Assembly: GCA_907163225.1 (NCBI GenBank) | Contig: OU015322.1 | Span: forward strand, 2,023,001 to 2,087,000 | Direction of reading: 5' to 3' | Length of the DNA stretch: 64,000 bases | Origin: an uncultured Rhodocyclaceae bacterium | Lineage (GTDB): Bacteria; Pseudomonadota; Gammaproteobacteria; Burkholderiales; Rhodocyclaceae | Shown here: one piece after another, positions 1 to 64,000 of the stretch | Position numbering within the stretch: the stretch's first letter is position 1 | How the letters are laid out: the number at the start of each line of letters is the position of its first letter | Translations under genes and position numbers: made by a program | The notes under the pieces: model-generated | Database searches by the model: none | What the model saw: only the letters and a program-made list of their open reading frames with translations | What the model was told of the DNA's origin: nothing

Positions 1-681
1 GGCCAGCTCGGCAACCGCGTCCAGCATGCCCTGCGCGCCTTCACCCCGCGCGACCAGAAAGCCGTGCAGGCCGCCGCCGAAACCATGCGCGCCAACCCGA
101 AATTCGATGCTGCTGCGGCAATCACCGAACTTGGCGTCGGCGAAGCGCTGGTGTCCTTCCTCGACGAAAAAGGCCGGCCGACCATCGTCGAACGCGCCTT
201 CATCTTCCCGCCCGCCTCCCGCCTCGGCCCGCTGACGCCGGAAGAACGCAAGGCCATCATCAACGCCTCGCCCATGCTTGCCGCCTACGGCACCACGGTC
301 GACCGTGAATCCGCCTACGAAATCCTGCGCGGCAAGCCCGCCGCCACCCAGGCCGCCCCCGGCGCCATTCCTGCGCCACCGGCCGGCGGCAACCTCAACG
401 ACACCGACTGGGGCAACAGCGCCAACCAGCAACCGCAACCGCGCTACGAACAAGCGCCGCAAGCCCGCCAGCCCGAAGCCGCCCCGCAGGAATCCGGCGG
501 CATCTTCAGCAGCATTGGTGACATGCTTGGCGGCACCACCGGTCCACGCGGCGGCCGCCGCGAAGGCGTGCTCGAAAGCGCCGCCAAGAGCGCCGCGCGC
601 GGCGTCGCCGGCACGGTTGGCCGGGAGATCGGCAAGCAGATTTTGCGTGGGGTGCTGGGGTCGATTATGGGACGGCGCTGA
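1..681 (+). CDS. HerA-like helicase/ATPase (DUF853, YjgR-type), C-terminal part
   Basis: The frame is open from base 1, so this is the 3' end of a gene that begins upstream. The visible part starts [22 protein letters not shown] and runs through [21 protein letters not shown], which is typical of the C-terminal region of DUF853/YjgR proteins, HerA-type P-loop ATPases of unclear function. The ATPase motifs lie outside the window. After about residue 120 the chain becomes a Gln/Pro/Ala-rich linker and ends in a Gly/Arg-rich helix ([15 protein letters not shown]...GSIMGRR), also usual for this family. The ORF ends in TGA. Family assignment is from remembered conservation, so function is inferred only. 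Confidence 0.75.
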
Positions 682-710
682 GGCGGCGTCTTCCTATTTC
701 CTGCAATCAA

Positions 711-986
711 TCAAACAGATGCGCCCGCGGCGTTGTCCGTTGAAAGCAATCTTGTGACACAACTAACAAGGGATCCAACTGATTCGAATATGGCACCGTC
801 GAGCTGATCTTCCGGAAACTCAAAACCCAGTTGTTCTTCCAACGCCGTGATAACGGACACGATTGCCATGGAGTCCAGCTGGAGCAGGCTGCCGCGCAGT
901 TTCGTATCTTCCGTGAAATTCAGCGCCTCGCCTTTGAGATGCAATTCGTTATCAAGGATCGTCAGTAATTTTTCAAGAATCGTCAC
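711..986 (-). CDS. stand-alone acyl carrier protein
   Basis: A 91-residue acidic protein with the phosphopantetheine attachment motif LDSMAIVSVITALEE; the serine of DSM at about residue 39 would carry the prosthetic group. Helix pattern and length fit a PP-binding (acyl carrier) domain. The sequence is too divergent from housekeeping AcpP (DSLDTVEL) to be the fatty-acid synthase carrier. Stand-alone carriers of this kind are often found in exosortase/PEP-CTERM genomes, and two PEP-CTERM proteins are encoded in the next 6 kb, so a role in exopolysaccharide or sorting-associated acyl chemistry is possible but inferred. It has no operon partner here. Its start is followed on the minus strand by an AGGAGGCC-like Shine-Dalgarno (plus-strand ggcctcct at 991-998). 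Confidence 0.75.
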   Translation of the reverse strand: MTILEKLLTILDNELHLKGEALNFTEDTKLRGSLLQLDSMAIVSVITALEEQLGFEFPEDQLDGAIFESVGSLVSCVTRLLSTDNAAGASV

Positions 987-1058
987 TCGGCCTCCTCTGG
1001 CAAAACTGACTATGTTTTTTCGGAACCCCTAATTTATCAGCAAATGCGGCGTCTTCAA

Positions 1059-1280
1059 TCAGCAACGGATACGTGTAGCACTTCCGAAATCCCGACTCAG
1101 AACCGCTACGCCGGAAATGCTGATCGGGTCTCCGACCCTGCCCGCTGCTTTGTTGGTCTTGCCGGCGAGACTGGCTTTGTTCTGGTTGATCGATGCAACC
1201 TTGTACGGACTTTCATCGGCGACGGCTGCGCTGAATCCGGAGAGGCTCATGGCGGCGAGCAGGCGTGCCCAACCGGCCAA
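1059..1280 (-). CDS. possible small secreted protein (uncertain)
   Basis: A 73-codon frame with TTG start at 1280 or ATG at 1250. The N-terminus is hydrophobic and ends in a plausible signal-peptidase site (SAAVA-DES); the mature part would be about 50 residues with no cysteine cluster except the final Cys. I recognise no family. Support is weak: no clear Shine-Dalgarno is visible and the gene lies in a 530-bp stretch that otherwise holds only a dispersed repeat copy. It may be a real small exported protein or the remnant of a longer gene. Confidence 0.25.
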   Translation of the reverse strand: MAGWARLLAAMSLSGFSAAVADESPYKVASINQNKASLAGKTNKAAGRVGDPISISGVAVLSRDFGSATRIRC

Positions 1281-1366
1281 TCACAGAATGAACTTAGTAG
1301 CCACATTTGATCTGCCACGGGAATGCACGTCTTTTTTGAACGAGTTTGATTGCCGCACAAACTTTC

Positions 1367-1400
1367 ATTTTCCGAGCTTTTTTCCAGTTGACCGCAGCAT
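1367..1400 (+). repeat. dispersed GTTGACC element, copy 1
   Basis: Plus-orientation copy with the core TTTTTTCCAGTTGACCGCAG at 1378-1397, preceded by the A/T-rich left part. Intergenic, about 120 bp upstream of the gene at 1521. Confidence 0.75.
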
Positions 1401-1520
1401 TTGCACCGCTTGTCGTTGTGTCTGAACTTTGACGACCCCGAAAGCTCTGACCGACCATGACACAAAATCAACACCCATTCTTTGTCATAATGGTGGCCTG
1501 ATTGAATTTTGGGGATGTCG

Positions 1521-1988
1521 ATGCTACGCGCAGTTTTTGTTTTTTTTGGCTTGGTGATTCTGGCTGCAGTGGCCTGGGTGTGGGCAACGTTGACCTGGAG
1601 CTATTCTGAAGGCGAGCGTGCCGGGTATGTTCAAAAGTTGTCGCGCAAGGGCTGGTTGTGCAAGACCTGGGAAGGCGAGATCGCGATGGTGACCATGCCG
1701 GGCGCGATTCCGGATCGTTTCGAGTTTTCGGTACGCGATGAAGCCGTTGCCACGAAAATCAACGCGATGGCTGGGCAGCGGGTCATTCTGATTTATGAAC
1801 AGCATAAATTTGTGCCGACCAACTGCTTTGGCGAAACGGAATATTTCGTCAGCGACGTCCGGGCCGTGGGCGAACAGCCACAATCGCTGGCACCCGCTGT
1901 CGCACCGCCCCTGACCCCACCGGCCCCGGCACAGGCTGTCACGCCAAGCACGGCACCAGGCGCAGCCCCAACTATTCCGGCCAAGTGA
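1521..1988 (+). CDS. membrane-anchored conserved hypothetical protein
   Basis: About 155 residues starting MLRAVFVFFGLVILAAVAWVWATL, a single N-terminal membrane segment. A compact domain follows with two cysteines (GWLCKTWEG and PTNCFGETEY) and an FEFSVRDEAVATKINAMAGQ core, then a Pro/Ala-rich tail. This arrangement is familiar from small betaproteobacterial proteins of unknown function. I chose ATG 1521 because GGGGA at 1511-1515 is correctly spaced; ATG 1515 or TTG 1509 are alternatives. A CATAAT box near 1485 could be its promoter -10. No function can be assigned. Confidence 0.6.
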   Translation: MLRAVFVFFGLVILAAVAWVWATLTWSYSEGERAGYVQKLSRKGWLCKTWEGEIAMVTMPGAIPDRFEFSVRDEAVATKINAMAGQRVILIYEQHKFVPTNCFGETEYFVSDVRAVGEQPQSLAPAVAPPLTPPAPAQAVTPSTAPGAAPTIPAK

Positions 1989-2123
1989 TTGCCAGCTTGA
2001 GGCTTGCTTTGGTCGCTGAAATCACCTTGTGGGTTAACCTATTTCCGGGCTGATCATCGTCGAACATCCTTATCTCGACAGCATGTTACAATCTGCCCGT
2101 CATTTATAAAATATTGGACTCCC

Positions 2124-2696
2124 ATGAAGACACGTCGCTTTTTCGGATCAGCCGCACTGGTCGCGGCGGCAGCCTTGGCGCCGGCCGCCGCTCAGGCTGT
2201 CACCATCAGCTTTGCCTCTTTTGAGGACGAAGTCGTCTTTCTGGTCAACATTCAGCGCGCTGCCGTCGGTCTTGCCGCACTGGGCATGGACACCCGCCTG
2301 GCTGCCGCAGCCGAGGCCCACTCGATCGACATGGCAACCAACGACTGCTTCCAGCACAACAGTTGCAACGGTGGCGACTGGGCAACGCGGGTTTTCAGCT
2401 ACTACCCGTCGGCCGGGATAGGCGAAAACGTTGCTGCCGGCTACACCACGGCTGCCAGCGTGGTTGACGGCTGGATGAACAGCCCCGGCCACAAGGCCAA
2501 CATCCTGAACGCCAGCTACCAGGGCATTGGCGTCGGCTACTACGCGCTGGCCGGCTCCGATTACACCCACTACTGGACGCAGGATTTCGGTACGCTTACC
2601 CCGCTGGCTGCGGTGCCGGAACCGGGAAGCTACGCCATGCTGCTCGCTGGCCTCGGGCTGATTGGCGCAATTGCCCATCGCCGGCTGAACAAGTAA
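2124..2696 (+). CDS. CAP (SCP/PR-1) domain protein with PEP-CTERM sorting signal
   Basis: 190 residues. A signal peptide (MKTRRFFGSAALVAAAALAPAAAQA) is followed by a CAP domain: FLVNIQRAAVGLAAL, then AHSIDMATNDCFQHN, GENVAAGY and SPGHKANILNASYQGIGVG, which carry the usual His/Glu/His cavity residues. The C-terminus has the tripartite PEP-CTERM signal: VPEPGSYAMLLAGLGLIG, a hydrophobic segment, then HRRLNK. The protein is therefore probably exported and processed by an exosortase not encoded in this window. The start at ATG 2124 fits the signal peptide; an upstream frame extension to 2004 lacks one. A strong terminator follows. Confidence 0.9.
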   Translation: MKTRRFFGSAALVAAAALAPAAAQAVTISFASFEDEVVFLVNIQRAAVGLAALGMDTRLAAAAEAHSIDMATNDCFQHNSCNGGDWATRVFSYYPSAGIGENVAAGYTTAASVVDGWMNSPGHKANILNASYQGIGVGYYALAGSDYTHYWTQDFGTLTPLAAVPEPGSYAMLLAGLGLIGAIAHRRLNK

Positions 2697-2735
2697 TCAG
2701 GCGAATTGCCAGGGCGCTTCAGCCCTGATCAAAGA

Positions 2736-2765
2736 AAAGCGGCGCAGACATTTCTGCGCCGCTTT
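2736..2765. terminator. bidirectional intrinsic terminator
   Basis: Perfect 13-bp arms (AAAGCGGCGCAGA / TCTGCGCCGCTTT) with a 4-nt loop between the convergent genes ending at 2696 and 2813. A/T runs on both sides suit termination from either strand. Confidence 0.85.
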
Positions 2766-2766
2766 C

Positions 2767-2798
2767 ATTTTCAGCCATTTTTCCGGTTGACCGCAGGA
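2767..2798 (+). repeat. dispersed GTTGACC element, copy 2
   Basis: Near-consensus copy (TTTTTCCGGTTGACCGCAG core), placed right behind the convergent terminator and 15 bp from the stop of the transporter gene. Confidence 0.85.
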
Positions 2799-2812
2799 AG
2801 CTTCCCGACGAG

Positions 2813-3712
2813 TCACTCGGCAACGCTTTCGGCCGGACGCAGCAGGCCAGCCAGCATTTCCCACTGGTGCACGCTGAGCCCAAGCAGAATCAAGCCGGTT
2901 CCCACCCACAAACGCAGGCCGATGCTTTCGCCATTCAGCCAGTGGCCAAGCAACAGCGCGATGACCGGCGTGATCAGCGTAATCAACGCCACCTTCGAGG
3001 TTTCGAGGTGCTTGATCACGTAGTAATACAGCGCGAAGCCGATCACCGAACCGAAGACGCCAAGATACGCAATGGCTGCGCCGGAGCGGGGTGGAATCAT
3101 GGCCGGCAACTGACCGTCGGTCAGGTACCAGACCAGCCCGAAAAAGGGCAGCGAAACAGTCAGCGTGCCGACGGTGGTCGCCAGTGGCGGGCTGTCGTCG
3201 CCGATGTGCTTGAGCCAGACCAGGCAGCCGGAATAGATGAAGACGGCAACGAGCAACGCAATCAGGCCGGCCAGCGCATTTTCATGGCCCAGACTGTCGC
3301 CGTGGATGAAAATGGTAGCCAGCCCGCCGGCGCCGAGCAGCATGCCGGCCAGCTTCAAGCGCGTCAGTGAGCGCTCGCCCAGGAAGAGCGCGGCGAGGAT
3401 GCCGGCGGCCAGCGGCGACAGGCCGAAGAGGACGGAAATCAGGCCGGAATGGACATAGCGGGCCGCCCAATAAGTGAGCGCCATGGCGATGAACAGGCCC
3501 AGGCCGCCGACCAGATAGGCGCGGCGCGCCCGGTCGTGCAGCGGAAAACGGATGCGCCAGGCGATGACGATCAAGGCAGCGACGACGGCGCCGATCAGCA
3601 TGCGGGCGAAAACGGCGAGGGCAAAACTGGTGCCCTGGGTGCTCCACTGGATGGCCAGTGGCGTGGTGGACCAGATGAGGATGATGCCAAGATAAGCGAC
3701 GGGGATGGACAC
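2813..3712 (-). CDS. DMT-superfamily (EamA) transporter
   Basis: About 299 residues with ten predicted membrane helices in two EamA halves, for example IPVAYLGIILIWSTTPLAIQ at the N-terminus, LISVLFGLSPLAAGILAALFLGE in the first half and VALITLITPVIALLLGHWLNGE in the second. Such proteins export amino acids or other metabolites. The start is taken as GTG 3712 because GGAG precedes it by six bases; the frame extends to 3769 but would overlap the chorismate mutase stop. It follows that gene by 13 bp on the same strand, so the two are probably co-transcribed and the substrate may be linked to aromatic metabolism (inference). Confidence 0.8.
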   Translation of the reverse strand: MSIPVAYLGIILIWSTTPLAIQWSTQGTSFALAVFARMLIGAVVAALIVIAWRIRFPLHDRARRAYLVGGLGLFIAMALTYWAARYVHSGLISVLFGLSPLAAGILAALFLGERSLTRLKLAGMLLGAGGLATIFIHGDSLGHENALAGLIALLVAVFIYSGCLVWLKHIGDDSPPLATTVGTLTVSLPFFGLVWYLTDGQLPAMIPPRSGAAIAYLGVFGSVIGFALYYYVIKHLETSKVALITLITPVIALLLGHWLNGESIGLRLWVGTGLILLGLSVHQWEMLAGLLRPAESVAE

Positions 3713-3725
3713 AGGTTTCTCCAGT

Positions 3726-4043
3726 TCAATTCGGTTGCGGCGAGGGTGGATGCATGGCGGCCTGGGCAAGGCGCTCAGTGTCGATAAAGGCGGCGATCAT
3801 GGCGCGCCAGGTGGCATCGACCACGGCCGGCTCGGCGCCGGTTTCGACCGCCAGCGTATTGACCCTGGCCAGCACTTGCGCGACACGCTGCGGGGCCGGG
3901 ACTTCATCGGCGGTTTTCTTGAAGCCGGCTGCTTGCCGGACGTAGGCACCACGTTCGGCGATCAGGCTGACCAGTTGGCGATCCAGCAGATCGATATGGT
4001 GGCGAACTTCAGTCAGCGAGGCACATTGGGCAATACGGGTCAT
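3726..4043 (-). CDS. chorismate mutase, AroQ class (type II)
   Basis: 105 residues. The start MTRIAQCASLTEVRHHIDLLDRQLVSLIAERGAYVRQAAGFK matches AroQ-fold chorismate mutases or isochorismate-pyruvate lyases: I/LD--LV-L-AER-YV--AA-FK, with Arg and Lys for the active site. The R-VLARVNTLA helix and C-terminal AAFIDTER complete the three-helix fold. The reaction would be chorismate to prephenate; pyruvate-lyase activity cannot be excluded. SD AGGAAGTG lies just upstream of the ATG. A terminator-like hairpin and a 30-codon leader ORF precede the gene, suggesting attenuation. Confidence 0.8.
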   Translation of the reverse strand: MTRIAQCASLTEVRHHIDLLDRQLVSLIAERGAYVRQAAGFKKTADEVPAPQRVAQVLARVNTLAVETGAEPAVVDATWRAMIAAFIDTERLAQAAMHPPSPQPN

Positions 4044-4084
4044 GGCACTTCCTTTCGATGAGGTGAAAAACTGAGGGCAAACAA

Positions 4085-4115
4085 AAAGGCCGCGGGTTTC
4101 GAATCCGCGGCCTTT
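4085..4115 (-). terminator. terminator in the leader of the chorismate mutase operon (possible attenuator)
   Basis: The arms AAAGGCCGCGG and CCGCGGCCTTT form a strong stem; on the minus strand a TTTTTGTTT tract follows. No plus-strand gene ends nearby, and the hairpin lies 40 bp before the minus-strand gene start, where premature termination would act as attenuation. Confidence 0.7.
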
Positions 4116-4142
4116 GCTGAAATCTGGGAGAAATCGACTACT

Positions 4143-4235
4143 TCACCCCGGCCCCGGACGAACGGCAACGCGCCACGCACGCAGAATGCGGCGGCACGGT
4201 GCCTTCAGGGACAGCAGGGAAATTGCAAAGCTCAT
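4143..4235 (-). CDS. possible leader peptide, 30 aa
   Basis: A short minus-strand frame starting MSFAISLLSLKAPCRRI and ending PGPG-stop, placed 27 bp before the terminator hairpin at 4115. It holds only one Trp and one Phe, so classic aromatic attenuation is not obvious; it is rich in Arg and Leu. It could be a leader ORF, a remnant or chance. Confidence 0.3.
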   Translation of the reverse strand: MSFAISLLSLKAPCRRILRAWRVAVRPGPG

Positions 4236-4541
4236 CGGCTCATTTTGACGGCATATTGTGCGCTGCGTCAATAGTGTTCAAAGCAAAGCCACTAGCGTGG
4301 ACTGTCCCATTTTGGATCAACCGTGCTGAGCCAATATGAGACGTTGAAAATCAATTCACCCCATCCTGTTGTTCGCTTCGGTGCACAGAATCACGCCCGT
4401 GCTGGCTTGCGCTGCCAAGCCCATCAACAGCCAACGGCTGGCATGCTATTGGCTTCAAATTCAGATGCAAACAGCCATCGCAACAACAAGTACGAGGTCG
4501 ATACGGCAGTTCTTCACCCCCAATATTCCAAGGAAACCTGC
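4236..4541. other. intergenic region between divergent transcripts
   Basis: About 300 bp with no convincing gene. A minus-strand TTGACG box near 4264-4269 with TCAAAAT 17 bp on could be the promoter of the leader/chorismate mutase transcript. An open plus frame from 4323 runs into the oxidoreductase but lacks family similarity before 4542. Confidence 0.4.
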
Positions 4542-5558
4542 ATGAAACGCTACGAAGTCTTTCCCGGCCGCGCCGGTTCCCCGCTGCAAATGGCCGAATT
4601 CGAACCGGCACCGCTCGGCGACCGCCAGGTTTCGGTCGCCATCAAGGCCGTTTCACTGAATTACCGCGATATTCTGGTCGGCCAGAACACCTATTTCTCT
4701 CCCATTTCCGACGGTTTGGTGCCGTGTTCCGATGGCGCCGGCGAAGTCGTTGCCGTGGGCAAGGATGTGCGTGGCCTGAAGGTCGGCGACCGCGTCGCCA
4801 CGCTGTTTTTCCCCAACTGGCAAGGCGGCCGGGCCGATGGTGAGAGCATCGCCGGGGCGCTCGGCGCCGAAGGTGGCGGTGTGCTGACCGAGCGCTTTGT
4901 CGCTGAAGAAAGCGGCCTGATCAAGCTGCCCGATTCGATCAGCTACAGCGAAGGGGCGACGCTTTCGTGCGCGGCGCTGACGGCGTGGAATTCACTGTTT
5001 GAAGCTGGCGATCTGAAGCCGGGCCAGACTGTGCTGTTGCTCGGCACCGGCGGCGTTTCGATCTATGCCCTGCAATTCGCCAAGGCGGCTGGCGCGACCG
5101 TGATCATCACTTCCAGCGACGGCGGCAAACTGGCGCACGCCAAGCAACTCGGCGCCGACCACGGCATCAATTACCGCACGCACCCGGAATGGCAGAACGA
5201 AGTCCGTCGCGTCACCAATGGGCGCGGCGTTGATGTGGTCATCGAAGTCGGCGGCCCGGGCACGCTGGAGCGTTCATTGGCCAGCGTGTGCACCGGCGGC
5301 CGGATCGCCTACATCGGCGTGCTGACCGGCCTGGCCGGGCAAGCCAACCCGGTGGCGCTGATCCCGACGATGGCCAGCATCAACGGCATTTTCGTCGGCA
5401 GCCGCGCCATGTTTGCCAACATGCTGAAGGCTATCGAGACGCATGGCATTCACCCGGTCATCGACCGCGAATTTCCGTTCGACCAAGCCCCGGCCGCGCT
5501 GGAACACATGCGAAGCGGCGGACATTTCGGCAAGATCGTCATCAAAGTTGGCGCCTGA
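4542..5558 (+). CDS. zinc-independent MDR-family NAD(P)-dependent alcohol dehydrogenase / quinone oxidoreductase
   Basis: 338 residues. The N-terminal GroES-like domain contains VSLNYRDILVGQN, LVPCSDGAGEVVAVG and VGDRVATLFFPNW; the Rossmann domain carries LLLGTGGVSIYALQFAKAAGATVIIT and GRGVDVVIEVGG. Length and motifs fit the MDR alcohol dehydrogenase/quinone reductase group. The usual structural-zinc cysteine cluster is absent. ATG 4542 is chosen because AGGAAAC precedes it and because homology begins at MKRYEVFPG; the frame is open further upstream. Substrate unknown. It has no obvious operon partner, and a repeat element follows 40 bp after the stop. Confidence 0.85.
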   Translation: MKRYEVFPGRAGSPLQMAEFEPAPLGDRQVSVAIKAVSLNYRDILVGQNTYFSPISDGLVPCSDGAGEVVAVGKDVRGLKVGDRVATLFFPNWQGGRADGESIAGALGAEGGGVLTERFVAEESGLIKLPDSISYSEGATLSCAALTAWNSLFEAGDLKPGQTVLLLGTGGVSIYALQFAKAAGATVIITSSDGGKLAHAKQLGADHGINYRTHPEWQNEVRRVTNGRGVDVVIEVGGPGTLERSLASVCTGGRIAYIGVLTGLAGQANPVALIPTMASINGIFVGSRAMFANMLKAIETHGIHPVIDREFPFDQAPAALEHMRSGGHFGKIVIKVGA

Positions 5559-5597
5559 TCCTTCGCTGATGAAAACGCCGGGCAATCCGGCGTTGTC

Positions 5598-5629
5598 AGT
5601 TTTTGCCGTTTTTTCCGGTTGACCCTGGG
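5598..5629 (+). repeat. dispersed GTTGACC element, copy 3 (variant tail)
   Basis: TTTTTTCCGGTTGACC core, then CTGGGGCCAGC instead of the usual GCAG tail. The 19 bp GGTTGACCCTGGGGCCAGC recur exactly in copy 5. Confidence 0.8.
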
Positions 5630-5750
5630 GCCAGCCGTAGTTTCTAGGGTCGTGGAAACAAGCACATGAGTCACCCGGCGGCATAAATCTGGAGAATATT
5701 CCGGCGCTAGCGCATAATAAGCATTTGCTTATTCAATATTGGAGCCGGCC

Positions 5751-6317
5751 ATGAAAACATCTCTCCCGATCGCCCTGTTGTTCGCTGCATTTCCCGCTCT
5801 GGCTCAGGATGTCGGCGCCCTGACTGCCGACACCAAGAAGACAGTATTGCCGGTAGTGCCCAAAGTGGTTGCCGCAATGCAAGAAGCGGTTGCCGAAAAA
5901 GGCGTCTCCGGAGCCATTCCGGTCTGCAAGGAAAAAGCGCCCGCCCTGATCAAGGACAAGCGGATGGAAACGGGCTGGGACATTCGGCGCGTCAGCCTGA
6001 AGGCGCGCAATGCCGAACGTGGTACGCCGGATGTCTGGGAAGCACGCCAGCTGGCCGATTTCAATTTTCGCGCCGCCAATGGCGAAAAAATCGACACCAT
6101 GGAAAAAAGCGAGATCGTCAACATCGACGGCAAGCAGGTCTTTCGCTACATGAAGGCGCTGCCGGTAGGCGACGTCTGCCTGAAATGTCATGGCCCGGTC
6201 GATACGCTGGATGCCGGCCTGAAAGCCAAGCTGGCCGAAAGCTACCCGCACGATCTGGCGACGGGCTACGCCAAGGGGCAGATTCGTGGTGCACTGACGG
6301 TCAAGAGACCACTGTAA
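5751..6317 (+). CDS. periplasmic DUF3365 (Tll0287-like) c-type haem protein
   Basis: 188 residues: signal peptide (MKTSLPIALLFAAFPALAQ), an all-in-one DUF3365 domain, and a c-type haem site CLKCH near residue 144. The KARNAERGTPDVWEARQL region and MKALPVGDVCLKCHG are typical. Such domains are haem sensors or small electron carriers facing the periplasm, either alone or fused to histidine kinases; here it is free-standing. ATG 5751 follows GGAG at proper spacing. Function beyond haem binding is not determinable. A hairpin terminator follows. Confidence 0.85.
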   Translation: MKTSLPIALLFAAFPALAQDVGALTADTKKTVLPVVPKVVAAMQEAVAEKGVSGAIPVCKEKAPALIKDKRMETGWDIRRVSLKARNAERGTPDVWEARQLADFNFRAANGEKIDTMEKSEIVNIDGKQVFRYMKALPVGDVCLKCHGPVDTLDAGLKAKLAESYPHDLATGYAKGQIRGALTVKRPL

Positions 6318-6345
6318 GCACAACCAAGCAGACACGCATTCAAAA

Positions 6346-6371
6346 AAATGGCCACCCGAAGGTGGCCATTT
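6346..6371. terminator. bidirectional intrinsic terminator
   Basis: AAATGGCCACC and GGTGGCCATTT form a perfect stem with a 4-nt loop between the convergent genes ending at 6317 and 6393, flanked by an A-run and a T-rich tail. Confidence 0.85.
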
Positions 6372-6392
6372 CTTCATTCAGATCACGAAGGA

Positions 6393-7031
6393 TCAGGCAG
6401 CTTTGCGGGCAGCGCTGCGGCGACGGGCGCCGAGGGCAGCCAGACCCAGACCAACCAGAGCCAGGGAAGCCGGTTCCGGAACTTGGGTGGTGACCGGGTC
6501 GGTCCACTGAAGGCCGAAGGCGTCAAGGGTCAAGTCCCAACCCGTGGCACCGTTAATTTCCAGACCCAGCGTACCACCGGCAGCCAGGGCAGCAGCACCA
6601 ACAGCAAAGGAGACATCAGAGTTTGCAGTGTTCGGATCGATGGTGAAGGCAGCCAACGGGCTGTTGTTCAGCGTGAAAGCCAAGGAAGTCGGGTTGCCAT
6701 CCGAGAGGATCACGGAAAACAAGAAAGACAGGTTTGTAGCATTTGCCGGAATGATATTGGACAAAGACGGCAGAGCCCAAGAAACATTGACCTTGGAGTC
6801 TTCGCCGGAGGCATTTGCGATATCCAGAGTACCAAAGCTCACTTGGGCAACGCTAGAAACGGCACCTTGAGAAGCCAGCAACGTAGTGGTCAACGTGCGC
6901 TGGGCGTTGGTATCAGTGCCGTTCAGGTTGATCAACTGATCACCACTGTTAAAGTCGTCGATGACGTACATGCCGGCCTGAGCACCGAGGGAGAGCATGG
7001 CTGCTGCAACTGCAAATACTGTTTTTTTCAT
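6393..7031 (-). CDS. PEP-CTERM sorting-domain protein
   Basis: 212 residues with signal peptide (MKKTVFAVAAAMLSLGAQA), a low-complexity Ser/Thr/Asn-rich mature domain resembling beta-sandwich surface proteins, and a full PEP-CTERM tail: VPEPASLALVGLGLAALG followed by ARRRSAARKAA. Exosortase processing and surface or matrix display are expected. No enzymatic motif is visible. Start chosen at ATG 7031 (SD AGGACT); the frame runs back to 7076. The preceding ~500 bp is A/T-rich and probably holds its regulatory region. Confidence 0.85.
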   Translation of the reverse strand: MKKTVFAVAAAMLSLGAQAGMYVIDDFNSGDQLINLNGTDTNAQRTLTTTLLASQGAVSSVAQVSFGTLDIANASGEDSKVNVSWALPSLSNIIPANATNLSFLFSVILSDGNPTSLAFTLNNSPLAAFTIDPNTANSDVSFAVGAAALAAGGTLGLEINGATGWDLTLDAFGLQWTDPVTTQVPEPASLALVGLGLAALGARRRSAARKAA

Positions 7032-7534
7032 GGTAGTCCTTTTGGAAACATTGTGTATGGATAGTGATATTTTCATTGTTCATGAAAACTCGATGTTTGT
7101 AGCGAGCAAATGCCATGCCAATAAATTATTTTTCTTACGAAACAGTTAGTTGAAAAAATAGCAAATATGGAACACCCGATGTCGTGTAAATAATTCCGAC
7201 AGTCGAGTTGCATGAGGTTGACACAAACACCGGTCTTTTATTGAAATACTTTTATATACAAAGATCTAAGTTTTTTTACAAACATGGCGTATAGGCCCAT
7301 AGAGCCCTTGCCCAATATGAATATTGGTACATCAATCGATACTTAATTTGCCAAAAAATATCTACGCAATGAAAGTGGCACTTCAGACAGGTTATTTTGA
7401 GAAAAACGCTTTCGATATCAATAAAATCAGCATCACCTGTTGGTTTATCCTTCGTGGTGATATGTCTTTCCCAAAATGAATTTGCCTTGTCGAAACGGGA
7501 TTGGTTCGAAGGCACAACTAAACGATCCGCGAAA
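7032..7534. other. A/T-rich intergenic region
   Basis: About 500 bp, markedly more A/T-rich than its neighbours. It separates the divergent PEP-CTERM and transporter genes and probably contains both promoters. I see no RNA gene, repeat or convincing ORF; a frame from 7397 leads into the transporter, but its extra N-terminus lacks EamA features. Confidence 0.5.
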
Positions 7535-8422
7535 ATGACTTTGGAAAAATCGAACGCTGTCGGTGCTGGCCTGGCCCTTTTGGCGGCGCTCGGCTTTTCG
7601 CTGAAGGCGATTTTCGTCAAGCTGGCGTATCCCTATGGCGTCGATGCCATCACCTTGCTGGCCTTGCGCATGGGCTTTGCGCTGCCGGTTTTCCTGTGGG
7701 TCGGGCTGGCCGGACAACGAGCGGGCACCAGCCTGACGCGGGAAGACTGGCTCAAGCTGTTTGTCCTCGGCTGCCTGGGTTATTACGGCGCCAGCATTCT
7801 CGATTTCTGGGGGCTGGAATACATCTCGGCCGGTCTAGAGCGGCTGATCTTGTTCACCTACCCCACACTGACTATCTTGATCGGCGTATTTTTTCAGGGC
7901 AAGCCTTTCACCCGACGCGAAGGCATCGCCATCGTGCTGTGTTATCTCGGAATCGGCTTCGCTTTTGTACACGACCTCGGCCTGGGTGATACGCGCTCCG
8001 TGCTTATTGGCGGCGCACTGGTCTTCGGCTCCAGCATTTCGTACGCACTTTACCTGGCAGGCAGCGCGACGATGATCGCCCGGCTGGGCGCCATGCGTTT
8101 CTCCGCTCTGGCCATGCTGGTTTCGTCGGCGGTGACACTCGGACATTTCTTGGCATCCCATCCGCTCACCGCATTCGTCCAGCCGCTGCCGGTCTACGGC
8201 TGGGGCTTGGCGATGGCATTGTTTGCCACCATCGTACCGGTCTTCGCGCAATCGGCAGCAATTCGCCGGATCGGCGCCGGACAGGCATCGTTGTTCGGCA
8301 TGGTCGGGCCGATCCTGACCATCGGCTTCGGCTGGTGGCTGCTCAGTGAGTCAATTTCCGTAGCGCAAATGGGTGGCGCCGCGCTGGTGGTCATGGGCAT
8401 ACTGATCGTCAGCCGTCGATAA
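7535..8422 (+). CDS. DMT-superfamily (EamA) transporter
   Basis: 295 residues, ten membrane helices in two EamA repeats: GAGLALLAALGFSLKAIFVKLAY, then LLALRMGFALPVF, YYGASILDFWGLEYISAGLERLILFTYPTLTILIGVFF, and in the second half AMFATIVPVFAQ-like and ASLFGMVGPILTIGFGWWLLSE. Metabolite exporter of unknown substrate. The start at ATG 7535 matches the family's N-terminus. It lies 26 bp before the PTS genes but is not obviously linked to them in function. It is not a close paralogue of the transporter at 2813-3712. Confidence 0.8.
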   Translation: MTLEKSNAVGAGLALLAALGFSLKAIFVKLAYPYGVDAITLLALRMGFALPVFLWVGLAGQRAGTSLTREDWLKLFVLGCLGYYGASILDFWGLEYISAGLERLILFTYPTLTILIGVFFQGKPFTRREGIAIVLCYLGIGFAFVHDLGLGDTRSVLIGGALVFGSSISYALYLAGSATMIARLGAMRFSALAMLVSSAVTLGHFLASHPLTAFVQPLPVYGWGLAMALFATIVPVFAQSAAIRRIGAGQASLFGMVGPILTIGFGWWLLSESISVAQMGGAALVVMGILIVSRR

Positions 8423-8448
8423 ATGCGCTTCAGGTTAGAATCCCGAGC

Positions 8449-8838
8449 ATGATCGGCATCTTTCTCATCACTCACGGCAGCCTTGGCGAGGCACTCGTCC
8501 AGAACGTCTGTCATGTGCTGAATAAGCGCCCGCCGCAATTGATCCAGCTCGGCATGACGGCTCAGGACGACCCGCTGGATATGTTGCCGATGGCGCGAGA
8601 AATGCTGGCTTTGGTCGATAAAGGTAAGGGGGCGCTGGTGCTGACCGATATTTTCGGTGCCTCTCCGGCCAACCTTGCGCTAAAGTTGCTCGAACGTGGC
8701 CGCGTCGAAGCTCTGACCGGTGTCAATATGCCCATGCTCCTGCGCGCGCTGACGTATCGCGACAAGGGCATGGAAACCTTGCTTGCCCGAGCCCGCGATG
8801 GTGGCCGCGACGGCATTCTCAACATGCTGGATCACTGA
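8449..8838 (+). CDS. PTS EIIA component, mannose-type
   Basis: 129 residues beginning MIGIFLITHGSLGEAL; His9 of THG is the expected phosphorylation site of EIIA-Man. GKGALVLTDIFGASPANLAL is the second conserved block. In many betaproteobacteria this EIIA sits with HPr and EI without any sugar permease and works in a phosphorelay that reports metabolic state. That pattern holds here: HPr begins 4 bp after its stop and EI follows. No EIIB or EIIC is present in the window. Confidence 0.92.
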   Translation: MIGIFLITHGSLGEALVQNVCHVLNKRPPQLIQLGMTAQDDPLDMLPMAREMLALVDKGKGALVLTDIFGASPANLALKLLERGRVEALTGVNMPMLLRALTYRDKGMETLLARARDGGRDGILNMLDH

Positions 8839-8842
8839 AATC

Positions 8843-9112
8843 ATGATCACGACCGAAACTGAAATCATCAACAAGCTCGGCCTCCATGCCCGCGCTTCCG
8901 CCAAGCTGACGCAACTGGCTGGCAAGCACAAGTGTGAGGTCTGGATGAGCAAGGGCACGCGCCGCATCAACGCCAAGAGCATCATGGGCGTGATGATGCT
9001 GGCTGCTGGCAAGGGGTCGAAAGTGACGCTGGAGACCGACGGCGTCGATGAGGCGGAAGCGATGGAGGCCTTGCTGGCGTTGATCGCCGATTATTTTGGC
9101 GAAGGTGAGTAA
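8843..9112 (+). CDS. ptsH: phosphocarrier protein HPr
   Basis: 89 residues: EIINKLGLHARASAKL with catalytic His15, and INAKSIMGVMML with Ser46, the site of HPr kinase in organisms that have HprK. Length is normal for HPr. The start ATG 8843 follows the EIIA stop directly; the frame is open further upstream inside the EIIA gene but homology begins at MITTETEI. It passes phosphate from EI (9199-10941) to EIIA. HprK is not in this window. Confidence 0.95.
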   Translation: MITTETEIINKLGLHARASAKLTQLAGKHKCEVWMSKGTRRINAKSIMGVMMLAAGKGSKVTLETDGVDEAEAMEALLALIADYFGEGE

Positions 9113-9198
9113 ATGAATCGCCCCCCACGCTCGGCTGGCGCGCTGCCCTTCGCGGGGGTGTCGACCTTTTTTGGGATAGTCCGGCAAAAGGTAGGCCC

Positions 9199-10941
9199 AT
9201 GAGTTTTACCCTGCACGGCCTCGGCGTTTCTGGCGGCATCGCCATCGGGCGGGCCATGCTCATGTCGCACGCGACGCTGGAGGTTGCGCACCTGACGCTG
9301 GCGCCGCGCCTGATCGACAAGGAAATCGACCGCTTTGATGCTGCCGTCAAGGCGGTGAAGGAAGAGTTGATCCTGATGAAGGAAAGTACCGAGCACGCCC
9401 CTGCCGAGCTCAACGCCTTCATCGACATTCACACCATGTTCCTGGAAGACCCTGAACTGGCAGTCAAGCCGCGCGAGATTATCCGCGAGCGCCGGTGCAA
9501 CGCCGAATGGGCTCTGGTTCAGCAGATGGAACATCTGGTCGACCAGTTCGAACAGTTCGACGATCTTTACCTGCGCGAGCGAAAATTCGACGTCGTGCAG
9601 GTCGTCGAGCGCGTCGTCAAGGAGCTGCTTGGGCATCCCGGCCGCGCCGCGCTGAAAACGACCAAGCGGTCGAAGGAAGAGATCCTTATCGTCGTCGCCC
9701 ACGATCTCTCGCCGGCCGACACCATTGCTTTCAAGGAACATCGTTTCGCCGCCTTCATCACCGACGTCGGCGGCGCCACTTCGCACACCGCCATTCTCGC
9801 CCGCAGCATGGCGATTCCGGCAGTTCTGGGTCTGGAAAACGCCCGCGGCCTGATCCGCGATGGCGAACAACTGATCGTCGACGGCCTGCGTGGCGTCATC
9901 ATCGTCAATCCAGACCAACGCATTCTGGACGAATATCAGCTGCGCAAGGAACAGATAGAGCTGGAAAAATCCAAGCTCAAGCGCCTGAAGACGGCCAAGT
10001 CGGAAACCATCGACGGCGTGCCGGTGCAATTGTTCGCCAACATCGAACTGCCCAACGACGTGCCGGTGGCGCTCGATGCCGGTGCCGAGGGTGTCGGCCT
10101 GTTCCGTACCGAATTCCTGTTTCTCGACCGTGGCGACATGCCCGACGAGCGCGAGCAGTACGAAGCCTACAAGAAGGTGGTCAAGGGCATGGGCGGCCGG
10201 CCGGTCACCATCCGCACCTTCGACCTCGGCAACGACAAGGACCTGCGCCCCAACAACAGCGCCGGCGACCGCGTGCAGACCAACCCGGCGCTGGGCCGCC
10301 GCGCCATCCGCCTCTCGCTGGCCGAGCCGCGCATGTTCCAGATTCAGCTCCGCGCCATCCTGCGCGCCTCGAAACATGGCCCGATCAAGCTGCTCATCCC
10401 GATGCTGGCGCACGCCCACGAGATCGACCAGACGCTGGCCGCGCTGGAGCAGGCCAAATCGAGCCTGCGCGGCGAGAAGGTGGCTTTTGACGAGAACATC
10501 CAGATCGGCGGCATGATCGAGATCCCGGCTGCTGCCCTGGCCATCGGCATCTTCCTGCGCCGCCTCGACTTCCTGTCGATCGGCACCAACGACCTTATTC
10601 AATACACGCTGGCCATCGACCGCTCCGACGAGCAGGTTGCAGCGCTCTACGACCCGCTTCACCCGGCCGTGCTGATGCTGCTCGCCCACACCCTGTCGAT
10701 GGCGGAAAAGGCCGAAATTCCGGTTTCCGTGTGCGGCGAAATGGCCGGTGACCCCGAACTGACCCGGCTGCTGCTCGGCATGGGCCTGCGCATTTTTTCG
10801 ATGCACCCGTCGCAGATTCTTAAGGTCAAGAATCGCGTCCTGAAGTCCGATGTCAGCGAACTCGCGCCCAATGTCCGCAAAATGCTGCGTCTTGACGAGC
10901 CTGCCAAGTTGCGCGAGGCGCTGGAAAAACTGAACACCTGA
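9199..10941 (+). CDS. ptsI: phosphoenolpyruvate-protein phosphotransferase (PTS enzyme I)
   Basis: 580 residues, the usual EI length. The N-terminal phosphohistidine domain has the active site GGATSHTAILARS with His196. The C-terminal PEP-binding TIM barrel has GAEGVGLFRTEFLFLDR, RTFDLGNDKD, IEIPAAAL, SIGTNDLIQYTLAIDR and VCGEMAGDP with the catalytic Cys. It takes phosphate from PEP and passes it to HPr. Third gene of the EIIA-HPr-EI cluster, 86 bp behind HPr. With no sugar permease nearby the cluster is probably regulatory. Confidence 0.95.
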   Translation: MSFTLHGLGVSGGIAIGRAMLMSHATLEVAHLTLAPRLIDKEIDRFDAAVKAVKEELILMKESTEHAPAELNAFIDIHTMFLEDPELAVKPREIIRERRCNAEWALVQQMEHLVDQFEQFDDLYLRERKFDVVQVVERVVKELLGHPGRAALKTTKRSKEEILIVVAHDLSPADTIAFKEHRFAAFITDVGGATSHTAILARSMAIPAVLGLENARGLIRDGEQLIVDGLRGVIIVNPDQRILDEYQLRKEQIELEKSKLKRLKTAKSETIDGVPVQLFANIELPNDVPVALDAGAEGVGLFRTEFLFLDRGDMPDEREQYEAYKKVVKGMGGRPVTIRTFDLGNDKDLRPNNSAGDRVQTNPALGRRAIRLSLAEPRMFQIQLRAILRASKHGPIKLLIPMLAHAHEIDQTLAALEQAKSSLRGEKVAFDENIQIGGMIEIPAAALAIGIFLRRLDFLSIGTNDLIQYTLAIDRSDEQVAALYDPLHPAVLMLLAHTLSMAEKAEIPVSVCGEMAGDPELTRLLLGMGLRIFSMHPSQILKVKNRVLKSDVSELAPNVRKMLRLDEPAKLREALEKLNT

Positions 10942-10968
10942 TCAACATTCACAACCCGGAGAGAATTC

Positions 10969-11412
10969 ATGGAACGACGTGATGCATTGAAGACATTTGG
11001 CGCAGCAATGGCTGCGGCGATTTCCGGCACTGCGCTGGCCGGCGAGCACGATCACCATCATGATCACGGCGCGATGGGCAATCCCTACGCCGCGCTCATC
11101 GCCTCAAGCGGTGACTGCCTGAAAACCGGTGAAGCCTGTCTGGCCCACTGCCTTGTCCTGCTCGGAAAGGGCGACAAGGAAATGGCGGCCTGCGCCCAGT
11201 CGGTCAATGAGTTGCTCGCCGTATGCGGCGCCCTGGGCCGCCTCGCCGGGCAGAATGCCAAGCGCACCGCGGCATTCGCCAAAGTTGCGGCAGAGGTTTG
11301 CGCCGATTGCGAAAAGGAGTGCCGCAAGCACGAGAAGAAGCACGCCGAGTGCAAGGCTTGCGCCGATTCCTGCGCCGCCTGCCTCAAGGAATGCAAGAAG
11401 CTGAGCGCCTGA
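10969..11412 (+). CDS. Csp1-like copper storage protein, four-helix bundle
   Basis: 147 residues. A Tat-like signal (MERRDALKTFGAAMAAA...ALA) is followed by a His-rich stretch (EHDHHHDHG) and a four-helix-bundle domain with 13 cysteines that I counted, many as CxxxC or CxxC along helices (EVCADCEKECRKHEKKHAECKACADSCAACLKECK). Thirteen Cys and an exported form fit Csp1-type proteins, which store many Cu(I) ions in the bundle core. Position just before an OprC/NosA-like receptor gene supports a copper role. It is separated from EI by 27 bp and ends in its own terminator. Confidence 0.85.
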   Translation: MERRDALKTFGAAMAAAISGTALAGEHDHHHDHGAMGNPYAALIASSGDCLKTGEACLAHCLVLLGKGDKEMAACAQSVNELLAVCGALGRLAGQNAKRTAAFAKVAAEVCADCEKECRKHEKKHAECKACADSCAACLKECKKLSA

Positions 11413-11434
11413 ATCAGGCTTTGAGACAGTCCGG

Positions 11435-11462
11435 AGGCATCTCCCCGAACGGGCAGATGCCT
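11435..11462 (+). terminator. intrinsic terminator of the copper storage gene
   Basis: AGGCATCT and AGATGCCT arms around a 12-nt loop with a small inner C/G stem, followed by TTTTCTTT; 23 bp after the stop at 11412. Confidence 0.8.
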
Positions 11463-11508
11463 TTTCTTTGCCCAGACAAATTTCTCAGGCGTAGCGCTGG
11501 CCGCCTTT

Positions 11509-11544
11509 CAAAATTTGCCACTTTTCCCAGTTGACCGTAGAAAC
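11509..11544 (+). repeat. dispersed GTTGACC element, copy 4 (left arm of an inverted pair)
   Basis: AAAATTTG left part and CTTTTCCCAGTTGACCGTAG core. Copy 5 lies 27 bp on in opposite orientation, giving a REPIN-like doublet. Confidence 0.8.
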
Positions 11545-11570
11545 CCGCGACCACAAAAACAAATGCTGGC

Positions 11571-11603
11571 CCCAGGGTCAACCGGAAAAAATCACCAAAA
11601 TCT
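11571..11603 (-). repeat. dispersed GTTGACC element, copy 5 (right arm of an inverted pair)
   Basis: Minus-orientation copy: GGTCAACCGGAAAAAATC then CCAAAAT on the plus strand. Its tail shares 19 bp with copy 3. Confidence 0.85.
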
Positions 11604-11696
11604 GCGGCGAATCAACGAAGCGGAGACAGGCAATCGGCTGAGCAAAAAATGAATCGTTGAATTCTGCCCTCTCACTTAAAACTGGACGAATTGCCA

Positions 11697-11713
11697 TGCG
11701 ACAATTTGTCGCA
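11697..11713. promoter_or_regulatory. candidate operator palindrome, site A
   Basis: TGCGACAATTTGTCGCA is a perfect odd-centred palindrome, 69 bp before the receptor start. A near-identical site (TGTGGCAAATTGTCACA) lies between the two tonB genes. The shared form is TGYGRCAA-W-TTGTCRCA, which suggests one regulator for both. Confidence 0.6.
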
Positions 11714-11740
11714 TTTATGCTGCCCGGCAAACCCCGGATA

Positions 11741-11756
11741 ATTAGCGCGCGCTAAT
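11741..11756. promoter_or_regulatory. second palindrome before the receptor gene
   Basis: ATTAGCGCGCGCTAAT is a perfect 16-bp palindrome ending 25 bp before the receptor start. It may be an operator or overlap the promoter; I found no second copy in the window. Confidence 0.4.
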
Positions 11757-11781
11757 AAGCTAATAATTCAGGGAGAGTTTC

Positions 11782-14067
11782 ATGGGGTACCGCATCCGCC
11801 CGCTGGCCGCCGCGCTGGCTGTCGTCTTTTCATCGCCTGCCGCCTTCGCACAGAGCACGCTGAACGAGGTTGTCGTCAACGCCGGCCGGATTCCCGAAGC
11901 CAGCAAGCCGCGCCAGGTCGGGCAAGCCGAGATCGCCGCCAAGCACGCTGTGACGCGCGATACCGCAGCCCTGCTGCAGGATGTCCCGGGCGTCAGCCTG
12001 TACGGTGCCGGTGGCGTCTCCAGCCTGCCCTCCATCCACGGCCTGGCCGATGACCGCCTGCGCATCACCGTCGATGGCATGGACTTCATCGCCACCTGCC
12101 CCAACCACATGAACCCGCCGCTCGCTTACCTGGACCCGAACGCAGTCAGCAAGATCAAGGTTTACGCCGGCATCACCCCGGTCAGCGTCGGTGGCGACAG
12201 CATCGGCGGCACCATCGTTGCCGAAACCAGGGCGCCGGAATTCGCCGCCCCCGGCCAGGGCCTGCTCACCAAGGGTGAGGTCGGCACCTTCTTCCGCAGC
12301 AACAACAACGCGCTGGGCGGCAATATCGGCGCCACAGCAGCCACCGAAAACTTCAGCGTCAGCTACACCGGCGCCTACTCCAAGGCCGACAACTACGTTG
12401 CCGGCGGCAATTTCAAGACGAGCACCGCAACCGGCCGCGTCGGCCACACGCTGGCCCTCGACGAAGTCGGCTCGACCGCCTACGAATCGCAAACGCACAC
12501 CCTCGGCTTCGCCCTGCGCGGCGGCAACCACTTGTTCGAAGCCAAGTTCGGCTACCAGGACGTCCCCGAGCAGCTCTACCCGAACCAGCGCATGGACATG
12601 CTGGGCAACGAGCAGAAGCGCGTGAACCTGCGCTACCTCGGCCAATACGACTGGGGCATGCTCGAAGCCCGCGCCTACTACGAAGAAGTCGATCACTTCA
12701 TGGACTTCGGTGCCGACAAGCGTTTCTGGTACGGGAATGGCGCTCCCCCGACCGGCTCAGGTGGTCCAACTGCTGTCAATGGCTCCCCCTGTTCCCCGAT
12801 CAGCGCCACCTGCGCCGCCGGCATGCCGATGTACACGACCAGCAAGACAACCGGTGTCAATCTCAAGGCCGACATCGACCTCAGCATCAACGACCTGCTG
12901 CGTGTCGGCGCCCTCTACCAAAGCTACACGCTGAACGACTGGTGGACACCCTCCGGCGCCATGATGTGGCCGAACACTTTCGTGAACGTCAACGATGGCC
13001 AGCGCAACCGGGCTGGCGTCTTTGCCGAATGGGAATCCCGCCTGACACCGCAGCTGACGACCTTGCTCGGCGCCCGCTACGAGCGGGTTGAAACCGATAC
13101 CGGCCCGGTCAGCGCCTACGACAACACCATTGCCCCCGCGACCACATTGGTTCCCGCCTTCAACAACAAGGATCGCCAACGCGCCGACAACAACCTCGAC
13201 TTCACCGCGCTGGCCCGCTACACCGCGAGCAACACCAGCGACATCGAATTCGGCTTTGCCCGCAAGGTACGCTCGCCCAGCCTCTACGAGCGCTACAGCT
13301 GGTTCAGCCGCGGCATGGAAATGCTGATGATCAACTGGGTTGGCGACGGCAACGGCTACATCGGCAACGTCGACCTCAAGCCGGAAAAGGCGCACACGCT
13401 GTCTGCCACCTTCGACTGGCATGCCGCCGACCGCAGCTGGGAAATCAAGGCAACGCCGTTCTACACCCACGTGACCGATTACATCGACGCCGTGCGCTGC
13501 CCGACCAGTCTGGGCGGCGCTTGCTCTGCTGCCAACCTGAGTGGTGGCAACAAGTTCGTCTACCTCCAGCTGGCCAACCAGTCGGCCCGCCTCTATGGCC
13601 TCGATCTGTCCGGATACATGCCGCTGGCCAGCACCGGCTTCGGCGAGTTTGGACTGAAAGGCTTGCTGAATTACACGAACGGCGAGAACCGCGACACCGG
13701 CGACGATCTTTACAACATCATGCCGCTCAACGCCAAGCTGGTTCTGACGCAAAAACTGGGCGGCTGGAACAACGCTGTCGAGTTTGTCACGGCGCTGGCC
13801 AAGGACAAGGTTTCCGACGTCCGCAACGAGATACAGACGCCGGGCTACAGCCTGTTCAATCTGCGCGCCAGCTATTCCTGGAAGCAGGTTCGCGTCGATT
13901 TCGGTGTCGAGAATCTGTTCGACAAGTTCTACTCCCTCCCGCTGGGCGGCGCCTATAACGGCCAGGGCACGACGATGACCACCAGCGGCACCAGCTCTGC
14001 GCCGTGGGGAACCGCCGTTCCCGGCATGGGCCGCTCGTTCTACGCCGGCCTCAACGTGAAGTTCTGA
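11782..14067 (+). CDS. TonB-dependent outer-membrane receptor, OprC/NosA-like (copper)
   Basis: 761 residues: signal peptide ending AFAQ, plug domain (LLQDVPGVSLYGAGGVSSLPSIHGLADDRLRITVDGM) and a 22-strand-type barrel ending in FYAGLNVKF with terminal Phe. In the plug, ACPNHMNPPLAYLDP places Cys106 and Met110 as CxxxM, the same spacing as the copper-ligand Cys-Met pair of Pseudomonas OprC; NosA homologues share this block. Copper import, perhaps for N2O reductase or oxidases, is therefore likely. The Csp1-like gene lies upstream and TonB-ExbBD genes are 6 kb downstream. Two palindromes precede the gene. Metal specificity is inferred from the motif only. Confidence 0.85.
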   Translation: MGYRIRPLAAALAVVFSSPAAFAQSTLNEVVVNAGRIPEASKPRQVGQAEIAAKHAVTRDTAALLQDVPGVSLYGAGGVSSLPSIHGLADDRLRITVDGMDFIATCPNHMNPPLAYLDPNAVSKIKVYAGITPVSVGGDSIGGTIVAETRAPEFAAPGQGLLTKGEVGTFFRSNNNALGGNIGATAATENFSVSYTGAYSKADNYVAGGNFKTSTATGRVGHTLALDEVGSTAYESQTHTLGFALRGGNHLFEAKFGYQDVPEQLYPNQRMDMLGNEQKRVNLRYLGQYDWGMLEARAYYEEVDHFMDFGADKRFWYGNGAPPTGSGGPTAVNGSPCSPISATCAAGMPMYTTSKTTGVNLKADIDLSINDLLRVGALYQSYTLNDWWTPSGAMMWPNTFVNVNDGQRNRAGVFAEWESRLTPQLTTLLGARYERVETDTGPVSAYDNTIAPATTLVPAFNNKDRQRADNNLDFTALARYTASNTSDIEFGFARKVRSPSLYERYSWFSRGMEMLMINWVGDGNGYIGNVDLKPEKAHTLSATFDWHAADRSWEIKATPFYTHVTDYIDAVRCPTSLGGACSAANLSGGNKFVYLQLANQSARLYGLDLSGYMPLASTGFGEFGLKGLLNYTNGENRDTGDDLYNIMPLNAKLVLTQKLGGWNNAVEFVTALAKDKVSDVRNEIQTPGYSLFNLRASYSWKQVRVDFGVENLFDKFYSLPLGGAYNGQGTTMTTSGTSSAPWGTAVPGMGRSFYAGLNVKF

Positions 14068-14086
14068 TCGACTCCGCCTCAGAGTC

Positions 14087-14737
14087 TTGCCAACCGCCCC
14101 GCCCTCTGTCGGGGCGGTTGTCATTCAAGCCAGGAGATTTCAAATTCGCCCGATTTTTCCGGTTCACCGTAGCAATAGCCCCGTACGAACCGCCCGACAG
14201 CTGGCGGCTGGCCAAGGCGTCTATCAGGCTGGCGCCGATGGTCTGGCCTGGCGGCTCAACAGCGGGGTGATCCGGCTCGACAACGCGGGTTCTTCGGGCG
14301 AGATATCGTTTGCCAGCCTCGCCATCCCCGGCGACATCCTCGGCTGCGAGACCATGCTGTTCGGCTGCTACACCTTCTCGGCCACGGCGCTGACCCAGTG
14401 CGAGCTATCCCCCTGGCCGGAAGGCGCCGGCGCCATGGCTGGCGACTCCCTGCTCGCCTCGCTCGCCCAGGCCCAACAGCGAGCCGCCGAAATCGTCGCG
14501 CTGCGCGGTGGGCAGGCGGCGGATCGCGTCCTTGGGCTAATCCGGCTATTCACCGACAACGCCGGGCAAGTCGTGCTGCCAACCCGGCAGGACATTGCCG
14601 ACATCACCGACCTGCGCTTCGAAACCATCTCGCGCATCATCAAGATGCTGGAACGCAGCAAGGTGTTGCTGCCGATCAAGGTCGAGGGCGTGCACGCCAC
14701 GCGCAGTTATCGGGTCGATCCGGCATTCGCCAGCTGA
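14087..14737 (+). CDS. Crp/Fnr-family transcriptional regulator with disturbed start
   Basis: The body from about 14200 is a Crp/Fnr protein: effector domain RQLAAGQGVYQAGADGLAWRL and SGVIRLDN...LAIPGDILGCETMLFG, a dimerisation helix, and a winged HTH with LPTRQDIADITDLRFETISRIIKMLE, whose E-xx-SR recognition helix is Fnr-like. Three cysteines lie in the effector domain (GCETMLFGCYTF...TQCEL) and could be redox or metal ligands. No ATG precedes the domain; TTG 14087 lies inside the upstream hairpin, and the AGGAG at 14132-14136 is followed by repeat copy 6 where a start codon would be expected. It may act on the palindromes at 11697 and 20818. Confidence 0.7.
   Translation: MPTAPPSVGAVVIQARRFQIRPIFPVHRSNSPVRTARQLAAGQGVYQAGADGLAWRLNSGVIRLDNAGSSGEISFASLAIPGDILGCETMLFGCYTFSATALTQCELSPWPEGAGAMAGDSLLASLAQAQQRAAEIVALRGGQAADRVLGLIRLFTDNAGQVVLPTRQDIADITDLRFETISRIIKMLERSKVLLPIKVEGVHATRSYRVDPAFAS
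14092..14119 (+). terminator. hairpin after the receptor gene
   Basis: AACCGCCCCG and CGGGGCGGTT arms with an 8-nt loop, 25 bp after the receptor stop. The T-tract is weak, so it may be leaky and allow read-through into the regulator gene. Confidence 0.6.
14141..14175 (+). repeat. dispersed GTTGACC element, copy 6 (GTTCACC variant)
   Basis: ATTTTTCCGGTTCACCGTAG core at the N-terminus of the Crp/Fnr gene. It is read in frame as RPIFPVHRSN, nearly the same peptide as copy 16. Confidence 0.8.
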
Positions 14738-14749
14738 CCCGCCGCCGGC

Positions 14750-15214
14750 TTAGAAGCGCAGGCCGGTCGCTTTTTCGACCGTTGCGGTCGAGATGACGCC
14801 GGCGACGACTTCCTTGCCGCCACGTCCATCGAACAGGAAAGTCCGTGGCAATTCGCCGTGCCAGTTCGGGTCGATGGCATAGGCAATCGCGTCGGGATTG
14901 TCGGTGCCGTAGGCGTAGCGAGGCCCGGCCAGGGCGTAAGCATTCAGCATCGGCCAGAGTTGGGCGGATTCCGGCTCAGCCGCAACCGTAATCACGCGCA
15001 GCTTCTTGTTGCTTTTGGCCAGACGGGACACCAGTTTCAGGTTCTTTTTGCAGTAATTGCAGTCAGACGACCACAGGGCAATGATGGTCGCTTGCTGGTG
15101 ACTGCTCGGATTGAGCAGATTCTTCGCCGCCACTCGGTCGAGCGGCGTGAAATCGGCAGCGACCAGCGGGCCGGCGGCGACCAGGATCAGCAGGGCGAAA
15201 TATCGGCGAATCAT
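14750..15214 (-). CDS. thioredoxin-like periplasmic protein
   Basis: 154 residues: signal peptide (MIRRYFALLILVAAGPLVA) and a thioredoxin-fold domain with TIIALWSSDCNYCKKNL, giving a CxxC redox site (CNYC), and a cis-Pro region at GELPRTFLFDGRG. Reduction of disulfides or delivery of metal to exported copper proteins is plausible in this cluster. Its start overlaps the stop of the beta-propeller gene by 4 bp, so both are translated from one minus-strand mRNA that also covers the second TonB receptor. Confidence 0.8.
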   Translation of the reverse strand: MIRRYFALLILVAAGPLVAADFTPLDRVAAKNLLNPSSHQQATIIALWSSDCNYCKKNLKLVSRLAKSNKKLRVITVAAEPESAQLWPMLNAYALAGPRYAYGTDNPDAIAYAIDPNWHGELPRTFLFDGRGGKEVVAGVISTATVEKATGLRF

Positions 15215-16413
15215 TGGATCGGAAACACCCGGAAGCCTTCATTTTCGGTGCGCCAGAAAACAAAAAGCTGGTTCCGGCGACGGATGACGCGGGCCTGATC
15301 CGAGGCGCCATCACTGGCGGCCAGGGCGATGTCGGAAAAATTCTGGCCGCCGTCACTGGAAACCATGGCGCGCAACTGCGTGCGTTCGCCGTCGAATTCC
15401 TTCCAGGCAATCGCCAGCTTGCCGCCGGCCGCCGCCATGTCGGCATGCGCAGCGCGCGGACCGCCGATCGTGCGCTGGCCGTCGATTTCATTTTTGGCCA
15501 AATTTTCCGGTCGACCGTAGAAGACGCGGCCTTCGCCGTCCTTCTGGTTGAACCACACGGCGTGCCGCACGCCCTTTTCATCGACGACCAGCGATGGGCC
15601 ATGGTGCGGGCAGCCATCTACCTTCCAGCGGTCAAAGGTAGCGCGCTGCACGCTCTCCGCCGTACCGTCCGGCTTCAAGCGAGTGATAGCGTGGTCACGC
15701 TCGTTTGGCGCGAAAACGTGGCGCCACATGAAGAGTGGCGCACCGTCGCGGTCGACGGCGCTGGTCACCCGGCAGCATTCGCAGGAATTGTCAGCCAGTT
15801 TGTATTCGGGCTTGAAACTGCGCCCGCCGTCGGTCGACATCGCCGCGTAGATGGCTGCGCCCCGATAGGGCGTCTTGCTCGCCTTGGCTGCTTCCAGGTC
15901 GCGCTTGTCGATCCAGGCCAGGATCACGCGGTTGTCCGGCAAGGTCAGCATCGATTCGAAACGATGGGTGATGATCGCTGCGTCCTGATGCACCGTGATC
16001 GGTGGCGAAAAACGCTGGCCATCGTCGGCGCGCGCCAGACGAACCGAACCGGTGTTCGGCTTGGGAAACGGATGTGTCCATGAAACGAGCAGGCCGCCAT
16101 CGGCCGCGAAGGCGACCTTCGGACGGTTCTCGCCATCGGCCGAAATGGCCTCCGGTTGCGCGTTGACCGCAGCAGGCGCCGACCAGGTCTTGCCCTCGTC
16201 GGCGCTGCGGTAAATCATCACGTGCTCGCCCTGCTTGGCCGCCACGAGCAGGCTGCCGTCCGGGGCAAAGGCTGCCGACGCGCCAAGCTCCGGGCGGGGC
16301 TTCTTGGCCATGGCGGGCATGGCATCCGCCGCAACGGCCACCGTGGCGAGCAGCCCGAGCCCGAGAGCCAGGCTCCCGAACACGGGCCGAAGGAAGGCTT
16401 CAATACGTTTCAT
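15211..16413 (-). CDS. exported sialidase-like beta-propeller with Cys/His motifs
   Basis: About 400 residues with a signal peptide (LALGLGLLATVAVAADA) and several Asp-box (BNR) repeats such as RSADEGKTWSAP, STDGGRSFKPE and SSDGGQNFSDI, the mark of six-bladed sialidase folds. The unusual motifs NSCECCRVTSAVD and DGCPHHGPSLV are not sialidase catalytic residues and look like a metal-binding site. Position between a TonB receptor and a thioredoxin-like gene suggests a role in metal handling rather than sugar hydrolysis (inference). The start is ATG 16413 or 16425. Repeat copy 7 is embedded in frame near residue 304 (YGRPENLAKNE). Confidence 0.65.
   Translation of the reverse strand: MKRIEAFLRPVFGSLALGLGLLATVAVAADAMPAMAKKPRPELGASAAFAPDGSLLVAAKQGEHVMIYRSADEGKTWSAPAAVNAQPEAISADGENRPKVAFAADGGLLVSWTHPFPKPNTGSVRLARADDGQRFSPPITVHQDAAIITHRFESMLTLPDNRVILAWIDKRDLEAAKASKTPYRGAAIYAAMSTDGGRSFKPEYKLADNSCECCRVTSAVDRDGAPLFMWRHVFAPNERDHAITRLKPDGTAESVQRATFDRWKVDGCPHHGPSLVVDEKGVRHAVWFNQKDGEGRVFYGRPENLAKNEIDGQRTIGGPRAAHADMAAAGGKLAIAWKEFDGERTQLRAMVSSDGGQNFSDIALAASDGASDQARVIRRRNQLFVFWRTENEGFRVFPIQ
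15490..15523 (+). repeat. dispersed GTTGACC element, copy 7
   Basis: TTTTTGGCCAAATTTTCC then GGTCGACCGTAG. It lies inside the minus-strand beta-propeller gene, read as GRPENLAKN; compare GQPENSTK from copy 11 in mnmG. Confidence 0.8.
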
Positions 16414-16428
16414 CTCACCTCGCATGGA

Positions 16429-18840
16429 TCAGAGATCGAACTTGACCCCGGCAAAAATGGTTCGCTGCGCGTAGGGGTAGTAGGTGAAGTTTCGGCTATT
16501 GCCAATGTTGTCGACGCCCAGCGAGGCAGACCACTGCTTGGCGATTCTATAAACCACCTTGGCATCGAAAACACTGAAACTGCCGCGCCCCAGGTAGGTA
16601 TCGGCATTCGGATCAGGATACTGCCCGCTCGCCGGGACGTAGAGTGCCGCGTGCTGGCGGGCACTGTAGCGCCAGCCAAGGCTGTACGACAAGGCATCCG
16701 ACTGATGGTAGACAGCAAGGGCTGAGGCACGCCAAGCCGGAATCAGCGTCTGCTCGGTGCCTTCCAGCCCAGGATTGGAAGCGTTCTCGACAATCCGCGA
16801 GTGAATGTAAGCCACGCTGCCCATCAAATCGAGGCCGCGCACCATGACGTCATTGGCCTGCACCGAGGTTTCCAGCCCGTAGCTGCGTACCTTGTCGACG
16901 TTCTGGACGCTGTTGATGCTGAAGCCGGGGATAGTCGTCAGGTCGTTTTGCGAAATCAGGGCATTGCGTTTTTCTTCACCGAACAGCGAGGTCCGCCACA
17001 GCCCGTTGGCCAGGAAGCGCTCGACGGTAAATTCCCATGAATCGGCGCTCTCCGGCTTGAGGTTGGGATTGTTGGTGAAGGCCACGTTGTAGGGCGCCGG
17101 GAACAGGGCGATCTGGGCTGGCGTTGCCGCAGTACCGCCACTCGTGATGGCGGCACTCTTGAACAACTCATTGACCGTCGGGAAACGCGTCCCCCGGCCA
17201 TACGAGCCACGCAGCGCCCAGTTGTCGTTGACCAGCCAGGACAGCGAAGCCTTGGGCGAAAACGCCCGGACGCTCCTGTCCGCATAGCGCACGGCGCCGG
17301 TCGAGATTGAATAATTGCTGCCGTCCGTGGCTTCCCAGTGCTCTTCGCGGCCGCCGACAACGAGCTTCCATTGCGGCGTGATCTGCCAGGCATCCTGCAC
17401 GTAGAGGGCGCTGGTCGTCGTTTCGCCACGGGAATTGGTGTTCAGCGCGCCGGCATTGCTGGATTGCCAGTTGCTGCCGGAAACCAGATCGAATTTGTCC
17501 GATTTCGTCGTGTAGGTATCGGTATGGAAGCCAAAACTGACCTGATGGGCGCTGCTGACATTGCCATCCGGACGCCAGATACCGCGCAGGTCGACGTTGT
17601 ACCAGCCGGTTCCGTCGCCGTAGGTAATCGATCCACTAGTCGCTGCGGTCGAGGGCGTCGTACCGGTGTTGCCGGAAGAAGCGCGGAGAATGTCCTTGTT
17701 CTGGTTGAAATAGCTGGCCACCATGTCCCAGGCCCAGGCCCCACCGTTATCCGACTTCAGCGACAGGCCGTGCATGTGGTACTCGCTCTCGGTATTGCTG
17801 ACGCTCGGTGCTGTGCGAATGGTGTAATCCTTGCCATCGATGCGCACGAAACTATAGGGGCCGGCCGCTGAGGTCGCGTAAACCGGGTTGCCCGCCGCAT
17901 CCTTGATGTAGCTCTCGATCATTTTGTCCGACGTGTTTTGCCAGACATTGAAGGTGTAAGTCGCCCGGGTCGATGGCGAGAAGTCGTAGGCGACCTTGAC
18001 GGTAACATCGTCCTTGACGGTATGGTCGAGGCTCGTGCCGGCGACAATCACCCGCTGCTTGTTGGCGGTATCGAGGTCATACACGGCGCCGGTAACCGTC
18101 GTATATTGCCCGGCAGCAGCTGCCGCCCCTGACTTGGCAGCGGCGGTGGTGAAATCGGTCGGGTGGCTGTGGTTGTCCAGATGGTCAGCCGTCAGCAGGA
18201 AAGACCAGTCGCCGACCTTGTTGCCGACGGAGGCAGCCAGATGGGAGCCGGTAAAGCTATCGTCGGTCCCGTAGAGCTTGAAGTTCTCGCTGAAGACATC
18301 GACCTGGGCGTGAGCTTCCAGCTTGTTCGGCATGTGGGTGCTCATCAGCACCACGCCGCCCACCGAATTTCCTGGATACAAAGCGGAGAACGGACCGTAG
18401 ATCACATCGACGCGGTCGATCGAATGCTGCGGAACCATGCCCCAGCGCGGGCCGGGGCAACAACTGTTGGTCAGGAAGTTGGAGAGGAGCAGGCCGTCAG
18501 CGTAGACAATCGTCTGCGCGCTGGAATTGACGCCGTACATGCGCATGGCGAGGCCGCCATTGACGTCACCGATGAAGCGCTCGCGGACATGGACGCTCGG
18601 CACGTACAGCAAGGCGCCGGCCGAGGAGACCGAATTGACGCTTTCGGCGATCTGCTTGGCCGTTACGCTTTCGGTACTGGCCGGCACATTGGCCGGCAGC
18701 GCTGATTTGTCGCTCTTGATGACCATTTCGCCGAGTTGTTTGTCTTCACCCTGGTCGGCAGCAAAAGCCGCAGAAGCCGGCGCAAAGGCGGCGACGACAG
18801 CGAGAAAAAGCGCGTTGAATCTGAAATTACGGTGACCCAC
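16429..18840 (-). CDS. TonB-dependent outer-membrane receptor
   Basis: 803 residues: signal peptide ending AFAA, a TonB box-like GEMVIKSDK, a plug with ALLYVPSVHVRERFIGDVNGGLAMRMYGVNSS, VDVIYGPFSALYPGNSVGGVV, and a barrel ending FAGVKFDL. The plug contains NSCCPGPRWGM, a Cys pair not found in siderophore receptors, which may bind metal. GTG start 18840 is preceded by GGGGG. It is the first receptor downstream of exbD on the same strand (52 bp gap), so TonB, ExbB, ExbD, receptor, beta-propeller and thioredoxin-like protein form one minus-strand set. Ligand unknown; copper or a copper complex is the best guess from context. Confidence 0.85.
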   Translation of the reverse strand: MGHRNFRFNALFLAVVAAFAPASAAFAADQGEDKQLGEMVIKSDKSALPANVPASTESVTAKQIAESVNSVSSAGALLYVPSVHVRERFIGDVNGGLAMRMYGVNSSAQTIVYADGLLLSNFLTNSCCPGPRWGMVPQHSIDRVDVIYGPFSALYPGNSVGGVVLMSTHMPNKLEAHAQVDVFSENFKLYGTDDSFTGSHLAASVGNKVGDWSFLLTADHLDNHSHPTDFTTAAAKSGAAAAAGQYTTVTGAVYDLDTANKQRVIVAGTSLDHTVKDDVTVKVAYDFSPSTRATYTFNVWQNTSDKMIESYIKDAAGNPVYATSAAGPYSFVRIDGKDYTIRTAPSVSNTESEYHMHGLSLKSDNGGAWAWDMVASYFNQNKDILRASSGNTGTTPSTAATSGSITYGDGTGWYNVDLRGIWRPDGNVSSAHQVSFGFHTDTYTTKSDKFDLVSGSNWQSSNAGALNTNSRGETTTSALYVQDAWQITPQWKLVVGGREEHWEATDGSNYSISTGAVRYADRSVRAFSPKASLSWLVNDNWALRGSYGRGTRFPTVNELFKSAAITSGGTAATPAQIALFPAPYNVAFTNNPNLKPESADSWEFTVERFLANGLWRTSLFGEEKRNALISQNDLTTIPGFSINSVQNVDKVRSYGLETSVQANDVMVRGLDLMGSVAYIHSRIVENASNPGLEGTEQTLIPAWRASALAVYHQSDALSYSLGWRYSARQHAALYVPASGQYPDPNADTYLGRGSFSVFDAKVVYRIAKQWSASLGVDNIGNSRNFTYYPYAQRTIFAGVKFDL

Positions 18841-18892
18841 GTTGAACCCCCAAATTGATCGCCCACTGCGGGGCGAGGAAAAGCTGCGGCGT

Positions 18893-19303
18893 CTAGCGCG
18901 CCGATTCGGTTAGAAAAGCGATTTTCACAATGCTCGCCCGCTGCGCGGCGGCCATCACGTCGGCCACCTTTTCGTAGGCCACCTTGCGGTCGGCGCGCAG
19001 GTGCAGCTCGGGCTGGCGGGCGCTGGCGGCGGCGAAGCGGGTGTCGAGCGACGCCCGGTCGAGCGCCTCGCCGTTCCAGAAAATCTTGCCGTCGATGTCG
19101 ATGGCGAGCTGGATCACTTCCGGCTTGTCGTCGAGCTTGGTGGCGTTGACCTGCGGCAGGTCGATCGGCACGGCTTGGTGAAAGAGCGGGGCGGTGATGA
19201 TGAAAATGACCAGCAGCACGAGCATCACGTCGACCAGCGGCGTGGTGTTGATTTCGGCCATGGGCTGGGTGACGCCAGCCTCGTCGAAGCTTCCGAAAGC
19301 CAT
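18893..19303 (-). CDS. exbD: ExbD biopolymer transport protein
   Basis: 136 residues with one N-terminal membrane helix: AEINTTPLVDVMLVLLVIFIITAPLF, carrying the conserved Asp (VDVML) needed for proton-driven motion, followed by a periplasmic domain. It energises TonB with ExbB, whose gene ends 3 bp upstream on the same strand. Confidence 0.93.
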   Translation of the reverse strand: MAFGSFDEAGVTQPMAEINTTPLVDVMLVLLVIFIITAPLFHQAVPIDLPQVNATKLDDKPEVIQLAIDIDGKIFWNGEALDRASLDTRFAAASARQPELHLRADRKVAYEKVADVMAAAQRASIVKIAFLTESAR

Positions 19304-19305
19304 GA

Positions 19306-20040
19306 TCAGGCTTGCCGGCTGGCGCGGGCGGCGCCGATGTCGACCAGGTTGACGTTGCCGCCGACACGGACGCCGGTCGTCAGGTAGGCATGCAGGTCAT
19401 GGGCGAAGCCGTCGAGTTGCACGGCAACCAGCCGGTTGGCGCGGGTAAAGGCGTTGTAGGCGAGCACGGCGGGAATGGCGACGAAGAGGCCGGCCGCCGT
19501 CATGATCAGCGCCTCACCCACCGGGCCGGCCACCTTGTCGAGCACCACCTGCGTCGCGCCGGAGAGCCCGACCAGCGCGTGGTAGATACCCCAGACCGTG
19601 CCGAAGAGGCCGATGAAGGGTGCGGTCGAGCCGACGGAAGCAAGAAAAGTCAGGCCGCGTTCGATCCGCGCCTGCGTATTCACGATCTGCGAGCGCATCG
19701 AGCGGGTGACGAATTCGCTGGCATTGACCCCGGCACCGATGCCGCGCGCGGCGTTCTGCTGGTGCGCCTGGGCGGCGTGGGCGCCGGTTAGTGCCAGGCC
19801 GGCGAAGATGCCGGAGGGATCGTCGCGGCGCAGGGTTTCCAGCGCCTCGGGCAGGGAGTTGGCCGCCCAGAATCCGTTCAGCGCTTTCTCCTGCGAGCGC
19901 GAGGCGCGCCAGGTCGACAACATCTTCGAGAGAATGACCGACCACGAGGCCAGCGACAATGCGGCGAGGATGATGGCGGTGGTGTGGGTAACCAGGTCGC
20001 CCTGGCTCCAGAAGTGGGCGAGGCCCATTTGGGAATGCAT
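19306..20040 (-). CDS. exbB: ExbB proton-channel protein (MotA/TolQ/ExbB family)
   Basis: 244 residues with three membrane helices. Conserved TolQ/ExbB blocks are GLTFLASVGSTAPFIGLFGTVWGIYHAL and GPVGEALIMTAAGLFVAIPAVLAYNAF. Forms the inner-membrane motor with ExbD and TonB. The gene lies 12 bp after the tonB stop and 2 bp before exbD. Confidence 0.93.
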   Translation of the reverse strand: MHSQMGLAHFWSQGDLVTHTTAIILAALSLASWSVILSKMLSTWRASRSQEKALNGFWAANSLPEALETLRRDDPSGIFAGLALTGAHAAQAHQQNAARGIGAGVNASEFVTRSMRSQIVNTQARIERGLTFLASVGSTAPFIGLFGTVWGIYHALVGLSGATQVVLDKVAGPVGEALIMTAAGLFVAIPAVLAYNAFTRANRLVAVQLDGFAHDLHAYLTTGVRVGGNVNLVDIGAARASRQA

Positions 20041-20052
20041 GCTTTTCCTTTC

Positions 20053-20730
20053 CTACTCAAGCGCAAAGGTGATCGGCACGATCACCGACGAATCAACTGC
20101 CTCATCACCCCGCTTGGCCGGCACAAAGCGCCAGCGGGTGACTGCTTCGACGGCCGCCGCATCGAGCCGGGGAAAGCCGCTCGATTTTGATACAGCGACA
20201 TCCAGCGCCGTGCCTTGGGCACTGACGCGAACTTTCAGCAAAACCTTGCCTTCCTCGCTCATGCGCCGTGAAAGCGCCGGATAGACCGGTTTCGGGTTGT
20301 GCAGGTAATCGGCATCGAAACGGGCGGCTACCACGGCTACCGGTGCCGGAGGGGCGGGCGGCGCAGCTACGACAGGCTGCGGCGGCGGGGCCGGCGGCTG
20401 GGGTGCAACAGTAAAACTGCTCGTCGCGGCCGGGCTCGCTACGGCAAGAACGGGTTGCGGCCGAATGACCGGCGGCTTGCGCACCTGCGGCACCGGCTTG
20501 GGAGGTGGCGGCAGCGGCTTGGCCGGCTCGACTTTTTCTTCGATCATCGGCAACAGGCGCGCCGTGATGCTGGGCGGCAATTCGATCAACTCGTTCCTGA
20601 CTGAAACGTACAACATGGCGTAGGCCAGCATGACGTGAAGCAGGATGACGAGCGCCGCGTTCACCAAGCGCTCGCCGGGGGTCAACGGTCTTTCCCGGCA
20701 ATCGAGTGGAGGCAACACAGCCGCGGTCAT
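20053..20730 (-). CDS. tonB: TonB energy-transducing protein (first of a divergent pair)
   Basis: About 225 residues: an N-terminal membrane anchor (LVNAALVILLHVMLAYAMLYVSV), a Pro-rich periplasmic spacer (KPLPPPPKPVPQVRKPP) and a C-terminal TonB domain with YPALSRRMSEEGKVLLKVRVSAQGTALDV and AVTRWRFVPAKRGDEAV. Start taken at ATG 20730 (AAGAG upstream); ATG 20748 is also possible. First gene of the tonB-exbB-exbD transcript, divergent from a second tonB at 20858 whose C-terminal domain is very similar, so the pair probably arose by duplication. Confidence 0.9.
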   Translation of the reverse strand: MTAAVLPPLDCRERPLTPGERLVNAALVILLHVMLAYAMLYVSVRNELIELPPSITARLLPMIEEKVEPAKPLPPPPKPVPQVRKPPVIRPQPVLAVASPAATSSFTVAPQPPAPPPQPVVAAPPAPPAPVAVVAARFDADYLHNPKPVYPALSRRMSEEGKVLLKVRVSAQGTALDVAVSKSSGFPRLDAAAVEAVTRWRFVPAKRGDEAVDSSVIVPITFALE

Positions 20731-20817
20731 GAAACGCTCTTGATCCATGTTAAAAAACGTTGAAAAACATAAACTTACCAAGGGACGGATTCTAAGCATT
20801 CAGCTGCAGCTTGCCGA

Positions 20818-20834
20818 TGTGGCAAATTGTCACA
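20818..20834. promoter_or_regulatory. candidate operator palindrome, site B
   Basis: TGTGGCAAATTGTCACA, 14 of 17 positions equal to site A at 11697, in the 127-bp gap between divergent tonB genes. It ends 12 bp before a TATAAT box at 20846-20851 and so overlaps the expected -35 region of the plus-strand tonB. Confidence 0.6.
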
Positions 20835-20857
20835 GGCCCGGCAGATATAATTGAAAG

Positions 20858-21544
20858 ATGACCGCCGGCCTCCGCCTTCCCCAGCCGAAACGACCTGAAT
20901 GGCTGCACAGCGGCCCTTACTTTCTGCTCGCCCTGGTTTTGCACCTCGTGTTTGTGCTCTATCCGCTGCCTCTGGATGTCGACAAACTCGAAGTCACCCC
21001 GCCCAAACCGGTAACTGTCACCTTGCAGGAAAAGCTTGCGCCCCCGCAGGTGATCCCGCCTGCCATGCCGGAGAAGGTGCCGAAGCAGGCCATTCAGCAG
21101 CGCAAGAAGCCGGCCCCGGCGCCGCGCCCGATCATTGCCATGGCGCCGGAGAAAACCAGTCCACCGGCCGCCTTCACGGTGCCGGCGCCGGTTGTGATGC
21201 CACTCGCGCCACCTGCTCCCACGAGCAACTCAGCCCCGCCGGCGCCACCCGCCGCCACCATCAGCGCCGCCCGCTTCGACGCGGCTTATCTGCACAACCC
21301 GCACCCGGCCTACCCGCCGGTTTCCCGTCGCATGGGTGAGGAAGGCAAGGTGCTGCTCAGGGTTCGCGTCACGCCGGACGGTCGGGCTGCTGCGGTCAAC
21401 GTCGAAAAAAGCAGTAATTTTGAAAGGCTGGACGAGGCGGCGCGGCAAAGCGTGGCGCAATGGCGTTTCGTGCCGGCCAAGCGCGGTGATGAGGCCATCG
21501 AGGCCACGGTCATCGTGCCCATCGTCTTCCGGCTGGAAAACTGA
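20858..21544 (+). CDS. TonB energy-transducing protein (second of a divergent pair)
   Basis: 228 residues: membrane anchor (GPYFLLALVLHLVFVLYPL), a long Pro/Ala/Lys spacer, and a C-terminal TonB domain (YPPVSRRMGEEGKVLLRVRVTPDGRAAAV, SVAQWRFVPAKRGDEAIEATVIVPIVF). The C-terminal 90 residues closely match the divergent TonB at 20053-20730, down to FVPAKRGDEA. No ExbBD follows, so it must share the motor encoded next door. TATAAT at 20846-20851 would place the transcript start about at the ATG, so the message may be leaderless (inference). Confidence 0.9.
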   Translation: MTAGLRLPQPKRPEWLHSGPYFLLALVLHLVFVLYPLPLDVDKLEVTPPKPVTVTLQEKLAPPQVIPPAMPEKVPKQAIQQRKKPAPAPRPIIAMAPEKTSPPAAFTVPAPVVMPLAPPAPTSNSAPPAPPAATISAARFDAAYLHNPHPAYPPVSRRMGEEGKVLLRVRVTPDGRAAAVNVEKSSNFERLDEAARQSVAQWRFVPAKRGDEAIEATVIVPIVFRLEN

Positions 21545-21564
21545 TTTTCCGAACAGTGGACGTG

Positions 21565-21846
21565 ACGACGGGGACCGAAGTCCCCGCCGGCTATCTTTGG
21601 TAACAAGGCTCTAGCAGCCCCGGCTAACCGTTTTTAGGCGGCAATAGCGAATTGCTCATCATTGGCAATTATGGATTTGCTTCATTAACGTCGATCGCCT
21701 GACGAGTTGCCTGCGCACCTTTGCCCGCCCTGTCGAAACCAGTACACCCCCATCCAAAGACACTCAGCGGAATGCCCTTGGGTGGAGGTGAGGGGAATCG
21801 AACCCCTGTCCAGAACGCCTCCAGATTGCCGGAATTACAACCATGC
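21565..21846 (-). ncRNA. ssrA: tmRNA, circularly permuted two-piece form
   Basis: Read on the minus strand, the acceptor piece comes first (about 21845-21781): T-arm AGGGG-TTCGATT-CCCCT, then CACCTCC. A 29-nt spacer follows, then the coding piece from 21751: GGGGGTG, then CTGGTTTCGACAGG, the conserved tmRNA D-domain. GGGGGTG pairs with CACCTCC as a 7-bp acceptor stem with one G-U. The tag frame at 21666-21634 encodes ANDEQFAIAA then TAA, close to the proteobacterial ANDENYALAA. CCA is not fully encoded. The coding piece probably ends near the UUCG-capped hairpin at 21569-21586. tmRNA with SmpB rescues stalled ribosomes. The exact ends are estimates. Confidence 0.93.
21634..21666 (-). other. 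tmRNA tag-peptide reading frame
   Basis: Resume codon GCC at 21666-21664; ten codons encode ANDEQFAIAA followed by TAA. The terminal AIAA is a ClpXP-type degradation signal by analogy with ALAA. Confidence 0.92.
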
Positions 21847-21851
21847 TTTGA

Positions 21852-21880
21852 ATTATGGGGGCGGGGTGGGGGTTTTACAA
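21852..21880 (-). promoter_or_regulatory. promoter of the permuted ssrA gene
   Basis: On the minus strand TTGTAA (21880-21875) and CATAAT (21857-21852) are spaced by 17 bp. Transcription would start near 21845, just before the acceptor piece. Confidence 0.7.
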
Positions 21881-21903
21881 GGGCGGGGCCAATCGGAAAA
21901 TCG

Positions 21904-21937
21904 CGATTTTGGCCATTTTTTCCGGTTGACCGCAGCA
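21904..21937 (+). repeat. dispersed GTTGACC element, copy 8
   Basis: The best match to consensus: GATTTTGGCCATTTTTTCC then GGTTGACCGCAG. It lies between the ssrA promoter and the 3' end of the riboflavin synthase gene (8 bp away). Confidence 0.9.
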
Positions 21938-21945
21938 GCGCAGCT

Positions 21946-22548
21946 TTACGCCGACAGCTCCTTTTCAGCCGTGAGCAGGCGTTCGCAATACCTGGCGATC
22001 AAGTCCACTTCCAGATTGACCTTGCTACCCGGCTGCAGACGATTCAGCGTGGTGTTTTCCAGCGTGTGCGGGATCAGGTTGATAGTGAAATCGGTGCCCT
22101 TGACGTCGTTGGTCGTCAGGCTGGTGCCGTCGACCACAATCGAGCCCTTGCGCGCGATGAATTTGGCGATGCCCTTTGGGGCGCGGATTTCAAGCAGGCG
22201 GTTGTCGCCGACCGGATCGAAGCGCAGGACTTCGCCGACGCCATCGACGTGCCCGGAAACGAGGTGACCGCCGATCACGTCATTGAGGCGCAGCGCCTTT
22301 TCCAGGTTGACCGGGCCAGGTGCATCGAGGCCGACGGTGCAGGACAGGGTTTCCGGAGAGACATCAACTGCAAAAGTGTTCCCCGCCTTGTCCACCACAG
22401 TCAGGCAGACGCCGTTGTGGGCGATCGAGTCGCCGAGGGCAACGCCATCGAGGCCAAGCAAACCGGCATCGACATGCAGGCGAAAGCCGACTTCGCGCGG
22501 CGTGAGTTGGGTTATACGGCCGACAGCCGCGACGATTCCTGAGAACAT
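21946..22548 (-). CDS. ribE: riboflavin synthase, alpha subunit
   Basis: 200 residues of two lumazine-binding repeats. It begins MFSGIVAAVGRI, with VGDSIAHNGVCLTV-like (GVALGDSIAHNGVCLTVVD) and GPVNLEKALRLNDVIGGHLVSGHVDGVGEV in the first half and GSIVVDGTSLTTNDV in the second. It converts two 6,7-dimethyl-8-ribityllumazine into riboflavin and a pyrimidinedione. Start at ATG 22548 matches the invariant MF(S/T)GI start; the frame runs much further upstream without homology. It stands alone here, without ribBA, ribD or ribH, and no FMN riboswitch is visible. Confidence 0.95.
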   Translation of the reverse strand: MFSGIVAAVGRITQLTPREVGFRLHVDAGLLGLDGVALGDSIAHNGVCLTVVDKAGNTFAVDVSPETLSCTVGLDAPGPVNLEKALRLNDVIGGHLVSGHVDGVGEVLRFDPVGDNRLLEIRAPKGIAKFIARKGSIVVDGTSLTTNDVKGTDFTINLIPHTLENTTLNRLQPGSKVNLEVDLIARYCERLLTAEKELSA

Positions 22549-22675
22549 GAAAAATCCTGCCGTGCACAAAAATTCGACTTTATCACGGCCGGTTGACCTG
22601 GCGGCTTGCGGGAAATGCCTCTTGAGAATAGGGTTTTTACCTTTGCGTAATTGATTCACTTGGGGGAGACAAAAG

Positions 22676-23815
22676 ATGAAAAAAACACTGCTTGCCACGC
22701 TGCTTTCAACGCTTGCCGCGGCGGCCATTGCCGACATCAACGTCGGCGTCACGCTGTCCGCCACCGGCCCGGCCGCCTCGCTCGGCATTCCGGAAAAGAA
22801 CACCATCGACCTGCTACCGAAGACCATCGCCGGGCAGAAGGTCAATTACATCGTGCTCGACGACGCTTCCGACACCACCACCGCCGTCAAGAACGCCAAG
22901 AAGCTGATCAGCGAAAGCAGTGTCGACCTCATCATCGGCTCGACCACCACACCGAATTCGCTGGCCATGGTCGATGTCGCGGCCGAAGGCGAAACGCCGA
23001 TGATTGCCCTGGCCGCCTCGGCGCGCATCGTCGAACCGATGGATGCCAAGCGCAAATGGGTTTTCAAGACGCCGCAGAACGACGCTCAGATGTCGACCGC
23101 CATCGTCGAGCACATGACCAACAACAACGTCAAAACCGTCGCCTACATCGGCTTCTCCGACGCCTACGGCGAAGGCTGGTGGAACGAGTTCTCGAAGCTG
23201 GCCGATGTGCGCAAGATCAAGCTGGTCGGCAACGAGCGCTTCAACCGCACCGACACCTCGGTGACCGGCCAGGTGCTCAAGGTGATGTCGGCCAAGCCTG
23301 ACGCCATTTTGATCGGCGGCGCCGGCACCCCGGCCGCCCTGCCGCAGAAGTCACTCAAGGAAAAAGGCTACAAGGGCATCATTTACCAGACGCACGGCGT
23401 CGCCAACAATGACTTCCTGCGCGTTTGCGGCAAGGATTGCGAAGGCACCGTGCTGCCCACCGGCCCGGTGCTCGTTGCCGCCCAGTTGCCGGCCGACAAT
23501 CCGGTCAAGAAATCGGCCGCCGAATACGTTAGCAAGTATGAAGCCGTGCACGGCAAAGGCAGCGTCAACGCCTTTGGCGGCTATGCCTGGGACGCCGGCA
23601 TCCTGCTCGCCAACGCCGCCCCCGTCGCTCTGAAAAAAGCCCAGCCGGGCACCCGGGAATTCCGCGCTGCGCTGCGCGATGCACTGGAAGCAACCAGGAA
23701 CCTCGCCGGCTCGCACGGCGTCTTCAACATGAGCGCCAACGACCACCTCGGTTTCGACCAACGCGCCCGCGTCATGGTCACCATTCAGAACGGCGGCTGG
23801 CAGCTCGCCAAATAA
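22676..23815 (+). CDS. ABC transporter substrate-binding protein (LivK-like), first of tandem pair
   Basis: 379 residues, Peripla_BP_6 type: signal peptide MKKTLLATLLSTLAAAAIA, then INVGVTLSATGPAASLGIPEKNTI, GSTTTPNSLAMVDVAAEGETPMIALA, KWVFKTPQNDAQM, IGFSDAYGEGWW, and YQTHGVANNDFLR. Two Cys (RVCGKDC) are absent from its paralogue. Likely ligands are branched-chain amino acids, aromatic acids or amides. GGGGGAG precedes ATG 22676. The gene heads a five-domain transporter set (22676-28815), and its neighbour is about 75% identical by eye, so it is a recent duplicate. Confidence 0.9.
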   Translation: MKKTLLATLLSTLAAAAIADINVGVTLSATGPAASLGIPEKNTIDLLPKTIAGQKVNYIVLDDASDTTTAVKNAKKLISESSVDLIIGSTTTPNSLAMVDVAAEGETPMIALAASARIVEPMDAKRKWVFKTPQNDAQMSTAIVEHMTNNNVKTVAYIGFSDAYGEGWWNEFSKLADVRKIKLVGNERFNRTDTSVTGQVLKVMSAKPDAILIGGAGTPAALPQKSLKEKGYKGIIYQTHGVANNDFLRVCGKDCEGTVLPTGPVLVAAQLPADNPVKKSAAEYVSKYEAVHGKGSVNAFGGYAWDAGILLANAAPVALKKAQPGTREFRAALRDALEATRNLAGSHGVFNMSANDHLGFDQRARVMVTIQNGGWQLAK

Positions 23816-23829
23816 GGCTGATGGGGCCT

Positions 23830-23849
23830 CCCGGCCGGCTGTGGCCGGG
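23830..23849 (+). other. stem between tandem binding-protein genes
   Basis: CCCGGCC and GGCCGGG arms with a 6-nt loop and no T-tract, 15 bp after the first stop. Such stems often stabilise the upstream message or reduce read-through; here the role is a guess. Confidence 0.4.
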
Positions 23850-23890
23850 GGCTGCGTGGTAAACTTCTTCTTTCGTTTCCGGGATCAAAA

Positions 23891-25030
23891 ATGTTCAAGA
23901 AATTGACCTTGGCCGTGCTCGCCACCCTGACCACCGCTGCGCTGGCCGACATCAATGTCGGCGTTTCCGTTTCGGCCACCGGCCCCGCCGCTTCGCTCGG
24001 CATCCCGGAAAAGAACACCATCGCGCTATTGCCGACCACCATGGGCGGTCAGAAGGTCAATTACATCGTTCTCGACGATGCGACCGACCCGACAGCGGCA
24101 GCCAAAAATATCAAAAAGCTGATCAGCGAAAGCAAGGTGGATGTGGTGATTGGCTCGACCACTGCGCCCAATTCGCTGGCGATGATCGATGCTGCGGTCG
24201 ACAACGAAACGCCGATGATTTCCATGGCTGGCTCGGCCATCGTGGTTGAGCCGATGGACGCCAAGCGGAAATGGGTGTTTAAAACCGCCCAGAACGATGC
24301 CCATATGGCGACGGCGCTGGTCCAGCACATGACCGACCGCAACATTCAGACGGTTGCCTTCGTCGGCTTCGCTGACGCTTACGGCGAGGGCTGGTACAAG
24401 GAGTTCGCCAAGATTGCCGAAGCGCGCAAATTGAAAATTGTCGCCAGTGAGCGTTTTCAGCGCAACGATACGTCGGTCACCGGCCAGGTTCTCAAGATCA
24501 TGGCCGCCAAGCCCGATGCCGTGCTGGTTGGCGGCGCCGGCACGCCGGCCGCCCTGCCCCAGAAAACGCTGAAGGAAAAGGGCTACAAGGGCCTGATCTA
24601 CCAGACGCACGGCGTTGCCAACAACGATTTTCTGCGCGTCGGCGGCAAGGATGTCGAGGGTGCTTTCCTGCCGGTTGGCCCGATGGTCGTGGCAGCTCAA
24701 TTGCCCAATGACAATCCGGTAAAGAAATCGGCCCTGGAATATGTCGCCAAATACGAAGCAACCCATGGCAAGGGCAGCGTCAGCTCCTTCGGCGGCCATG
24801 CCTGGGATGCCGGCCTGTTGCTGCAGAACGCCGTGCCGCAGGCACTGAAGAAGGCTCAGCCAGGTAGCGTCGAGTTCCGCCGCGCCCTGCGCGATGCACT
24901 GGAAGGCACCAAGAACCTGGCCGGTGCGCACGGCATCTTCAACTTGACGCCCAACGATCACCAGGGTTTCGACCAGCGTGCCCGCGTCATGGTGACCATC
25001 GAAAACAATACCTGGAAACTGCTTAAATAA
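23891..25030 (+). CDS. ABC transporter substrate-binding protein (LivK-like), second of tandem pair
   Basis: 379 residues, the same length and layout as the product of 22676-23815: signal peptide MFKKLTLAVLATLTTAALA, DINVGVSVSATGPAASLGIPEKNTI, IGSTTAPNSLAMIDAAVDNETPMIS, FADAYGEGWYKEFAKI, YQTHGVANNDFLRVGGKDVEG. Differences are scattered, including at likely ligand-contact loops (ASARIV versus AGSAIV), so the two could present different ligands to one permease. It is followed by 177 bp without a gene before the permease. Confidence 0.9.
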   Translation: MFKKLTLAVLATLTTAALADINVGVSVSATGPAASLGIPEKNTIALLPTTMGGQKVNYIVLDDATDPTAAAKNIKKLISESKVDVVIGSTTAPNSLAMIDAAVDNETPMISMAGSAIVVEPMDAKRKWVFKTAQNDAHMATALVQHMTDRNIQTVAFVGFADAYGEGWYKEFAKIAEARKLKIVASERFQRNDTSVTGQVLKIMAAKPDAVLVGGAGTPAALPQKTLKEKGYKGLIYQTHGVANNDFLRVGGKDVEGAFLPVGPMVVAAQLPNDNPVKKSALEYVAKYEATHGKGSVSSFGGHAWDAGLLLQNAVPQALKKAQPGSVEFRRALRDALEGTKNLAGAHGIFNLTPNDHQGFDQRARVMVTIENNTWKLLK

Positions 25031-25207
25031 CAGGGCTCGCGACCGCGGCGTTGCCACCCCCTTGCCGTGCGATTCGCACAGTCCCACGGGGATTCACTGC
25101 GATCATCTGCGGGGGCGGCGCCTAGCGGTCGCTTCGCCTGACCTGCGGCCCTAGCGAACGTTTATCCAGCGCGTACAACGCAACTTTTCTCTTTTTATTA
25201 GGCGCTG

Positions 25208-28057
25208 ATGGATCTCCAGATTCTCCTTCTCCTCGGCCAGGATGGCATCACCAACGGTGCCATCTACGCCCTGCTCGCCCTCGCGCTGGTGCTGGTCTTT
25301 GCCGTCACCCGCGTCATTTTCATTCCGCAGGGCGAGTTCGTCGCTTTCGGCGCGCTGACCCTCGCCTCGCTGCAGGCCGGGCAAATCCCCGGCACGGTCT
25401 GGCTGCTGCTCGGGCTGGGCGTCACCGTGGCCGTCCTCGAAGGCAGCCATCTGATCCGTGACAAACGCTACGCCAGGTTGCCGCCCTTGCTGATTCTCAA
25501 TGTCGGCATTCCGCTGCTTTTCGCCGGCGCGCTGTTCGCCATGCCGCCGACGCAGTTGCCGCTGTGGGCGCAGGTCGTTGTTTCGATGATGCTCGTCGTC
25601 CCGCTCGGGCCGATGATCTACCGCGTCGCCTTCCAGCCGCTGGCCAGCGCCCCGGTGCTCGTTCTGCTGATCGTTTCGGTCGCCGTCCATCTGGCCCTGA
25701 TCGGCCTCGGCCTGCTCTTTTTCGGCGCCGAAGGCTGGCGCACGCCGGCTTTTACCGACCTCAGCTTCGAGCTGGCCGGCGCGCCGCTGCAGGGCCAGAC
25801 CATTCTCGTCGTCGTCGCCTCGGCGCTGCTCATCATCGGGCTGTATTTCTTCTTCGAGCGCACTATCTACGGCAAGGCCCTGCGCGCCACCGCGATGAAC
25901 CGCACGGGTGCACGCCTGATGGGCATTCCGCCGGTTCTCGCCGGTAAACTCTGTTTCACGCTGGCCGCCGCCATCGGCGCCTTCTCGGGCATCCTGATCG
26001 CGCCGATCACCACCATTTATTACGACTCCGGCTTCCTGATCGGCCTCAAGGGCTTTGTCGGCGCCATCATCGGCGGCCTCGCTTCCTACCCGCTGGCTGC
26101 GCTCGGTGCCATCCTGGTCGGTTTGCTCGAATCGTACTCGTCGTTCTACGCCAGTGCCTTCAAGGAGGTCATCGTCTTTACGCTGATCATCCCGGTCCTG
26201 CTCTGGCGTTCACTGACCACGCGCCATGTCGAGGACGATGACGAACACACCGACGAGGTCAACCCCGATTCCCGACCGGAGCGAGCCAACCGGCGCTGGC
26301 TGCGCCACCTGCCATTCGCCGCCTTCATCGGTCTGCTGCTGGTCGCACCGCGCCTGCTGCCCGAGTTTTCGATCACCCTGCTCAATTACATCGGCCTTTA
26401 CGCCATCGTTGCCGTCGGGCTCGTTCTGCTCACCGGCGTCGGCGGACTGACCTCGTTCGGGCAGGCCGCCTTCGTCGGTCTCGGCGCCTACACGACGGCC
26501 TTCCTGACCACCACCTACGGGCTGTCACCCTGGCTCACACTGTTCATCGGCCTCGCCATCACCGCCGCCGTCGCACTCTTCCTCGGCTTCATCACGCTGC
26601 GCATGGGCGGTCACTACCTGCCGCTGGGCACCATCGCCTGGGGCATCAGCCTCTATTTCCTGTTCGGCAACGTCGAATTTCTCGGCGGCCACACCGGGAT
26701 CACGAGCATTCCGCCAGTGTCGCTGTTCGGCTGGGAACTGAAATCCGGCAGCCAGTTTTACTACCTGATCTGGTTCGTCGTACTGCTCGCCATCGTCGCC
26801 ATCCGCAATCTGCTCGATTCGCGCCAGGGCCGGGCGATTCGCGCGCTGCGTGGCGGTGTCGTGATGGCCGAGGCGATGGGCGTCAATACCCAGCGCACCA
26901 AGATCGTGATTTTCCTGATCGCTGCCCTGCTGGCCAGCACTTCCGGCTGGCTCTATGCCCACCTGCAGCGCTTCGTCAATCCAACACCGTTTGCCCTGAC
27001 ACAAGGAATCGAATACCTGTTCATGGTCGTCGTCGGCGGCATGGGCCACGTCTGGGGTGCCGTCCTCGGCGCCGGACTGATTACCGTCCTCAAGCAGTGG
27101 CTGCAGGACTGGTTGCCGCAGATTCTTGGCCAGAGCGGCAATTTCGAGATCATTGTCTTCGGCATCGCCATGGTCATCGTGCTGCAAAAAGCCCGCGTTG
27201 GATTGTGGCCGGTCATTGTCAAAATACTGCCTATCCGCCCGCAGCAACGCACCGTTCCCAATGCAGAAATTCTGCCAAAACGGCCGTCGACCGTAGCAGG
27301 CAGGGTTTTGCTTGAAGCCAGCGAAGTCACCAAGCGTTTTGGCGGACTGGTCGCCAACAACAATATGGATTTGAGCGTACGTGCCGGCGAAGTCATGGCA
27401 TTGATCGGCCCGAACGGCGCCGGCAAGAGCACGATGTTCAACTGCATCTCGGGCGTCGCCCCGGCCAGCGAAGGGAAAATTGCCTTTCTGGGTGACTCGA
27501 CCGTTGACCAGAGTTCCCGCGACATCGCCCGACGCGGCATGAGCCGCACCTTCCAGCACGTCCGCCTGCTCGGCCAGATGTCGGTCATCGAAAACGTCGC
27601 CATCGGCGCTCACCTGCGCGGCAGCAAGGGCGTCATCGCCGCCGCCCTGCGTCTCGACCGCACCGAGGAAAACCGCCTGCTCGCTGAAGCGGCTCGCCAG
27701 ATCGAACGCGTCGGCCTCGCCGAACACATGTTCGACCCGGCCGGCAGCCTGGCGCTTGGCCAGCAGCGCATCGTCGAAATCGCCCGTGCCCTGGCTTCCG
27801 ACCCCTGCCTGCTGCTCCTCGACGAACCGGCCGCCGGCCTGCGTTACAAGGAAAAACAGGCGCTGGCCGAACTGCTCCGCAAGCTGCGCGCCGAAGGCAT
27901 GGGCATCCTGCTCGTCGAACACGATATGGATTTCGTCATGGGACTGGCTGATCGCGTGGTGGTCATGGAGTTCGGCGAGAAGATTGCCGAAGGCTTGCCG
28001 GAACAAGTCCAGCAGGACCCGAAGGTGCTCGAAGCCTATCTCGGCGGAGTCGAATGA
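25208..28057 (+). CDS. LivH-LivM-LivG triple fusion (branched-chain-type ABC permeases plus ATPase)
   Basis: 949 residues in one frame. Residues about 1-340 are a LivH permease (GITNGAIYALLALALVLVFAVTRVIFIPQGEF; AATAMNRTGARLMGI-like region; GLKGFVGAIIGGLASYPLAALGAILVGLLES). Residues about 365-680 are a LivM permease (YIGLYAIVAVGLVLLTGVGGLTSFGQAAFVGLGAYT; FALTQGIEYLFMVVVGGMGHVWGAVLGA). Residues about 700-949 are a LivG ATPase with Walker A GPNGAGKST near 734, LALGQQRIVEIARA and Walker B LLLLDEP. These are normally three proteins. The linker before LivG (AEILPKRPSTVAGR) is diverged repeat copy 9, and a weak reverse match lies at the LivH-LivM joint. Confidence 0.9.
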   Translation: MDLQILLLLGQDGITNGAIYALLALALVLVFAVTRVIFIPQGEFVAFGALTLASLQAGQIPGTVWLLLGLGVTVAVLEGSHLIRDKRYARLPPLLILNVGIPLLFAGALFAMPPTQLPLWAQVVVSMMLVVPLGPMIYRVAFQPLASAPVLVLLIVSVAVHLALIGLGLLFFGAEGWRTPAFTDLSFELAGAPLQGQTILVVVASALLIIGLYFFFERTIYGKALRATAMNRTGARLMGIPPVLAGKLCFTLAAAIGAFSGILIAPITTIYYDSGFLIGLKGFVGAIIGGLASYPLAALGAILVGLLESYSSFYASAFKEVIVFTLIIPVLLWRSLTTRHVEDDDEHTDEVNPDSRPERANRRWLRHLPFAAFIGLLLVAPRLLPEFSITLLNYIGLYAIVAVGLVLLTGVGGLTSFGQAAFVGLGAYTTAFLTTTYGLSPWLTLFIGLAITAAVALFLGFITLRMGGHYLPLGTIAWGISLYFLFGNVEFLGGHTGITSIPPVSLFGWELKSGSQFYYLIWFVVLLAIVAIRNLLDSRQGRAIRALRGGVVMAEAMGVNTQRTKIVIFLIAALLASTSGWLYAHLQRFVNPTPFALTQGIEYLFMVVVGGMGHVWGAVLGAGLITVLKQWLQDWLPQILGQSGNFEIIVFGIAMVIVLQKARVGLWPVIVKILPIRPQQRTVPNAEILPKRPSTVAGRVLLEASEVTKRFGGLVANNNMDLSVRAGEVMALIGPNGAGKSTMFNCISGVAPASEGKIAFLGDSTVDQSSRDIARRGMSRTFQHVRLLGQMSVIENVAIGAHLRGSKGVIAAALRLDRTEENRLLAEAARQIERVGLAEHMFDPAGSLALGQQRIVEIARALASDPCLLLLDEPAAGLRYKEKQALAELLRKLRAEGMGILLVEHDMDFVMGLADRVVVMEFGEKIAEGLPEQVQQDPKVLEAYLGGVE
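27267..27299 (+). repeat. dispersed GTTGACC element, copy 9 (diverged)
   Basis: AAATTCTGCCAAAA then GGCCGTCGACCGTAGCAG, in the linker between the LivM and LivG parts of the fusion. It uses a different reading frame from the other intragenic plus copies. Confidence 0.5.
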
Positions 28058-28815
28058 TGACCAAACACGCCCACCTGCACGACCACGAGGTCATTCTCGA
28101 CGTCAAGAACCTGCGCGTCGCCTACGGCAAGGTCGAGGCATTGCACGAGGTCAGCCTGACCATCCGGCGCGGCGAGATCGTCACCGTCATCGGCCCCAAC
28201 GGCGCCGGCAAGACGACGCTGCTCTCCGCCCTGATGGGCTTGCTGCCCTCGCGCGGCGACATCATCTACATGGGCCAGGCCCAATGGCCGGAACGCTCGG
28301 TCGAGCACCTCGTCCGCCACGGCATGACGCTGGTCCCGGAAAAGCGTGAGCTGTTCGCTGAAATGAGCGTCGAAGACAACCTGCTGCTCGGCGCTTTCGA
28401 CCGCTACCGCACCGGCCATCGCGACCAGATGGAAACGATGGATGAAGTTTTCGAGCTCTTCCCGCGTCTTGAGGAACGTCGCGCCCAGCTGGCCGGCACA
28501 CTGTCCGGCGGCGAACGGCAGATGCTGGCCATGGGCCGCGCCCTGATGGCCCGGCCCAAGCTGCTCATGCTCGACGAGCCCAGCCTCGGGTTGGCGCCGC
28601 TGATCATCAAGGAAATTTTCCGGATCATTGCCGCGCTCAAGCAGACTGGCGTTGCCATCCTGCTCGTCGAGCAGAACGCCCGCGCCGCGCTGCAGGTTTC
28701 CGACTACGGCTACGTGCTGGAAACCGGCGAGGTGTCGCTGGCCGGGCCGAGCGCCGAACTGGCCGCCGACCCGCGCGTGATCGAGGCCTACCTCGGCCTC
28801 GGTCACAAAACTTAG
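28054..28815 (+). CDS. LivF-type ABC transporter ATPase
   Basis: 253 residues. An N-terminal His/Asp-rich stretch (MTKHAHLHDHEVILDV) is followed by a LivF ATPase: LRVAYGKVEALHEVSLTI, Walker A GPNGAGKTT, signature LSGGERQMLAMGRAL, Walker B KLLMLDEPSLGLAP and the switch His region LLVEQNARAAL. Overlaps the fusion gene by 4 bp (ATGA), so translation is coupled. It completes the transporter with two permease domains and LivG in the fused chain. Confidence 0.92.
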   Translation: MMTKHAHLHDHEVILDVKNLRVAYGKVEALHEVSLTIRRGEIVTVIGPNGAGKTTLLSALMGLLPSRGDIIYMGQAQWPERSVEHLVRHGMTLVPEKRELFAEMSVEDNLLLGAFDRYRTGHRDQMETMDEVFELFPRLEERRAQLAGTLSGGERQMLAMGRALMARPKLLMLDEPSLGLAPLIIKEIFRIIAALKQTGVAILLVEQNARAALQVSDYGYVLETGEVSLAGPSAELAADPRVIEAYLGLGHKT

Positions 28816-28818
28816 GCT

Positions 28819-31236
28819 TTAACGCCCGCCACGCTCGTCGTCGTGGCGGCGACGCGGATCATTCGCCGCGCCCCCTTGCGGAGCCACCTGGCGCTGCGGC
28901 TCAATCCGCTGTTGCGGCTGCGGCATGGGGGCGGGAGCCGGCGGAGGCGCCCGGAATTCTTGCACCGGTGGACGCGGCGGTTCAACCCGTTGCTGCGGCA
29001 TCGGCGCCGGTGCTGGTGCCGGCGCCCGGAACTCCTGTGCGGGCGGGCGGGGCTGTTCGATCCGCTGCTGCGGCATTTCACGCACCGGTGGCGGGCTCGG
29101 CATCCTGACTTCCGGCGCGGGTCTTGGCGCTTCCGGCTGACGGATGATTTGTGGCATTTCGCGTTCGCTGGGCGATGGCATTGGGCGTTCCATGCGCTGC
29201 ATATCCTGCATTTCCCGACGTGGCTCCCTGTCCTGCGGCCGAGTCTGACGCTCTTCGGCGCGAACCTCCGGCGCCGCTACCTCGCGACGGATCGGTGCGG
29301 GCGGCTGGGCCTGCGGTTGGGGCACCGGCTGCGGCTGAATCATCGGCCGGGCCTGACGCTCTTCGCTGCGGACATCCGGCACCGGCATCTCGCGCCGCAT
29401 GGGGGCGGGTGCCGGAGCTGCTTCCGGCGGGCGGGATGGTGCGCCGCCGTCAAACCGCGGATCGCCTTGGCGACGGTTAAAGTCGCGATGCGGCATCGGT
29501 GCCTGAGCCGTATCGGCAGGCGAATTTGTCGGCGGGACAGCCGCTGGCGCCTCGCCCGAGCGACGGAAAAATCCACGGCGGCCGTCATTTGGCTGATACT
29601 GGGCGGCTTCCGGCGCTGGTTGGCGAATTTCCTGCGGCGGGGCGTCGCGGCGCGGCTGAACGACGGTTGGCGCAGCCGGCACGATCTCGACCGGGCGACC
29701 ACGATAGTCAGCCCCCTGACGCGGGTCGGGTGAGCCGCGCCATCCCTCGCGGCGCGGGTCGGCGCCACGGCCATATCCAGCTTCCGGTGCCGGCTGGCGG
29801 AATGTCGGCTGATTCGGGTTGCCCGGCAGCGACTCGGTGCGCGGCGCACCGCGTTCCATCGGATTCTGGCGCGGCGCCTCGAAGTCACGACGGGGCGGGC
29901 GGTCGAACTGTTCGCGGCGACCTTCACCATGCGAGCGGGCTGCGCCGGGGGTCGGTGCCAGCCAGTCAGCATTCGGTGCGTGGCGAGCCAACGGCGAACG
30001 TCCCAGTTCCGAGCGGTCGTGGTGGCGAATTTCACCTGCCGTGATCGGCCGACCTTCACGCATCAAATTGGCCGGAACAACGGTCACCGCACGCGGCGAA
30101 GCGTTGTGGCGGAATGGCTCACGCGGCCCGCCCCGCTCGGCACGGTCGATCAGGTGCGTCTCATGGACGTGGCCACTATTGATCTGGCGAACATAGTTGT
30201 GGCTGTAGCGATGGCCAGGCACATAGACTTCGCGCGGCGCCAGCGGGAACCAGCCGACGGCCGGTGCGGCGCCCGAACGGAAGCTGACGCTCCAGCCCGG
30301 GTTACCAATCCAGCCGACCAGCGCCGGGGCGTAGACCGGGCGCGCCTGATGGCCACCGGGGATCCAGCCCCAGCGCCCGCGGATCATCGCCCAACGGCCA
30401 TAGTGGAATGGCGCAAAGCCCCACGGTGCCTGGTCGATCCACGTCCAGCCCCAGGGTGCAACCCAGGCCCAGCGGCCGTTGCGGTAGGGCGCCCAGTCAT
30501 CGGCCACCGAACGCGGGTACCAGACGGCGCCGTAGTCGGGTGCCGTCTGCCAGTCGCCATAGGCGTCAAGATCCTGGTAGCCGGTCATGTGCGGCGAAAC
30601 GTAGCGACGCGAGGCGCTGGCCAGTGTTGCGTTTTCACGATTGGCCACCCATTGATCGAAGGCATCCTGATCCCAGTCGGCGTCCAGACGCTCGCTGCCA
30701 TTTCCCCAGCGGCTGGCCTTCTGGCCGGCGGTAACCGGCGTGGCGCGCCCGCGGTCGTCGAAAACGGCCCGACCAGCCTGAACGCTCAGTTCGCTATGGT
30801 CGTCAAAGACGTCGATGCGATAGCGCCCCGGCGTCAGGAAACGGACATCGCCGTCCGGTGTATTCACGATGAGATCGTCGACCTGATCGCGGTCGAGAAT
30901 GCTGACGGCCAGGCTGCCGCCGTTCAGGCGGAGATCGACCCGGGCATCGTCGACGGCTGAAAATTCGGCCTGGCTGTTGTCGGCCAGGCGGTAGGCGGTG
31001 GAGCCGATCCAGATTTCGGCCCGGCCGCGCTGGCCGGTTTCCAGAATGGCGCCGCTGCTGACCGGCCAGTTCACGGTCGCCGGGCCGCCCTGATCGCTGC
31101 GGTCAACCCGAAAAAAGACCTGATTTTCAACAAACGCGAGCCGGCCAACGCGGGCCGGCGGATCGCTCTGCGCCAAGGCTGGCAAGGCTAGCGCGACGGT
31201 GACAGCGACAAAAATACGGTGGAGAAATTGCAACAT
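28819..31236 (-). CDS. exported FecR/DUF6600 protein with long Pro/Arg-rich tail
   Basis: 805 residues: signal peptide (MLQFLHRIFVAVTVALALPALA), a FecR-like domain (VSSGAILETGQRGRAEIWIGSTAYRLADNSQAEF...GRYRIDVFDDHSELSVQAGRA), then the Trp-rich DUF6600 module (WYPRSVADDWAPYRNGRWAWVAPWGWTWIDQAPWGFAPFHYGRW). The last 400 residues are low-complexity Pro/Arg/Gln with repeated APAPMPQQRVEPPRPPVQEFRAP-like units in 2-3 copies. Probably periplasmic; function unknown. ATG 31236 follows AAGGAG. Repeat copy 10 lies at residues 36-47 (VFFRVDRSD). The protein ends 4 bp from the convergent livF stop. Confidence 0.75.
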   Translation of the reverse strand: MLQFLHRIFVAVTVALALPALAQSDPPARVGRLAFVENQVFFRVDRSDQGGPATVNWPVSSGAILETGQRGRAEIWIGSTAYRLADNSQAEFSAVDDARVDLRLNGGSLAVSILDRDQVDDLIVNTPDGDVRFLTPGRYRIDVFDDHSELSVQAGRAVFDDRGRATPVTAGQKASRWGNGSERLDADWDQDAFDQWVANRENATLASASRRYVSPHMTGYQDLDAYGDWQTAPDYGAVWYPRSVADDWAPYRNGRWAWVAPWGWTWIDQAPWGFAPFHYGRWAMIRGRWGWIPGGHQARPVYAPALVGWIGNPGWSVSFRSGAAPAVGWFPLAPREVYVPGHRYSHNYVRQINSGHVHETHLIDRAERGGPREPFRHNASPRAVTVVPANLMREGRPITAGEIRHHDRSELGRSPLARHAPNADWLAPTPGAARSHGEGRREQFDRPPRRDFEAPRQNPMERGAPRTESLPGNPNQPTFRQPAPEAGYGRGADPRREGWRGSPDPRQGADYRGRPVEIVPAAPTVVQPRRDAPPQEIRQPAPEAAQYQPNDGRRGFFRRSGEAPAAVPPTNSPADTAQAPMPHRDFNRRQGDPRFDGGAPSRPPEAAPAPAPMRREMPVPDVRSEERQARPMIQPQPVPQPQAQPPAPIRREVAAPEVRAEERQTRPQDREPRREMQDMQRMERPMPSPSEREMPQIIRQPEAPRPAPEVRMPSPPPVREMPQQRIEQPRPPAQEFRAPAPAPAPMPQQRVEPPRPPVQEFRAPPPAPAPMPQPQQRIEPQRQVAPQGGAANDPRRRHDDERGGR
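31096..31127 (-). repeat. dispersed GTTGACC element, copy 10
   Basis: GCGGTCAACCCGAAAAAAG on the plus strand. It lies in the DUF6600 gene, whose strand reads it as VFFRVDRSD, the same frame as the IFPVHR peptides of copies 6 and 16. Confidence 0.75.
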
Positions 31237-31367
31237 CTTTTGCTCCTTGAGGGCAAGGCTGCGCCCGCTCGAAAAAGCGGGGGAACAAGTAATCAACGCG
31301 TCAGCGTGGGAATGGATGAACCTGCAGCCCGGAAAAATGGTTTCAAAATGTTGCGACCCGCATGGGG

Positions 31368-33080
31368 TCAGGCGTTGCTGGTGGTAATGCCGTATTTTTT
31401 GGCCACGGTCACATACTGCTCACGGGCCGAGGCCAGCTTGGCGCTCTTGCGATCCTTGCGCTGGGCGCGCTGCAGGTAATCCTGTGCACGGGCGGCCAGT
31501 TCATCGTCCCAGCCATTCTTGTCCATCAACGCAAAAATGGCCTTGGCGGCATTGACCAGAAATTGCAGGTTGGGCACCTGTTCAGCGGCCTGAATGAGCA
31601 GTTGCACGGCCCCAACCAGGTCGCCGCTGCGCGCGGCCATGACGCCCTTGTTGTTGAGGGCAACGATTTCCTTGCCGACCTGATCAAGCAGCGCCTTGCC
31701 GGCATCCGGCTGGCCCGTTTGCGCGAAGACGCTGGTTATGTGGTCGATGAGGTGGGTGTCTTCGTGATTTTCTGCCGCCACTTGCCGCATGATCCGCCCG
31801 GCGTCACCTTCCTTGCCGGTGGCAAAGCAGGCGTGGGCCAGATCGACGGCCAGGCGCTGCGAAACATGTTTACCCTTGGCCGCCGCCTCGGCCTCAATGG
31901 TTTTCTGCAAAGCCAGCGCCTGATCGACCAGATGCTGCGCCTTGTCGGCCGCGCCTTCGTTGTGCAGGCAGAGGCTTTCGGTGACCAGCGCGGCCAGTTC
32001 GGCCTGCTTGTCGCCACGCCATTCGCGCTTCATTTCGGCAGCGATCTTGCGCGAAGCAGCGACATCGCCACGCTCGACCAGGACACGCGACAGGTTGGCG
32101 AAATCGTCCACCGTGCGCAGGCTCGACCCCTTGCTGCGCTCGATCACCTTGCCGTAAGCCTTTTCAGCCGCCAGCAGATCCTTGTTGCGGGCCGCGACAT
32201 CGCCGACCAGCCGTTGTCGCACGGTGTTGTGTGGCGAGGCGTCGGCTGCCCGTTGCAACGAGTGCTGGGCATCGAGCAGGCGCCCTTGCGCTTCATGCAC
32301 CGAGGCCAGGAAATCGTAGGCCGACAGGTAATCCGGCGCATCAAGAACGACCTGTTCGGCCAAGTGCTCCGCTTCGTCCAGCGCGCCACGATCACGCAGG
32401 GCCATGGCCAGCCCCATCTTGGCCCAGGGCACGACGCGGCCCTCCAGTACCCGACGGAAGACCTCCTCGGCCTCATGCGTCTTGCCCAGCGTGTGCAGCA
32501 ATTCACCCTTGAAACGCAGGGCGTCGTACATGAATTGCGGTTGCTGCTGAATCACCCGGTCGCAGGCGACGATGGCTTCCTGCAGCGCGCCGCGCTCGAC
32601 CTGTTCGTAAATGTGACGCAGCACATGCTTTTTGTAGATGGCCTTGACCAGCCGCAGCTGCAACTGATCGGCGGTGAACGGCTTGATCAGGTAGTCATCC
32701 GGCGCCAGCTCGGCCAGCGCGACAACGTTGGTATGGCCGCGCTCGCTGGTGATGATCATGTAAACCGTGGACAGCGGAATAAGGTGGGCGTGGCGCAGTT
32801 CTTCCAGCAACTGCTGGCCATCCCGCCCGTCATCAAGCACGAAATCGGAAAGGATGATGTCGAAGCGGTTGCCCTTGACCTGGCGCAGAACCTCGGCCGA
32901 ATTGCCCGCCCCGTGCACCAATATGACACCGAGCGCGCCGAGCATCAGGCGCAGCGAATCGCGCGCCGGGGCATGGCGGTCGACAATCAGCACTCTTTTT
33001 TTGGTCAGCGACTGCTGCAAAACCAGCAGCATCTCTTCGTTATCGAGTGGGTTGGGCCCTTTGGCCTGGCTTGTGCTCAT
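31368..33080 (-). CDS. response regulator with TPR-like repeat output region
   Basis: 570 residues. The N-terminal receiver domain has RVLIVDRHAPARDSL, the phospho-acceptor in DIILSDFVLDD (about Asp79), MIITSE and the LIKPFT lysine. The rest is helical repeats with TPR character, for example ALRFKGELLHTLGKTHEAEEVFRRVLE, AKMGLAMALRDRGALDEAEHLAEQVVL and AYDFLASVHEAQGRLLDAQHSLQRA. There is no DNA-binding domain, so output is probably protein-protein contact. No histidine kinase is adjacent. Similar receiver-TPR proteins occur widely in beta- and gammaproteobacteria; the partner is unknown. Confidence 0.85.
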   Translation of the reverse strand: MSTSQAKGPNPLDNEEMLLVLQQSLTKKRVLIVDRHAPARDSLRLMLGALGVILVHGAGNSAEVLRQVKGNRFDIILSDFVLDDGRDGQQLLEELRHAHLIPLSTVYMIITSERGHTNVVALAELAPDDYLIKPFTADQLQLRLVKAIYKKHVLRHIYEQVERGALQEAIVACDRVIQQQPQFMYDALRFKGELLHTLGKTHEAEEVFRRVLEGRVVPWAKMGLAMALRDRGALDEAEHLAEQVVLDAPDYLSAYDFLASVHEAQGRLLDAQHSLQRAADASPHNTVRQRLVGDVAARNKDLLAAEKAYGKVIERSKGSSLRTVDDFANLSRVLVERGDVAASRKIAAEMKREWRGDKQAELAALVTESLCLHNEGAADKAQHLVDQALALQKTIEAEAAAKGKHVSQRLAVDLAHACFATGKEGDAGRIMRQVAAENHEDTHLIDHITSVFAQTGQPDAGKALLDQVGKEIVALNNKGVMAARSGDLVGAVQLLIQAAEQVPNLQFLVNAAKAIFALMDKNGWDDELAARAQDYLQRAQRKDRKSAKLASAREQYVTVAKKYGITTSNA

Positions 33081-33197
33081 CTCGGCAACTTACTTGAGTT
33101 CGCCAGACAGGGCAAGGAGGCGGCAAAAACCTGTGATATTTCAGCGCCCTGAAGTAAAATCCGCGGTTCGCCCTTGCCCTGCAACAAGCCCAAACTC

Positions 33198-35129
33198 ATG
33201 CTCTATCCCACCCGTTTCGATGTCATCGTCGTCGGCGGCGGTCACGCCGGCACCGAAGCTGCGCTCGCCGCAGCCCGGGCGGGAGCGAACACGATGTTGC
33301 TGACGCACAATCTCGACACGCTGGGGGCGATGAGCTGCAACCCGTCGATCGGCGGCATCGGCAAAGGCCATCTGGTGCGCGAAGTCGATGCGCTGGGCGG
33401 TGCCATGGCGGCAGCGACCGACGAAGCCGGCATCCAGTTTCGCATCCTGAATGCGTCGAAAGGCCCGGCGGTGCGCGCCACCCGCGCTCAGGCCGACCGC
33501 GTGCTGTACAAGCAGGCGATCCGCGGTCGACTGGAAAATCAGCCCAATTTGACGATTTTTGCCGAGGCCTGCGACGACCTGATCGTCGAGGGCGACAAGG
33601 TGTGCGGCGCCGTCACGCAGCTTGGCATCCGCTTTGAAGCCAATGCGGTCGTGCTGACCGCCGGCACCTTCCTCAACGGGAAGATTCACGTCGGTCTCGA
33701 AAACTACACCGGCGGCCGCATGGGCGATCCGCCGTCGGTTTCGCTGGCCGCCCGACTCAAGGAACTGAAGCTGCCGCAAGGCCGCCTGAAGACCGGCACG
33801 CCGCCGCGCCTCGATGGCAAGACCATCGATTTCTCGGTGATGGAAGAACAGCATTCGGACAACCCGATGCCGGTCTTTTCCTTCCTCGGCAAGGCCGCCC
33901 AGCACCCGCGCCAACTGCCATGCTGGATCACAGAAACCAACGAGCGCACGCACGACATCATCCGTAGCGGCCTCGACCGCTCGCCGATGTACACCGGCGT
34001 CATCGAAGGCGTCGGCCCGCGTTACTGCCCGTCGATCGAAGACAAGATCCACCGCTTTGCCGACAAGGACAAGCACAACGTCTTTCTCGAGCCGGAAGGC
34101 CTGACGACGCACGAGATCTACCCGAACGGCGTATCCACCAGTCTGCCTTTCGACATCCAACTGGCGCTGGTCCGCTCGATCCGCGGCATGGAAAACGTGC
34201 ACATTCTGCGCCCCGGCTACGCCATCGAATACGACTTCTACGACCCGCGCGGCCTCAAGGACACGCTGGAAACCAAGGCGATCAACGGCCTGTTCTTCGC
34301 CGGCCAGATCAACGGCACGACCGGCTACGAAGAGGCCGCAGCCCAAGGCCTGCTGGCTGGCGTCAACGCCGTGCGCTACGTGCGCGGCGAATCCGGCTGG
34401 TGCCCGAAGCGCAACGAAGCCTACCTCGGCGTGCTGGTCGACGACCTGATCACGCGCGGCGTTTCCGACCCCTACCGGATGTTCACCAGCCGCGCCGAAT
34501 ACCGCCTGAGCCTGCGCGAAGACAACGCCGACCTGCGCTTGACCGAGCAGGGTCGCGAACTCGGCCTGGTTGATGACATTCGCTGGGCCGCCTTCTGCCA
34601 GAAGCGCGACGCCATTGCCGCCGAACAGGAGCGACTGAAATCGACCTGGGTCAATCCGAAAATCACGCCAGCCGAAGACTGCTTGCGCGTCCTCGGCAAG
34701 ACCATCGAGCACGAATACAGCCTGTTTGAACTGCTGCGCCGGCCGGAGGTTTCCTACACCGCGCTGATCACCCTGCCCGTCGTCGAGGCTAACCGCGAGG
34801 GGCAGTCCTGCGGTCAACCCGAAAATTCGACCAAAATCGAAATCGACCCGGCGGTCGTCGAGCAAGTAGAAATTTCTGCCAAATACCAGGGCTACATCGA
34901 CCGTCAGGCCGACGAAGTCGCCAAATCCGCCAGCTACGAAAATGCCGTGCTGCCCGCTGATCTCGATTACAGCACCGTCGCCGGCCTATCCAACGAAGTC
35001 AGGCAAAAACTGGCCCTGCACAAGCCACAGACCATCGGCCAGGCCTCGCGTCTTCAAGGCATCACGCCGGCAGCGGTTTCGTTGCTGCTGATCCACCTGA
35101 AACGCCACAAGCTGTCGCACGCGGCATGA
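33198..35129 (+). CDS. mnmG: tRNA uridine-34 5-carboxymethylaminomethyl synthesis enzyme MnmG (GidA)
   Basis: 643 residues. FAD-binding start [74 protein letters not shown], and C-terminal [15 protein letters not shown] and [20 protein letters not shown]. With MnmE it modifies U34 of certain tRNAs. ATG 33198 is taken because [15 protein letters not shown] fits the family. The chain has an extra loop at about residues 537-547 ([11 protein letters not shown]) created by repeat copy 11, just before the conserved [15 protein letters not shown]. First gene of mnmG-rsmG-parA-parB with 4-bp overlaps. Confidence 0.95.
34805..34838 (-). repeat. dispersed GTTGACC element, copy 11
   Basis: TGCGGTCAACCCGAAAATTC then ACCAAAATC. 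Embedded in mnmG and read as [11 protein letters not shown] in a surface-loop region. Confidence 0.85.
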
Positions 35130-35743
35130 GTCAGAACGCACTCGCCACCGGCCTGACCGGCCTCGGACTGAATCTGCCCGAAGACGCGCCGCACCAGCTG
35201 CTCGCCTTCCGCGACCTGCTGCTCAAGTGGAACAAGACCTACAACCTGACCGCCCTGCGCGATCCGGCTCAGGCAATTTCCCATCACCTGCTCGATTCGC
35301 TGGCCATCCTGCCCCACATCGGCGCCGGCAACTTGCTCGACGTCGGCAGCGGCGGCGGCCTGCCCGGCATGCCGCTAGCCATAGCCCGGCCCGATCTTTC
35401 AGTCAGCATGGTCGATACCGTACAGAAAAAAACCACCTTCCTGCAGCAGGCTGTCATCGAACTGGCGCTCAAGAATGTTACGGTGCACCACGCTCGGGTA
35501 GAAGAAATGCATGGCCAATACGCCCAGATCAGCTCGCGCGCCTTTGCCGAAATCAGCCTGTTCATCAGCCTCACCCGCCACCTGCTGGCACCGGGCGGCC
35601 GCTGGTTGGCGATGAAGGGCACTCGGCCGGACAACGAACTCAAGGCCTTGCCGGCCGACATCACGGTTGAAGCGATCATTCCGCTCAGCGTGCCGGGCCT
35701 GGATGCCGAACGACATTTGATCATTTTGAAAGCCGGGGCATGA
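35126..35743 (+). CDS. rsmG: 16S rRNA (guanine-527-N7)-methyltransferase RsmG (GidB)
   Basis: 205 residues: [35 protein letters not shown], the SAM-binding motif [18 protein letters not shown], and [29 protein letters not shown]. Methylates G527 of 16S rRNA. Overlaps mnmG and parA by 4 bp on each side, the conserved gidA-gidB-parAB order. Confidence 0.95.
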
Positions 35744-36501
35744 AAGTACTCGCCATTACCAACCAGAAAGGCGGCGTCGGAAAGACGACGACAGCAGTCA
35801 ATCTCGCCGCCTCACTCGCCGTAGAAGGCAAGCGCGTCCTGCTCATCGACATGGATCCGCAGGGCAACGCCACCACCGGTTCCGGCATCACCAAGAAAGA
35901 AGCGCTGCCGACCGTCTATCAATTGCTGATCGGCGCCGCAACGCTGCTCGAAGTCTGCATCAAGACGCCATTTGACTTCGACATCCTGCCCGCCAACCGC
36001 GAACTGGCCGGCGCCGAAGTCGAAATGATCGAACTCGACCAACGCGAATACCGCCTGAAAAATGCCCTGGCGCAAAACCACGCGGAATACGACTTCGTCC
36101 TGATCGACTGCCCGCCGGCCCTCAACATGCTGACCGTCAATGCGCTGGTCGCCGCCGATTCCGTGCTGATCCCGATGCAGTGCGAGTACTACGCGCTCGA
36201 AGGACTTTCCGACCTGGTCGAAACGCTGCGCAAGGTGCGCCACCACCTCAATTCGCGCCTCGAAATCGAGGGCCTGCTGCGAACCATGTACAACGGCCAG
36301 AGCACGCTGACCCAGCAAGTCTCCGCCGAACTCGAAAGCCACTTCGGCGACAAGGTCTACAAGACCATCGTGCCGCGCAACGTCCGCCTGGCCGAAGCCC
36401 CGTCCTACGGCAAGCCGGTCATCGCCTTCGACAAAAACTCCCGAGGCGCGCAGGCCTACAGCGCGCTTGCCAAAGAAATTCTCGAAAGGGTCGCCCCATG
36501 A
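35740..36501 (+). CDS. parA: chromosome-partitioning ATPase ParA (Soj)
   Basis: 253 residues with the deviant Walker [54 protein letters not shown] and the C-terminal [15 protein letters not shown]. It drives segregation of the origin region with ParB encoded next. No parS (TGTTTCACGTGAAACA) was found in the window. Confidence 0.95.
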
Positions 36502-37352
36502 TCAAGATGAAAGGACTCGGCCGCGGCCTCGACGCGCTGCTTTCCGGCAGCGACAAACCGCAGGGCGACGAACAGCGCAACCTGCCGGTCGAACGCCTGC
36601 GTCCCGGCAAGTACCAGCCGCGCACCCACATGGATAAGGACTCACTGGCTGAGCTGGCCGCCTCGATCAAGGCGCAAGGCGTCATGCAGCCGATCCTGGT
36701 TCGCGCCGTCGACAGCACACCCGGCGCCGAGCGTTACGAAATCGTCGCCGGCGAACGCCGCTGGCGCGCCTCGCAACTGGCCGGCCTGAGCGAGGTTCCT
36801 GTCCTCGTCCGCAGCATCCCGGACGAACAGGCGCTGGCCATGGCGTTGATCGAAAACATCCAGCGCGAAAATCTCAACCCGCTCGAAGAAGCCCAAGGCC
36901 TGCAACGCCTGATCGACGAATTCGGCCTGACCCACCAGCAGGCCGCCGACGCCGTTGGCCGCTCCCGCCCGGCCGCGTCCAATTTATTGCGTTTATTGCA
37001 GTTGACCGCACCCGTCCAGGAAATGCTAATGACTGGCCAGCTCGACATGGGCCATGCCCGCGCCCTGTTGCCAATATCCAGCGGACAGCAAGTCGGCCTC
37101 GCCCAGCGCATCATCCAGAAAGACTTGTCAGTCAGAGAAACAGAGCGCCTCGTACAGCAGATCTTGAATCCGCCCAAAAACGCGCCGGAAAAGCCAGTCG
37201 ACCGCGACCTCCTTCGGCTGCAGGAGCAACTTTCCGACGGACTGGGCGCCAATGTTGCCATCCGCTCCAACAAGAAGGGCGCAGGCAAGGTGACCATCGA
37301 GTTCTCCAGCCTCGATCAACTCGACGGCCTTATTTCCCGACTTAACCCGTAA
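36498..37352 (+). CDS. parB: chromosome-partitioning protein ParB (Spo0J)
   Basis: 284 residues. Start [17 protein letters not shown], the CTPase motif region VAGERRWRASQLAGL with ALIENIQRENLNPLEEAQGLQRL, an HTH with LTHQQAADAVGRSRPAASNLLRLLQL, and the C-terminal dimerisation domain (KVTIEFSSLDQLDGLISRL). Binds parS and loads onto DNA as a CTP-dependent clamp. It overlaps parA by ATGA; the frame is open far upstream but homology begins at 36498. Confidence 0.95.
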   Translation: MIKMKGLGRGLDALLSGSDKPQGDEQRNLPVERLRPGKYQPRTHMDKDSLAELAASIKAQGVMQPILVRAVDSTPGAERYEIVAGERRWRASQLAGLSEVPVLVRSIPDEQALAMALIENIQRENLNPLEEAQGLQRLIDEFGLTHQQAADAVGRSRPAASNLLRLLQLTAPVQEMLMTGQLDMGHARALLPISSGQQVGLAQRIIQKDLSVRETERLVQQILNPPKNAPEKPVDRDLLRLQEQLSDGLGANVAIRSNKKGAGKVTIEFSSLDQLDGLISRLNP

Positions 37353-37416
37353 TCAATGTCCCTAAATAATATCGATCAAGGCTACGGGAAAACCCTCATT
37401 TTTCGCGTCGTTCAAA

Positions 37417-37445
37417 TTGACTCATCTATAAGACTCCGTTACACT
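37417..37445 (+). promoter_or_regulatory. sigma-70 promoter of the atp operon
   Basis: TTGACT at 37417-37422 and TACACT at 37440-37445 with 17-bp spacing, 27 bp upstream of the first atp gene. Confidence 0.75.
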
Positions 37446-37471
37446 CACACGGTTATTGAACGAGGCATGTT

Positions 37472-38654
<1,183 letters not shown>

Positions 38655-38726
38655 GTTCGTACCGTTTTTCTGTAGTTTATTTTTTTAGTTTTTTACTTTA
38701 ACCCCGCAACAAACCTACCTTACTGA

Positions 38727-38996
<270 letters not shown>

Positions 38997-39036
38997 TTAA
39001 CCGCGCCCCTGTAACCCTTATTACCAGGAGGTTAGC

Positions 39037-39507
39037 GTGAATATCAACGCTACACTGATTGGCCAGGCAATCTGGTTTGCTCTCTTCATCTGGATCACGA
39101 TGAAGTTCGTCTGGCCGCCGCTGCAAAAAGCGATGGCGGACCGTCAAGCACAGATCGCTGATGGCCTGGCTGCAGCAGAACGCGGCAAGCACGAGCAAGA
39201 ACTTGCTGCCAAGCGTTCCGCCGATGCGTTGCGTGATGCCAAGGAGAAATCTGCGGATCTCATCGCTCAAGCCGAAAAGCGTGCGCAGCAGATCGTCGAA
39301 GATGCCAAGGGTACCGCCAAGGTTGAGGCCGACAAGGTCGTCGCTGGCGCCAAGGCAGAAATCGATCAGGAAGTCGAACGCGCCAAGCAATCTTTGCGTG
39401 AGCGTGTCGCCGAACTGGCGGTTGCCGGTGCGGAAAAGATTCTGCGCAAGGAAATCAACGCGTCCGCGCATTCCGACATGCTGGTCGCCCTGAAACAGGA
39501 CCTGTAA
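39037..39507 (+). CDS. atpF: ATP synthase F0 subunit b
   Basis: 156 residues: N-terminal membrane helix ([28 protein letters not shown]) and a long charged coiled coil rich in Ala/Lys/Glu, the peripheral stalk. The AGGAGG upstream is strong. E. coli AtpF is the same length. Confidence 0.96.
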
Positions 39508-39510
39508 GCG

Positions 39511-40047
39511 ATGGCTGAATCCGTAACTATCGCCCGTCCCTACGCGGAAGCCCTGTTCCGGGCAGCGAAGGAAAGTGGCAATCTGGCCAAGTGGGCAGAG
39601 CAAGTTTCAACGCTCGCTCAGGTGGCCGCCAGTCCCGAAGTCCGCGCGGCTATCGGTGATCCCAATGTGGCGGCCCCGCAACTGGTCGACCTCTTCCGGT
39701 CTGCCTGCGGTACGGCGGTAGATGCGGAGCTGGCGAATTTCATCCAGCTGCTGTCCAACAACGACCGTCTGGGATTGCTGCCGGAGATCGAGGGCTTGTA
39801 CGAAAGTTACAAGCGCGCCGAGGAAGGCAGCAAGCAAGCCGAGATCATCTCGGCCTTTCCGATCGATGACAACCAGGTGAAAGCCCTGCTGCCCCAACTC
39901 GAAGCCGTCTTCAAGACCAAGCTCGAAACGTCAGTGTCGGTTGATTCGACATTGATTGGTGGTGTCAAGGTAATCGTTGGCGACCAGATGCTGGATGCTT
40001 CGGTTCGCGGCAAGCTCGACGCCATGGCCACGGCGCTGAACAACTAG
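39511..40047 (+). CDS. atpH: ATP synthase F1 subunit delta
   Basis: 178 residues starting AESVTIARPYAEALFRAAKESG, with the C-terminal VDSTLIGGVKVIVGDQMLDASVRGKLDAM typical of delta/OSCP. Links the b-stalk to the F1 head. 3 bp after atpF. Confidence 0.96.
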   Translation: MAESVTIARPYAEALFRAAKESGNLAKWAEQVSTLAQVAASPEVRAAIGDPNVAAPQLVDLFRSACGTAVDAELANFIQLLSNNDRLGLLPEIEGLYESYKRAEEGSKQAEIISAFPIDDNQVKALLPQLEAVFKTKLETSVSVDSTLIGGVKVIVGDQMLDASVRGKLDAMATALNN

Positions 40048-40056
40048 GAGAATTTC

Positions 40057-41595
40057 ATGCAGTTGAATCCTTCCGAAATTTCTGAACTGATCAAGAGCAA
40101 GATCCAGAACCTGCAAAGCGCATCGGAAGTGCGCACGCAGGGCACCGTCGTATCCGTCACTGACGGTATCTGTCGCGTGCACGGCCTGCAGGATGTAATG
40201 CAGGGCGAGATGCTGGAATTCCCCGGCAACACCTTTGGTATGGCGCTCAATCTAGAGCGCGATTCCGTTGGCGCCGTGGTTCTTGGTTCATACGAACACA
40301 TTTCCGAAGGCGACGTGGTCAAGACCACGGGTCGCATTCTGGAAGTCCCAGTGGGTCGCGAACTGCTAGGTCGTGTGGTCAACTCCCTCGGTCAGCCGAT
40401 CGATGGCAAGGGCCCGATCAATGCAAAGCTAACCGACAAGCTGGAAAAGGTCGCGCCAGGGGTTATTTGGCGTAAATCTGTTTCCCAGCCGGTGCAAACT
40501 GGTCTCAAGTGCGTGGACTCCATGGTTCCAGTTGGCCGTGGCCAGCGCGAGCTGATCATTGGTGACCGCCAGACAGGCAAGACAGCAGTCGCGGTCGACG
40601 CCATCATCAACCAGAAAGACAAAGGTCTGTTCTGCGTTTATGTTGCTATTGGCCAGAAAGCCTCCACCATTGCCAACGTTGTTCGCAAGCTCGAAGAGCA
40701 CGGCGCGATGGCTAATACCATCGTCGTTGCCGCCCCGGCTTCCGAATCGGCTGCGCTCCAGTATCTCGCACCATATGCAGGCTGTACGATGGGCGAATAC
40801 TTCCGTGACATCGGTGAAGATGCTCTGATCGTTTATGACGATTTGACCAAGCAGGCTTGGGGCTACCGTCAGGTTTCCCTGCTGCTGCGCCGTCCCCCTG
40901 GCCGTGAAGCCTATCCGGGTGACGTGTTTTATCTCCACTCACGCCTGCTCGAACGCGCTGCTCGCGTCTCTGAAGCCTGGGTTGAGAAGGTCAGCAATGG
41001 CGAGATCAAGGGTAAGACCGGTTCTCTGACCGCACTTCCAGTCATCGAAACGCAAGCTGGCGACGTGTCCGCCTTCGTTCCTACCAATGTGATTTCCATT
41101 ACCGACGGTCAAATCTTCCTGGAAACCGACCTCTTCAACGCCGGTATCCGTCCAGCTATCAACGCTGGTATCTCCGTCTCCCGCGTTGGTGGTGCTGCCC
41201 AGACCAAGCTGATCAAGAAACTCGGCGGTGGTGTCCGTCTGGCGCTTGCCCAGTACCGCGAGCTTGCCGCTTTTGCCCAGTTTGCTTCTGACCTCGACGA
41301 AGCAACCCGCAAGCAGCTGGAGCGTGGTCGTCTGGTTACTGAGCTGATGAAGCAAGCCCAGTACTCGCCGATGAGCATCTCTGAAATGGCCGTCACGCTG
41401 TACGCAGCCGACAAGGGCTACTTCGATGATGTTGAAGTCAAGCGGGCTCTGGAATGTGAAAAGGCCATGATCGGTTACCTCAAGTCCAATTGCGCCGCCC
41501 TCATGAATACCATGGAGACGACGGCTGACCTGAGCGCCGATTCCGAGAAGCAACTTGCCGCTGGCATTGTCGCTTTCAAGAGCAGCTGGGTCTGA
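40057..41595 (+). CDS. atpA: ATP synthase F1 subunit alpha
   Basis: 512 residues. Walker [69 protein letters not shown] and the [11 protein letters not shown] block. Non-catalytic nucleotide-binding subunit of the F1 hexamer. Full family length. Confidence 0.97.
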
Positions 41596-41609
41596 TCTAG
41601 GAGAACGCC

Positions 41610-42470
41610 ATGCCTAGCGGCAAGGAAATTCGCAACAAGATCAAGAGCGTCGAAAATACGCGCAAGATCACCAAGGCCATGGAGATGGTGGCCGCATCCA
41701 AAATGCGCAAAGCGCAGGATCGGATGCGTGCTGCTCGTCCTTACGGCGAGAAGATCCGGCGAGTAGCAGGTAACCTGTCTCATGCACTGACCGAATACCG
41801 TCACCCTTTTTTGGTGAATCGTGACCAAGCCGCTGTCGGCTTGATCCTGATCACCTCGGACAAAGGGCTGTGCGGAGGTCTGAACTCAAATCTTCTTCGT
41901 CTGGCGGTGACCAAGATGAAGGAGTTTGAGTCCAAGGGCAACAAAATTCAGGCCACCTGCATCGGCAACAAAGGTCTCGGCTTTATGCAGCGTGCTGGTG
42001 CAAAAGTTGTATCGCACGTCACCGGTTTGGGCGATACGCCTCATCTCGAAAAGTTGATCGGGCCGGTCAAGGTTCAACTCGACTCTTACATGAATGGCGA
42101 GATAGATGCGCTGTATATCGGATATACCCGCTTCATCAACACGATGAAGCAGGAACCGGTGTTTGAACAGCTGCTTCCGCTTTCAGGCGATGCTGTCGGG
42201 TCTGCAAAAACCAATTGGGATTACGTCTACGAACCCGATGCAAAAGCCGTGATCGACGACTTGCTGATCCGTTATGTAGAAGCGCTGATTTATCAGGCCG
42301 TTGCAGAAAACATGGCATCCGAGCAGTCTGCCCGGATGGTTGCCATGAAGTCTGCTTCGGATAACGCCAAGACCGTTATCGGCGATTTGAAGCTGGTTTA
42401 CAACAAGGCCCGTCAGGCTGCGATTACCAAGGAACTATCGGAAATCGTCAGCGGCGCCGCCGCGGTGTGA
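41610..42470 (+). CDS. atpG: ATP synthase F1 subunit gamma
   Basis: 286 residues: N-terminal [32 protein letters not shown] and C-terminal [50 protein letters not shown]. Central rotor shaft. GGAG precedes the ATG. Confidence 0.97.
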
Positions 42471-42477
42471 CGCGTAG

Positions 42478-43902
<1,425 letters not shown>

Positions 43903-43930
43903 TAGCGCTACGCCGTATAGGAGCTAGTTA

Positions 43931-44356
43931 ATGGCTATGACTGTTCATTGTGATGTCGTCAGTGCTGAGGAGTCGATCTTCTCCGGCCTGGTTGAAATCG
44001 CAGTATTCCCCGGTGAAGCCGGGGAACTCGGCATTCTTCCGCGTCACACACCGCTTCTGACTCGCATCAAACCCGGCACCATTCGTTTAAAGGTGCCGAA
44101 CAAGAGCGAGTTTGAATTGGTGTATGTTTCCGGTGGCATGCTGGAAGTTCAGCCCGACATGATTACCGTGTTGGCTGATACTGCGATTCGTGCGCACGAT
44201 CTGGACGAAGCCAAGGCACTGGAAGCCAAGAAGCGCGCCGAAGAAGCCCTCGCCAATCGGAATGCTGAAATGGACTACGCTGCTGCCGAAGCAGAGTTGG
44301 CGCAAGCCGTTGCCCAGTTGCAAGCGATTCAGCGTCTGCGCAAACACACGCATTAA
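43931..44356 (+). CDS. atpC: ATP synthase F1 subunit epsilon
   Basis: 141 residues: beta-sandwich start [50 protein letters not shown] and a C-terminal two-helix region ([36 protein letters not shown]). Rotor-foot and inhibitory subunit. Last gene of the operon, followed by a terminator. Confidence 0.96.
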
Positions 44357-44376
44357 TTCCGGAATTCCGGGTCAAA

Positions 44377-44403
44377 AAAAGGCAGCCTTGGGCTGCCTTT
44401 TTT
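44377..44403 (+). terminator. terminator of the atp operon
   Basis: AAAAGGCAGCC and GGCTGCCTTTT arms with a 3-nt loop and long flanking A/T runs, 20 bp after atpC. It would also act on the convergent ubiJ transcript. Confidence 0.9.
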
Positions 44404-44421
44404 ATATTTCAACCGCGCAAA

Positions 44422-44994
44422 TTAAAGCTTGAAAATTCGCTTTTCGAGTCTTGAAAGATCGTCACGGAGCGTATTCACCGCATTGCCAAATTCGGCAATT
44501 CGATGCGGAGTGGCGAGCAAGGCGGACTCATTTGTCGCATATTCAACAGCATTTTTGGCGGCCCTATCGATGCTATCCGATATCGCGGAAGAGAGGGCTC
44601 TAGCCATTTTCAACAAGCGGTGGGCCGGTATGTCGCCGATCAGGCCAGCCAAGTCAGATTCCGAATCCCACGCCAGATTGCGCAATACAAAGGCTAAGCT
44701 CTCTGCAATTTCGGCTGAGCCGCCAAGCTTGACTGCCGAAAAAAATCTATCACGATCGAAGAGCAGGCGAACTGGCGTATCCGTTGGCAGAGTGATAGCG
44801 ACATTCGGATCACTCTCCGAATTTCCTGCTGTAAAGAGGCCCTGTTCGTCGATACCAAGCCTCAATTTGAAAAGTCCGCCTGCATCAATCAGAACTTGCG
44901 CGCCTGAATGCGCACGCAAACGATCTTGCGCCCAATATTCACCTTGAATCAAATGATTCAAGGCGCGAATGGTCAAGTTTGAAACCGGATCCAT
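44422..44994 (-). CDS. ubiJ: ubiquinone biosynthesis accessory factor UbiJ (SCP2-like)
   Basis: 190 residues: ALNHLIQGEYWAQDRLRAHSGAQVLIDAGGLFKLRLGIDEQGLF is an SCP2-type lipid-binding domain, followed by a helical tail ending LRDDLSRLEKRIFKL as in UbiJ. Gene order ubiE-ubiJ (ubiE start at 45745, same strand, 13 bp gap) supports it. It binds hydrophobic ubiquinone intermediates in the Ubi complex. No ubiB follows here; the operon meets the atp terminator. Start ATG 44994 (MDPVSNLTIRALN). Confidence 0.85.
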   Translation of the reverse strand: MDPVSNLTIRALNHLIQGEYWAQDRLRAHSGAQVLIDAGGLFKLRLGIDEQGLFTAGNSESDPNVAITLPTDTPVRLLFDRDRFFSAVKLGGSAEIAESLAFVLRNLAWDSESDLAGLIGDIPAHRLLKMARALSSAISDSIDRAAKNAVEYATNESALLATPHRIAEFGNAVNTLRDDLSRLEKRIFKL

Positions 44995-45007
44995 CAAAAC
45001 CTGGAAC

Positions 45008-45745
45008 CTAGAACTTGAATCCACGATGCAAGGCGACAACGCCCATTGCCAAATTGAAGTACTCAACCTTTTCGAAGCCAACCTCCTCCATCATCGTCTT
45101 CAACTCTTCCTGTCCGGGATGAACGCGAATCGATTCGGAAAGATAGCGATAGCTATCGGAATCATTGGTTATCAATTTTCCGACGCGAGGTATGACTTGG
45201 AAGGAGTAGAAATCATACAGCGGCGCCAATGGTTTCCAGACCTGAGAAAACTCCAATACAAGCAGTCGGCCACCGGGACGCAGGACGCGACGCATTTCAG
45301 CCAGCGCAGCATCTTTGTGCGTCATGTTTCGCAAGCCGAACGCGACGGTCACGCAATCGAACCAGTCGTCAGGGAAAGGAAGTTTTTCGGCATCGCACTG
45401 AGCAACCGGCACCATATAGCCTTTATCGAGCAGGCGGTCTCTGCCGCGAGCCAACATGGCATTGTTGATGTCGGTCAGCCAAACCTGGCCACTCTTGCCA
45501 ACACGCTTGGCAAAAGCCAGCGACAAATCACCTGTCCCACCAGCGACATCCAGTACCCGGGAGCCCTCACGGACACCGCTACGCTGAATAGTGAATGCCT
45601 TCCAGAGACGATGCATACCGCCGGACATCACATCATTCATCAGATCGTACCGGCTGGCTACGGAATCAAATACGTCCGCAACGCGGCGGGCTTTTTCCTG
45701 TTCGGCAACGGATTCGTAGCCGAAATGCGTCTTATCGTTTTTCAT
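45008..45745 (-). CDS. ubiE: ubiquinone/menaquinone C-methyltransferase UbiE
   Basis: 245 residues. [48 protein letters not shown] motif [17 protein letters not shown], and [32 protein letters not shown] are classic UbiE/COQ5 blocks. It methylates the benzoquinol ring in ubiquinone synthesis. Start ATG 45745; longer upstream frames lack homology and overlap the DUF971 gene. Confidence 0.96.
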
Positions 45746-45749
45746 GGCT

Positions 45750-46172
45750 TTAATGGTGATGACCGCAACTCGATGCTGCTGCAGGGCGTGAGGAGGTGTC
45801 GATATCGCGCGACAATCCCTGGGTTTCAATTTGCTTCAGGTATTCCTGCCACAACTCGTCATGATGCTTGCCGAGGTTGTAAAGCAGATCCCAAGAATAG
45901 AGGCCGCTGTCATGGCCGTCGGAATAGATCAGACGCAACGCGTACGTTCCAACGGGTTCGATCCGTTCAACATCGACATTGCGCTTGCCTGTCTGCAGCG
46001 TTTCCTGACCAGGGCCATGACCACGCGCCTCGGCCGATGGCGTATAGACACGCAGATATTCGAAATCCAGCGAGTAGCATTCGCCATTCTCGTAAATCAG
46101 TTCCAAGCGCCGGGATTTCTGGTGCAGCTTAATCTCGCTCGGTATCGGGGTATCACGTTCAATACCAGCCAT
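45750..46172 (-). CDS. DUF971 (GBBH-like N-terminal) protein
   Basis: 140 residues: [43 protein letters not shown] and [32 protein letters not shown] are the DUF971 core. Ends in a Cys/His tail (SSCGHHH). DUF971 proteins commonly sit before ubiE in betaproteobacteria; some relatives take part in Fe-S carrier or Mrp contexts, but the function here is unknown. 4 bp before ubiE. Confidence 0.85.
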
Positions 46173-46234
46173 AATTTCCTCCAGGATGAGGCCGCTAGTT
46201 TAGCGCACTCGCCCCAACACCGTGCCAAGATAGG

Positions 46235-47833
46235 TCAAAGCACCTGATAGCTGATGCGATCGTAATCGGTACCGCGCTGAAGAACATGGTTCAGGCGGAT
46301 CTGTCCAACGGTGTCGTCGCCGGTAGATAGCTCAACGATGCGACTTGCCTGAAACATGCCCGGTGGCAAGACGATTGAGCCCTCTTCCTTGATCGCCGGC
46401 ACGGGCGGCAGTAAAAATGCTCGCACATAGCGCTCGTTGTTTCCTGCCTTCGACGCCGCGACCCGCACCGCAACGCCGGTCGGCATACCCGGCAGGGTTG
46501 CCACACCAACGATCAGGCCACCCATCTCATCCTGCATCAGCCAGGTCGCCTGGACCAATAGAAAATGATCGCCATCATGTGGACAAACCACCATCAGTTG
46601 CCCATGAGAAATACGCTGCCCAGCGCTGCTGCGACCCAGGCGAAATCCGTTGGCCGAGTGGTTGATGACAGACCATTCATCGACCGGGAAACTGATATGC
46701 GGCTTGATGGCCATTTCCCGGTCGGGCTCTACGCAGTCCCCAAAGGTAAATAGCTGGTCAAACTCTCCGCGGGTGAACGCTGCGGCCGAATCAGGCTGTT
46801 CAAAGGCCTTGCCGGTCACGCAAAAATGCATTGCCTCGAAACCCACTGCCACCCGCGCAACACCTTCGGTCGCGAATCGTCGAAAGCGGCGAGGCGAGGC
46901 TGATTGAGTCCAGGGACGGGCAAGATGATCGAGCAGGTTGATCACGTGGTTGCTGGTTTCCTCGCCTAGCCCAAGCTGGGATGGCGTTATGCGTTGCCGG
47001 AGCTGGCTGAGCATGTGATTGATCTGCAAACCCAGACGGGTCGTGTCGAGCCGCCTCGCATCGACCGGCATTTCCTCGGCAACGGCAGCCGGATGCAAGG
47101 GGAGATCCCTCATCAGCTCAATCACGTAGGCGGGCACCTCCAGATCGTCATCCAGGCGATGAATGGAGACCAGCGGCGCCCAAATTCCGGCCCAGCGGCG
47201 GATCAGATTCAGGTTGCGCACGCTATTGCTGTACGGACTGGCAATATCAATTAGCAGCAGCGTCGTATAAGCGGCAGCACAGTGCGAAGCTTGCAGGTTA
47301 TTTTCGAGAGCATCCTCAACCGGCGTGTAAGCAATTCCCCATTCTTCTGCGCTTTCGTAATAACCATGAAGGTCGAGCCATATCCCTGGCGGCAGGTCGC
47401 GGCGTGCGCGATAGTGCTCCAGAATAATCATTCCGGTGTAGTAGAGGCAGCGATGCAGAATTGTCGCCATCAACGACACATACTGCGCGTTATCGGCCTC
47501 AGGCTCTTCCAGTCGCGCACACAGCGCGTAGGCTTTGCCCATTTTTCGCCAGGCCGACACCACTTGCTGGAAGGAGGATTCCTCTTCACCGACCAGCGGC
47601 AGCGCTTTGTTATGGTAGCGCCGGGCCATCTCTTCTTCGACAAAACACAGCGGCGCCCTGGCCTGTTCCAGCAAGGCCAGCAATATCCCTGGCTGAGGCG
47701 GCGCAGCCAGGAGCGCATCAAGGAAGCGCATCAGCTGCCGCTCGGCGACAACGGGATTGGCCAGAGACAATTGGGCGAGATAGTCCATCCCGCTTCGTAG
47801 ATCGGAGATATCAGGCGCTTCGGTAGCAGTCAT
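46235..47833 (-). CDS. conserved hypothetical protein with PilZ-like C-terminus
   Basis: 532 residues, mostly helical in the first 350 (e.g. QLMRFLDALLAAPPQPGILLALLEQARAPLCFVEEEMARRYHNKALPL). The C-terminal 150 residues contain WSVINHSANGFRLGRSSAGQRISHGQLMVV, reminiscent of PilZ D/NxSxxG motifs, and GVATLPGMPTGVAVRV. A c-di-GMP or structural role is possible; the RxxxR half of PilZ is not clear. ATG 47833 is chosen over TTG 47845. The HIT gene lies just upstream on the same strand. Confidence 0.55.
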   Translation of the reverse strand: MTATEAPDISDLRSGMDYLAQLSLANPVVAERQLMRFLDALLAAPPQPGILLALLEQARAPLCFVEEEMARRYHNKALPLVGEEESSFQQVVSAWRKMGKAYALCARLEEPEADNAQYVSLMATILHRCLYYTGMIILEHYRARRDLPPGIWLDLHGYYESAEEWGIAYTPVEDALENNLQASHCAAAYTTLLLIDIASPYSNSVRNLNLIRRWAGIWAPLVSIHRLDDDLEVPAYVIELMRDLPLHPAAVAEEMPVDARRLDTTRLGLQINHMLSQLRQRITPSQLGLGEETSNHVINLLDHLARPWTQSASPRRFRRFATEGVARVAVGFEAMHFCVTGKAFEQPDSAAAFTRGEFDQLFTFGDCVEPDREMAIKPHISFPVDEWSVINHSANGFRLGRSSAGQRISHGQLMVVCPHDGDHFLLVQATWLMQDEMGGLIVGVATLPGMPTGVAVRVAASKAGNNERYVRAFLLPPVPAIKEEGSIVLPPGMFQASRIVELSTGDDTVGQIRLNHVLQRGTDYDRISYQVL

Positions 47834-47846
47834 TTTCGTACTCAAT

Positions 47847-48290
47847 TCAGCCTCGTTCGATATCTGCCAACGCCACGATCAGCGCCTGCGCCATTGCATC
47901 GTCACTCACCGTTGGGCGCGGCCCAACAAGCTCCCGCTGCACCTTGCCCCAAATAGGTTCCGGAAAATGCCGATCATCCTGCCAACGGGGAATGATGTGC
48001 CAATGCACGTGCGGCACCATGTTGCCAAAACTGGCCAGATTGATCTTGTCGGGGGAAAAAAGACGGCGAATCATCGCTTCGACGGCGAAGACGATACGCA
48101 TCAACTGCACTTGCCGGGCTGAATCGAGATCCGTCATTTCGCGCACATGAGCGTTCCAGATCACGCGGCAGAAACCCGGATAATGCGCATCATCCACCCG
48201 AATGACGCGGCAAATATCCGAGCGCCAAAGGACGACACCTCCGGCGTTTACACACAACTCACACGTCTGGCTGCCGATACCCACGCTCAT
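47847..48290 (-). CDS. HIT-family nucleotide-binding protein
   Basis: 147 residues: the histidine triad is HVHWHIIPR (HxHxH form) near residue 94, with NLASFGNMVPH before it, and an N-terminal CELC zinc-like pair (QTCELCVNAGG). HIT hydrolases act on AMP-linked or dinucleoside substrates. Substrate unknown. Confidence 0.88.
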   Translation of the reverse strand: MSVGIGSQTCELCVNAGGVVLWRSDICRVIRVDDAHYPGFCRVIWNAHVREMTDLDSARQVQLMRIVFAVEAMIRRLFSPDKINLASFGNMVPHVHWHIIPRWQDDRHFPEPIWGKVQRELVGPRPTVSDDAMAQALIVALADIERG

Positions 48291-48364
48291 CTCTCCAGTA
48301 ATCCGGACAGAATTACATTAGAAATCAATTCGCACAAGCCACCGGCTCAAACAAAGGCACTATT

Positions 48365-48398
48365 TCACGGTCAACCGGAAAAAACTGCCAAAATTTAT
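48365..48398 (-). repeat. dispersed GTTGACC element, copy 12
   Basis: CACGGTCAACCGGAAAAAAC then GCCAAAATTTA on the plus strand. The outer TTTA end provides the TAA stop codon (48395-48397) of the 1291-codon oxidoreductase gene. Confidence 0.85.
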
Positions 48399-51300
48399 AG
48401 CAATACGCGTTCGATCCCGCCGGTGTTGGCCTTGCCGACGTAATCCGCCATCCAGTTATCGCCGAGCAGATGCTTGGCCAGCTCGACCACGATGTAATCG
48501 GCCTTGGTGCCGGCATCTTCATCGTAACGGGAGAGGCCCTGCAGACAGGCCGGGCAGGAAGTCAGAATCTTGACATCGCCGGTGAAACCATCGGCGCGCA
48601 ACTTGGCGGCGCCACTTTCGATTTCTTCCTGCTTGCGGAATTTCACCTGTGTGGCGATATCCGGCCGGGAGTAGGCGAAGGAGCCTGAGTCGCCGCAGCA
48701 ACGGTCGGTGAGCGGTACGTCCTGGCCCATCAGCGCCTTGGTCACGGCGAGCGGGGCGTAGGCCTTCATCGGCGTGTGGCAAGGGTCGTGGTACATGTAG
48801 CGCGTGCCGCTGACACCGTCCAGCTTGACACCTTTTTCCATCAGATACTCGTGGATATCGAGCAGGCGGCAGCCTGGGAAGATCTTCTCGAACTGATATT
48901 TCTGCAGCTGATCCATGCAAGTGCCGCAGGAAACGATCACCGTCTTGATGTCGAGATAGTTCAGCGTGTTGGCGACGCGATGGAAGAGCACGCGGTTGTC
49001 CGTCGTGATCTTTTGGCCCTTGTCTTCGTCGCCAGATGCCGTCTGCGGATAGCCGCAGCACAGGTAGCCGGGTGGCAGAACGGTGGTCGCGCCGACTTCG
49101 TAGAGCATTGCCTGCGTTGCCAGGCCTACTTGCGAAAACAGGCGTTCGGAGCCGCAGCCGGGGAAGTAGAAGACGGCATCCGAATCCTCTGTGGTCTTCT
49201 TGGGGTTGCGGATGACCGGAATGACCTTGTCGTCCTCGATATCAAGCAGGCCGCGTGAAGTGCGCTTGGGCAGATTGCCCGGCATCGGTCGGTTGAGGAA
49301 GTGGATGATCTGCGTCTTGACTGTCGGCGCACCAAGCGACACCGGCGGATGCGCGCGGGTGTCCTGAACCAGTCCGAGCGCTTTGGCCGCTTTGTGGGCG
49401 AGGCGCTGAGCCTTGAAGCCGAAGTCCATCATGCCGAAACGCATGAGCTTGATGGTGGCCGGGTCTTTCAGGTTGAGATAGGTGATCGCTGCCCAGGTGC
49501 CGGGGCTGAAGCGCTTTTTTTCCTGCTTGCGCAGGAAGTTGCGCATGGCCACCGAAACGTCGCCGAAATCGATGTCGACCGGGCAAGGTTTCACGCAGCG
49601 ATGGCAGACCGTGCAGTGGTCGGCGACGTCGTTGAATTCGTCGAAATGCTTGAGCGAAATGCCGCGCCGGGTCTGCTCTTCGTAGAGGAAGGCTTCGACC
49701 AGCAGAGAGGTGGCCAGAATCTTGTTGCGCGGCGAGTAAAGCAGGTTGGCGCGCGGTACATGCGTCGAACACACCGGCTTGCACTTTCCGCAGCGTAGGC
49801 AGTCCTTGACCATGTCGGAAATCTTGCCGATTTCGGACTGTTCCATGATCAGTGACTCGGTGCCGAGCAGGCTGAACGACGGCGTGTAGGCGTTGCCAAG
49901 GTCGCCGCCGGGCATCAGCTTGCCCTTGTTGAAGCGGCCTTCCGGGTCGACCTTCTGCTTGTAGGCGCGGAAGGGGCCGAGTTCGGCTTCGGTCAGGAAT
50001 TCCAGCTTGGTGATGCCGATGCCGTGCTCGCCGGAAATGACGCCATCCAGCCCGCGGGCGATGTGCATGATGCGCTCGACGGCCTTGTTAGCCGATTGCA
50101 GCATCTCGTAATTGTCGGAATTGACCGGCAGGTTGGTATGCACGTTGCCGTCGCCGGCGTGCATGTGCAAGGCGACGAAGACGCGGCCGCGCAGCACTTC
50201 CTTGTGGATGGCTTCGATGCGCTCGATGATCGGGCGATAGACGCCGCCGTCGAAAATCTTGGCCAGCCGGGCATGCAGCTCCTGCTTCCACGACGTGCGC
50301 ACCGAGTAATCCTGCAGGCGGTGGAACAAGGTCGGGTTATCGGCCCGGTTGGTCAGTTCACCGGCCACCAAGCCATACGACGCGAAGCGCGATTCAGCCT
50401 CAGCCAGCGGCAGATCGAGGTTTTCAAGCAGCCATGCCCAGCGCAAACGGACGGCTTCGACGTAGTCGAGCGCGGCCTGCCGGCGGTCGCCAATCAGCAC
50501 GTCGGTATCAAGCGTCGTGTCACCGCGATGCAGCGGCAGGTCGCCTTTGAGGAAGGCGCTCACAGCATCGCACAGGGCCAGCTTGTTCTGCGTCGACAGC
50601 TCGATGTTGATGCGCTCGATACCGTCGCAGTAATCGCCCATGCGCGGCAACGGGATGACCACGTCTTCGTTCAGCTTGAAGGCGTTGGTGTGGCGCGAAA
50701 TGGCGGCAGTGCGCGAACGATCGAGCCAGAATTTCTTGCGCGTTTCCGGGTTGACCGCAATAAAGCCCTCAGCCGCGCGCAGGTTGCACATGCGGACGAC
50801 TTCGGAAGCAGCGGCCATCACGGCGTTTTCGTCGTGGCCGACAAGATCGCCGATGAGCACCATCTTCGGCCGACCATGACGCTTGGCCTTGGTCGCATAG
50901 CCGACGGCCTTCACATAGCGCTCGTCGAGGTGCTCCAGACCAGCTAGCTGGACGCCGGCGGCATGCCCGGCACCGCCCGGCTTGAAGTAATCGGTGATCT
51001 CGACGATGGCCGGCACGGCTTCGCGCACCTGGCCGAAGAACTCCAGACAAACCGTGCGCGCCACCGGCGGCATCTTGTGCAGCACCCAGCGGGCGGCAAC
51101 GATGATGCCGTCGGTGCCTTCCTTCTGCACTCCCGGAATGCCGCCGAGGAATTTGTCGGTCACATCCTTGCCCAGTCCGATCTTGCGACAGGCAGCGCCC
51201 GGCATGACCAGGATTTCTTCGCCAAGGAATTTCTTGCCGCTAGCATCGAAACGCTTCAAGCGGAACTCGACGTTTTCCTGCTCGTGAATCTTGCCGTAAT

Positions 51301-52270
51301 TGTGATTGACCCGTTCGACTTCCAGCCAGTTGCCGTCCGGATCGACCATCTTCCACCAGGCCAGGTTGTCGAGCGCGGTACCCCACAGCACAGCCTTCTT
51401 GCCGCCGGCGTTCATGGCGATGTTGCCGCCGATGCACGAAGCAGAGGCCGAAGTCGGGTCGACCGCAAAGACGCGGCCAGCCAGCGAGGCAGCTTCGGAA
51501 ACGCGGTCGGTCACCACGCCCGCGCCGGTGCGAATGGTGGCGTAGGGCGTTTCATGGCCAGCCAGCACCAGTTCTTCAACCGGGCCGATGTCGATCAGTT
51601 TTTCGGTGTTGATCACTGCCGCATTGCGGGTCAGCGGCACAGCGCCGCCGGTGTAGCCAGTGCCGCCACCACGGGCGATGATGGTCAGGCCGGCTTCGAT
51701 ACAACCGCGCACGAGATGGCCGATTTCCTCTTCGGTATCCGGATTGAGGACGACGAAGGGGTATTCGACACGCCAGTCAGTGGCATCGGTAACGTGCGAA
51801 ACACGGGCCAGGCCGTCGAAAGCAATGTTGTCCTTGCGCGTGTGCTTGCTCAGGATGCGCGTTACCTTGCGCCGCAGATCGTAGGTTTCGGCGAAACGTT
51901 CGGCGAAACGATTGACCGCGTCGCGTGCCGCATCGACTAGGCGCTTGACCTTGGCAGCCCGCTCCAGGTCGTCACCTTCCGTTGCGGTACGGCGCTTTTC
52001 CACCTCGGAAAGCCGGTGGTGCAAGGCGTTGACCAGCGCATCGCGCCGCTCGCGATTGTCGAGCAGGTCGTCTTCCAAATAGGGGTTGCGCTGGACAACC
52101 CAGATGTCGCCCAGCACCTCGTAAAGCATGCGGGCCGAGCGCCCGGTGACGCGCTCGGAACGGAGCTCGTCGAGCACCGCCCAGTTGTCGGCGCCAAGCA
52201 GGCGGATGACGATCTCGCGATCGGAAAACGAGGTGTAGTTGTAGGGTATTTCGCGCAGGCGGGCGTTCAT
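48395..52270 (-). CDS. FAD-linked oxidoreductase with DUF3683, Fe-S and CCG domains (YdiJ-type)
   Basis: 1291 residues. An N-terminal DUF3683-like region ([22 protein letters not shown]) is followed by FAD_binding_4 ([56 protein letters not shown]), an FAD-oxidase C-terminal domain ([27 protein letters not shown]), two [4Fe-4S] motifs [11 protein letters not shown] and [11 protein letters not shown], and CCG repeats ([22 protein letters not shown]). The layout fits D-2-hydroxyacid dehydrogenases of the GlcD/YdiJ group that feed electrons to the quinone pool. Substrate is unknown. The stop codon lies in repeat copy 12. Confidence 0.9.
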
Positions 52271-52370
52271 TGGAGCAGCCGGTGTTCCGTCAAAAAGGGG
52301 ATTTTAGCGTATTGCGGGACAAGACGCGGGCACAGGTAGACGCACTGGAACGCTCAAAGGTTCAGCTTCC

Positions 52371-53720
52371 TTAAGCACCAACGATCTTGAGCAAGAGCCC
52401 GAGAAGCGCACTGGCAGCAATTACCCGCATGACGCTTTGCTTGAAACGGAAAAGTGCCAGCGCGGCAGCCAGTGCGATGGCGGCTGAAACGAAGTCAAAA
52501 TTGCCGGCAAAACCCTGCGGCCACAGCACGTGGTAAGCGAAAAACAAGGCCAGATTGAGGATGACGCCGACCACTGCCGCCGTAATCGCCGTCAGCGGCG
52601 CGGTGAAATTGAGATTGCCGTGCGTCGTCTCGACCAGCGGTCCGCCGAGCAGTATGAAAATAAACGAGGGCAGGAACGTGAACCACGCCACGACGCTGGC
52701 CGCGATTGCCCCCGCCAGGAACAGGCCATCCGGCCCGAACATGGCCTGCATTTGCGGCGCCTGGGTGCCACCAACGAAGCCGACGAAAGCAACGACCATG
52801 ATCAGCGGCCCCGGCGTCGTTTCGCCCAGCGCCAGGCCGTCGATCATCTGGGTTGGCGTCAGCCAGCCGAAATGCGTCACGGCGCCCTGATAAACGTAGG
52901 GCAGCACGGCGTAGGCGCCGCCGAAAGTGAGCAACGCCGCCTTGGTGAAGAACCAGCCCATCTGGGTCAGCGTGTGACTCCAGCCGAGCGTGGCGGCAAG
53001 CAGGCCCATCGGTAGCGCCCAGAGCAGGGCGCCGATGACGGCCACGGTGAGCAGGCGTGACCAGCGGAACACGGCGTGCTCCGGCGTTGGGGTTCCATCG
53101 TCGATCAGCGCCGGCCCTGCGGATTTGGCGCTTTTTCCGTGTTGACCGTGGGATTTGAAGAAATTCGGCCACAAGCGCCCGCCAAGGTAACCAATCAGCG
53201 CGGCAACAACGACAATCGCCGGAAATGGCGTGGCAAAAACGAAAATCGCAACGAAGGCTGCCGCTGCAATCGCCCACAGCAGCTTGTTCTTCAGTGCCCG
53301 CAAGCCGATGCGCCAAGCCGCCTGCAGCACGATGGCGGTGACCGCCGGCTTGATGCCAAAAAACAACCCGGCGACCAGCGTCGTGTTGCCGTAGGCAATG
53401 TAAATCCACGACAGGGCGATCAGGATGAACAACGAAGGCAGCACGAACAGCACGCCGGCAACGATGCCGCCCCAGGTCCTGTGCATCAGCCAGCCGATGT
53501 AGGTCGCCAGTTGTTGCGCCTCCGGCCCGGGCAGCACCATGCAGTAATTGAGCGCGTGGAGGAAACGGCCTTCCGACAGCCAGCGGCGTTTCTCGACGAG
53601 CTCCTGGTGCATCATCGCGATCTGTCCGGCCGGGCCGCCAAAACTGATGAAACCGAGTTTGAGCCAGAAGCGGAAGGCTTCCCAGAAAGTGACAGGGGCG
53701 GGTGGCGAGGAATCGGACAT
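52371..53720 (-). CDS. chrA: chromate transporter ChrA, two-domain
   Basis: 449 residues: two homologous CHR domains, each with an N-terminal FxxFxLGFISFGGPAGQ-like motif (FWLKLGFISFGGPAGQIAMMHQELVEKRRWLSE; TKAALLTFGGAYAVLPYVYQGAVTHFGWLTPTQMIDGLALGETTPGPLIMVVAFVG). Ten to twelve membrane helices. ChrA exports chromate; some family members may move sulfate. Start ATG 53720 overlaps the stop of the YqaA-type gene by one base. Repeat copy 13 encodes part of the linker between the two domains (SHGQHGKSAKSAG). Confidence 0.88.
   Translation of the reverse strand: MSDSSPPAPVTFWEAFRFWLKLGFISFGGPAGQIAMMHQELVEKRRWLSEGRFLHALNYCMVLPGPEAQQLATYIGWLMHRTWGGIVAGVLFVLPSLFILIALSWIYIAYGNTTLVAGLFFGIKPAVTAIVLQAAWRIGLRALKNKLLWAIAAAAFVAIFVFATPFPAIVVVAALIGYLGGRLWPNFFKSHGQHGKSAKSAGPALIDDGTPTPEHAVFRWSRLLTVAVIGALLWALPMGLLAATLGWSHTLTQMGWFFTKAALLTFGGAYAVLPYVYQGAVTHFGWLTPTQMIDGLALGETTPGPLIMVVAFVGFVGGTQAPQMQAMFGPDGLFLAGAIAASVVAWFTFLPSFIFILLGGPLVETTHGNLNFTAPLTAITAAVVGVILNLALFFAYHVLWPQGFAGNFDFVSAAIALAAALALFRFKQSVMRVIAASALLGLLLKIVGA
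53120..53152 (+). repeat. dispersed GTTGACC element, copy 13
   Basis: GGATTTGGCGCTTTTTCC then GTGTTGACCGTGGGA. It lies in the inter-domain linker of chrA and is read as HGQHGKSAKS, the GQPEN frame. Confidence 0.7.
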
Positions 53721-54145
53721 CAGGAACTCAAGGCAGTTTGGGCGACCAGCCAGTAGCGCGCGAACTTGCCGATGGCCATGAACAGACAACAGGGCAGCCA
53801 GTGTAAACGAAGCCAGCCGGCGGCAATGCACAGCGCGTCGCCGATCAAAGGCGCCCAGGCCAGCAGCAGGGCGGGGCTGCCCCAGCGTTCCAGCTTGTCG
53901 CGCTGCGGCAGGTTTTCCAGTTTTTGCCAGCGCGGCAGGAAGCGGCCGCACCACCACGACACCATGCCGCCCCCGGTGTTGCCAAGCGTGGCCACGGCCA
54001 GCGCCGGGCCGAATTCAGCCGGATGCTGGCGCAGAAAACCCCAGAGCAACGCCTCGGAACCGCCGGGCAACACCGTTGCTGAGAGAAAACTGGTCGCCAG
54101 CAAGCCCCAAAGCCCGCTTTCCGCCGTGACGTTTAGCCACTCCAC
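53720..54145 (-). CDS. YqaA-type VTT/SNARE-associated membrane protein
   Basis: 141 residues with membrane helices and the DedA/VTT-like pattern GLLATSFLSATVLPGGSEALLWGFL, TLGNTGGGMVSWWCGRFLP, LLLAWAPLIGDALCIAAGWLRL. Matches the small YqaA group; substrate or function unknown. Translationally coupled to chrA (TGATG overlap). Divergent from ilvA, 38 bp away. Confidence 0.82.
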   Translation of the reverse strand: MEWLNVTAESGLWGLLATSFLSATVLPGGSEALLWGFLRQHPAEFGPALAVATLGNTGGGMVSWWCGRFLPRWQKLENLPQRDKLERWGSPALLLAWAPLIGDALCIAAGWLRLHWLPCCLFMAIGKFARYWLVAQTALSS

Positions 54146-54183
54146 CCGTAGAATCTCCCTTTTGCCATATCGAATTGCCCAAA

Positions 54184-55716
54184 ATGCACCCGGATTATCT
54201 CGAAAAAGTTCTCAACGCACAGGTTTATGACGTGGCCGTCGAAACGCCGCTCGAACTCGCCAGCAACCTTTCCGCCCGGGTCGGCAACAAGATTTTTTTG
54301 AAGCGCGAAGATCTGCAGCCAGTGTTTTCTTTCAAGATTCGCGGCGCGTACAACAAGATCGCCAGCCTTTCCGCCGAGAAACTCAAGCGCGGCGTAATTT
54401 GCGCCTCGGCCGGCAATCACGCCCAGGGCGTGGCGATGTCGGCCGCCAAGGTCGGGTGTCGGGCGGTCATCGTGATGCCTACCTCAACACCGGGCATCAA
54501 GGTCGATGCCGTGCGCAACCGGGGCGGTGAGGTCGTGTTGTTTGGCGACTCTTACGACGAGGCCTACGCGCATGCGCTGGAGCTGGAAAAAGCCGAAAAA
54601 CTGACCTTCGTTCATCCGTTTGACGACCCGGAAGTGATCGCCGGCCAAGGCACCATCGCCATGGAAATCCTCCGTCAGCATTCGCGGCACAACGGCCCGA
54701 TCCACGCCATCTTCTGCTGCGTCGGCGGTGGCGGCCTGCTGGCCGGTGTTGCCGCCTACATCAAGCGTCTGCGCCCGGAAATCAAGGTCATCGGTGTCGA
54801 AGCCAAGGACGCCGATGCCATGACCCAATCGCTGGCCAAGGGTCATCGCGTGCGCTTGCAGCAGGTCGGCTTGTTCGCCGACGGTGCGGCGGTCAAGTTC
54901 GTTGGCGAAGAAACCTTCCGTCTGTGCAAGGAATACGTCGATGAAATGGTGCTGGTCGACACCGACGCCATCTGCGCCGCGATCAAGGACGTTTTCGAGG
55001 ATACCCGCTCGATTCTCGAACCGGCCGGGGCGCTCGCCGTCGCTGGTGCCAAGGAATACGCCCGCCAGCACAAGCTCAAGGACAAGAACCTGATCGCCAT
55101 CTCATCCGGCGCCAACATGAATTTCGACCGCCTGCGCTTCGTCGCCGAGCGTGCCGAAGTTGGTGAGCGCCGCGAAGCCGTGCTGGCCGTCACGCTGCCG
55201 GAAAAACCCGGCGCTTACAAAAAATTCCTCGGCCTGATCGGCAAGCGCAACGTCACCGAATTCAATTACCGCTACCACACGGCTACTGAAGCCCATGTTT
55301 TTGTCGGCATTCAGGTCGTTGACCGTAACGAATCCGGCAAACTCGTCGATCAACTGGTCAAACACGGCTACCCGACGCTCGACCTGACCGATGACGAAAT
55401 GGCCAAGAACCATATCCGTCACATGGTCGGCGGCCACGCCCCGGCGGTCTGCGAAAAAGGCCTGCACGAGCTGCTTTATCGCTTCGAATTCCCCGAAAAG
55501 CCGGGCGCCCTGATGAATTTCCTGACCCAGATGAGTGCCGGCTGGAACATCAGCCTATTTCACTACCGCAACCACGGCGCCGACTACGGCCGCGTGCTGG
55601 TCGGCATGCAGGTGCCGCCGGGCGACATGGGGAAATTCGCCGAATTCCTGACCAAGCTCGGCTACGCGCATTGGGACGAGAGCCAGAATCCGGCTTACAA
55701 GCTGTTTCTGGGGTAA
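54184..55716 (+). CDS. ilvA: threonine ammonia-lyase, biosynthetic
   Basis: 510 residues. PLP lysine in SFKIRGAYNKI, SAGNHAQGVAMSA, the glycine loop CCVGGGGLLAG, and two C-terminal ACT-like regulatory repeats (LPEKPGAYKKFLGLIGKRNVTEFNYRY; FPEKPGALMNFLTQMSAGWNISLFHYRNHGADYGRVLVG). Catalyses threonine to 2-oxobutyrate, the first step to isoleucine; the ACT repeats give isoleucine feedback. Length is close to E. coli IlvA. Start at ATG 54184 (MHPDYLEKVLNA). Confidence 0.95.
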   Translation: MHPDYLEKVLNAQVYDVAVETPLELASNLSARVGNKIFLKREDLQPVFSFKIRGAYNKIASLSAEKLKRGVICASAGNHAQGVAMSAAKVGCRAVIVMPTSTPGIKVDAVRNRGGEVVLFGDSYDEAYAHALELEKAEKLTFVHPFDDPEVIAGQGTIAMEILRQHSRHNGPIHAIFCCVGGGGLLAGVAAYIKRLRPEIKVIGVEAKDADAMTQSLAKGHRVRLQQVGLFADGAAVKFVGEETFRLCKEYVDEMVLVDTDAICAAIKDVFEDTRSILEPAGALAVAGAKEYARQHKLKDKNLIAISSGANMNFDRLRFVAERAEVGERREAVLAVTLPEKPGAYKKFLGLIGKRNVTEFNYRYHTATEAHVFVGIQVVDRNESGKLVDQLVKHGYPTLDLTDDEMAKNHIRHMVGGHAPAVCEKGLHELLYRFEFPEKPGALMNFLTQMSAGWNISLFHYRNHGADYGRVLVGMQVPPGDMGKFAEFLTKLGYAHWDESQNPAYKLFLG

Positions 55717-55731
55717 ATACCTGATCCAATG

Positions 55732-55766
55732 GATTTGTAGTAGACTTTTTCCGTCTACTACAAATC
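55732..55766. promoter_or_regulatory. long inverted repeat upstream of the nucleotidyltransferase gene
   Basis: Perfect 14-bp arms GATTTGTAGTAGAC and GTCTACTACAAATC around TTTTTCC, 10 bp before the start at 55777 and 15 bp after the ilvA stop. The A/T-rich arms and lack of a trailing T-run argue against a simple terminator; an operator or an RNA hairpin covering the start is more likely. Confidence 0.6.
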
Positions 55767-55776
55767 GAGATTGGCG

Positions 55777-56838
55777 ATGTCTCCTCAAACCCCGGTAAGC
55801 CAAACGCTCTACGCGCAATTGCTCGAAGAAGCCTCGGTTTTCAACGCCACCATCTTCGAGCAAGGTATCGCCGGCAGCCCCTACCTCAACCACGCCAACG
55901 GCTACGCCTACTGGTACTGGCAGGTGGCCGCCCCCGACGGCAAGCTCAAGCGTCTTTCCCTTGGCCGGGACACCCCGGAAACCCAAGCACTCGTCGAACG
56001 CCTCAAGACGCGCAAGGCCGAAGCCAGCGAAGCCATCGCCGCCCTGCGCGCCACGACCCGCGCCTTTGTCGCCAGCGGCGGCATGAACATGGAGTCGGCC
56101 CACTTCAGGGTCATGGAACACCTCGCCCAGGCCGGTCTCTTTCGCAAAGCTCTTGTGCTGGTCGGCTCGCACGCCTTTACCGCCCTTGGCAATCTGCTCG
56201 GCCTGCGCTGGGGCAGTCAGCTCAAAACCAGCGACATGGATTTCGCCCGTGCCCAAGGCATCAGCCTCGCGCTGCCGGGAAACGCCGAGCCGATTGATGT
56301 GCTCGCGACCGCCAGGGAACTCGACCCCACGTTTTTTGCCGTACGCCAGCTTGATCACCGCCAGCCGTCGACCGCCATCATCAGCCGCAAGACCCGCATC
56401 AAGCTCGACTTCCTGACCACCCACGCGGCCTCGGAAGCCGACACGCCGCACTACTTTGCCGACCTCGGTATCGCCGCGACGCCCTTGCGCTACATGGACT
56501 ACCTGCTCGGCGGCCTCAACCGTCGCGGGCTGGTCATCGGCACCTACGCCTTCCCGATCAACCTGCCTGACCCCGCCCGCTTCGCCCTCCACAAGCTCAT
56601 CATCGCCCAGCTGAGAAGCGGCGAGGGCGATGCCAAACGGCAAAAAGATATTCGGCAAGCCGACGAACTGCTCGCGGGAATGATTGAGGTCGGGCTGGCG
56701 CATGAAATCGAGGACGCTCTCGGCGCACTCACAGCATCGAGCTATCCCAATGCACTGGCGCAAATCCGGCGGTCAGCGGAACAAACGCAACTCGCCCGCG
56801 AATGGCTGTGTCAGCAGCTGGACAAAAGGGCGCCGTAA
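55777..56838 (+). CDS. GSU2403-family nucleotidyltransferase-fold protein
   Basis: 353 residues. ALVLVGSHAFTALGNLLGLRWGSQLKTSDMDFARA is the nucleotidyltransferase signature (GS...DxD), followed by KTRIKLDFLTTHA with a third acidic residue and a helical C-terminal half. The N-terminal 80 residues contain YAYWYWQVAAPDGKLKRLSLGRDTPE. This fits the GSU2403 family, whose role is unknown; related folds act as toxins or abortive-infection proteins. It lies behind a 14-bp-arm inverted repeat and 650 bp before an R-M gene, so a defence role is conceivable (inference). ATG 55777 is preferred over TTG 55771. Confidence 0.7.
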   Translation: MSPQTPVSQTLYAQLLEEASVFNATIFEQGIAGSPYLNHANGYAYWYWQVAAPDGKLKRLSLGRDTPETQALVERLKTRKAEASEAIAALRATTRAFVASGGMNMESAHFRVMEHLAQAGLFRKALVLVGSHAFTALGNLLGLRWGSQLKTSDMDFARAQGISLALPGNAEPIDVLATARELDPTFFAVRQLDHRQPSTAIISRKTRIKLDFLTTHAASEADTPHYFADLGIAATPLRYMDYLLGGLNRRGLVIGTYAFPINLPDPARFALHKLIIAQLRSGEGDAKRQKDIRQADELLAGMIEVGLAHEIEDALGALTASSYPNALAQIRRSAEQTQLAREWLCQQLDKRAP

Positions 56839-56843
56839 ACCCA

Positions 56844-56879
56844 AAGACTCACTGCCACGGTCAACCCGAAAAACCGCCC
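56844..56879 (-). repeat. dispersed GTTGACC element, copy 14
   Basis: CCACGGTCAACCCGAAAAAC then GCCCAAAATTCAA, beginning 6 bp after the nucleotidyltransferase stop. Confidence 0.85.
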
Positions 56880-56924
56880 AAAATTCAAAACCCCGCCCAG
56901 GCTGACGCCACCGATGCCACCGAC

Positions 56925-57257
56925 TCAAGCCCCGCGCGGCGCAAACATGATGATCGCCATGCCGGCCAGCGCCACCGCCGAGCCCAGCACATCCCACGTC
57001 GTCGGCCGGATGCCATCGACCAGCCACAGCCAGACAATCGCCACGCCGATATAAACGCCGCCATAAGCCGCATAAACCCGCCCGGCCGCCGCCGGATGCA
57101 GCGACAGCAACCACGCGAACAAGGCCAGACTGAGCGCCGCCGGCAGCAGCAACCAGACGCTGCGCCCCTCGCGCAGCCACAGATAAGGCAGGTAACAGCC
57201 GACAATCTCGGCCACCGCCGTGACGAGGTACAGCAACAAGGTCTTCAATTCAGGCAT
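56925..57257 (-). CDS. YnfA/UPF0060 family membrane protein
   Basis: 110 residues, four membrane helices: [87 protein letters not shown]. This is the UPF0060 pattern, a small transporter-like family of uncertain function related to SMR proteins. Single gene, convergent with the nucleotidyltransferase. Confidence 0.9.
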
Positions 57258-57391
57258 CGGCCAAGCCAGGACGAAAACCCCATGTTAGCCGAACCCGGCG
57301 GGGCCAGTCCTCACCGTTCGCCCTGAGTCGCGGGCCCGCCCGCGCATCAAAGAGCCAGCCAAAAGATGCCTGCCCCACGCCGCCCACATTT

Positions 57392-57426
57392 CAATTTTGG
57401 CCAAAATATCCAGTTGACCGCAGCAA
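57392..57426 (+). repeat. dispersed GTTGACC element, copy 15
   Basis: CAATTTTGGCCAAAATATCC then AGTTGACCGCAGCA, 60 bp upstream of the restriction-modification gene. Confidence 0.85.
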
Positions 57427-57485
57427 TCATTCCCCAATCCCGTCGTCATCGCTAAACTGCGCTTTTCCCTCCCAAACGCCGCCCC

Positions 57486-60400
57486 ATGACCCCCGAAGCC
57501 TTCATCGCCCACTGGAAAAACAACGCCACCACCGAACGGGCCGGGGCGCAGCAGCATTTCAGTGATCTCTGCGACCTGCTCGGCGTCGAAAAACCGCGCG
57601 ATCCCGAGAATTACTGCTTCGAGCGCGGCGCCGGCAAATCCAGCGGCGGCAACGGCTGGGCCGACGTCTGGAAGCGCGGCCACTTCGGTTGGGAAAACAA
57701 GAAACCCGGCCGCGACCTCAACGCCGCCCTCAAGCAACTCACCGACTACGCCCTGCAGCTCGACAACCCGCCGCTACTCGTCGTCTGCGACCGCGAAAAC
57801 ATCATCATCCACACCGCCTTCACCGGCTACCCGGACGAACCGCGCGAAATCCGCATCGAACAACTGATCGAGCCGGAAGCCCGCCAGCTCCTCAAATGGG
57901 TCTTCACCGACCCCGAAAAACTCCGCCCCGAAAAATCCACCGCCGCCATCACGGCCCAAGCCGCCGGCCAGTTCGCCCAGCTCGCCGCCGCCATGCGGAC
58001 ACGCGGTGAAGAAGGCCAAAAAGTCGCCCACTTCCTCGTCCAGTGCCTGTTCTGCATGTTCGCCGAAGACGAACAACTCCTCCCCGCCGGCATCTTCACC
58101 GACCTCCTCAAAAACGCCGGCAGCGACGCCGACAAAGCCGCCCGCCGCATCGAAAAACTCTTCACCGCCATGCAGAAAAAAGGCGGCGACTACGGCGACC
58201 ACGACATCGCCTGGTTCAACGGCGGCCTCTTCAAACACATCGACGTCCCGCCGCTCACCGCCACCGACCTCCAAGCCCTGCACCGCGCCGCCGCCGACAT
58301 GGACTGGCGCGCCATCGACCCCACCATCTTCGGCACACTGTTTGAGCGCGGCCTCGACCCCGCCGCCCGCGCCCCGCTCGGCGCCCACTACACCGACACC
58401 GGCACCATCGCCAAACTCATCGAGCCGCTGGTCAGCGAACCGCTCGCCGCTGAATGGGCCAAAATCCGCCCCCAACTCGCCGCCGGCCACGGCCACGGCC
58501 CCAAAAGCAAAGAAGGCAAAGCCGCCCGCGCCGCCTACCAAAGCTTCCTGCTCCGCCTCAACGCCTACCGCGTCCTCGACCCCGCCTGCGGCTCCGGCAA
58601 CTTCCTGTATCTCGCCCTCAAAGCCCTGCGCGACATCGAAAAACGCGCCCACGTCGACGCCCAGGAACTCGGCCTGCAACCCGAACTCTCCATGCAAACC
58701 GGCCCGCACAACATCCTCGGCCTCGAAATCAACGAATTCGCCGCCGAACTCGCCCGCGTCACCGTCTGGATCGGCGACATCCAATGGTGCCGCCGCAACG
58801 GCTACCCGCACGCCATCAACCCCATCCTCAAACCGCTCGACGGCATCGAACACCGCGACGCCCTGCTGACTTTCCACCCTCCCTTTCAAGGGGAGGGCAG
58901 GGGTGGGGATGGGTTAGCCGCCACCGAAGCCACCTGGCCCACCGCCGACGTCATCGTCGGCAATCCGCCCTTCCTCGGCGACAAAGTCATGCGCAGCGAA
59001 CTCGGCGCCGCCTACGTTGAAACCCTGCGCAAAACCTACGACGGCCGCGTCCCCGGCGGCGCCGACCTCGTCACCTACTGGTTCGAAAAAGCCCGCGCCC
59101 AGATCGCCGCCGGAAAACTGCAAGCCGCCGGCCTCGTCGCAACACAATCCATTCGTGCCGGCGCCAACCGCAAGGTGCTCGAACGCATCGTCGACACCAC
59201 CCGCATTTTCGAAGCCTGGAGCGACGAAGAATGGGTCAACGACGGCGCTGCCGTACGCGTTTCGCTATTGGGATTTGGGCCGATTTTTCCGGTTCACCGT
59301 GGGAATCGGCTGGATGGCGCAGAAGCGGCGTCGATCCACGCCGATTTGACGGCAGGCGCAGGACTGGATCTCACAAAAGCAAAATGCCTCCCCGAAAACA
59401 CACCCGCCGCCTTTATTGGCACACAGCAAAACGGCCCATTCAACCTTACGTTCGAAGAGGCCGCCGAATGGCTACGACAACCGAACCCGAATGGCCGTCC
59501 AAATCTCGATGTACTCAAACCGTGGGCCAACGGGCAAGACCTCGCCAAGCGCCCGACGCACACTTGGATCATCGACTTTGGAATCCAATTGTCCGAAGCG
59601 GAGGCTTCGCTCTACGAATTGCCGTTTGCGCAAATCTCCCGCGACGTTCGCCCGATGCGCGAAGCAGGCAACCGCGAATCGCGGAAACGAAATTGGTGGC
59701 GGCTCGGCGAGCCGATGCCAGCCTTGCGCGCCGCGATTGAACCGTTGGGGCGCTACCTTGCTACACCGCGCGTCGCCAAGCATCGCTACTTCGTCTGGCT
59801 GCCCAGCCAAGTCTTGCCCGACTGCCGCCTCACGGTAATCGCACGCCAGGACGACCTGACGCTGGGGCTTCTTTCGTCGCGCCCACACCTGCTTTGGGCA
59901 CTCGCCAACGCCTCGATGCACGGAGTCGGCAACGACCCAACCTACAACGCCAAATCCTGCTTCGAAACCTTCCCCTTCCCGCCCGGCCTCACCCCGCGCG
60001 ACACCGCCCCCGTCGCCGGACTAGCCTCGCCGCCCTGCATGGCCGGCGAAATCGTCGCCGCCAACATCGCCGCCGCCGCCCGCCGCCTGAACGAACTGCG
60101 CGAGAACTGGCTAAACCCGGCCGAGTGGGTCGATTGGGTCATCACCCCGGAAGAAGAAAAAGCCGGCTTCCCCAAACGCCCGGTCGCCAAACCCGGCTTT
60201 GAGGCCGACCTGAAAAAACGCACCCTGACCAACCTCTACAACGCCCGCCCCGCCTGGCTCGACCTCGCCCACAAACAACTCGACCAAGCCGTCGCCACCG
60301 CCTACAACTGGCCCGACTACACCCCCGAAACCCGACGAAGAAATCCTCCGCCGCCTGCTGGCGCTGAATCTGGAACGGGCCAGCCAGCCATGAACGACGC

Positions 60401-61001
60401 CCCCTGCGCTTTCAAGGTCGGCGACAAGGTCGTTCTGCAGTGGCTTGGCCCGGATCAGCCGGAGGCCGTGGTGACAGCTATCAACGTCCTGCGAACCTGC
60501 CCCTCAGTCTGTACGGTTTCAGTGGCTTATGCAGCCGGCAAGCAGCTCACGCTTGGCCCAGCCAGCCTCCGCCCGGCCAGCGAAAAGGCCGGGCTGCCTG
60601 CCCCCACCTGGCCGCTGTCAGCCCCAGTTGCCCTCTTCTACCACCCGCGCCCCGGCCCGCTTCTGGCGCCAGACTGGGAAGAAGACGAACTGTCGGAGGC
60701 TGCACTGGTCGAGGCGCTGGCTAATTGGGAGGGTGCGGTAGATTGCATCGCTTCCGGTTACAACTACCGCCTGGATTTCGATGAGTACGACTACGATCTG
60801 TTCAAACGGGAGTGTGTGCACGCCCTGTTGGCCAGCTTCGAGCGCCTGAAACAGCCGGTGCCTGAAGCGCTGGCCCTGCGCATCGCCGAGGCTGACGATC
60901 GTTTCAGGGATTTAACGGCGGCATGCGACTTCGTCAAAAGCGCACAGGACTACGACCCAACGGCCTTCTGGTATTACTTCCGCTGGCCGCGCCATCTTTG
61001 A
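57486..61001 (+). CDS. MmeI-type (type IIL) restriction-modification protein, frameshifted into the next gene
   Basis: Residues 1-968 are an MmeI-like single-chain enzyme. The nuclease is near the N-terminus (Asp60, Glu70 and Lys72 in WADVWKRGHFGWENKK, D-x9-ExK spacing as in MmeI). A helical spacer follows, then a gamma-type DNA methyltransferase with DPACGSGNF near 365 and NPPF near 493, and a target-recognition region with ETFPFP. The normal end (DEEILRRLLALNLERASQP-stop) lies in the +1 frame at 60334-60393; one extra base in GAAACCC at 60327-60333 fuses this ORF to the following 203-codon gene. Two repeats are inserted in frame (58871-58916; 59270-59303). Activity is therefore doubtful. 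Confidence 0.82.
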   Translation: MTPEAFIAHWKNNATTERAGAQQHFSDLCDLLGVEKPRDPENYCFERGAGKSSGGNGWADVWKRGHFGWENKKPGRDLNAALKQLTDYALQLDNPPLLVVCDRENIIIHTAFTGYPDEPREIRIEQLIEPEARQLLKWVFTDPEKLRPEKSTAAITAQAAGQFAQLAAAMRTRGEEGQKVAHFLVQCLFCMFAEDEQLLPAGIFTDLLKNAGSDADKAARRIEKLFTAMQKKGGDYGDHDIAWFNGGLFKHIDVPPLTATDLQALHRAAADMDWRAIDPTIFGTLFERGLDPAARAPLGAHYTDTGTIAKLIEPLVSEPLAAEWAKIRPQLAAGHGHGPKSKEGKAARAAYQSFLLRLNAYRVLDPACGSGNFLYLALKALRDIEKRAHVDAQELGLQPELSMQTGPHNILGLEINEFAAELARVTVWIGDIQWCRRNGYPHAINPILKPLDGIEHRDALLTFHPPFQGEGRGGDGLAATEATWPTADVIVGNPPFLGDKVMRSELGAAYVETLRKTYDGRVPGGADLVTYWFEKARAQIAAGKLQAAGLVATQSIRAGANRKVLERIVDTTRIFEAWSDEEWVNDGAAVRVSLLGFGPIFPVHRGNRLDGAEAASIHADLTAGAGLDLTKAKCLPENTPAAFIGTQQNGPFNLTFEEAAEWLRQPNPNGRPNLDVLKPWANGQDLAKRPTHTWIIDFGIQLSEAEASLYELPFAQISRDVRPMREAGNRESRKRNWWRLGEPMPALRAAIEPLGRYLATPRVAKHRYFVWLPSQVLPDCRLTVIARQDDLTLGLLSSRPHLLWALANASMHGVGNDPTYNAKSCFETFPFPPGLTPRDTAPVAGLASPPCMAGEIVAANIAAAARRLNELRENWLNPAEWVDWVITPEEEKAGFPKRPVAKPGFEADLKKRTLTNLYNARPAWLDLAHKQLDQAVATAYNWPDYTPETRRRNPPPPAGAESGTGQPAMNDAPCAFKVGDKVVLQWLGPDQPEAVVTAINVLRTCPSVCTVSVAYAAGKQLTLGPASLRPASEKAGLPAPTWPLSAPVALFYHPRPGPLLAPDWEEDELSEAALVEALANWEGAVDCIASGYNYRLDFDEYDYDLFKRECVHALLASFERLKQPVPEALALRIAEADDRFRDLTAACDFVKSAQDYDPTAFWYYFRWPRHL
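58871..58916 (+). repeat. C/G-run repeat (CTCCCTTTCAAGGGGAGGG type) inserted in the R-M gene
   Basis: CCCTCCCTTTCAAGGGGAGG is a small hairpin, followed by GCAGGGGTGGGGATGGGTT. This kind of sequence is widespread as an intergenic repeat in proteobacterial genomes. Here it adds about 15 residues (FHPPFQGEGRGGDGL) just before methyltransferase motif IV. Confidence 0.7.
59270..59303 (+). repeat. dispersed GTTGACC element, copy 16 (GTTCACC variant)
   Basis: GGATTTGGGCCGATTTTTCC then GGTTCACCGTGGGA. Read in the R-M protein as GFGPIFPVHRGN, sharing PIFPVHR with copy 6. Confidence 0.85.
60390..61001 (+). CDS. hypothetical 203-aa protein, probably a separate gene originally
   Basis: ATG 60390 overlaps the TGA (60391-60393) that would end the R-M gene in its proper frame, an ATGA coupling. 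The protein starts MNDAPCAFKVGDKVVLQWL, with a KOW- or Tudor-like beta start, then a Pro-rich middle (PLSAPVALFYHPRPGPLLAP) and an acidic helical C-terminus (WEEDELSEAALVEALANWEG; DFDEYDYDLFKRE). I do not recognise the family. Coupling to the R-M gene suggests an accessory or control role, unproven. Because of the frameshift it now reads in frame with the R-M ORF. Confidence 0.55.
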   Translation: MNDAPCAFKVGDKVVLQWLGPDQPEAVVTAINVLRTCPSVCTVSVAYAAGKQLTLGPASLRPASEKAGLPAPTWPLSAPVALFYHPRPGPLLAPDWEEDELSEAALVEALANWEGAVDCIASGYNYRLDFDEYDYDLFKRECVHALLASFERLKQPVPEALALRIAEADDRFRDLTAACDFVKSAQDYDPTAFWYYFRWPRHL

Positions 61002-61079
61002 CTGGAAAAATTGATCGCCCTCCCGCCTCGCATCAGGAACGCACATCACACCGACACGCTAAACCTCTTAAATCTCCGC

Positions 61080-61331
61080 ATGGATTACACCCTCAGCGCT
61101 CACGCCACAACGACCGTCCGATAGCGAGATATTCGCTCTGAATGGATTGCTGCGACCTTGTCCGATCCGGCAGCAACCGAACCTGACCCGGATGATCCAA
61201 CACTTACCCACGCGCTGCGCATCATTCCCGAATTTGGGGAGCGTGTGTTGCGCGTGATCTACAATCGAACCAAGCAAGCTCCGCATGTCGTGACAGCATT
61301 TTTCGACCGAGGATTGAAAGGAAAGCTATGA
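61080..61331 (+). pseudogene. DUF4258 (toxin-like) gene broken by an in-frame TAG
   Basis: The frame starting MDYTLSAHATTTVR meets TAG at 61122-61124 and then continues REIRSEWIAATLSDP, HALRIIPEFGERVLRVIYNRTKQAPHVVTAFFDRG to a TGA that overlaps the DUF2283 start. The combined 83 codons have the DUF4258 layout: a start with SxHA, a REI helix and a C-terminal VLRVIYN...VVTAFFDR strand pair. DUF4258/DUF2283 pairs are predicted toxin-antitoxin-like modules. The amber codon would stop synthesis after 14 residues. Confidence 0.7.
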
Positions 61332-61513
61332 AACTCGAATACGATCCGGCGGCCGATGCGCTTTACGTTCGCCTGAACGACCAACCCATCATTGAATCCG
61401 AGCAGATCAAGCCCGGTATCGTGCTCGACTACGACGAGGCAGGAAACGTCGTCGGCGTCGAAGTCCCGAGCGCCAGCAAGCACGATAACGCGCCGCTGAA
61501 ACAGGCGGCCTGA
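61328..61513 (+). CDS. DUF2283 domain protein (partner of DUF4258)
   Basis: 61 residues: KLEYDPAADALYVRLNDQPIIESEQIKPGIVLDYDEAGNVVGVEVPSASK is a complete DUF2283 domain (YDPxADALYVxL ... DxxGxVVGVEI). Overlaps the broken DUF4258 gene by ATGA. In such pairs it is the presumed antitoxin; here it survives while its partner is disrupted. Confidence 0.88.
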   Translation: MKLEYDPAADALYVRLNDQPIIESEQIKPGIVLDYDEAGNVVGVEVPSASKHDNAPLKQAA

Positions 61514-61796
61514 TCGCTCGGCTTGCCTTTCTTGTTTGCGCATAAAACGCGGGTTTTAAAACTACTTGCAGAGAATCCGGAGCACGGTAGAGGCTGGTTG
61601 CGGCGGGATTAAATCCAAATCGATGTTTTGAGGCAGCTAGTTACAAAATCAGCGGCCATGCCAATACATAAGCCGTTGGCATCGCCTTGTATTTATTCGA
61701 CTTTCCCAAAATCTCACGGGCAATTAACAACAACGAGCAGGGAACGCTATTTACAAAATAGCCGGGACCAAAAACAGAAACGCGTTCAGCTTGAGG
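61514..61796. other. gene-free stretch after the DUF2283 gene
   Basis: About 280 bp. AAAACGCGGGTTTT near 61542-61555 is a small terminator-like palindrome. No other gene, repeat or RNA is apparent; A/T content is higher than in the flanks. Confidence 0.4.
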
Positions 61797-62867
61797 CTAG
61801 CCCAGCATCTCCATCTGCCGCGCGTTCCAGTCGAGCACTGCGGTGCGGGTGGTCATCCGGGCGGCGAGTTCGGGGAATTCCTGTGCCACGACGTTGGCGG
61901 CGAAGCCGGACATGAAGCGGGCCTTGAGTTCGGCGCGGGCGCGGTCGACGCCGATTTCGTCGTAGGGCACGGAGGCGAGCAGCAGGAAGCCGTCGTCGGG
62001 AATGCGCCCGGCTTTCATGTTGCTCTCGATGATGCCAGCGGCCTTGCGCACGGGGTCAGCGAGGTCGGGGCTGTAGGGGCCGATGATGAGGGCGAGGTTG
62101 GGGGTGTGCAGGAAGTCGAAGCCGCGCCCGATGCAGATGACCCATTCGCGGTGCTCGATGTCGAGCCGGCGTTCGCGGCGGGCGGTTTGGTCGCGGATTT
62201 CGGCGATGTGGTCGAGGTTGCCACGGAGCAGCGGGAGGAGGTCGGCCCGCATTTGCGCCGGCATGTCGGGCAGGGTGGCGGCGAGGCGGGGTTCGAGGGT
62301 GGCGAGGTCGTCGGCGGCCAGGCTGGCGAGGTCGAGCACCGTGCCGTCGCTGCCGTGGAGAGTGAGCGCTTCTTCGTCGGTTTCAAAGCCGCAGACGAGG
62401 GGGTAAACGGTGCCGTGGCCTTGGCCGAAGATGTGTTCCATCTGCCGACGAATTTGTTGGGTGTGGGCGAGGGCGGCGGCGGTGTCGTAGCCGAAGCCGG
62501 CGCAGCCGCGCTTGGCGTCGCCGCGCGACCAGTGGTAGGTGATGAGAAAGAGCACGCGCCGGCCGGCCCCGACCATGCGCTGGACGTGGTGGGCGACAAC
62601 TTCGCCGAGGTGCGGCCAGCCGAGGTCGAACATGCCGCCGAGGTTGCGAAAGGGCATCAGGATGCCGGCCGGGGTGTTGGTGGCGACGGGGATGTTGATG
62701 CGGCCGTCCATGCATTTGAGCACGGCGATGGCGGTGGGGTGCTCGGCCAGGTAGCGCTGGCGGGCCAGCCAGGCTTCCGGGCTGCGGAAGGTCTCGCCGT
62801 GGCGCCGGGCGAGGTCGAACAGCCAGTCGATGCGCTGGCCGATGGGCTGGTTGTGGATGTCGTTCAT
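61797..62867 (-). CDS. beta-carbonic-anhydrase-like conserved protein
   Basis: 356 residues. [23 protein letters not shown] contains CxDxR (Cys52, Asp54, Arg56), the zinc/active-site motif of beta-carbonic anhydrases, and [20 protein letters not shown] further on provides His and Cys candidates for the other ligands, though not in the exact HxxC spacing. The second half ([31 protein letters not shown]) is not typical of compact beta-CAs. A CsoSCA-like or divergent CA enzyme is possible; the call is tentative. ATG 62867 follows GGAGGGGAC. Confidence 0.5.
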
Positions 62868-62892
62868 GTCCCCTCCGTGGATCGCTTGGTGT

Positions 62893-62927
62893 CGATTTTT
62901 TGCCTTTTTTTGCCGTCGACCGCAGGA
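62893..62927 (+). repeat. dispersed GTTGACC element, copy 17 (GTCGACC variant)
   Basis: CGATTTTTTGCCTTTTTTTG then CCGTCGACCGCAGGA, between the divergent carbonic-anhydrase-like and cysK genes, 25 bp before the minus-strand start. Confidence 0.8.
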
Positions 62928-63000
62928 CCGGCCTTGCCGGTCACCGATGATCGCGCCGTTTGCGGCACAATGCACTTTTCGACTCGCCTTGGCCACCCCC

Positions 63001-63933
63001 ATGAAGATCGCACAAAACATCACCGAACTGGTCGGCAACACGCCGCTCGTCAAACTCAACCGCGTTACTGCCGGTTGCGCCGCCACCGTCGTCGCCAAGC
63101 TGGAATTTTTCAATCCGGGCAGCAGCGTGAAGGATCGCATCGCCGTCGCGATGATCGATGCCGCCATCGCCGCCGGCAAGATCGGCCCGGATACCGTGGT
63201 GCTGGAACCGACTTCGGGTAACACCGGTATCGGCCTGGCCATGGTGTGCGCGGCACGCGGTATCAAATGCGCGTTCACGATGCCGGAGACGATGAGCCGC
63301 GAGCGCAAGTTGCTGCTCAAGGCCTACGGCGCCACGCTGATCCTGACGCCGGGATCGGAGGGCATGGGCGGGGCTATCAAGAAAGCGGAATCGCTGGCCG
63401 CCGCCGATGCGCGCTATTTCATTCCACAGCAGTTCGAGAACCCGGCCAATCCGGCGGTTCACCGCAGCACGACGGCGGAGGAAATCTGGCGCGATACCGA
63501 TGGCCAGGTCGATATTTTCATTGCCGGCGTGGGTACCGGCGGCACGGTGACCGGCGTGGGCGAGGCGCTCAAGGCGAAGAACCCGAAGGTGCAGGTGATT
63601 GCCGTTGAACCCGATGCTTCGCCGGTGCTCTCCGGCGGCCAGAAGGGGCCGCACCCGATCCAGGGCATCGGCGCCGGTTTTGTCCCGGCTGTGCTCAACA
63701 CGGGCGTCTACGACGAGGTGGTTCGCGTCGCGAACGGTGATGCGCTGACCCTGGCGCGCCGCATGGCGACGGAGGAGGGCCTGCTCGTCGGTATTTCCTC
63801 CGGCGCCGCCGTCTGGGCCGCGCTGCAGGTTGCCAAACGCCCGGAAAACGCCGGCAAGCAGATTGTCGTCATCATCCCGTCCTGCGGCGAACGCTACTTG
63901 TCGACGGTACTTTTTGAGCATCTCGACGCTTGA
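63001..63933 (+). CDS. cysK: cysteine synthase A (O-acetylserine sulfhydrylase)
   Basis: 310 residues. [17 protein letters not shown] lysine in [28 protein letters not shown], the phosphate loop [16 protein letters not shown] and [11 protein letters not shown]. Makes cysteine from O-acetylserine and sulfide. ATG 63001 fits the family; the frame extends upstream without homology. It overlaps the next gene by 4 bp (TTGA), forming a sulfur-amino-acid operon. Confidence 0.95.
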
Positions 63934-64000
63934 GCGCCTTCGACACGCCCATCGACCGGCGCGGCACCGATTCGATCAAATGGGGCAAGTACGCCGGGCG
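63930..64000 (+). CDS. PatB/MalY-type C-S lyase aminotransferase, N-terminal fragment
   Basis: Starts with TTG 63930 in TTGA overlap with cysK and continues past the window end. The visible 23 residues ([20 protein letters not shown]) match the start of PatB/MalY cystathionine beta-lyases (R-GT-S-KWD-Y pattern). Role would be sulfur amino-acid metabolism, consistent with cysK. Confidence 0.7.

Follow-up and report, generated by a model that had tools for sequence, protein, structure and literature searches.

The window, a 64,000-nucleotide stretch of DNA from an uncultured Rhodocyclaceae bacterium, carries dispersed copies of an oriented element. Copies were scored with a 37-bp profile derived from the window and rechecked with a 464-kb profile; the cut-off in later counts is 18 bits. 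Intergenic copies lie at 1361–1397 (+, 42.0 bits), 2760–2796 (+, 39.0 bits), 5592–5628 (+, 44.1 bits), 14136–14172 (+, 45.4 bits; with an orthologous copy in genome G053), 56855–56891 (−, 48.2 bits), and 62889–62925 (+, 38.6 bits). Those at 11504–11540 (+, 44.3 bits) and 11572–11608 (−, 36.7 bits), intergenic as well, form an inverted, head-to-head pair. Another intergenic copy, at 21899–21935 (+, 48.2 bits), begins 6 bp past the Rfam 5' end of tmRNA (21563–21893, −), and one at 57387–57423 (+, 43.7 bits) is located directly ahead of an MmeI-like gene (57486–61001, +), which itself contains a copy at 59266–59302 (+, 40.8 bits) that G052 has too.

The remaining copies fall in or across coding sequences. 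The copy at 15484–15520 (+, 47.9 bits) is positioned within CDS 15211–16413 (−), and the corresponding site of G052 lacks a copy and aligns without gaps. Further copies are found within CDS 20858–21544 (+) at 21390–21426 (−, 33.2 bits), within a DUF6600-family CDS (28819–31236, −) at 31097–31133 (−, 36.2 bits), where orthologous sites were compared, and within a chromate-transporter-type CDS (52371–53720, −) at 53115–53151 (+, 32.8 bits). The mnmG/gidA gene (33198–35129, +) holds two, one at 33521–33557 (−, 31.6 bits) and one at 34808–34844 (−, 47.9 bits) in a length-variable segment of its 3' part. Relatives show point substitutions at the former and at a copy within parB (36975–37011, +, 34.8 bits). 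A copy at 48365–48401 (−, 43.8 bits) spans the 3' end of CDS 48395–52270 (−), and a weaker one inside that gene (50724–50760, +, 26.5 bits) is the weakest of the CDS copies.

The sequence-only reading had listed 17 good copies. The element is clear at 16 of the 17 places (32.8–48.2 bits); the entry at 27267 (27260–27296, +) is degenerate and doubtful, its 10.4 bits being under the 18-bit cut and within reach of shuffled sequence (20 mononucleotide shuffles of the window yielded 0–2 matches apiece over 10 bits). Four further copies had been missed, those at 21390–21426, 33521–33557, 36975–37011, and 50724–50760 (26.5–34.8 bits). The core TTCCGGTTGACCGYAG has 21 window matches with at most three mismatches, against 1.13 (sd 0.94, maximum 4) in 100 dinucleotide shuffles, confirming that the element is too conserved for chance. 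At the Rfam gathering threshold no family matches it; both hits in the window belong to tmRNA families.

In the 464-kb profile, the element consists of a near-invariant core, GT(T/C)GACCG, and two A/T tracts whose centers are 11 bp apart, about one helical turn. The core is present in 143 of 156 profile copies. Beyond −19 to +17 no position exceeds 0.22 bit, so the conserved extent is ~37 bp and the flanks are not conserved. The element is asymmetric and partly palindromic, and its reverse complement reads CT(G/A)CGGTCAACCGG, then the two A/T tracts. Constraint is distributed unevenly, with GTTGACCG near-invariant and the A/T tracts phased; the base following GTTGACCG is C in 58% and T in 39%, giving GCGG or ACGG. 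Judged from the profile, this uneven constraint looks like that of a recognition site.

Perfect cores that far outnumber near-misses are a hallmark of uptake signal sequences (USS) and DNA uptake sequences (DUS). In 464 kb of G000, the perfect 9-mer GGTTGACCG occurs 94 times against 12.1 expected (excess 82), and its 27 one-mismatch words occur 261 times against 248.5 expected, a joint excess of only 12.5. The same trend is seen in G053, G074, and G002. One-mismatch words of GTTGACCGC/T are in excess by 45 and 42, because Y varies. The 16-bp core is perfect in only 17 of the 156 copies.

A scan of the 3.46-Mb genome for excess copies, which the sequence-only reading had set as its own refutation test, returned 316 + 303 matches with at most two mismatches to the 16-bp core, compared with 5 + 1 for the reversed pattern. 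The sampled 464 kb contain 156 profile copies, a density of ~1 per 3 kb. The plus-strand bias noted in the window (12:5) is not general, the ratio being 89:67 in the 464 kb and 316:303 genome-wide; the sequence-only reading was right that the copies are dispersed, lack CRISPR spacing, and do not resemble insertion-sequence ends. Spacing is evener than random (variance of 2-kb counts 0.436 vs 0.671, sd 0.062), and none of 500 simulations gave a value as low. In 21 stretches around the chromosome, copies occur in each and on both strands at 0.2–0.5 per kb, with no strand switch following GC skew. Segments of lowest GC content have 0.29 copies per 2 kb, compared with 0.56–0.97 in the other GC classes.

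With respect to genes, 61 of the 156 copies are intergenic, 87 lie inside a CDS, and 8 on an edge, corresponding to a 5.0-fold higher density between genes than within them. Convergent gaps hold 19 of the 61 intergenic copies. Within genes, 57 copies are oriented opposite to the gene strand and 30 along it (P 0.005), and certain reading frames are favored; the 87 CDS copies are spread evenly over gene tenths, with no bias to gene ends. Close pairs are few: of 135 spacings, 6 are under 150 bp, one of them that of the head-to-head pair in the window.

Among the 76 genomes of the genus, 41 have at least 20 strict matches. The 393 genomes of the order outside the genus have 0–2 strict matches each, as do 397 other genomes of a phylum sample that overlaps these 393. 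Enrichment of the element is confined to this Dechloromonas/Azonexus-type genus. Species differ in their variants: GTYGACCG is shared, and the flanks differ among G000, G002, G042, G065, and G008. The low-copy genome G060 has 3 strict matches though nested in a high-copy clade (98/97 support). In low-copy G052, near-consensus copies are clustered in dense islands, and parts of one island reach 93% identity with high-copy species. No other over-represented word stood out in 20–76 kb each of low-copy G041, G060, G016, G056, G063, and G018. Separately, a viral contig contains 2 copies in 10.8 kb.

Comparison of orthologous loci, proposed in the sequence-only reading, showed mostly substitutional differences at gene sites, with gaps at one gene site and a few intergenic sites. 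Of 23 alignments of CDS copies with relatives that lack them, 18 have no gaps, although 10 of the 18 come from two window sites, 36975 and 50724, and the alignments are not independent. At the 34808 site, the segment is missing in 11 of 21 genomes, including G014, which has 103 strict matches. Intergenic sites are mostly not alignable (8 of 55 are), and all six usable alignments without a copy contain gaps. The alignments suggest that, at most alignable sites, gene-site copies arise by point mutation rather than by copying, the 34808 and intergenic sites excepted. In G002, the 34.5 kb covering a 34-kb foreign insert in comEC hold no copies, compared with 7 + 4 in 38.5 kb of its flanks (Poisson P 5e-5); this was the one informative insert.

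Genes for DNA uptake are widespread in the genus and not specific to its high-copy species. ComEC is matched in 71 and dprA in 75 of the 76 genomes, and type IV pilin-like genes are found in all 8 genomes examined. Pilins were surveyed with PF16732 (ComP_DUS, ComP-type pilins) in all 76 genomes and with PF07963 (N-methylation) in 8; PF16732 is present in 70 of the 76, irrespective of copy number. We also clustered 75 pilin-like sequences taken from loci of 14 genomes, none of these being a genome's full pilin set, and compared their charge; among them no pilin group or gene tracks copy number. PilE-like (PF16732) and FimT-like pilins in the 1087-kb cluster of G000, named by resemblance, are candidate receptors only. 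Integrity of comEC was considered as a predictor of copy number and is not supported, as neither state separates low- from high-copy species. The gene is truncated or interrupted in low-copy G018 and G080 and reads in two frames in low-copy G060, a single-lesion frameshift that may be a sequencing error; it is also interrupted in high-copy G002, broken in G008 (85 strict matches), and unmatched in G021 (153 strict matches, 74% complete). Many low-copy species, such as G041 and G047, have comEC in one open frame.

From these sequence comparisons, we consider the element likely to be a DNA uptake signal sequence, probably convergent with the USS of Pasteurellaceae and belonging to a third family. 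In such a system, a type IV pilus-associated surface receptor, probably a minor pilin, would bind the core GTTGACCG (5'-CGGTCAAC). Spaced by one helical turn, the two A/T tracts would ease bending of the DNA through the outer-membrane pore. ComEC would then move one strand into the cytoplasm, where DprA and RecA would recombine it. Because motif-bearing fragments would be preferentially taken up, recombination would spread mutations that improve a site. Motifs would thereby build up evenly on both strands of the resident chromosome, most densely between genes and elsewhere at positions that the reading frame can accommodate; recently arrived foreign DNA would stay without them. Several observations count against the uptake reading: the gaps at 34808 and in the six intergenic alignments, the even spread over gene tenths, the two copies on a viral contig, and the failure of comEC status and of the pilins compared to follow copy number. 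The comEC insert of G002 discriminates less here, since a fresh insert would equally lack copies of whatever chromosomal site builds up slowly.

The main rival is that the element is the binding site of a cytoplasmic chromosome-organizing protein (nucleoid-associated, condensin-loading, or CTCF-like), directly selected at each place. The profile does resemble a protein site with phased A/T tracts, and the even spacing, the gap-free origin of most alignable gene sites, and the presence of copies on both strands in all 21 chromosome stretches would all be expected. We nevertheless think this unlikely, since close relatives such as G060 manage without the element, the near-consensus copies of low-copy G052 sit in clustered islands, and such a protein predicts neither the species variants nor the USS-like plan. 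In addition, a very strong consensus is described in PMC1626085 as unlike intracellular regulatory sites. The earlier suggestion of a protein binding site fits in its general form, but a nucleoid or segregation protein explains the distribution less well than an uptake receptor. A segregation or recombination signal with strand polarity (KOPS- or Chi-like), or a site restricted to origin or terminus (parS- or matS-like), is extremely improbable: the motif is oriented and the window adjoins gidA–parAB, but both strands are used in each of the 21 stretches at a sustained 0.2–0.5 per kb, and neither a strand switch with GC skew nor replichore polarity appears in the sample.

Two further explanations have little probability. 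A mobile microelement, REP-like or of another kind, that a transposase such as RAYT has multiplied was among the possibilities named in the sequence-only reading. It would account for the high copy number and strong consensus, the asymmetric, partly palindromic form, and the gaps at 34808 and at the few alignable intergenic sites without a copy. The search for a RAYT, which that reading had called for, turned up a single RAYT-like (Y1_Tnp) gene plus a short fragment in this genome. However, this gene is bounded by a perfect 18-bp inverted repeat of its own, GGGGACAGACCACGGTTT, and its 3.3-kb locus has one element copy, ~1 kb away and on one side only. The gap-free alignments at 18 of 23 orthologous CDS sites, the preferred reading frames of the many genic copies, the lack of a conserved flank, and the copy-free foreign insert mostly contradict such a mobile origin, which we rate very improbable. 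Equally hard to credit is a transcriptional element (terminator, promoter, or regulator operator). Intergenic enrichment, the share of copies in convergent gaps, the copy beside tmRNA, and the head-to-head pair among the few close spacings point that way, and inverted pairs possibly serve as secondary terminators; against this, 87 of 156 copies lie within genes in either orientation, and more than 600 copies are presumably too many for an operator.

Returning to the uptake signal, there is a good chance that a third lineage, environmental bacteria of Dechloromonas/Azonexus type, arrived independently at a self-DNA uptake tag that has dialects between species, converging on the bipartite plan of Haemophilus, in which two phased A/T tracts lie 3' of a core containing CGGT. 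According to PMC12616744, self-DNA uptake tags are known only in Neisseriaceae and Pasteurellaceae, and among the open-access papers searched we found none joining "DNA uptake sequence" with Dechloromonas or "uptake signal sequence" with Rhodocyclaceae. If the proposal is true, a genus with high- and low-copy species would offer a third case and an independent test of how a tag originates, why it lasts, and what properties its receptor needs. The shared plan of a core plus two A/T tracts would speak for a tag shaped by DNA bending at the pore. The convergence would imply that the tags share not a common descent but a common physical constraint set by the uptake machine. In these environmental bacteria, exchange of genes would be steered towards kin, and the tag would give a practical handle for transforming them.

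Among known systems, REP elements with RAYT share with the element hundreds of dispersed, partly intergenic copies, but here the RAYT-like gene has other ends and gene sites without a copy are mostly gap-free. The DUS of Neisseriaceae also belong to Betaproteobacteria, are present in many dispersed copies, and have dialects between species, and ComP-family minor pilins are present in the element's genus as well; DUS absence can flag foreign elements (PMC7371117). DUS are described as a continuous motif of up to ~13 nt with a CTG core and no A/T tracts (PMC12616744), whereas the element is bipartite with A/T tracts, and sequence likeness was noted only in short words. Compared with the USS of Pasteurellaceae (Hin type AAGTGCGGT, Apl type ACAAGCGGT), the element has a longer core (CTRCGGTCAACCGG) and A/T tracts that begin ~6 bp farther from CGGT, at a density of ~1 copy per 3 kb rather than ~1 per kb. 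GCGG, the invariant inner core of USS, is not invariant in the element (CTRCGG), which weakens the uptake reading. Pasteurellaceae USS are reported as biased to gene termini (PMC2346458), unlike the 87 CDS copies, and the element is hosted by a betaproteobacterial genus. The likenesses concern the plan itself. In both, a core is followed by two 3' A/T tracts separated by roughly one turn (11 bp in the element, 12 bp in Hin), in line with the placement of A/T tracts 3' of the core in H. influenzae USS (PMC1626085). CGGT is common to both, and TGCGGT occurs in part of the element copies. Like USS, the element occupies both strands with evener-than-random spacing, its perfect cores greatly exceed singly mismatched ones, it is enriched between genes yet has many genic copies, it appears to be mutational in origin at most alignable gene sites, and it varies between species and subclades.

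The dispersed element is real. Its 16-bp core has 21 matches at no more than 3 mismatches in the window, against 1.13 expected, and its own 3.46-Mb genome (G000) contains 316 forward and 303 reverse core matches at no more than 2 mismatches, far above chance as judged by a reversed-pattern control (5 and 1). A profile of 37 bp was refined with the window and 20 evenly spread 20-kb stretches of G000 (464 kb in total) and identifies 156 copies at 18 bits or more, with a mean spacing of 2.8 kb; five mononucleotide shuffles yield 0–1 matches even at 12 bits. Since the profile is trained on the sequence it scans, independent support comes from the genome count with its reversed-pattern control. Among the 17 places claimed by the sequence-only reading, 16 hold clear copies and 27267 is doubtful; four further copies had been overlooked.

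The logo, built from 155 copies with full flanks, does not have the look of a decaying repeat. Conservation is 100% for G and T at +5/+6 and for both C at +10/+11, 99% for A at +9, 97% for G at +8, and 95% for G at +12, and position +7 is T in 80% and C in 19%; GTYGACCG is intact in 143 of 156 copies. Two tracts (−14 to −11 and −3 to 0), centred 11 bp apart, are 93–100% A or T in mixed order, with weaker edges (60–85% A/T), and there is no conservation outside about −19 to +17. On the reverse complement, the order is CT(G/A)CGGTCAACCGG, an A/T tract, ~5 mostly G/C bases, and the second A/T tract. The 9-mer GGTTGACCG occurs 94 times in the 464 kb of G000 versus 12.1 expected under a fourth-order Markov model, and its 27 one-mismatch words 261 times in all versus 248.5. 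Likewise, three further genomes of the genus (G053, G074, and G002) have 13–15 perfect 9-mers versus 2.0–2.3 expected, with one-mismatch words under expectation. The full 16 bp is looser (17 of 156 copies perfect, 36 with one mismatch, and 45 with two). An excess of perfect over singly mismatched cores is described as a puzzling mark of the uptake signal sequence (USS) of Pasteurellaceae and the DNA uptake sequence (DUS) of Neisseriaceae (PMC1626085), and the strong 9-mer consensus counts for reading the element as an uptake signal.

With coding sequences called by a hexamer method, which makes gene boundaries approximate, 87 copies fall within CDS, 61 are intergenic, and 8 span a gene edge, the intergenic density being 5.0 times that in CDS. 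Copies in CDS run opposite to the gene more often than along it (57 versus 30, P 0.005) and strongly prefer certain reading frames, with no clear bias to gene ends. A strand bias tied to replication, raised by the sequence-only reading, is not borne out: all 21 stretches round the chromosome carry copies on both strands, and strand preference shows no reversal that follows GC skew across them. Copies are spaced more evenly than random: the variance of counts per 2 kb is 0.436, whereas random placement gives 0.671 (sd 0.062), with none of 500 simulations reaching a value that low. Copy density is 0.29 per 2 kb in windows of the lowest GC tenth and 0.56–0.97 in the other GC classes, the opposite of what composition alone predicts for an A/T-rich motif.

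An 11.4-kb stretch of the window (37012–48364, GC 55.5%) containing the ATP synthase operon has no copies. A permuted, two-piece betaproteobacterial tmRNA (RF01850, RF04321) lies at 21563–21893 on the minus strand, and a copy begins 6 bp past its Rfam 5′ end; ARAGORN places the ends at 21543–21872. Within 56855–61001, an MmeI-like restriction-modification gene has one copy inside and two just before it. The inside site has a copy in G052, a low-copy genome, and aligns without one in G041; the regions fetched from G053, G074, and G060 yielded no alignment spanning it.

The strict pattern WTTTTNNNNGTYGACCGYR, allowing no mismatch, is matched in 70 of the 76 genomes of the genus, at least 20 times in 41 and at least 100 times in 25 (controls 0–2). 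In an order sample of 399 genomes, 393 outside the genus have 0–2 matches each, as do 397 others in an overlapping phylum sample of 398, to a pattern that other dialects outside the genus would escape. The genus is probably of Dechloromonas/Azonexus type, because, among ParB relatives with a genus name, Dechloromonas sp. SSB2 is the nearest (89%) and Azonexus is given as "formerly Dechloromonas" (PMC12455942). Species variants, seen partly among the matches listed, include TTCCGGTTGACCGYAG in G000, ...CCGGTTGACCGTGG in G002, TTTTTCACGGTCGACCGTG in G042, TTTTTTGCCGTYGACCGCR in G065, and TTGCGGTCGACCGCAG in G008.

Presence and absence at orthologous loci, a check proposed by the sequence-only reading, were compared for copies inside and between genes. 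Comparison of the nine CDS copies of the window with five relatives (76 kb fetched from the corresponding region of each) gave 38 usable alignments of 45, the other seven having no alignment across the copy site. Twenty-three of the 38 lack the copy (score below 18 bits), and 18 of these are gap-free over the 37 bp, although not independent, as ten come from sites 36975 and 50724. Of the five gapped cases, three are large gaps at 34808 and two are gaps of 1–2 bases at 15484. Only substitutions are seen at mnmG site 33521 and parB site 36975 across all 20 aligned relatives, and at mnmG site 34808 a segment is missing in 11 of 21 genomes, mostly low- or mid-copy by strict matches and also G014 (103 matches). 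Between genes, 8 of 55 comparisons are alignable; two have the copy, both in G053, and all six without it contain gaps of 1–18 bases, leaving insertion or deletion a possible origin of intergenic copies. These gaps count against the uptake-signal reading. The USS arises by mutation, not copying, according to Redfield and colleagues (PMC1626085).

Foreign DNA was also informative. In the high-copy genome G002, comEC is interrupted by an insert of ~34 kb (contig 33, about 109.6–143.3 kb) encoding a serine recombinase, a phage-type DNA polymerase (PolB), a type ISP restriction system, and a Y-family polymerase. The 34.5 kb covering it has 0 copies, and the flanks of 19.5 and 19 kb have 7 and 4 (Poisson P 5e-5). 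The comEC of G080 is in two parts, separated by a gap of similar length (C1, about 2218.7–2251.2 kb). G052 has 20 strict matches genome-wide, yet in stretches picked for holding matches near-consensus copies are clustered (5 in 11.4 kb and 4 in 5.3 kb). Parts of one cluster are 90–93% identical to high-copy species; mid-copy G044 likewise reaches 91%, and low-copy G091 and G018 reach 88%. Set against the 89% identity of the conserved mnmG between G052 and G000, these identities suggest, without proving, import from motif-rich relatives. G052 also carries another dispersed repeat, which by eye looks REP-like (GTCATCCCCGC... / ...GCGGGAACGAC; L272, a fetched stretch, 16814–16914 and 18197–18298). 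The sole viral contig found with the exact G000-type pattern, L277 (IMGVR_UViG_3300033565_000011), is phage-like, with a CII-like gene; it carries 2 copies in 10.8 kb and is perhaps a phage adapted to a motif-rich host; accumulation of uptake sequences is mentioned for Pasteurellaceae prophages (PMC7371117).

ComEC is present in 71 and DprA in 75 of the 76 genomes, low-copy species included, so the machinery permits uptake without singling it out. The main rival is a site for a chromosome-organising protein, under local selection. A tree of 21 genomes based on six proteins, 9 of whose 18 inner branches are weak, nests G060, with 3 strict matches, in the high-copy clade (support 98/97). In 76 kb G060 has 4 profile copies, versus 16 in G074 and 21 in G053, and its comEC is spread over two frames, possibly through sequencing error. 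For the uptake-signal reading, no receptor was found with PF16732 over the 76 genomes or in the pilin loci of 14. PilE/FimT-like minor pilin clusters (G000, G042, G053, G052, and others) differ strongly in sequence and arrangement from one species of the genus to another. A RAYT-like (REP-associated) Y1 transposase gene, sought on the supposition of a REP-like element, is present in G000 (about 1.157 Mb; L275 1139–1922); the perfect 18-bp inverted repeat that bounds it, GGGGACAGACCACGGTTT, does not resemble the element.

In the distributional features examined, save for gene-end bias and the intergenic sites, the element, a putative uptake signal, behaves as an uptake signal sequence would. 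A 2025 paper gives such uptake as known in Neisseriaceae and Pasteurellaceae only (PMC12616744), and no report for this group was found in the open literature searched. The H. influenzae USS consists of AAGTGCGGT and two 3′ A/T segments whose centres lie 12 positions apart (PMC1626085). The element shares with it the CGGT and the plan of a core followed by two A/T tracts, but in H. influenzae the first tract lies ~6 bp closer to CGGT. The Pasteurellaceae USS is biased to gene termini (PMC2346458), whereas the element has no clear bias to gene ends. In addition, GCGG is the inner core of the USS (PMC12616744), whereas the element has GCGG or ACGG there; as GCGG is not invariant, the element, judged by its sequence, falls outside the Pasteurellaceae USS family.
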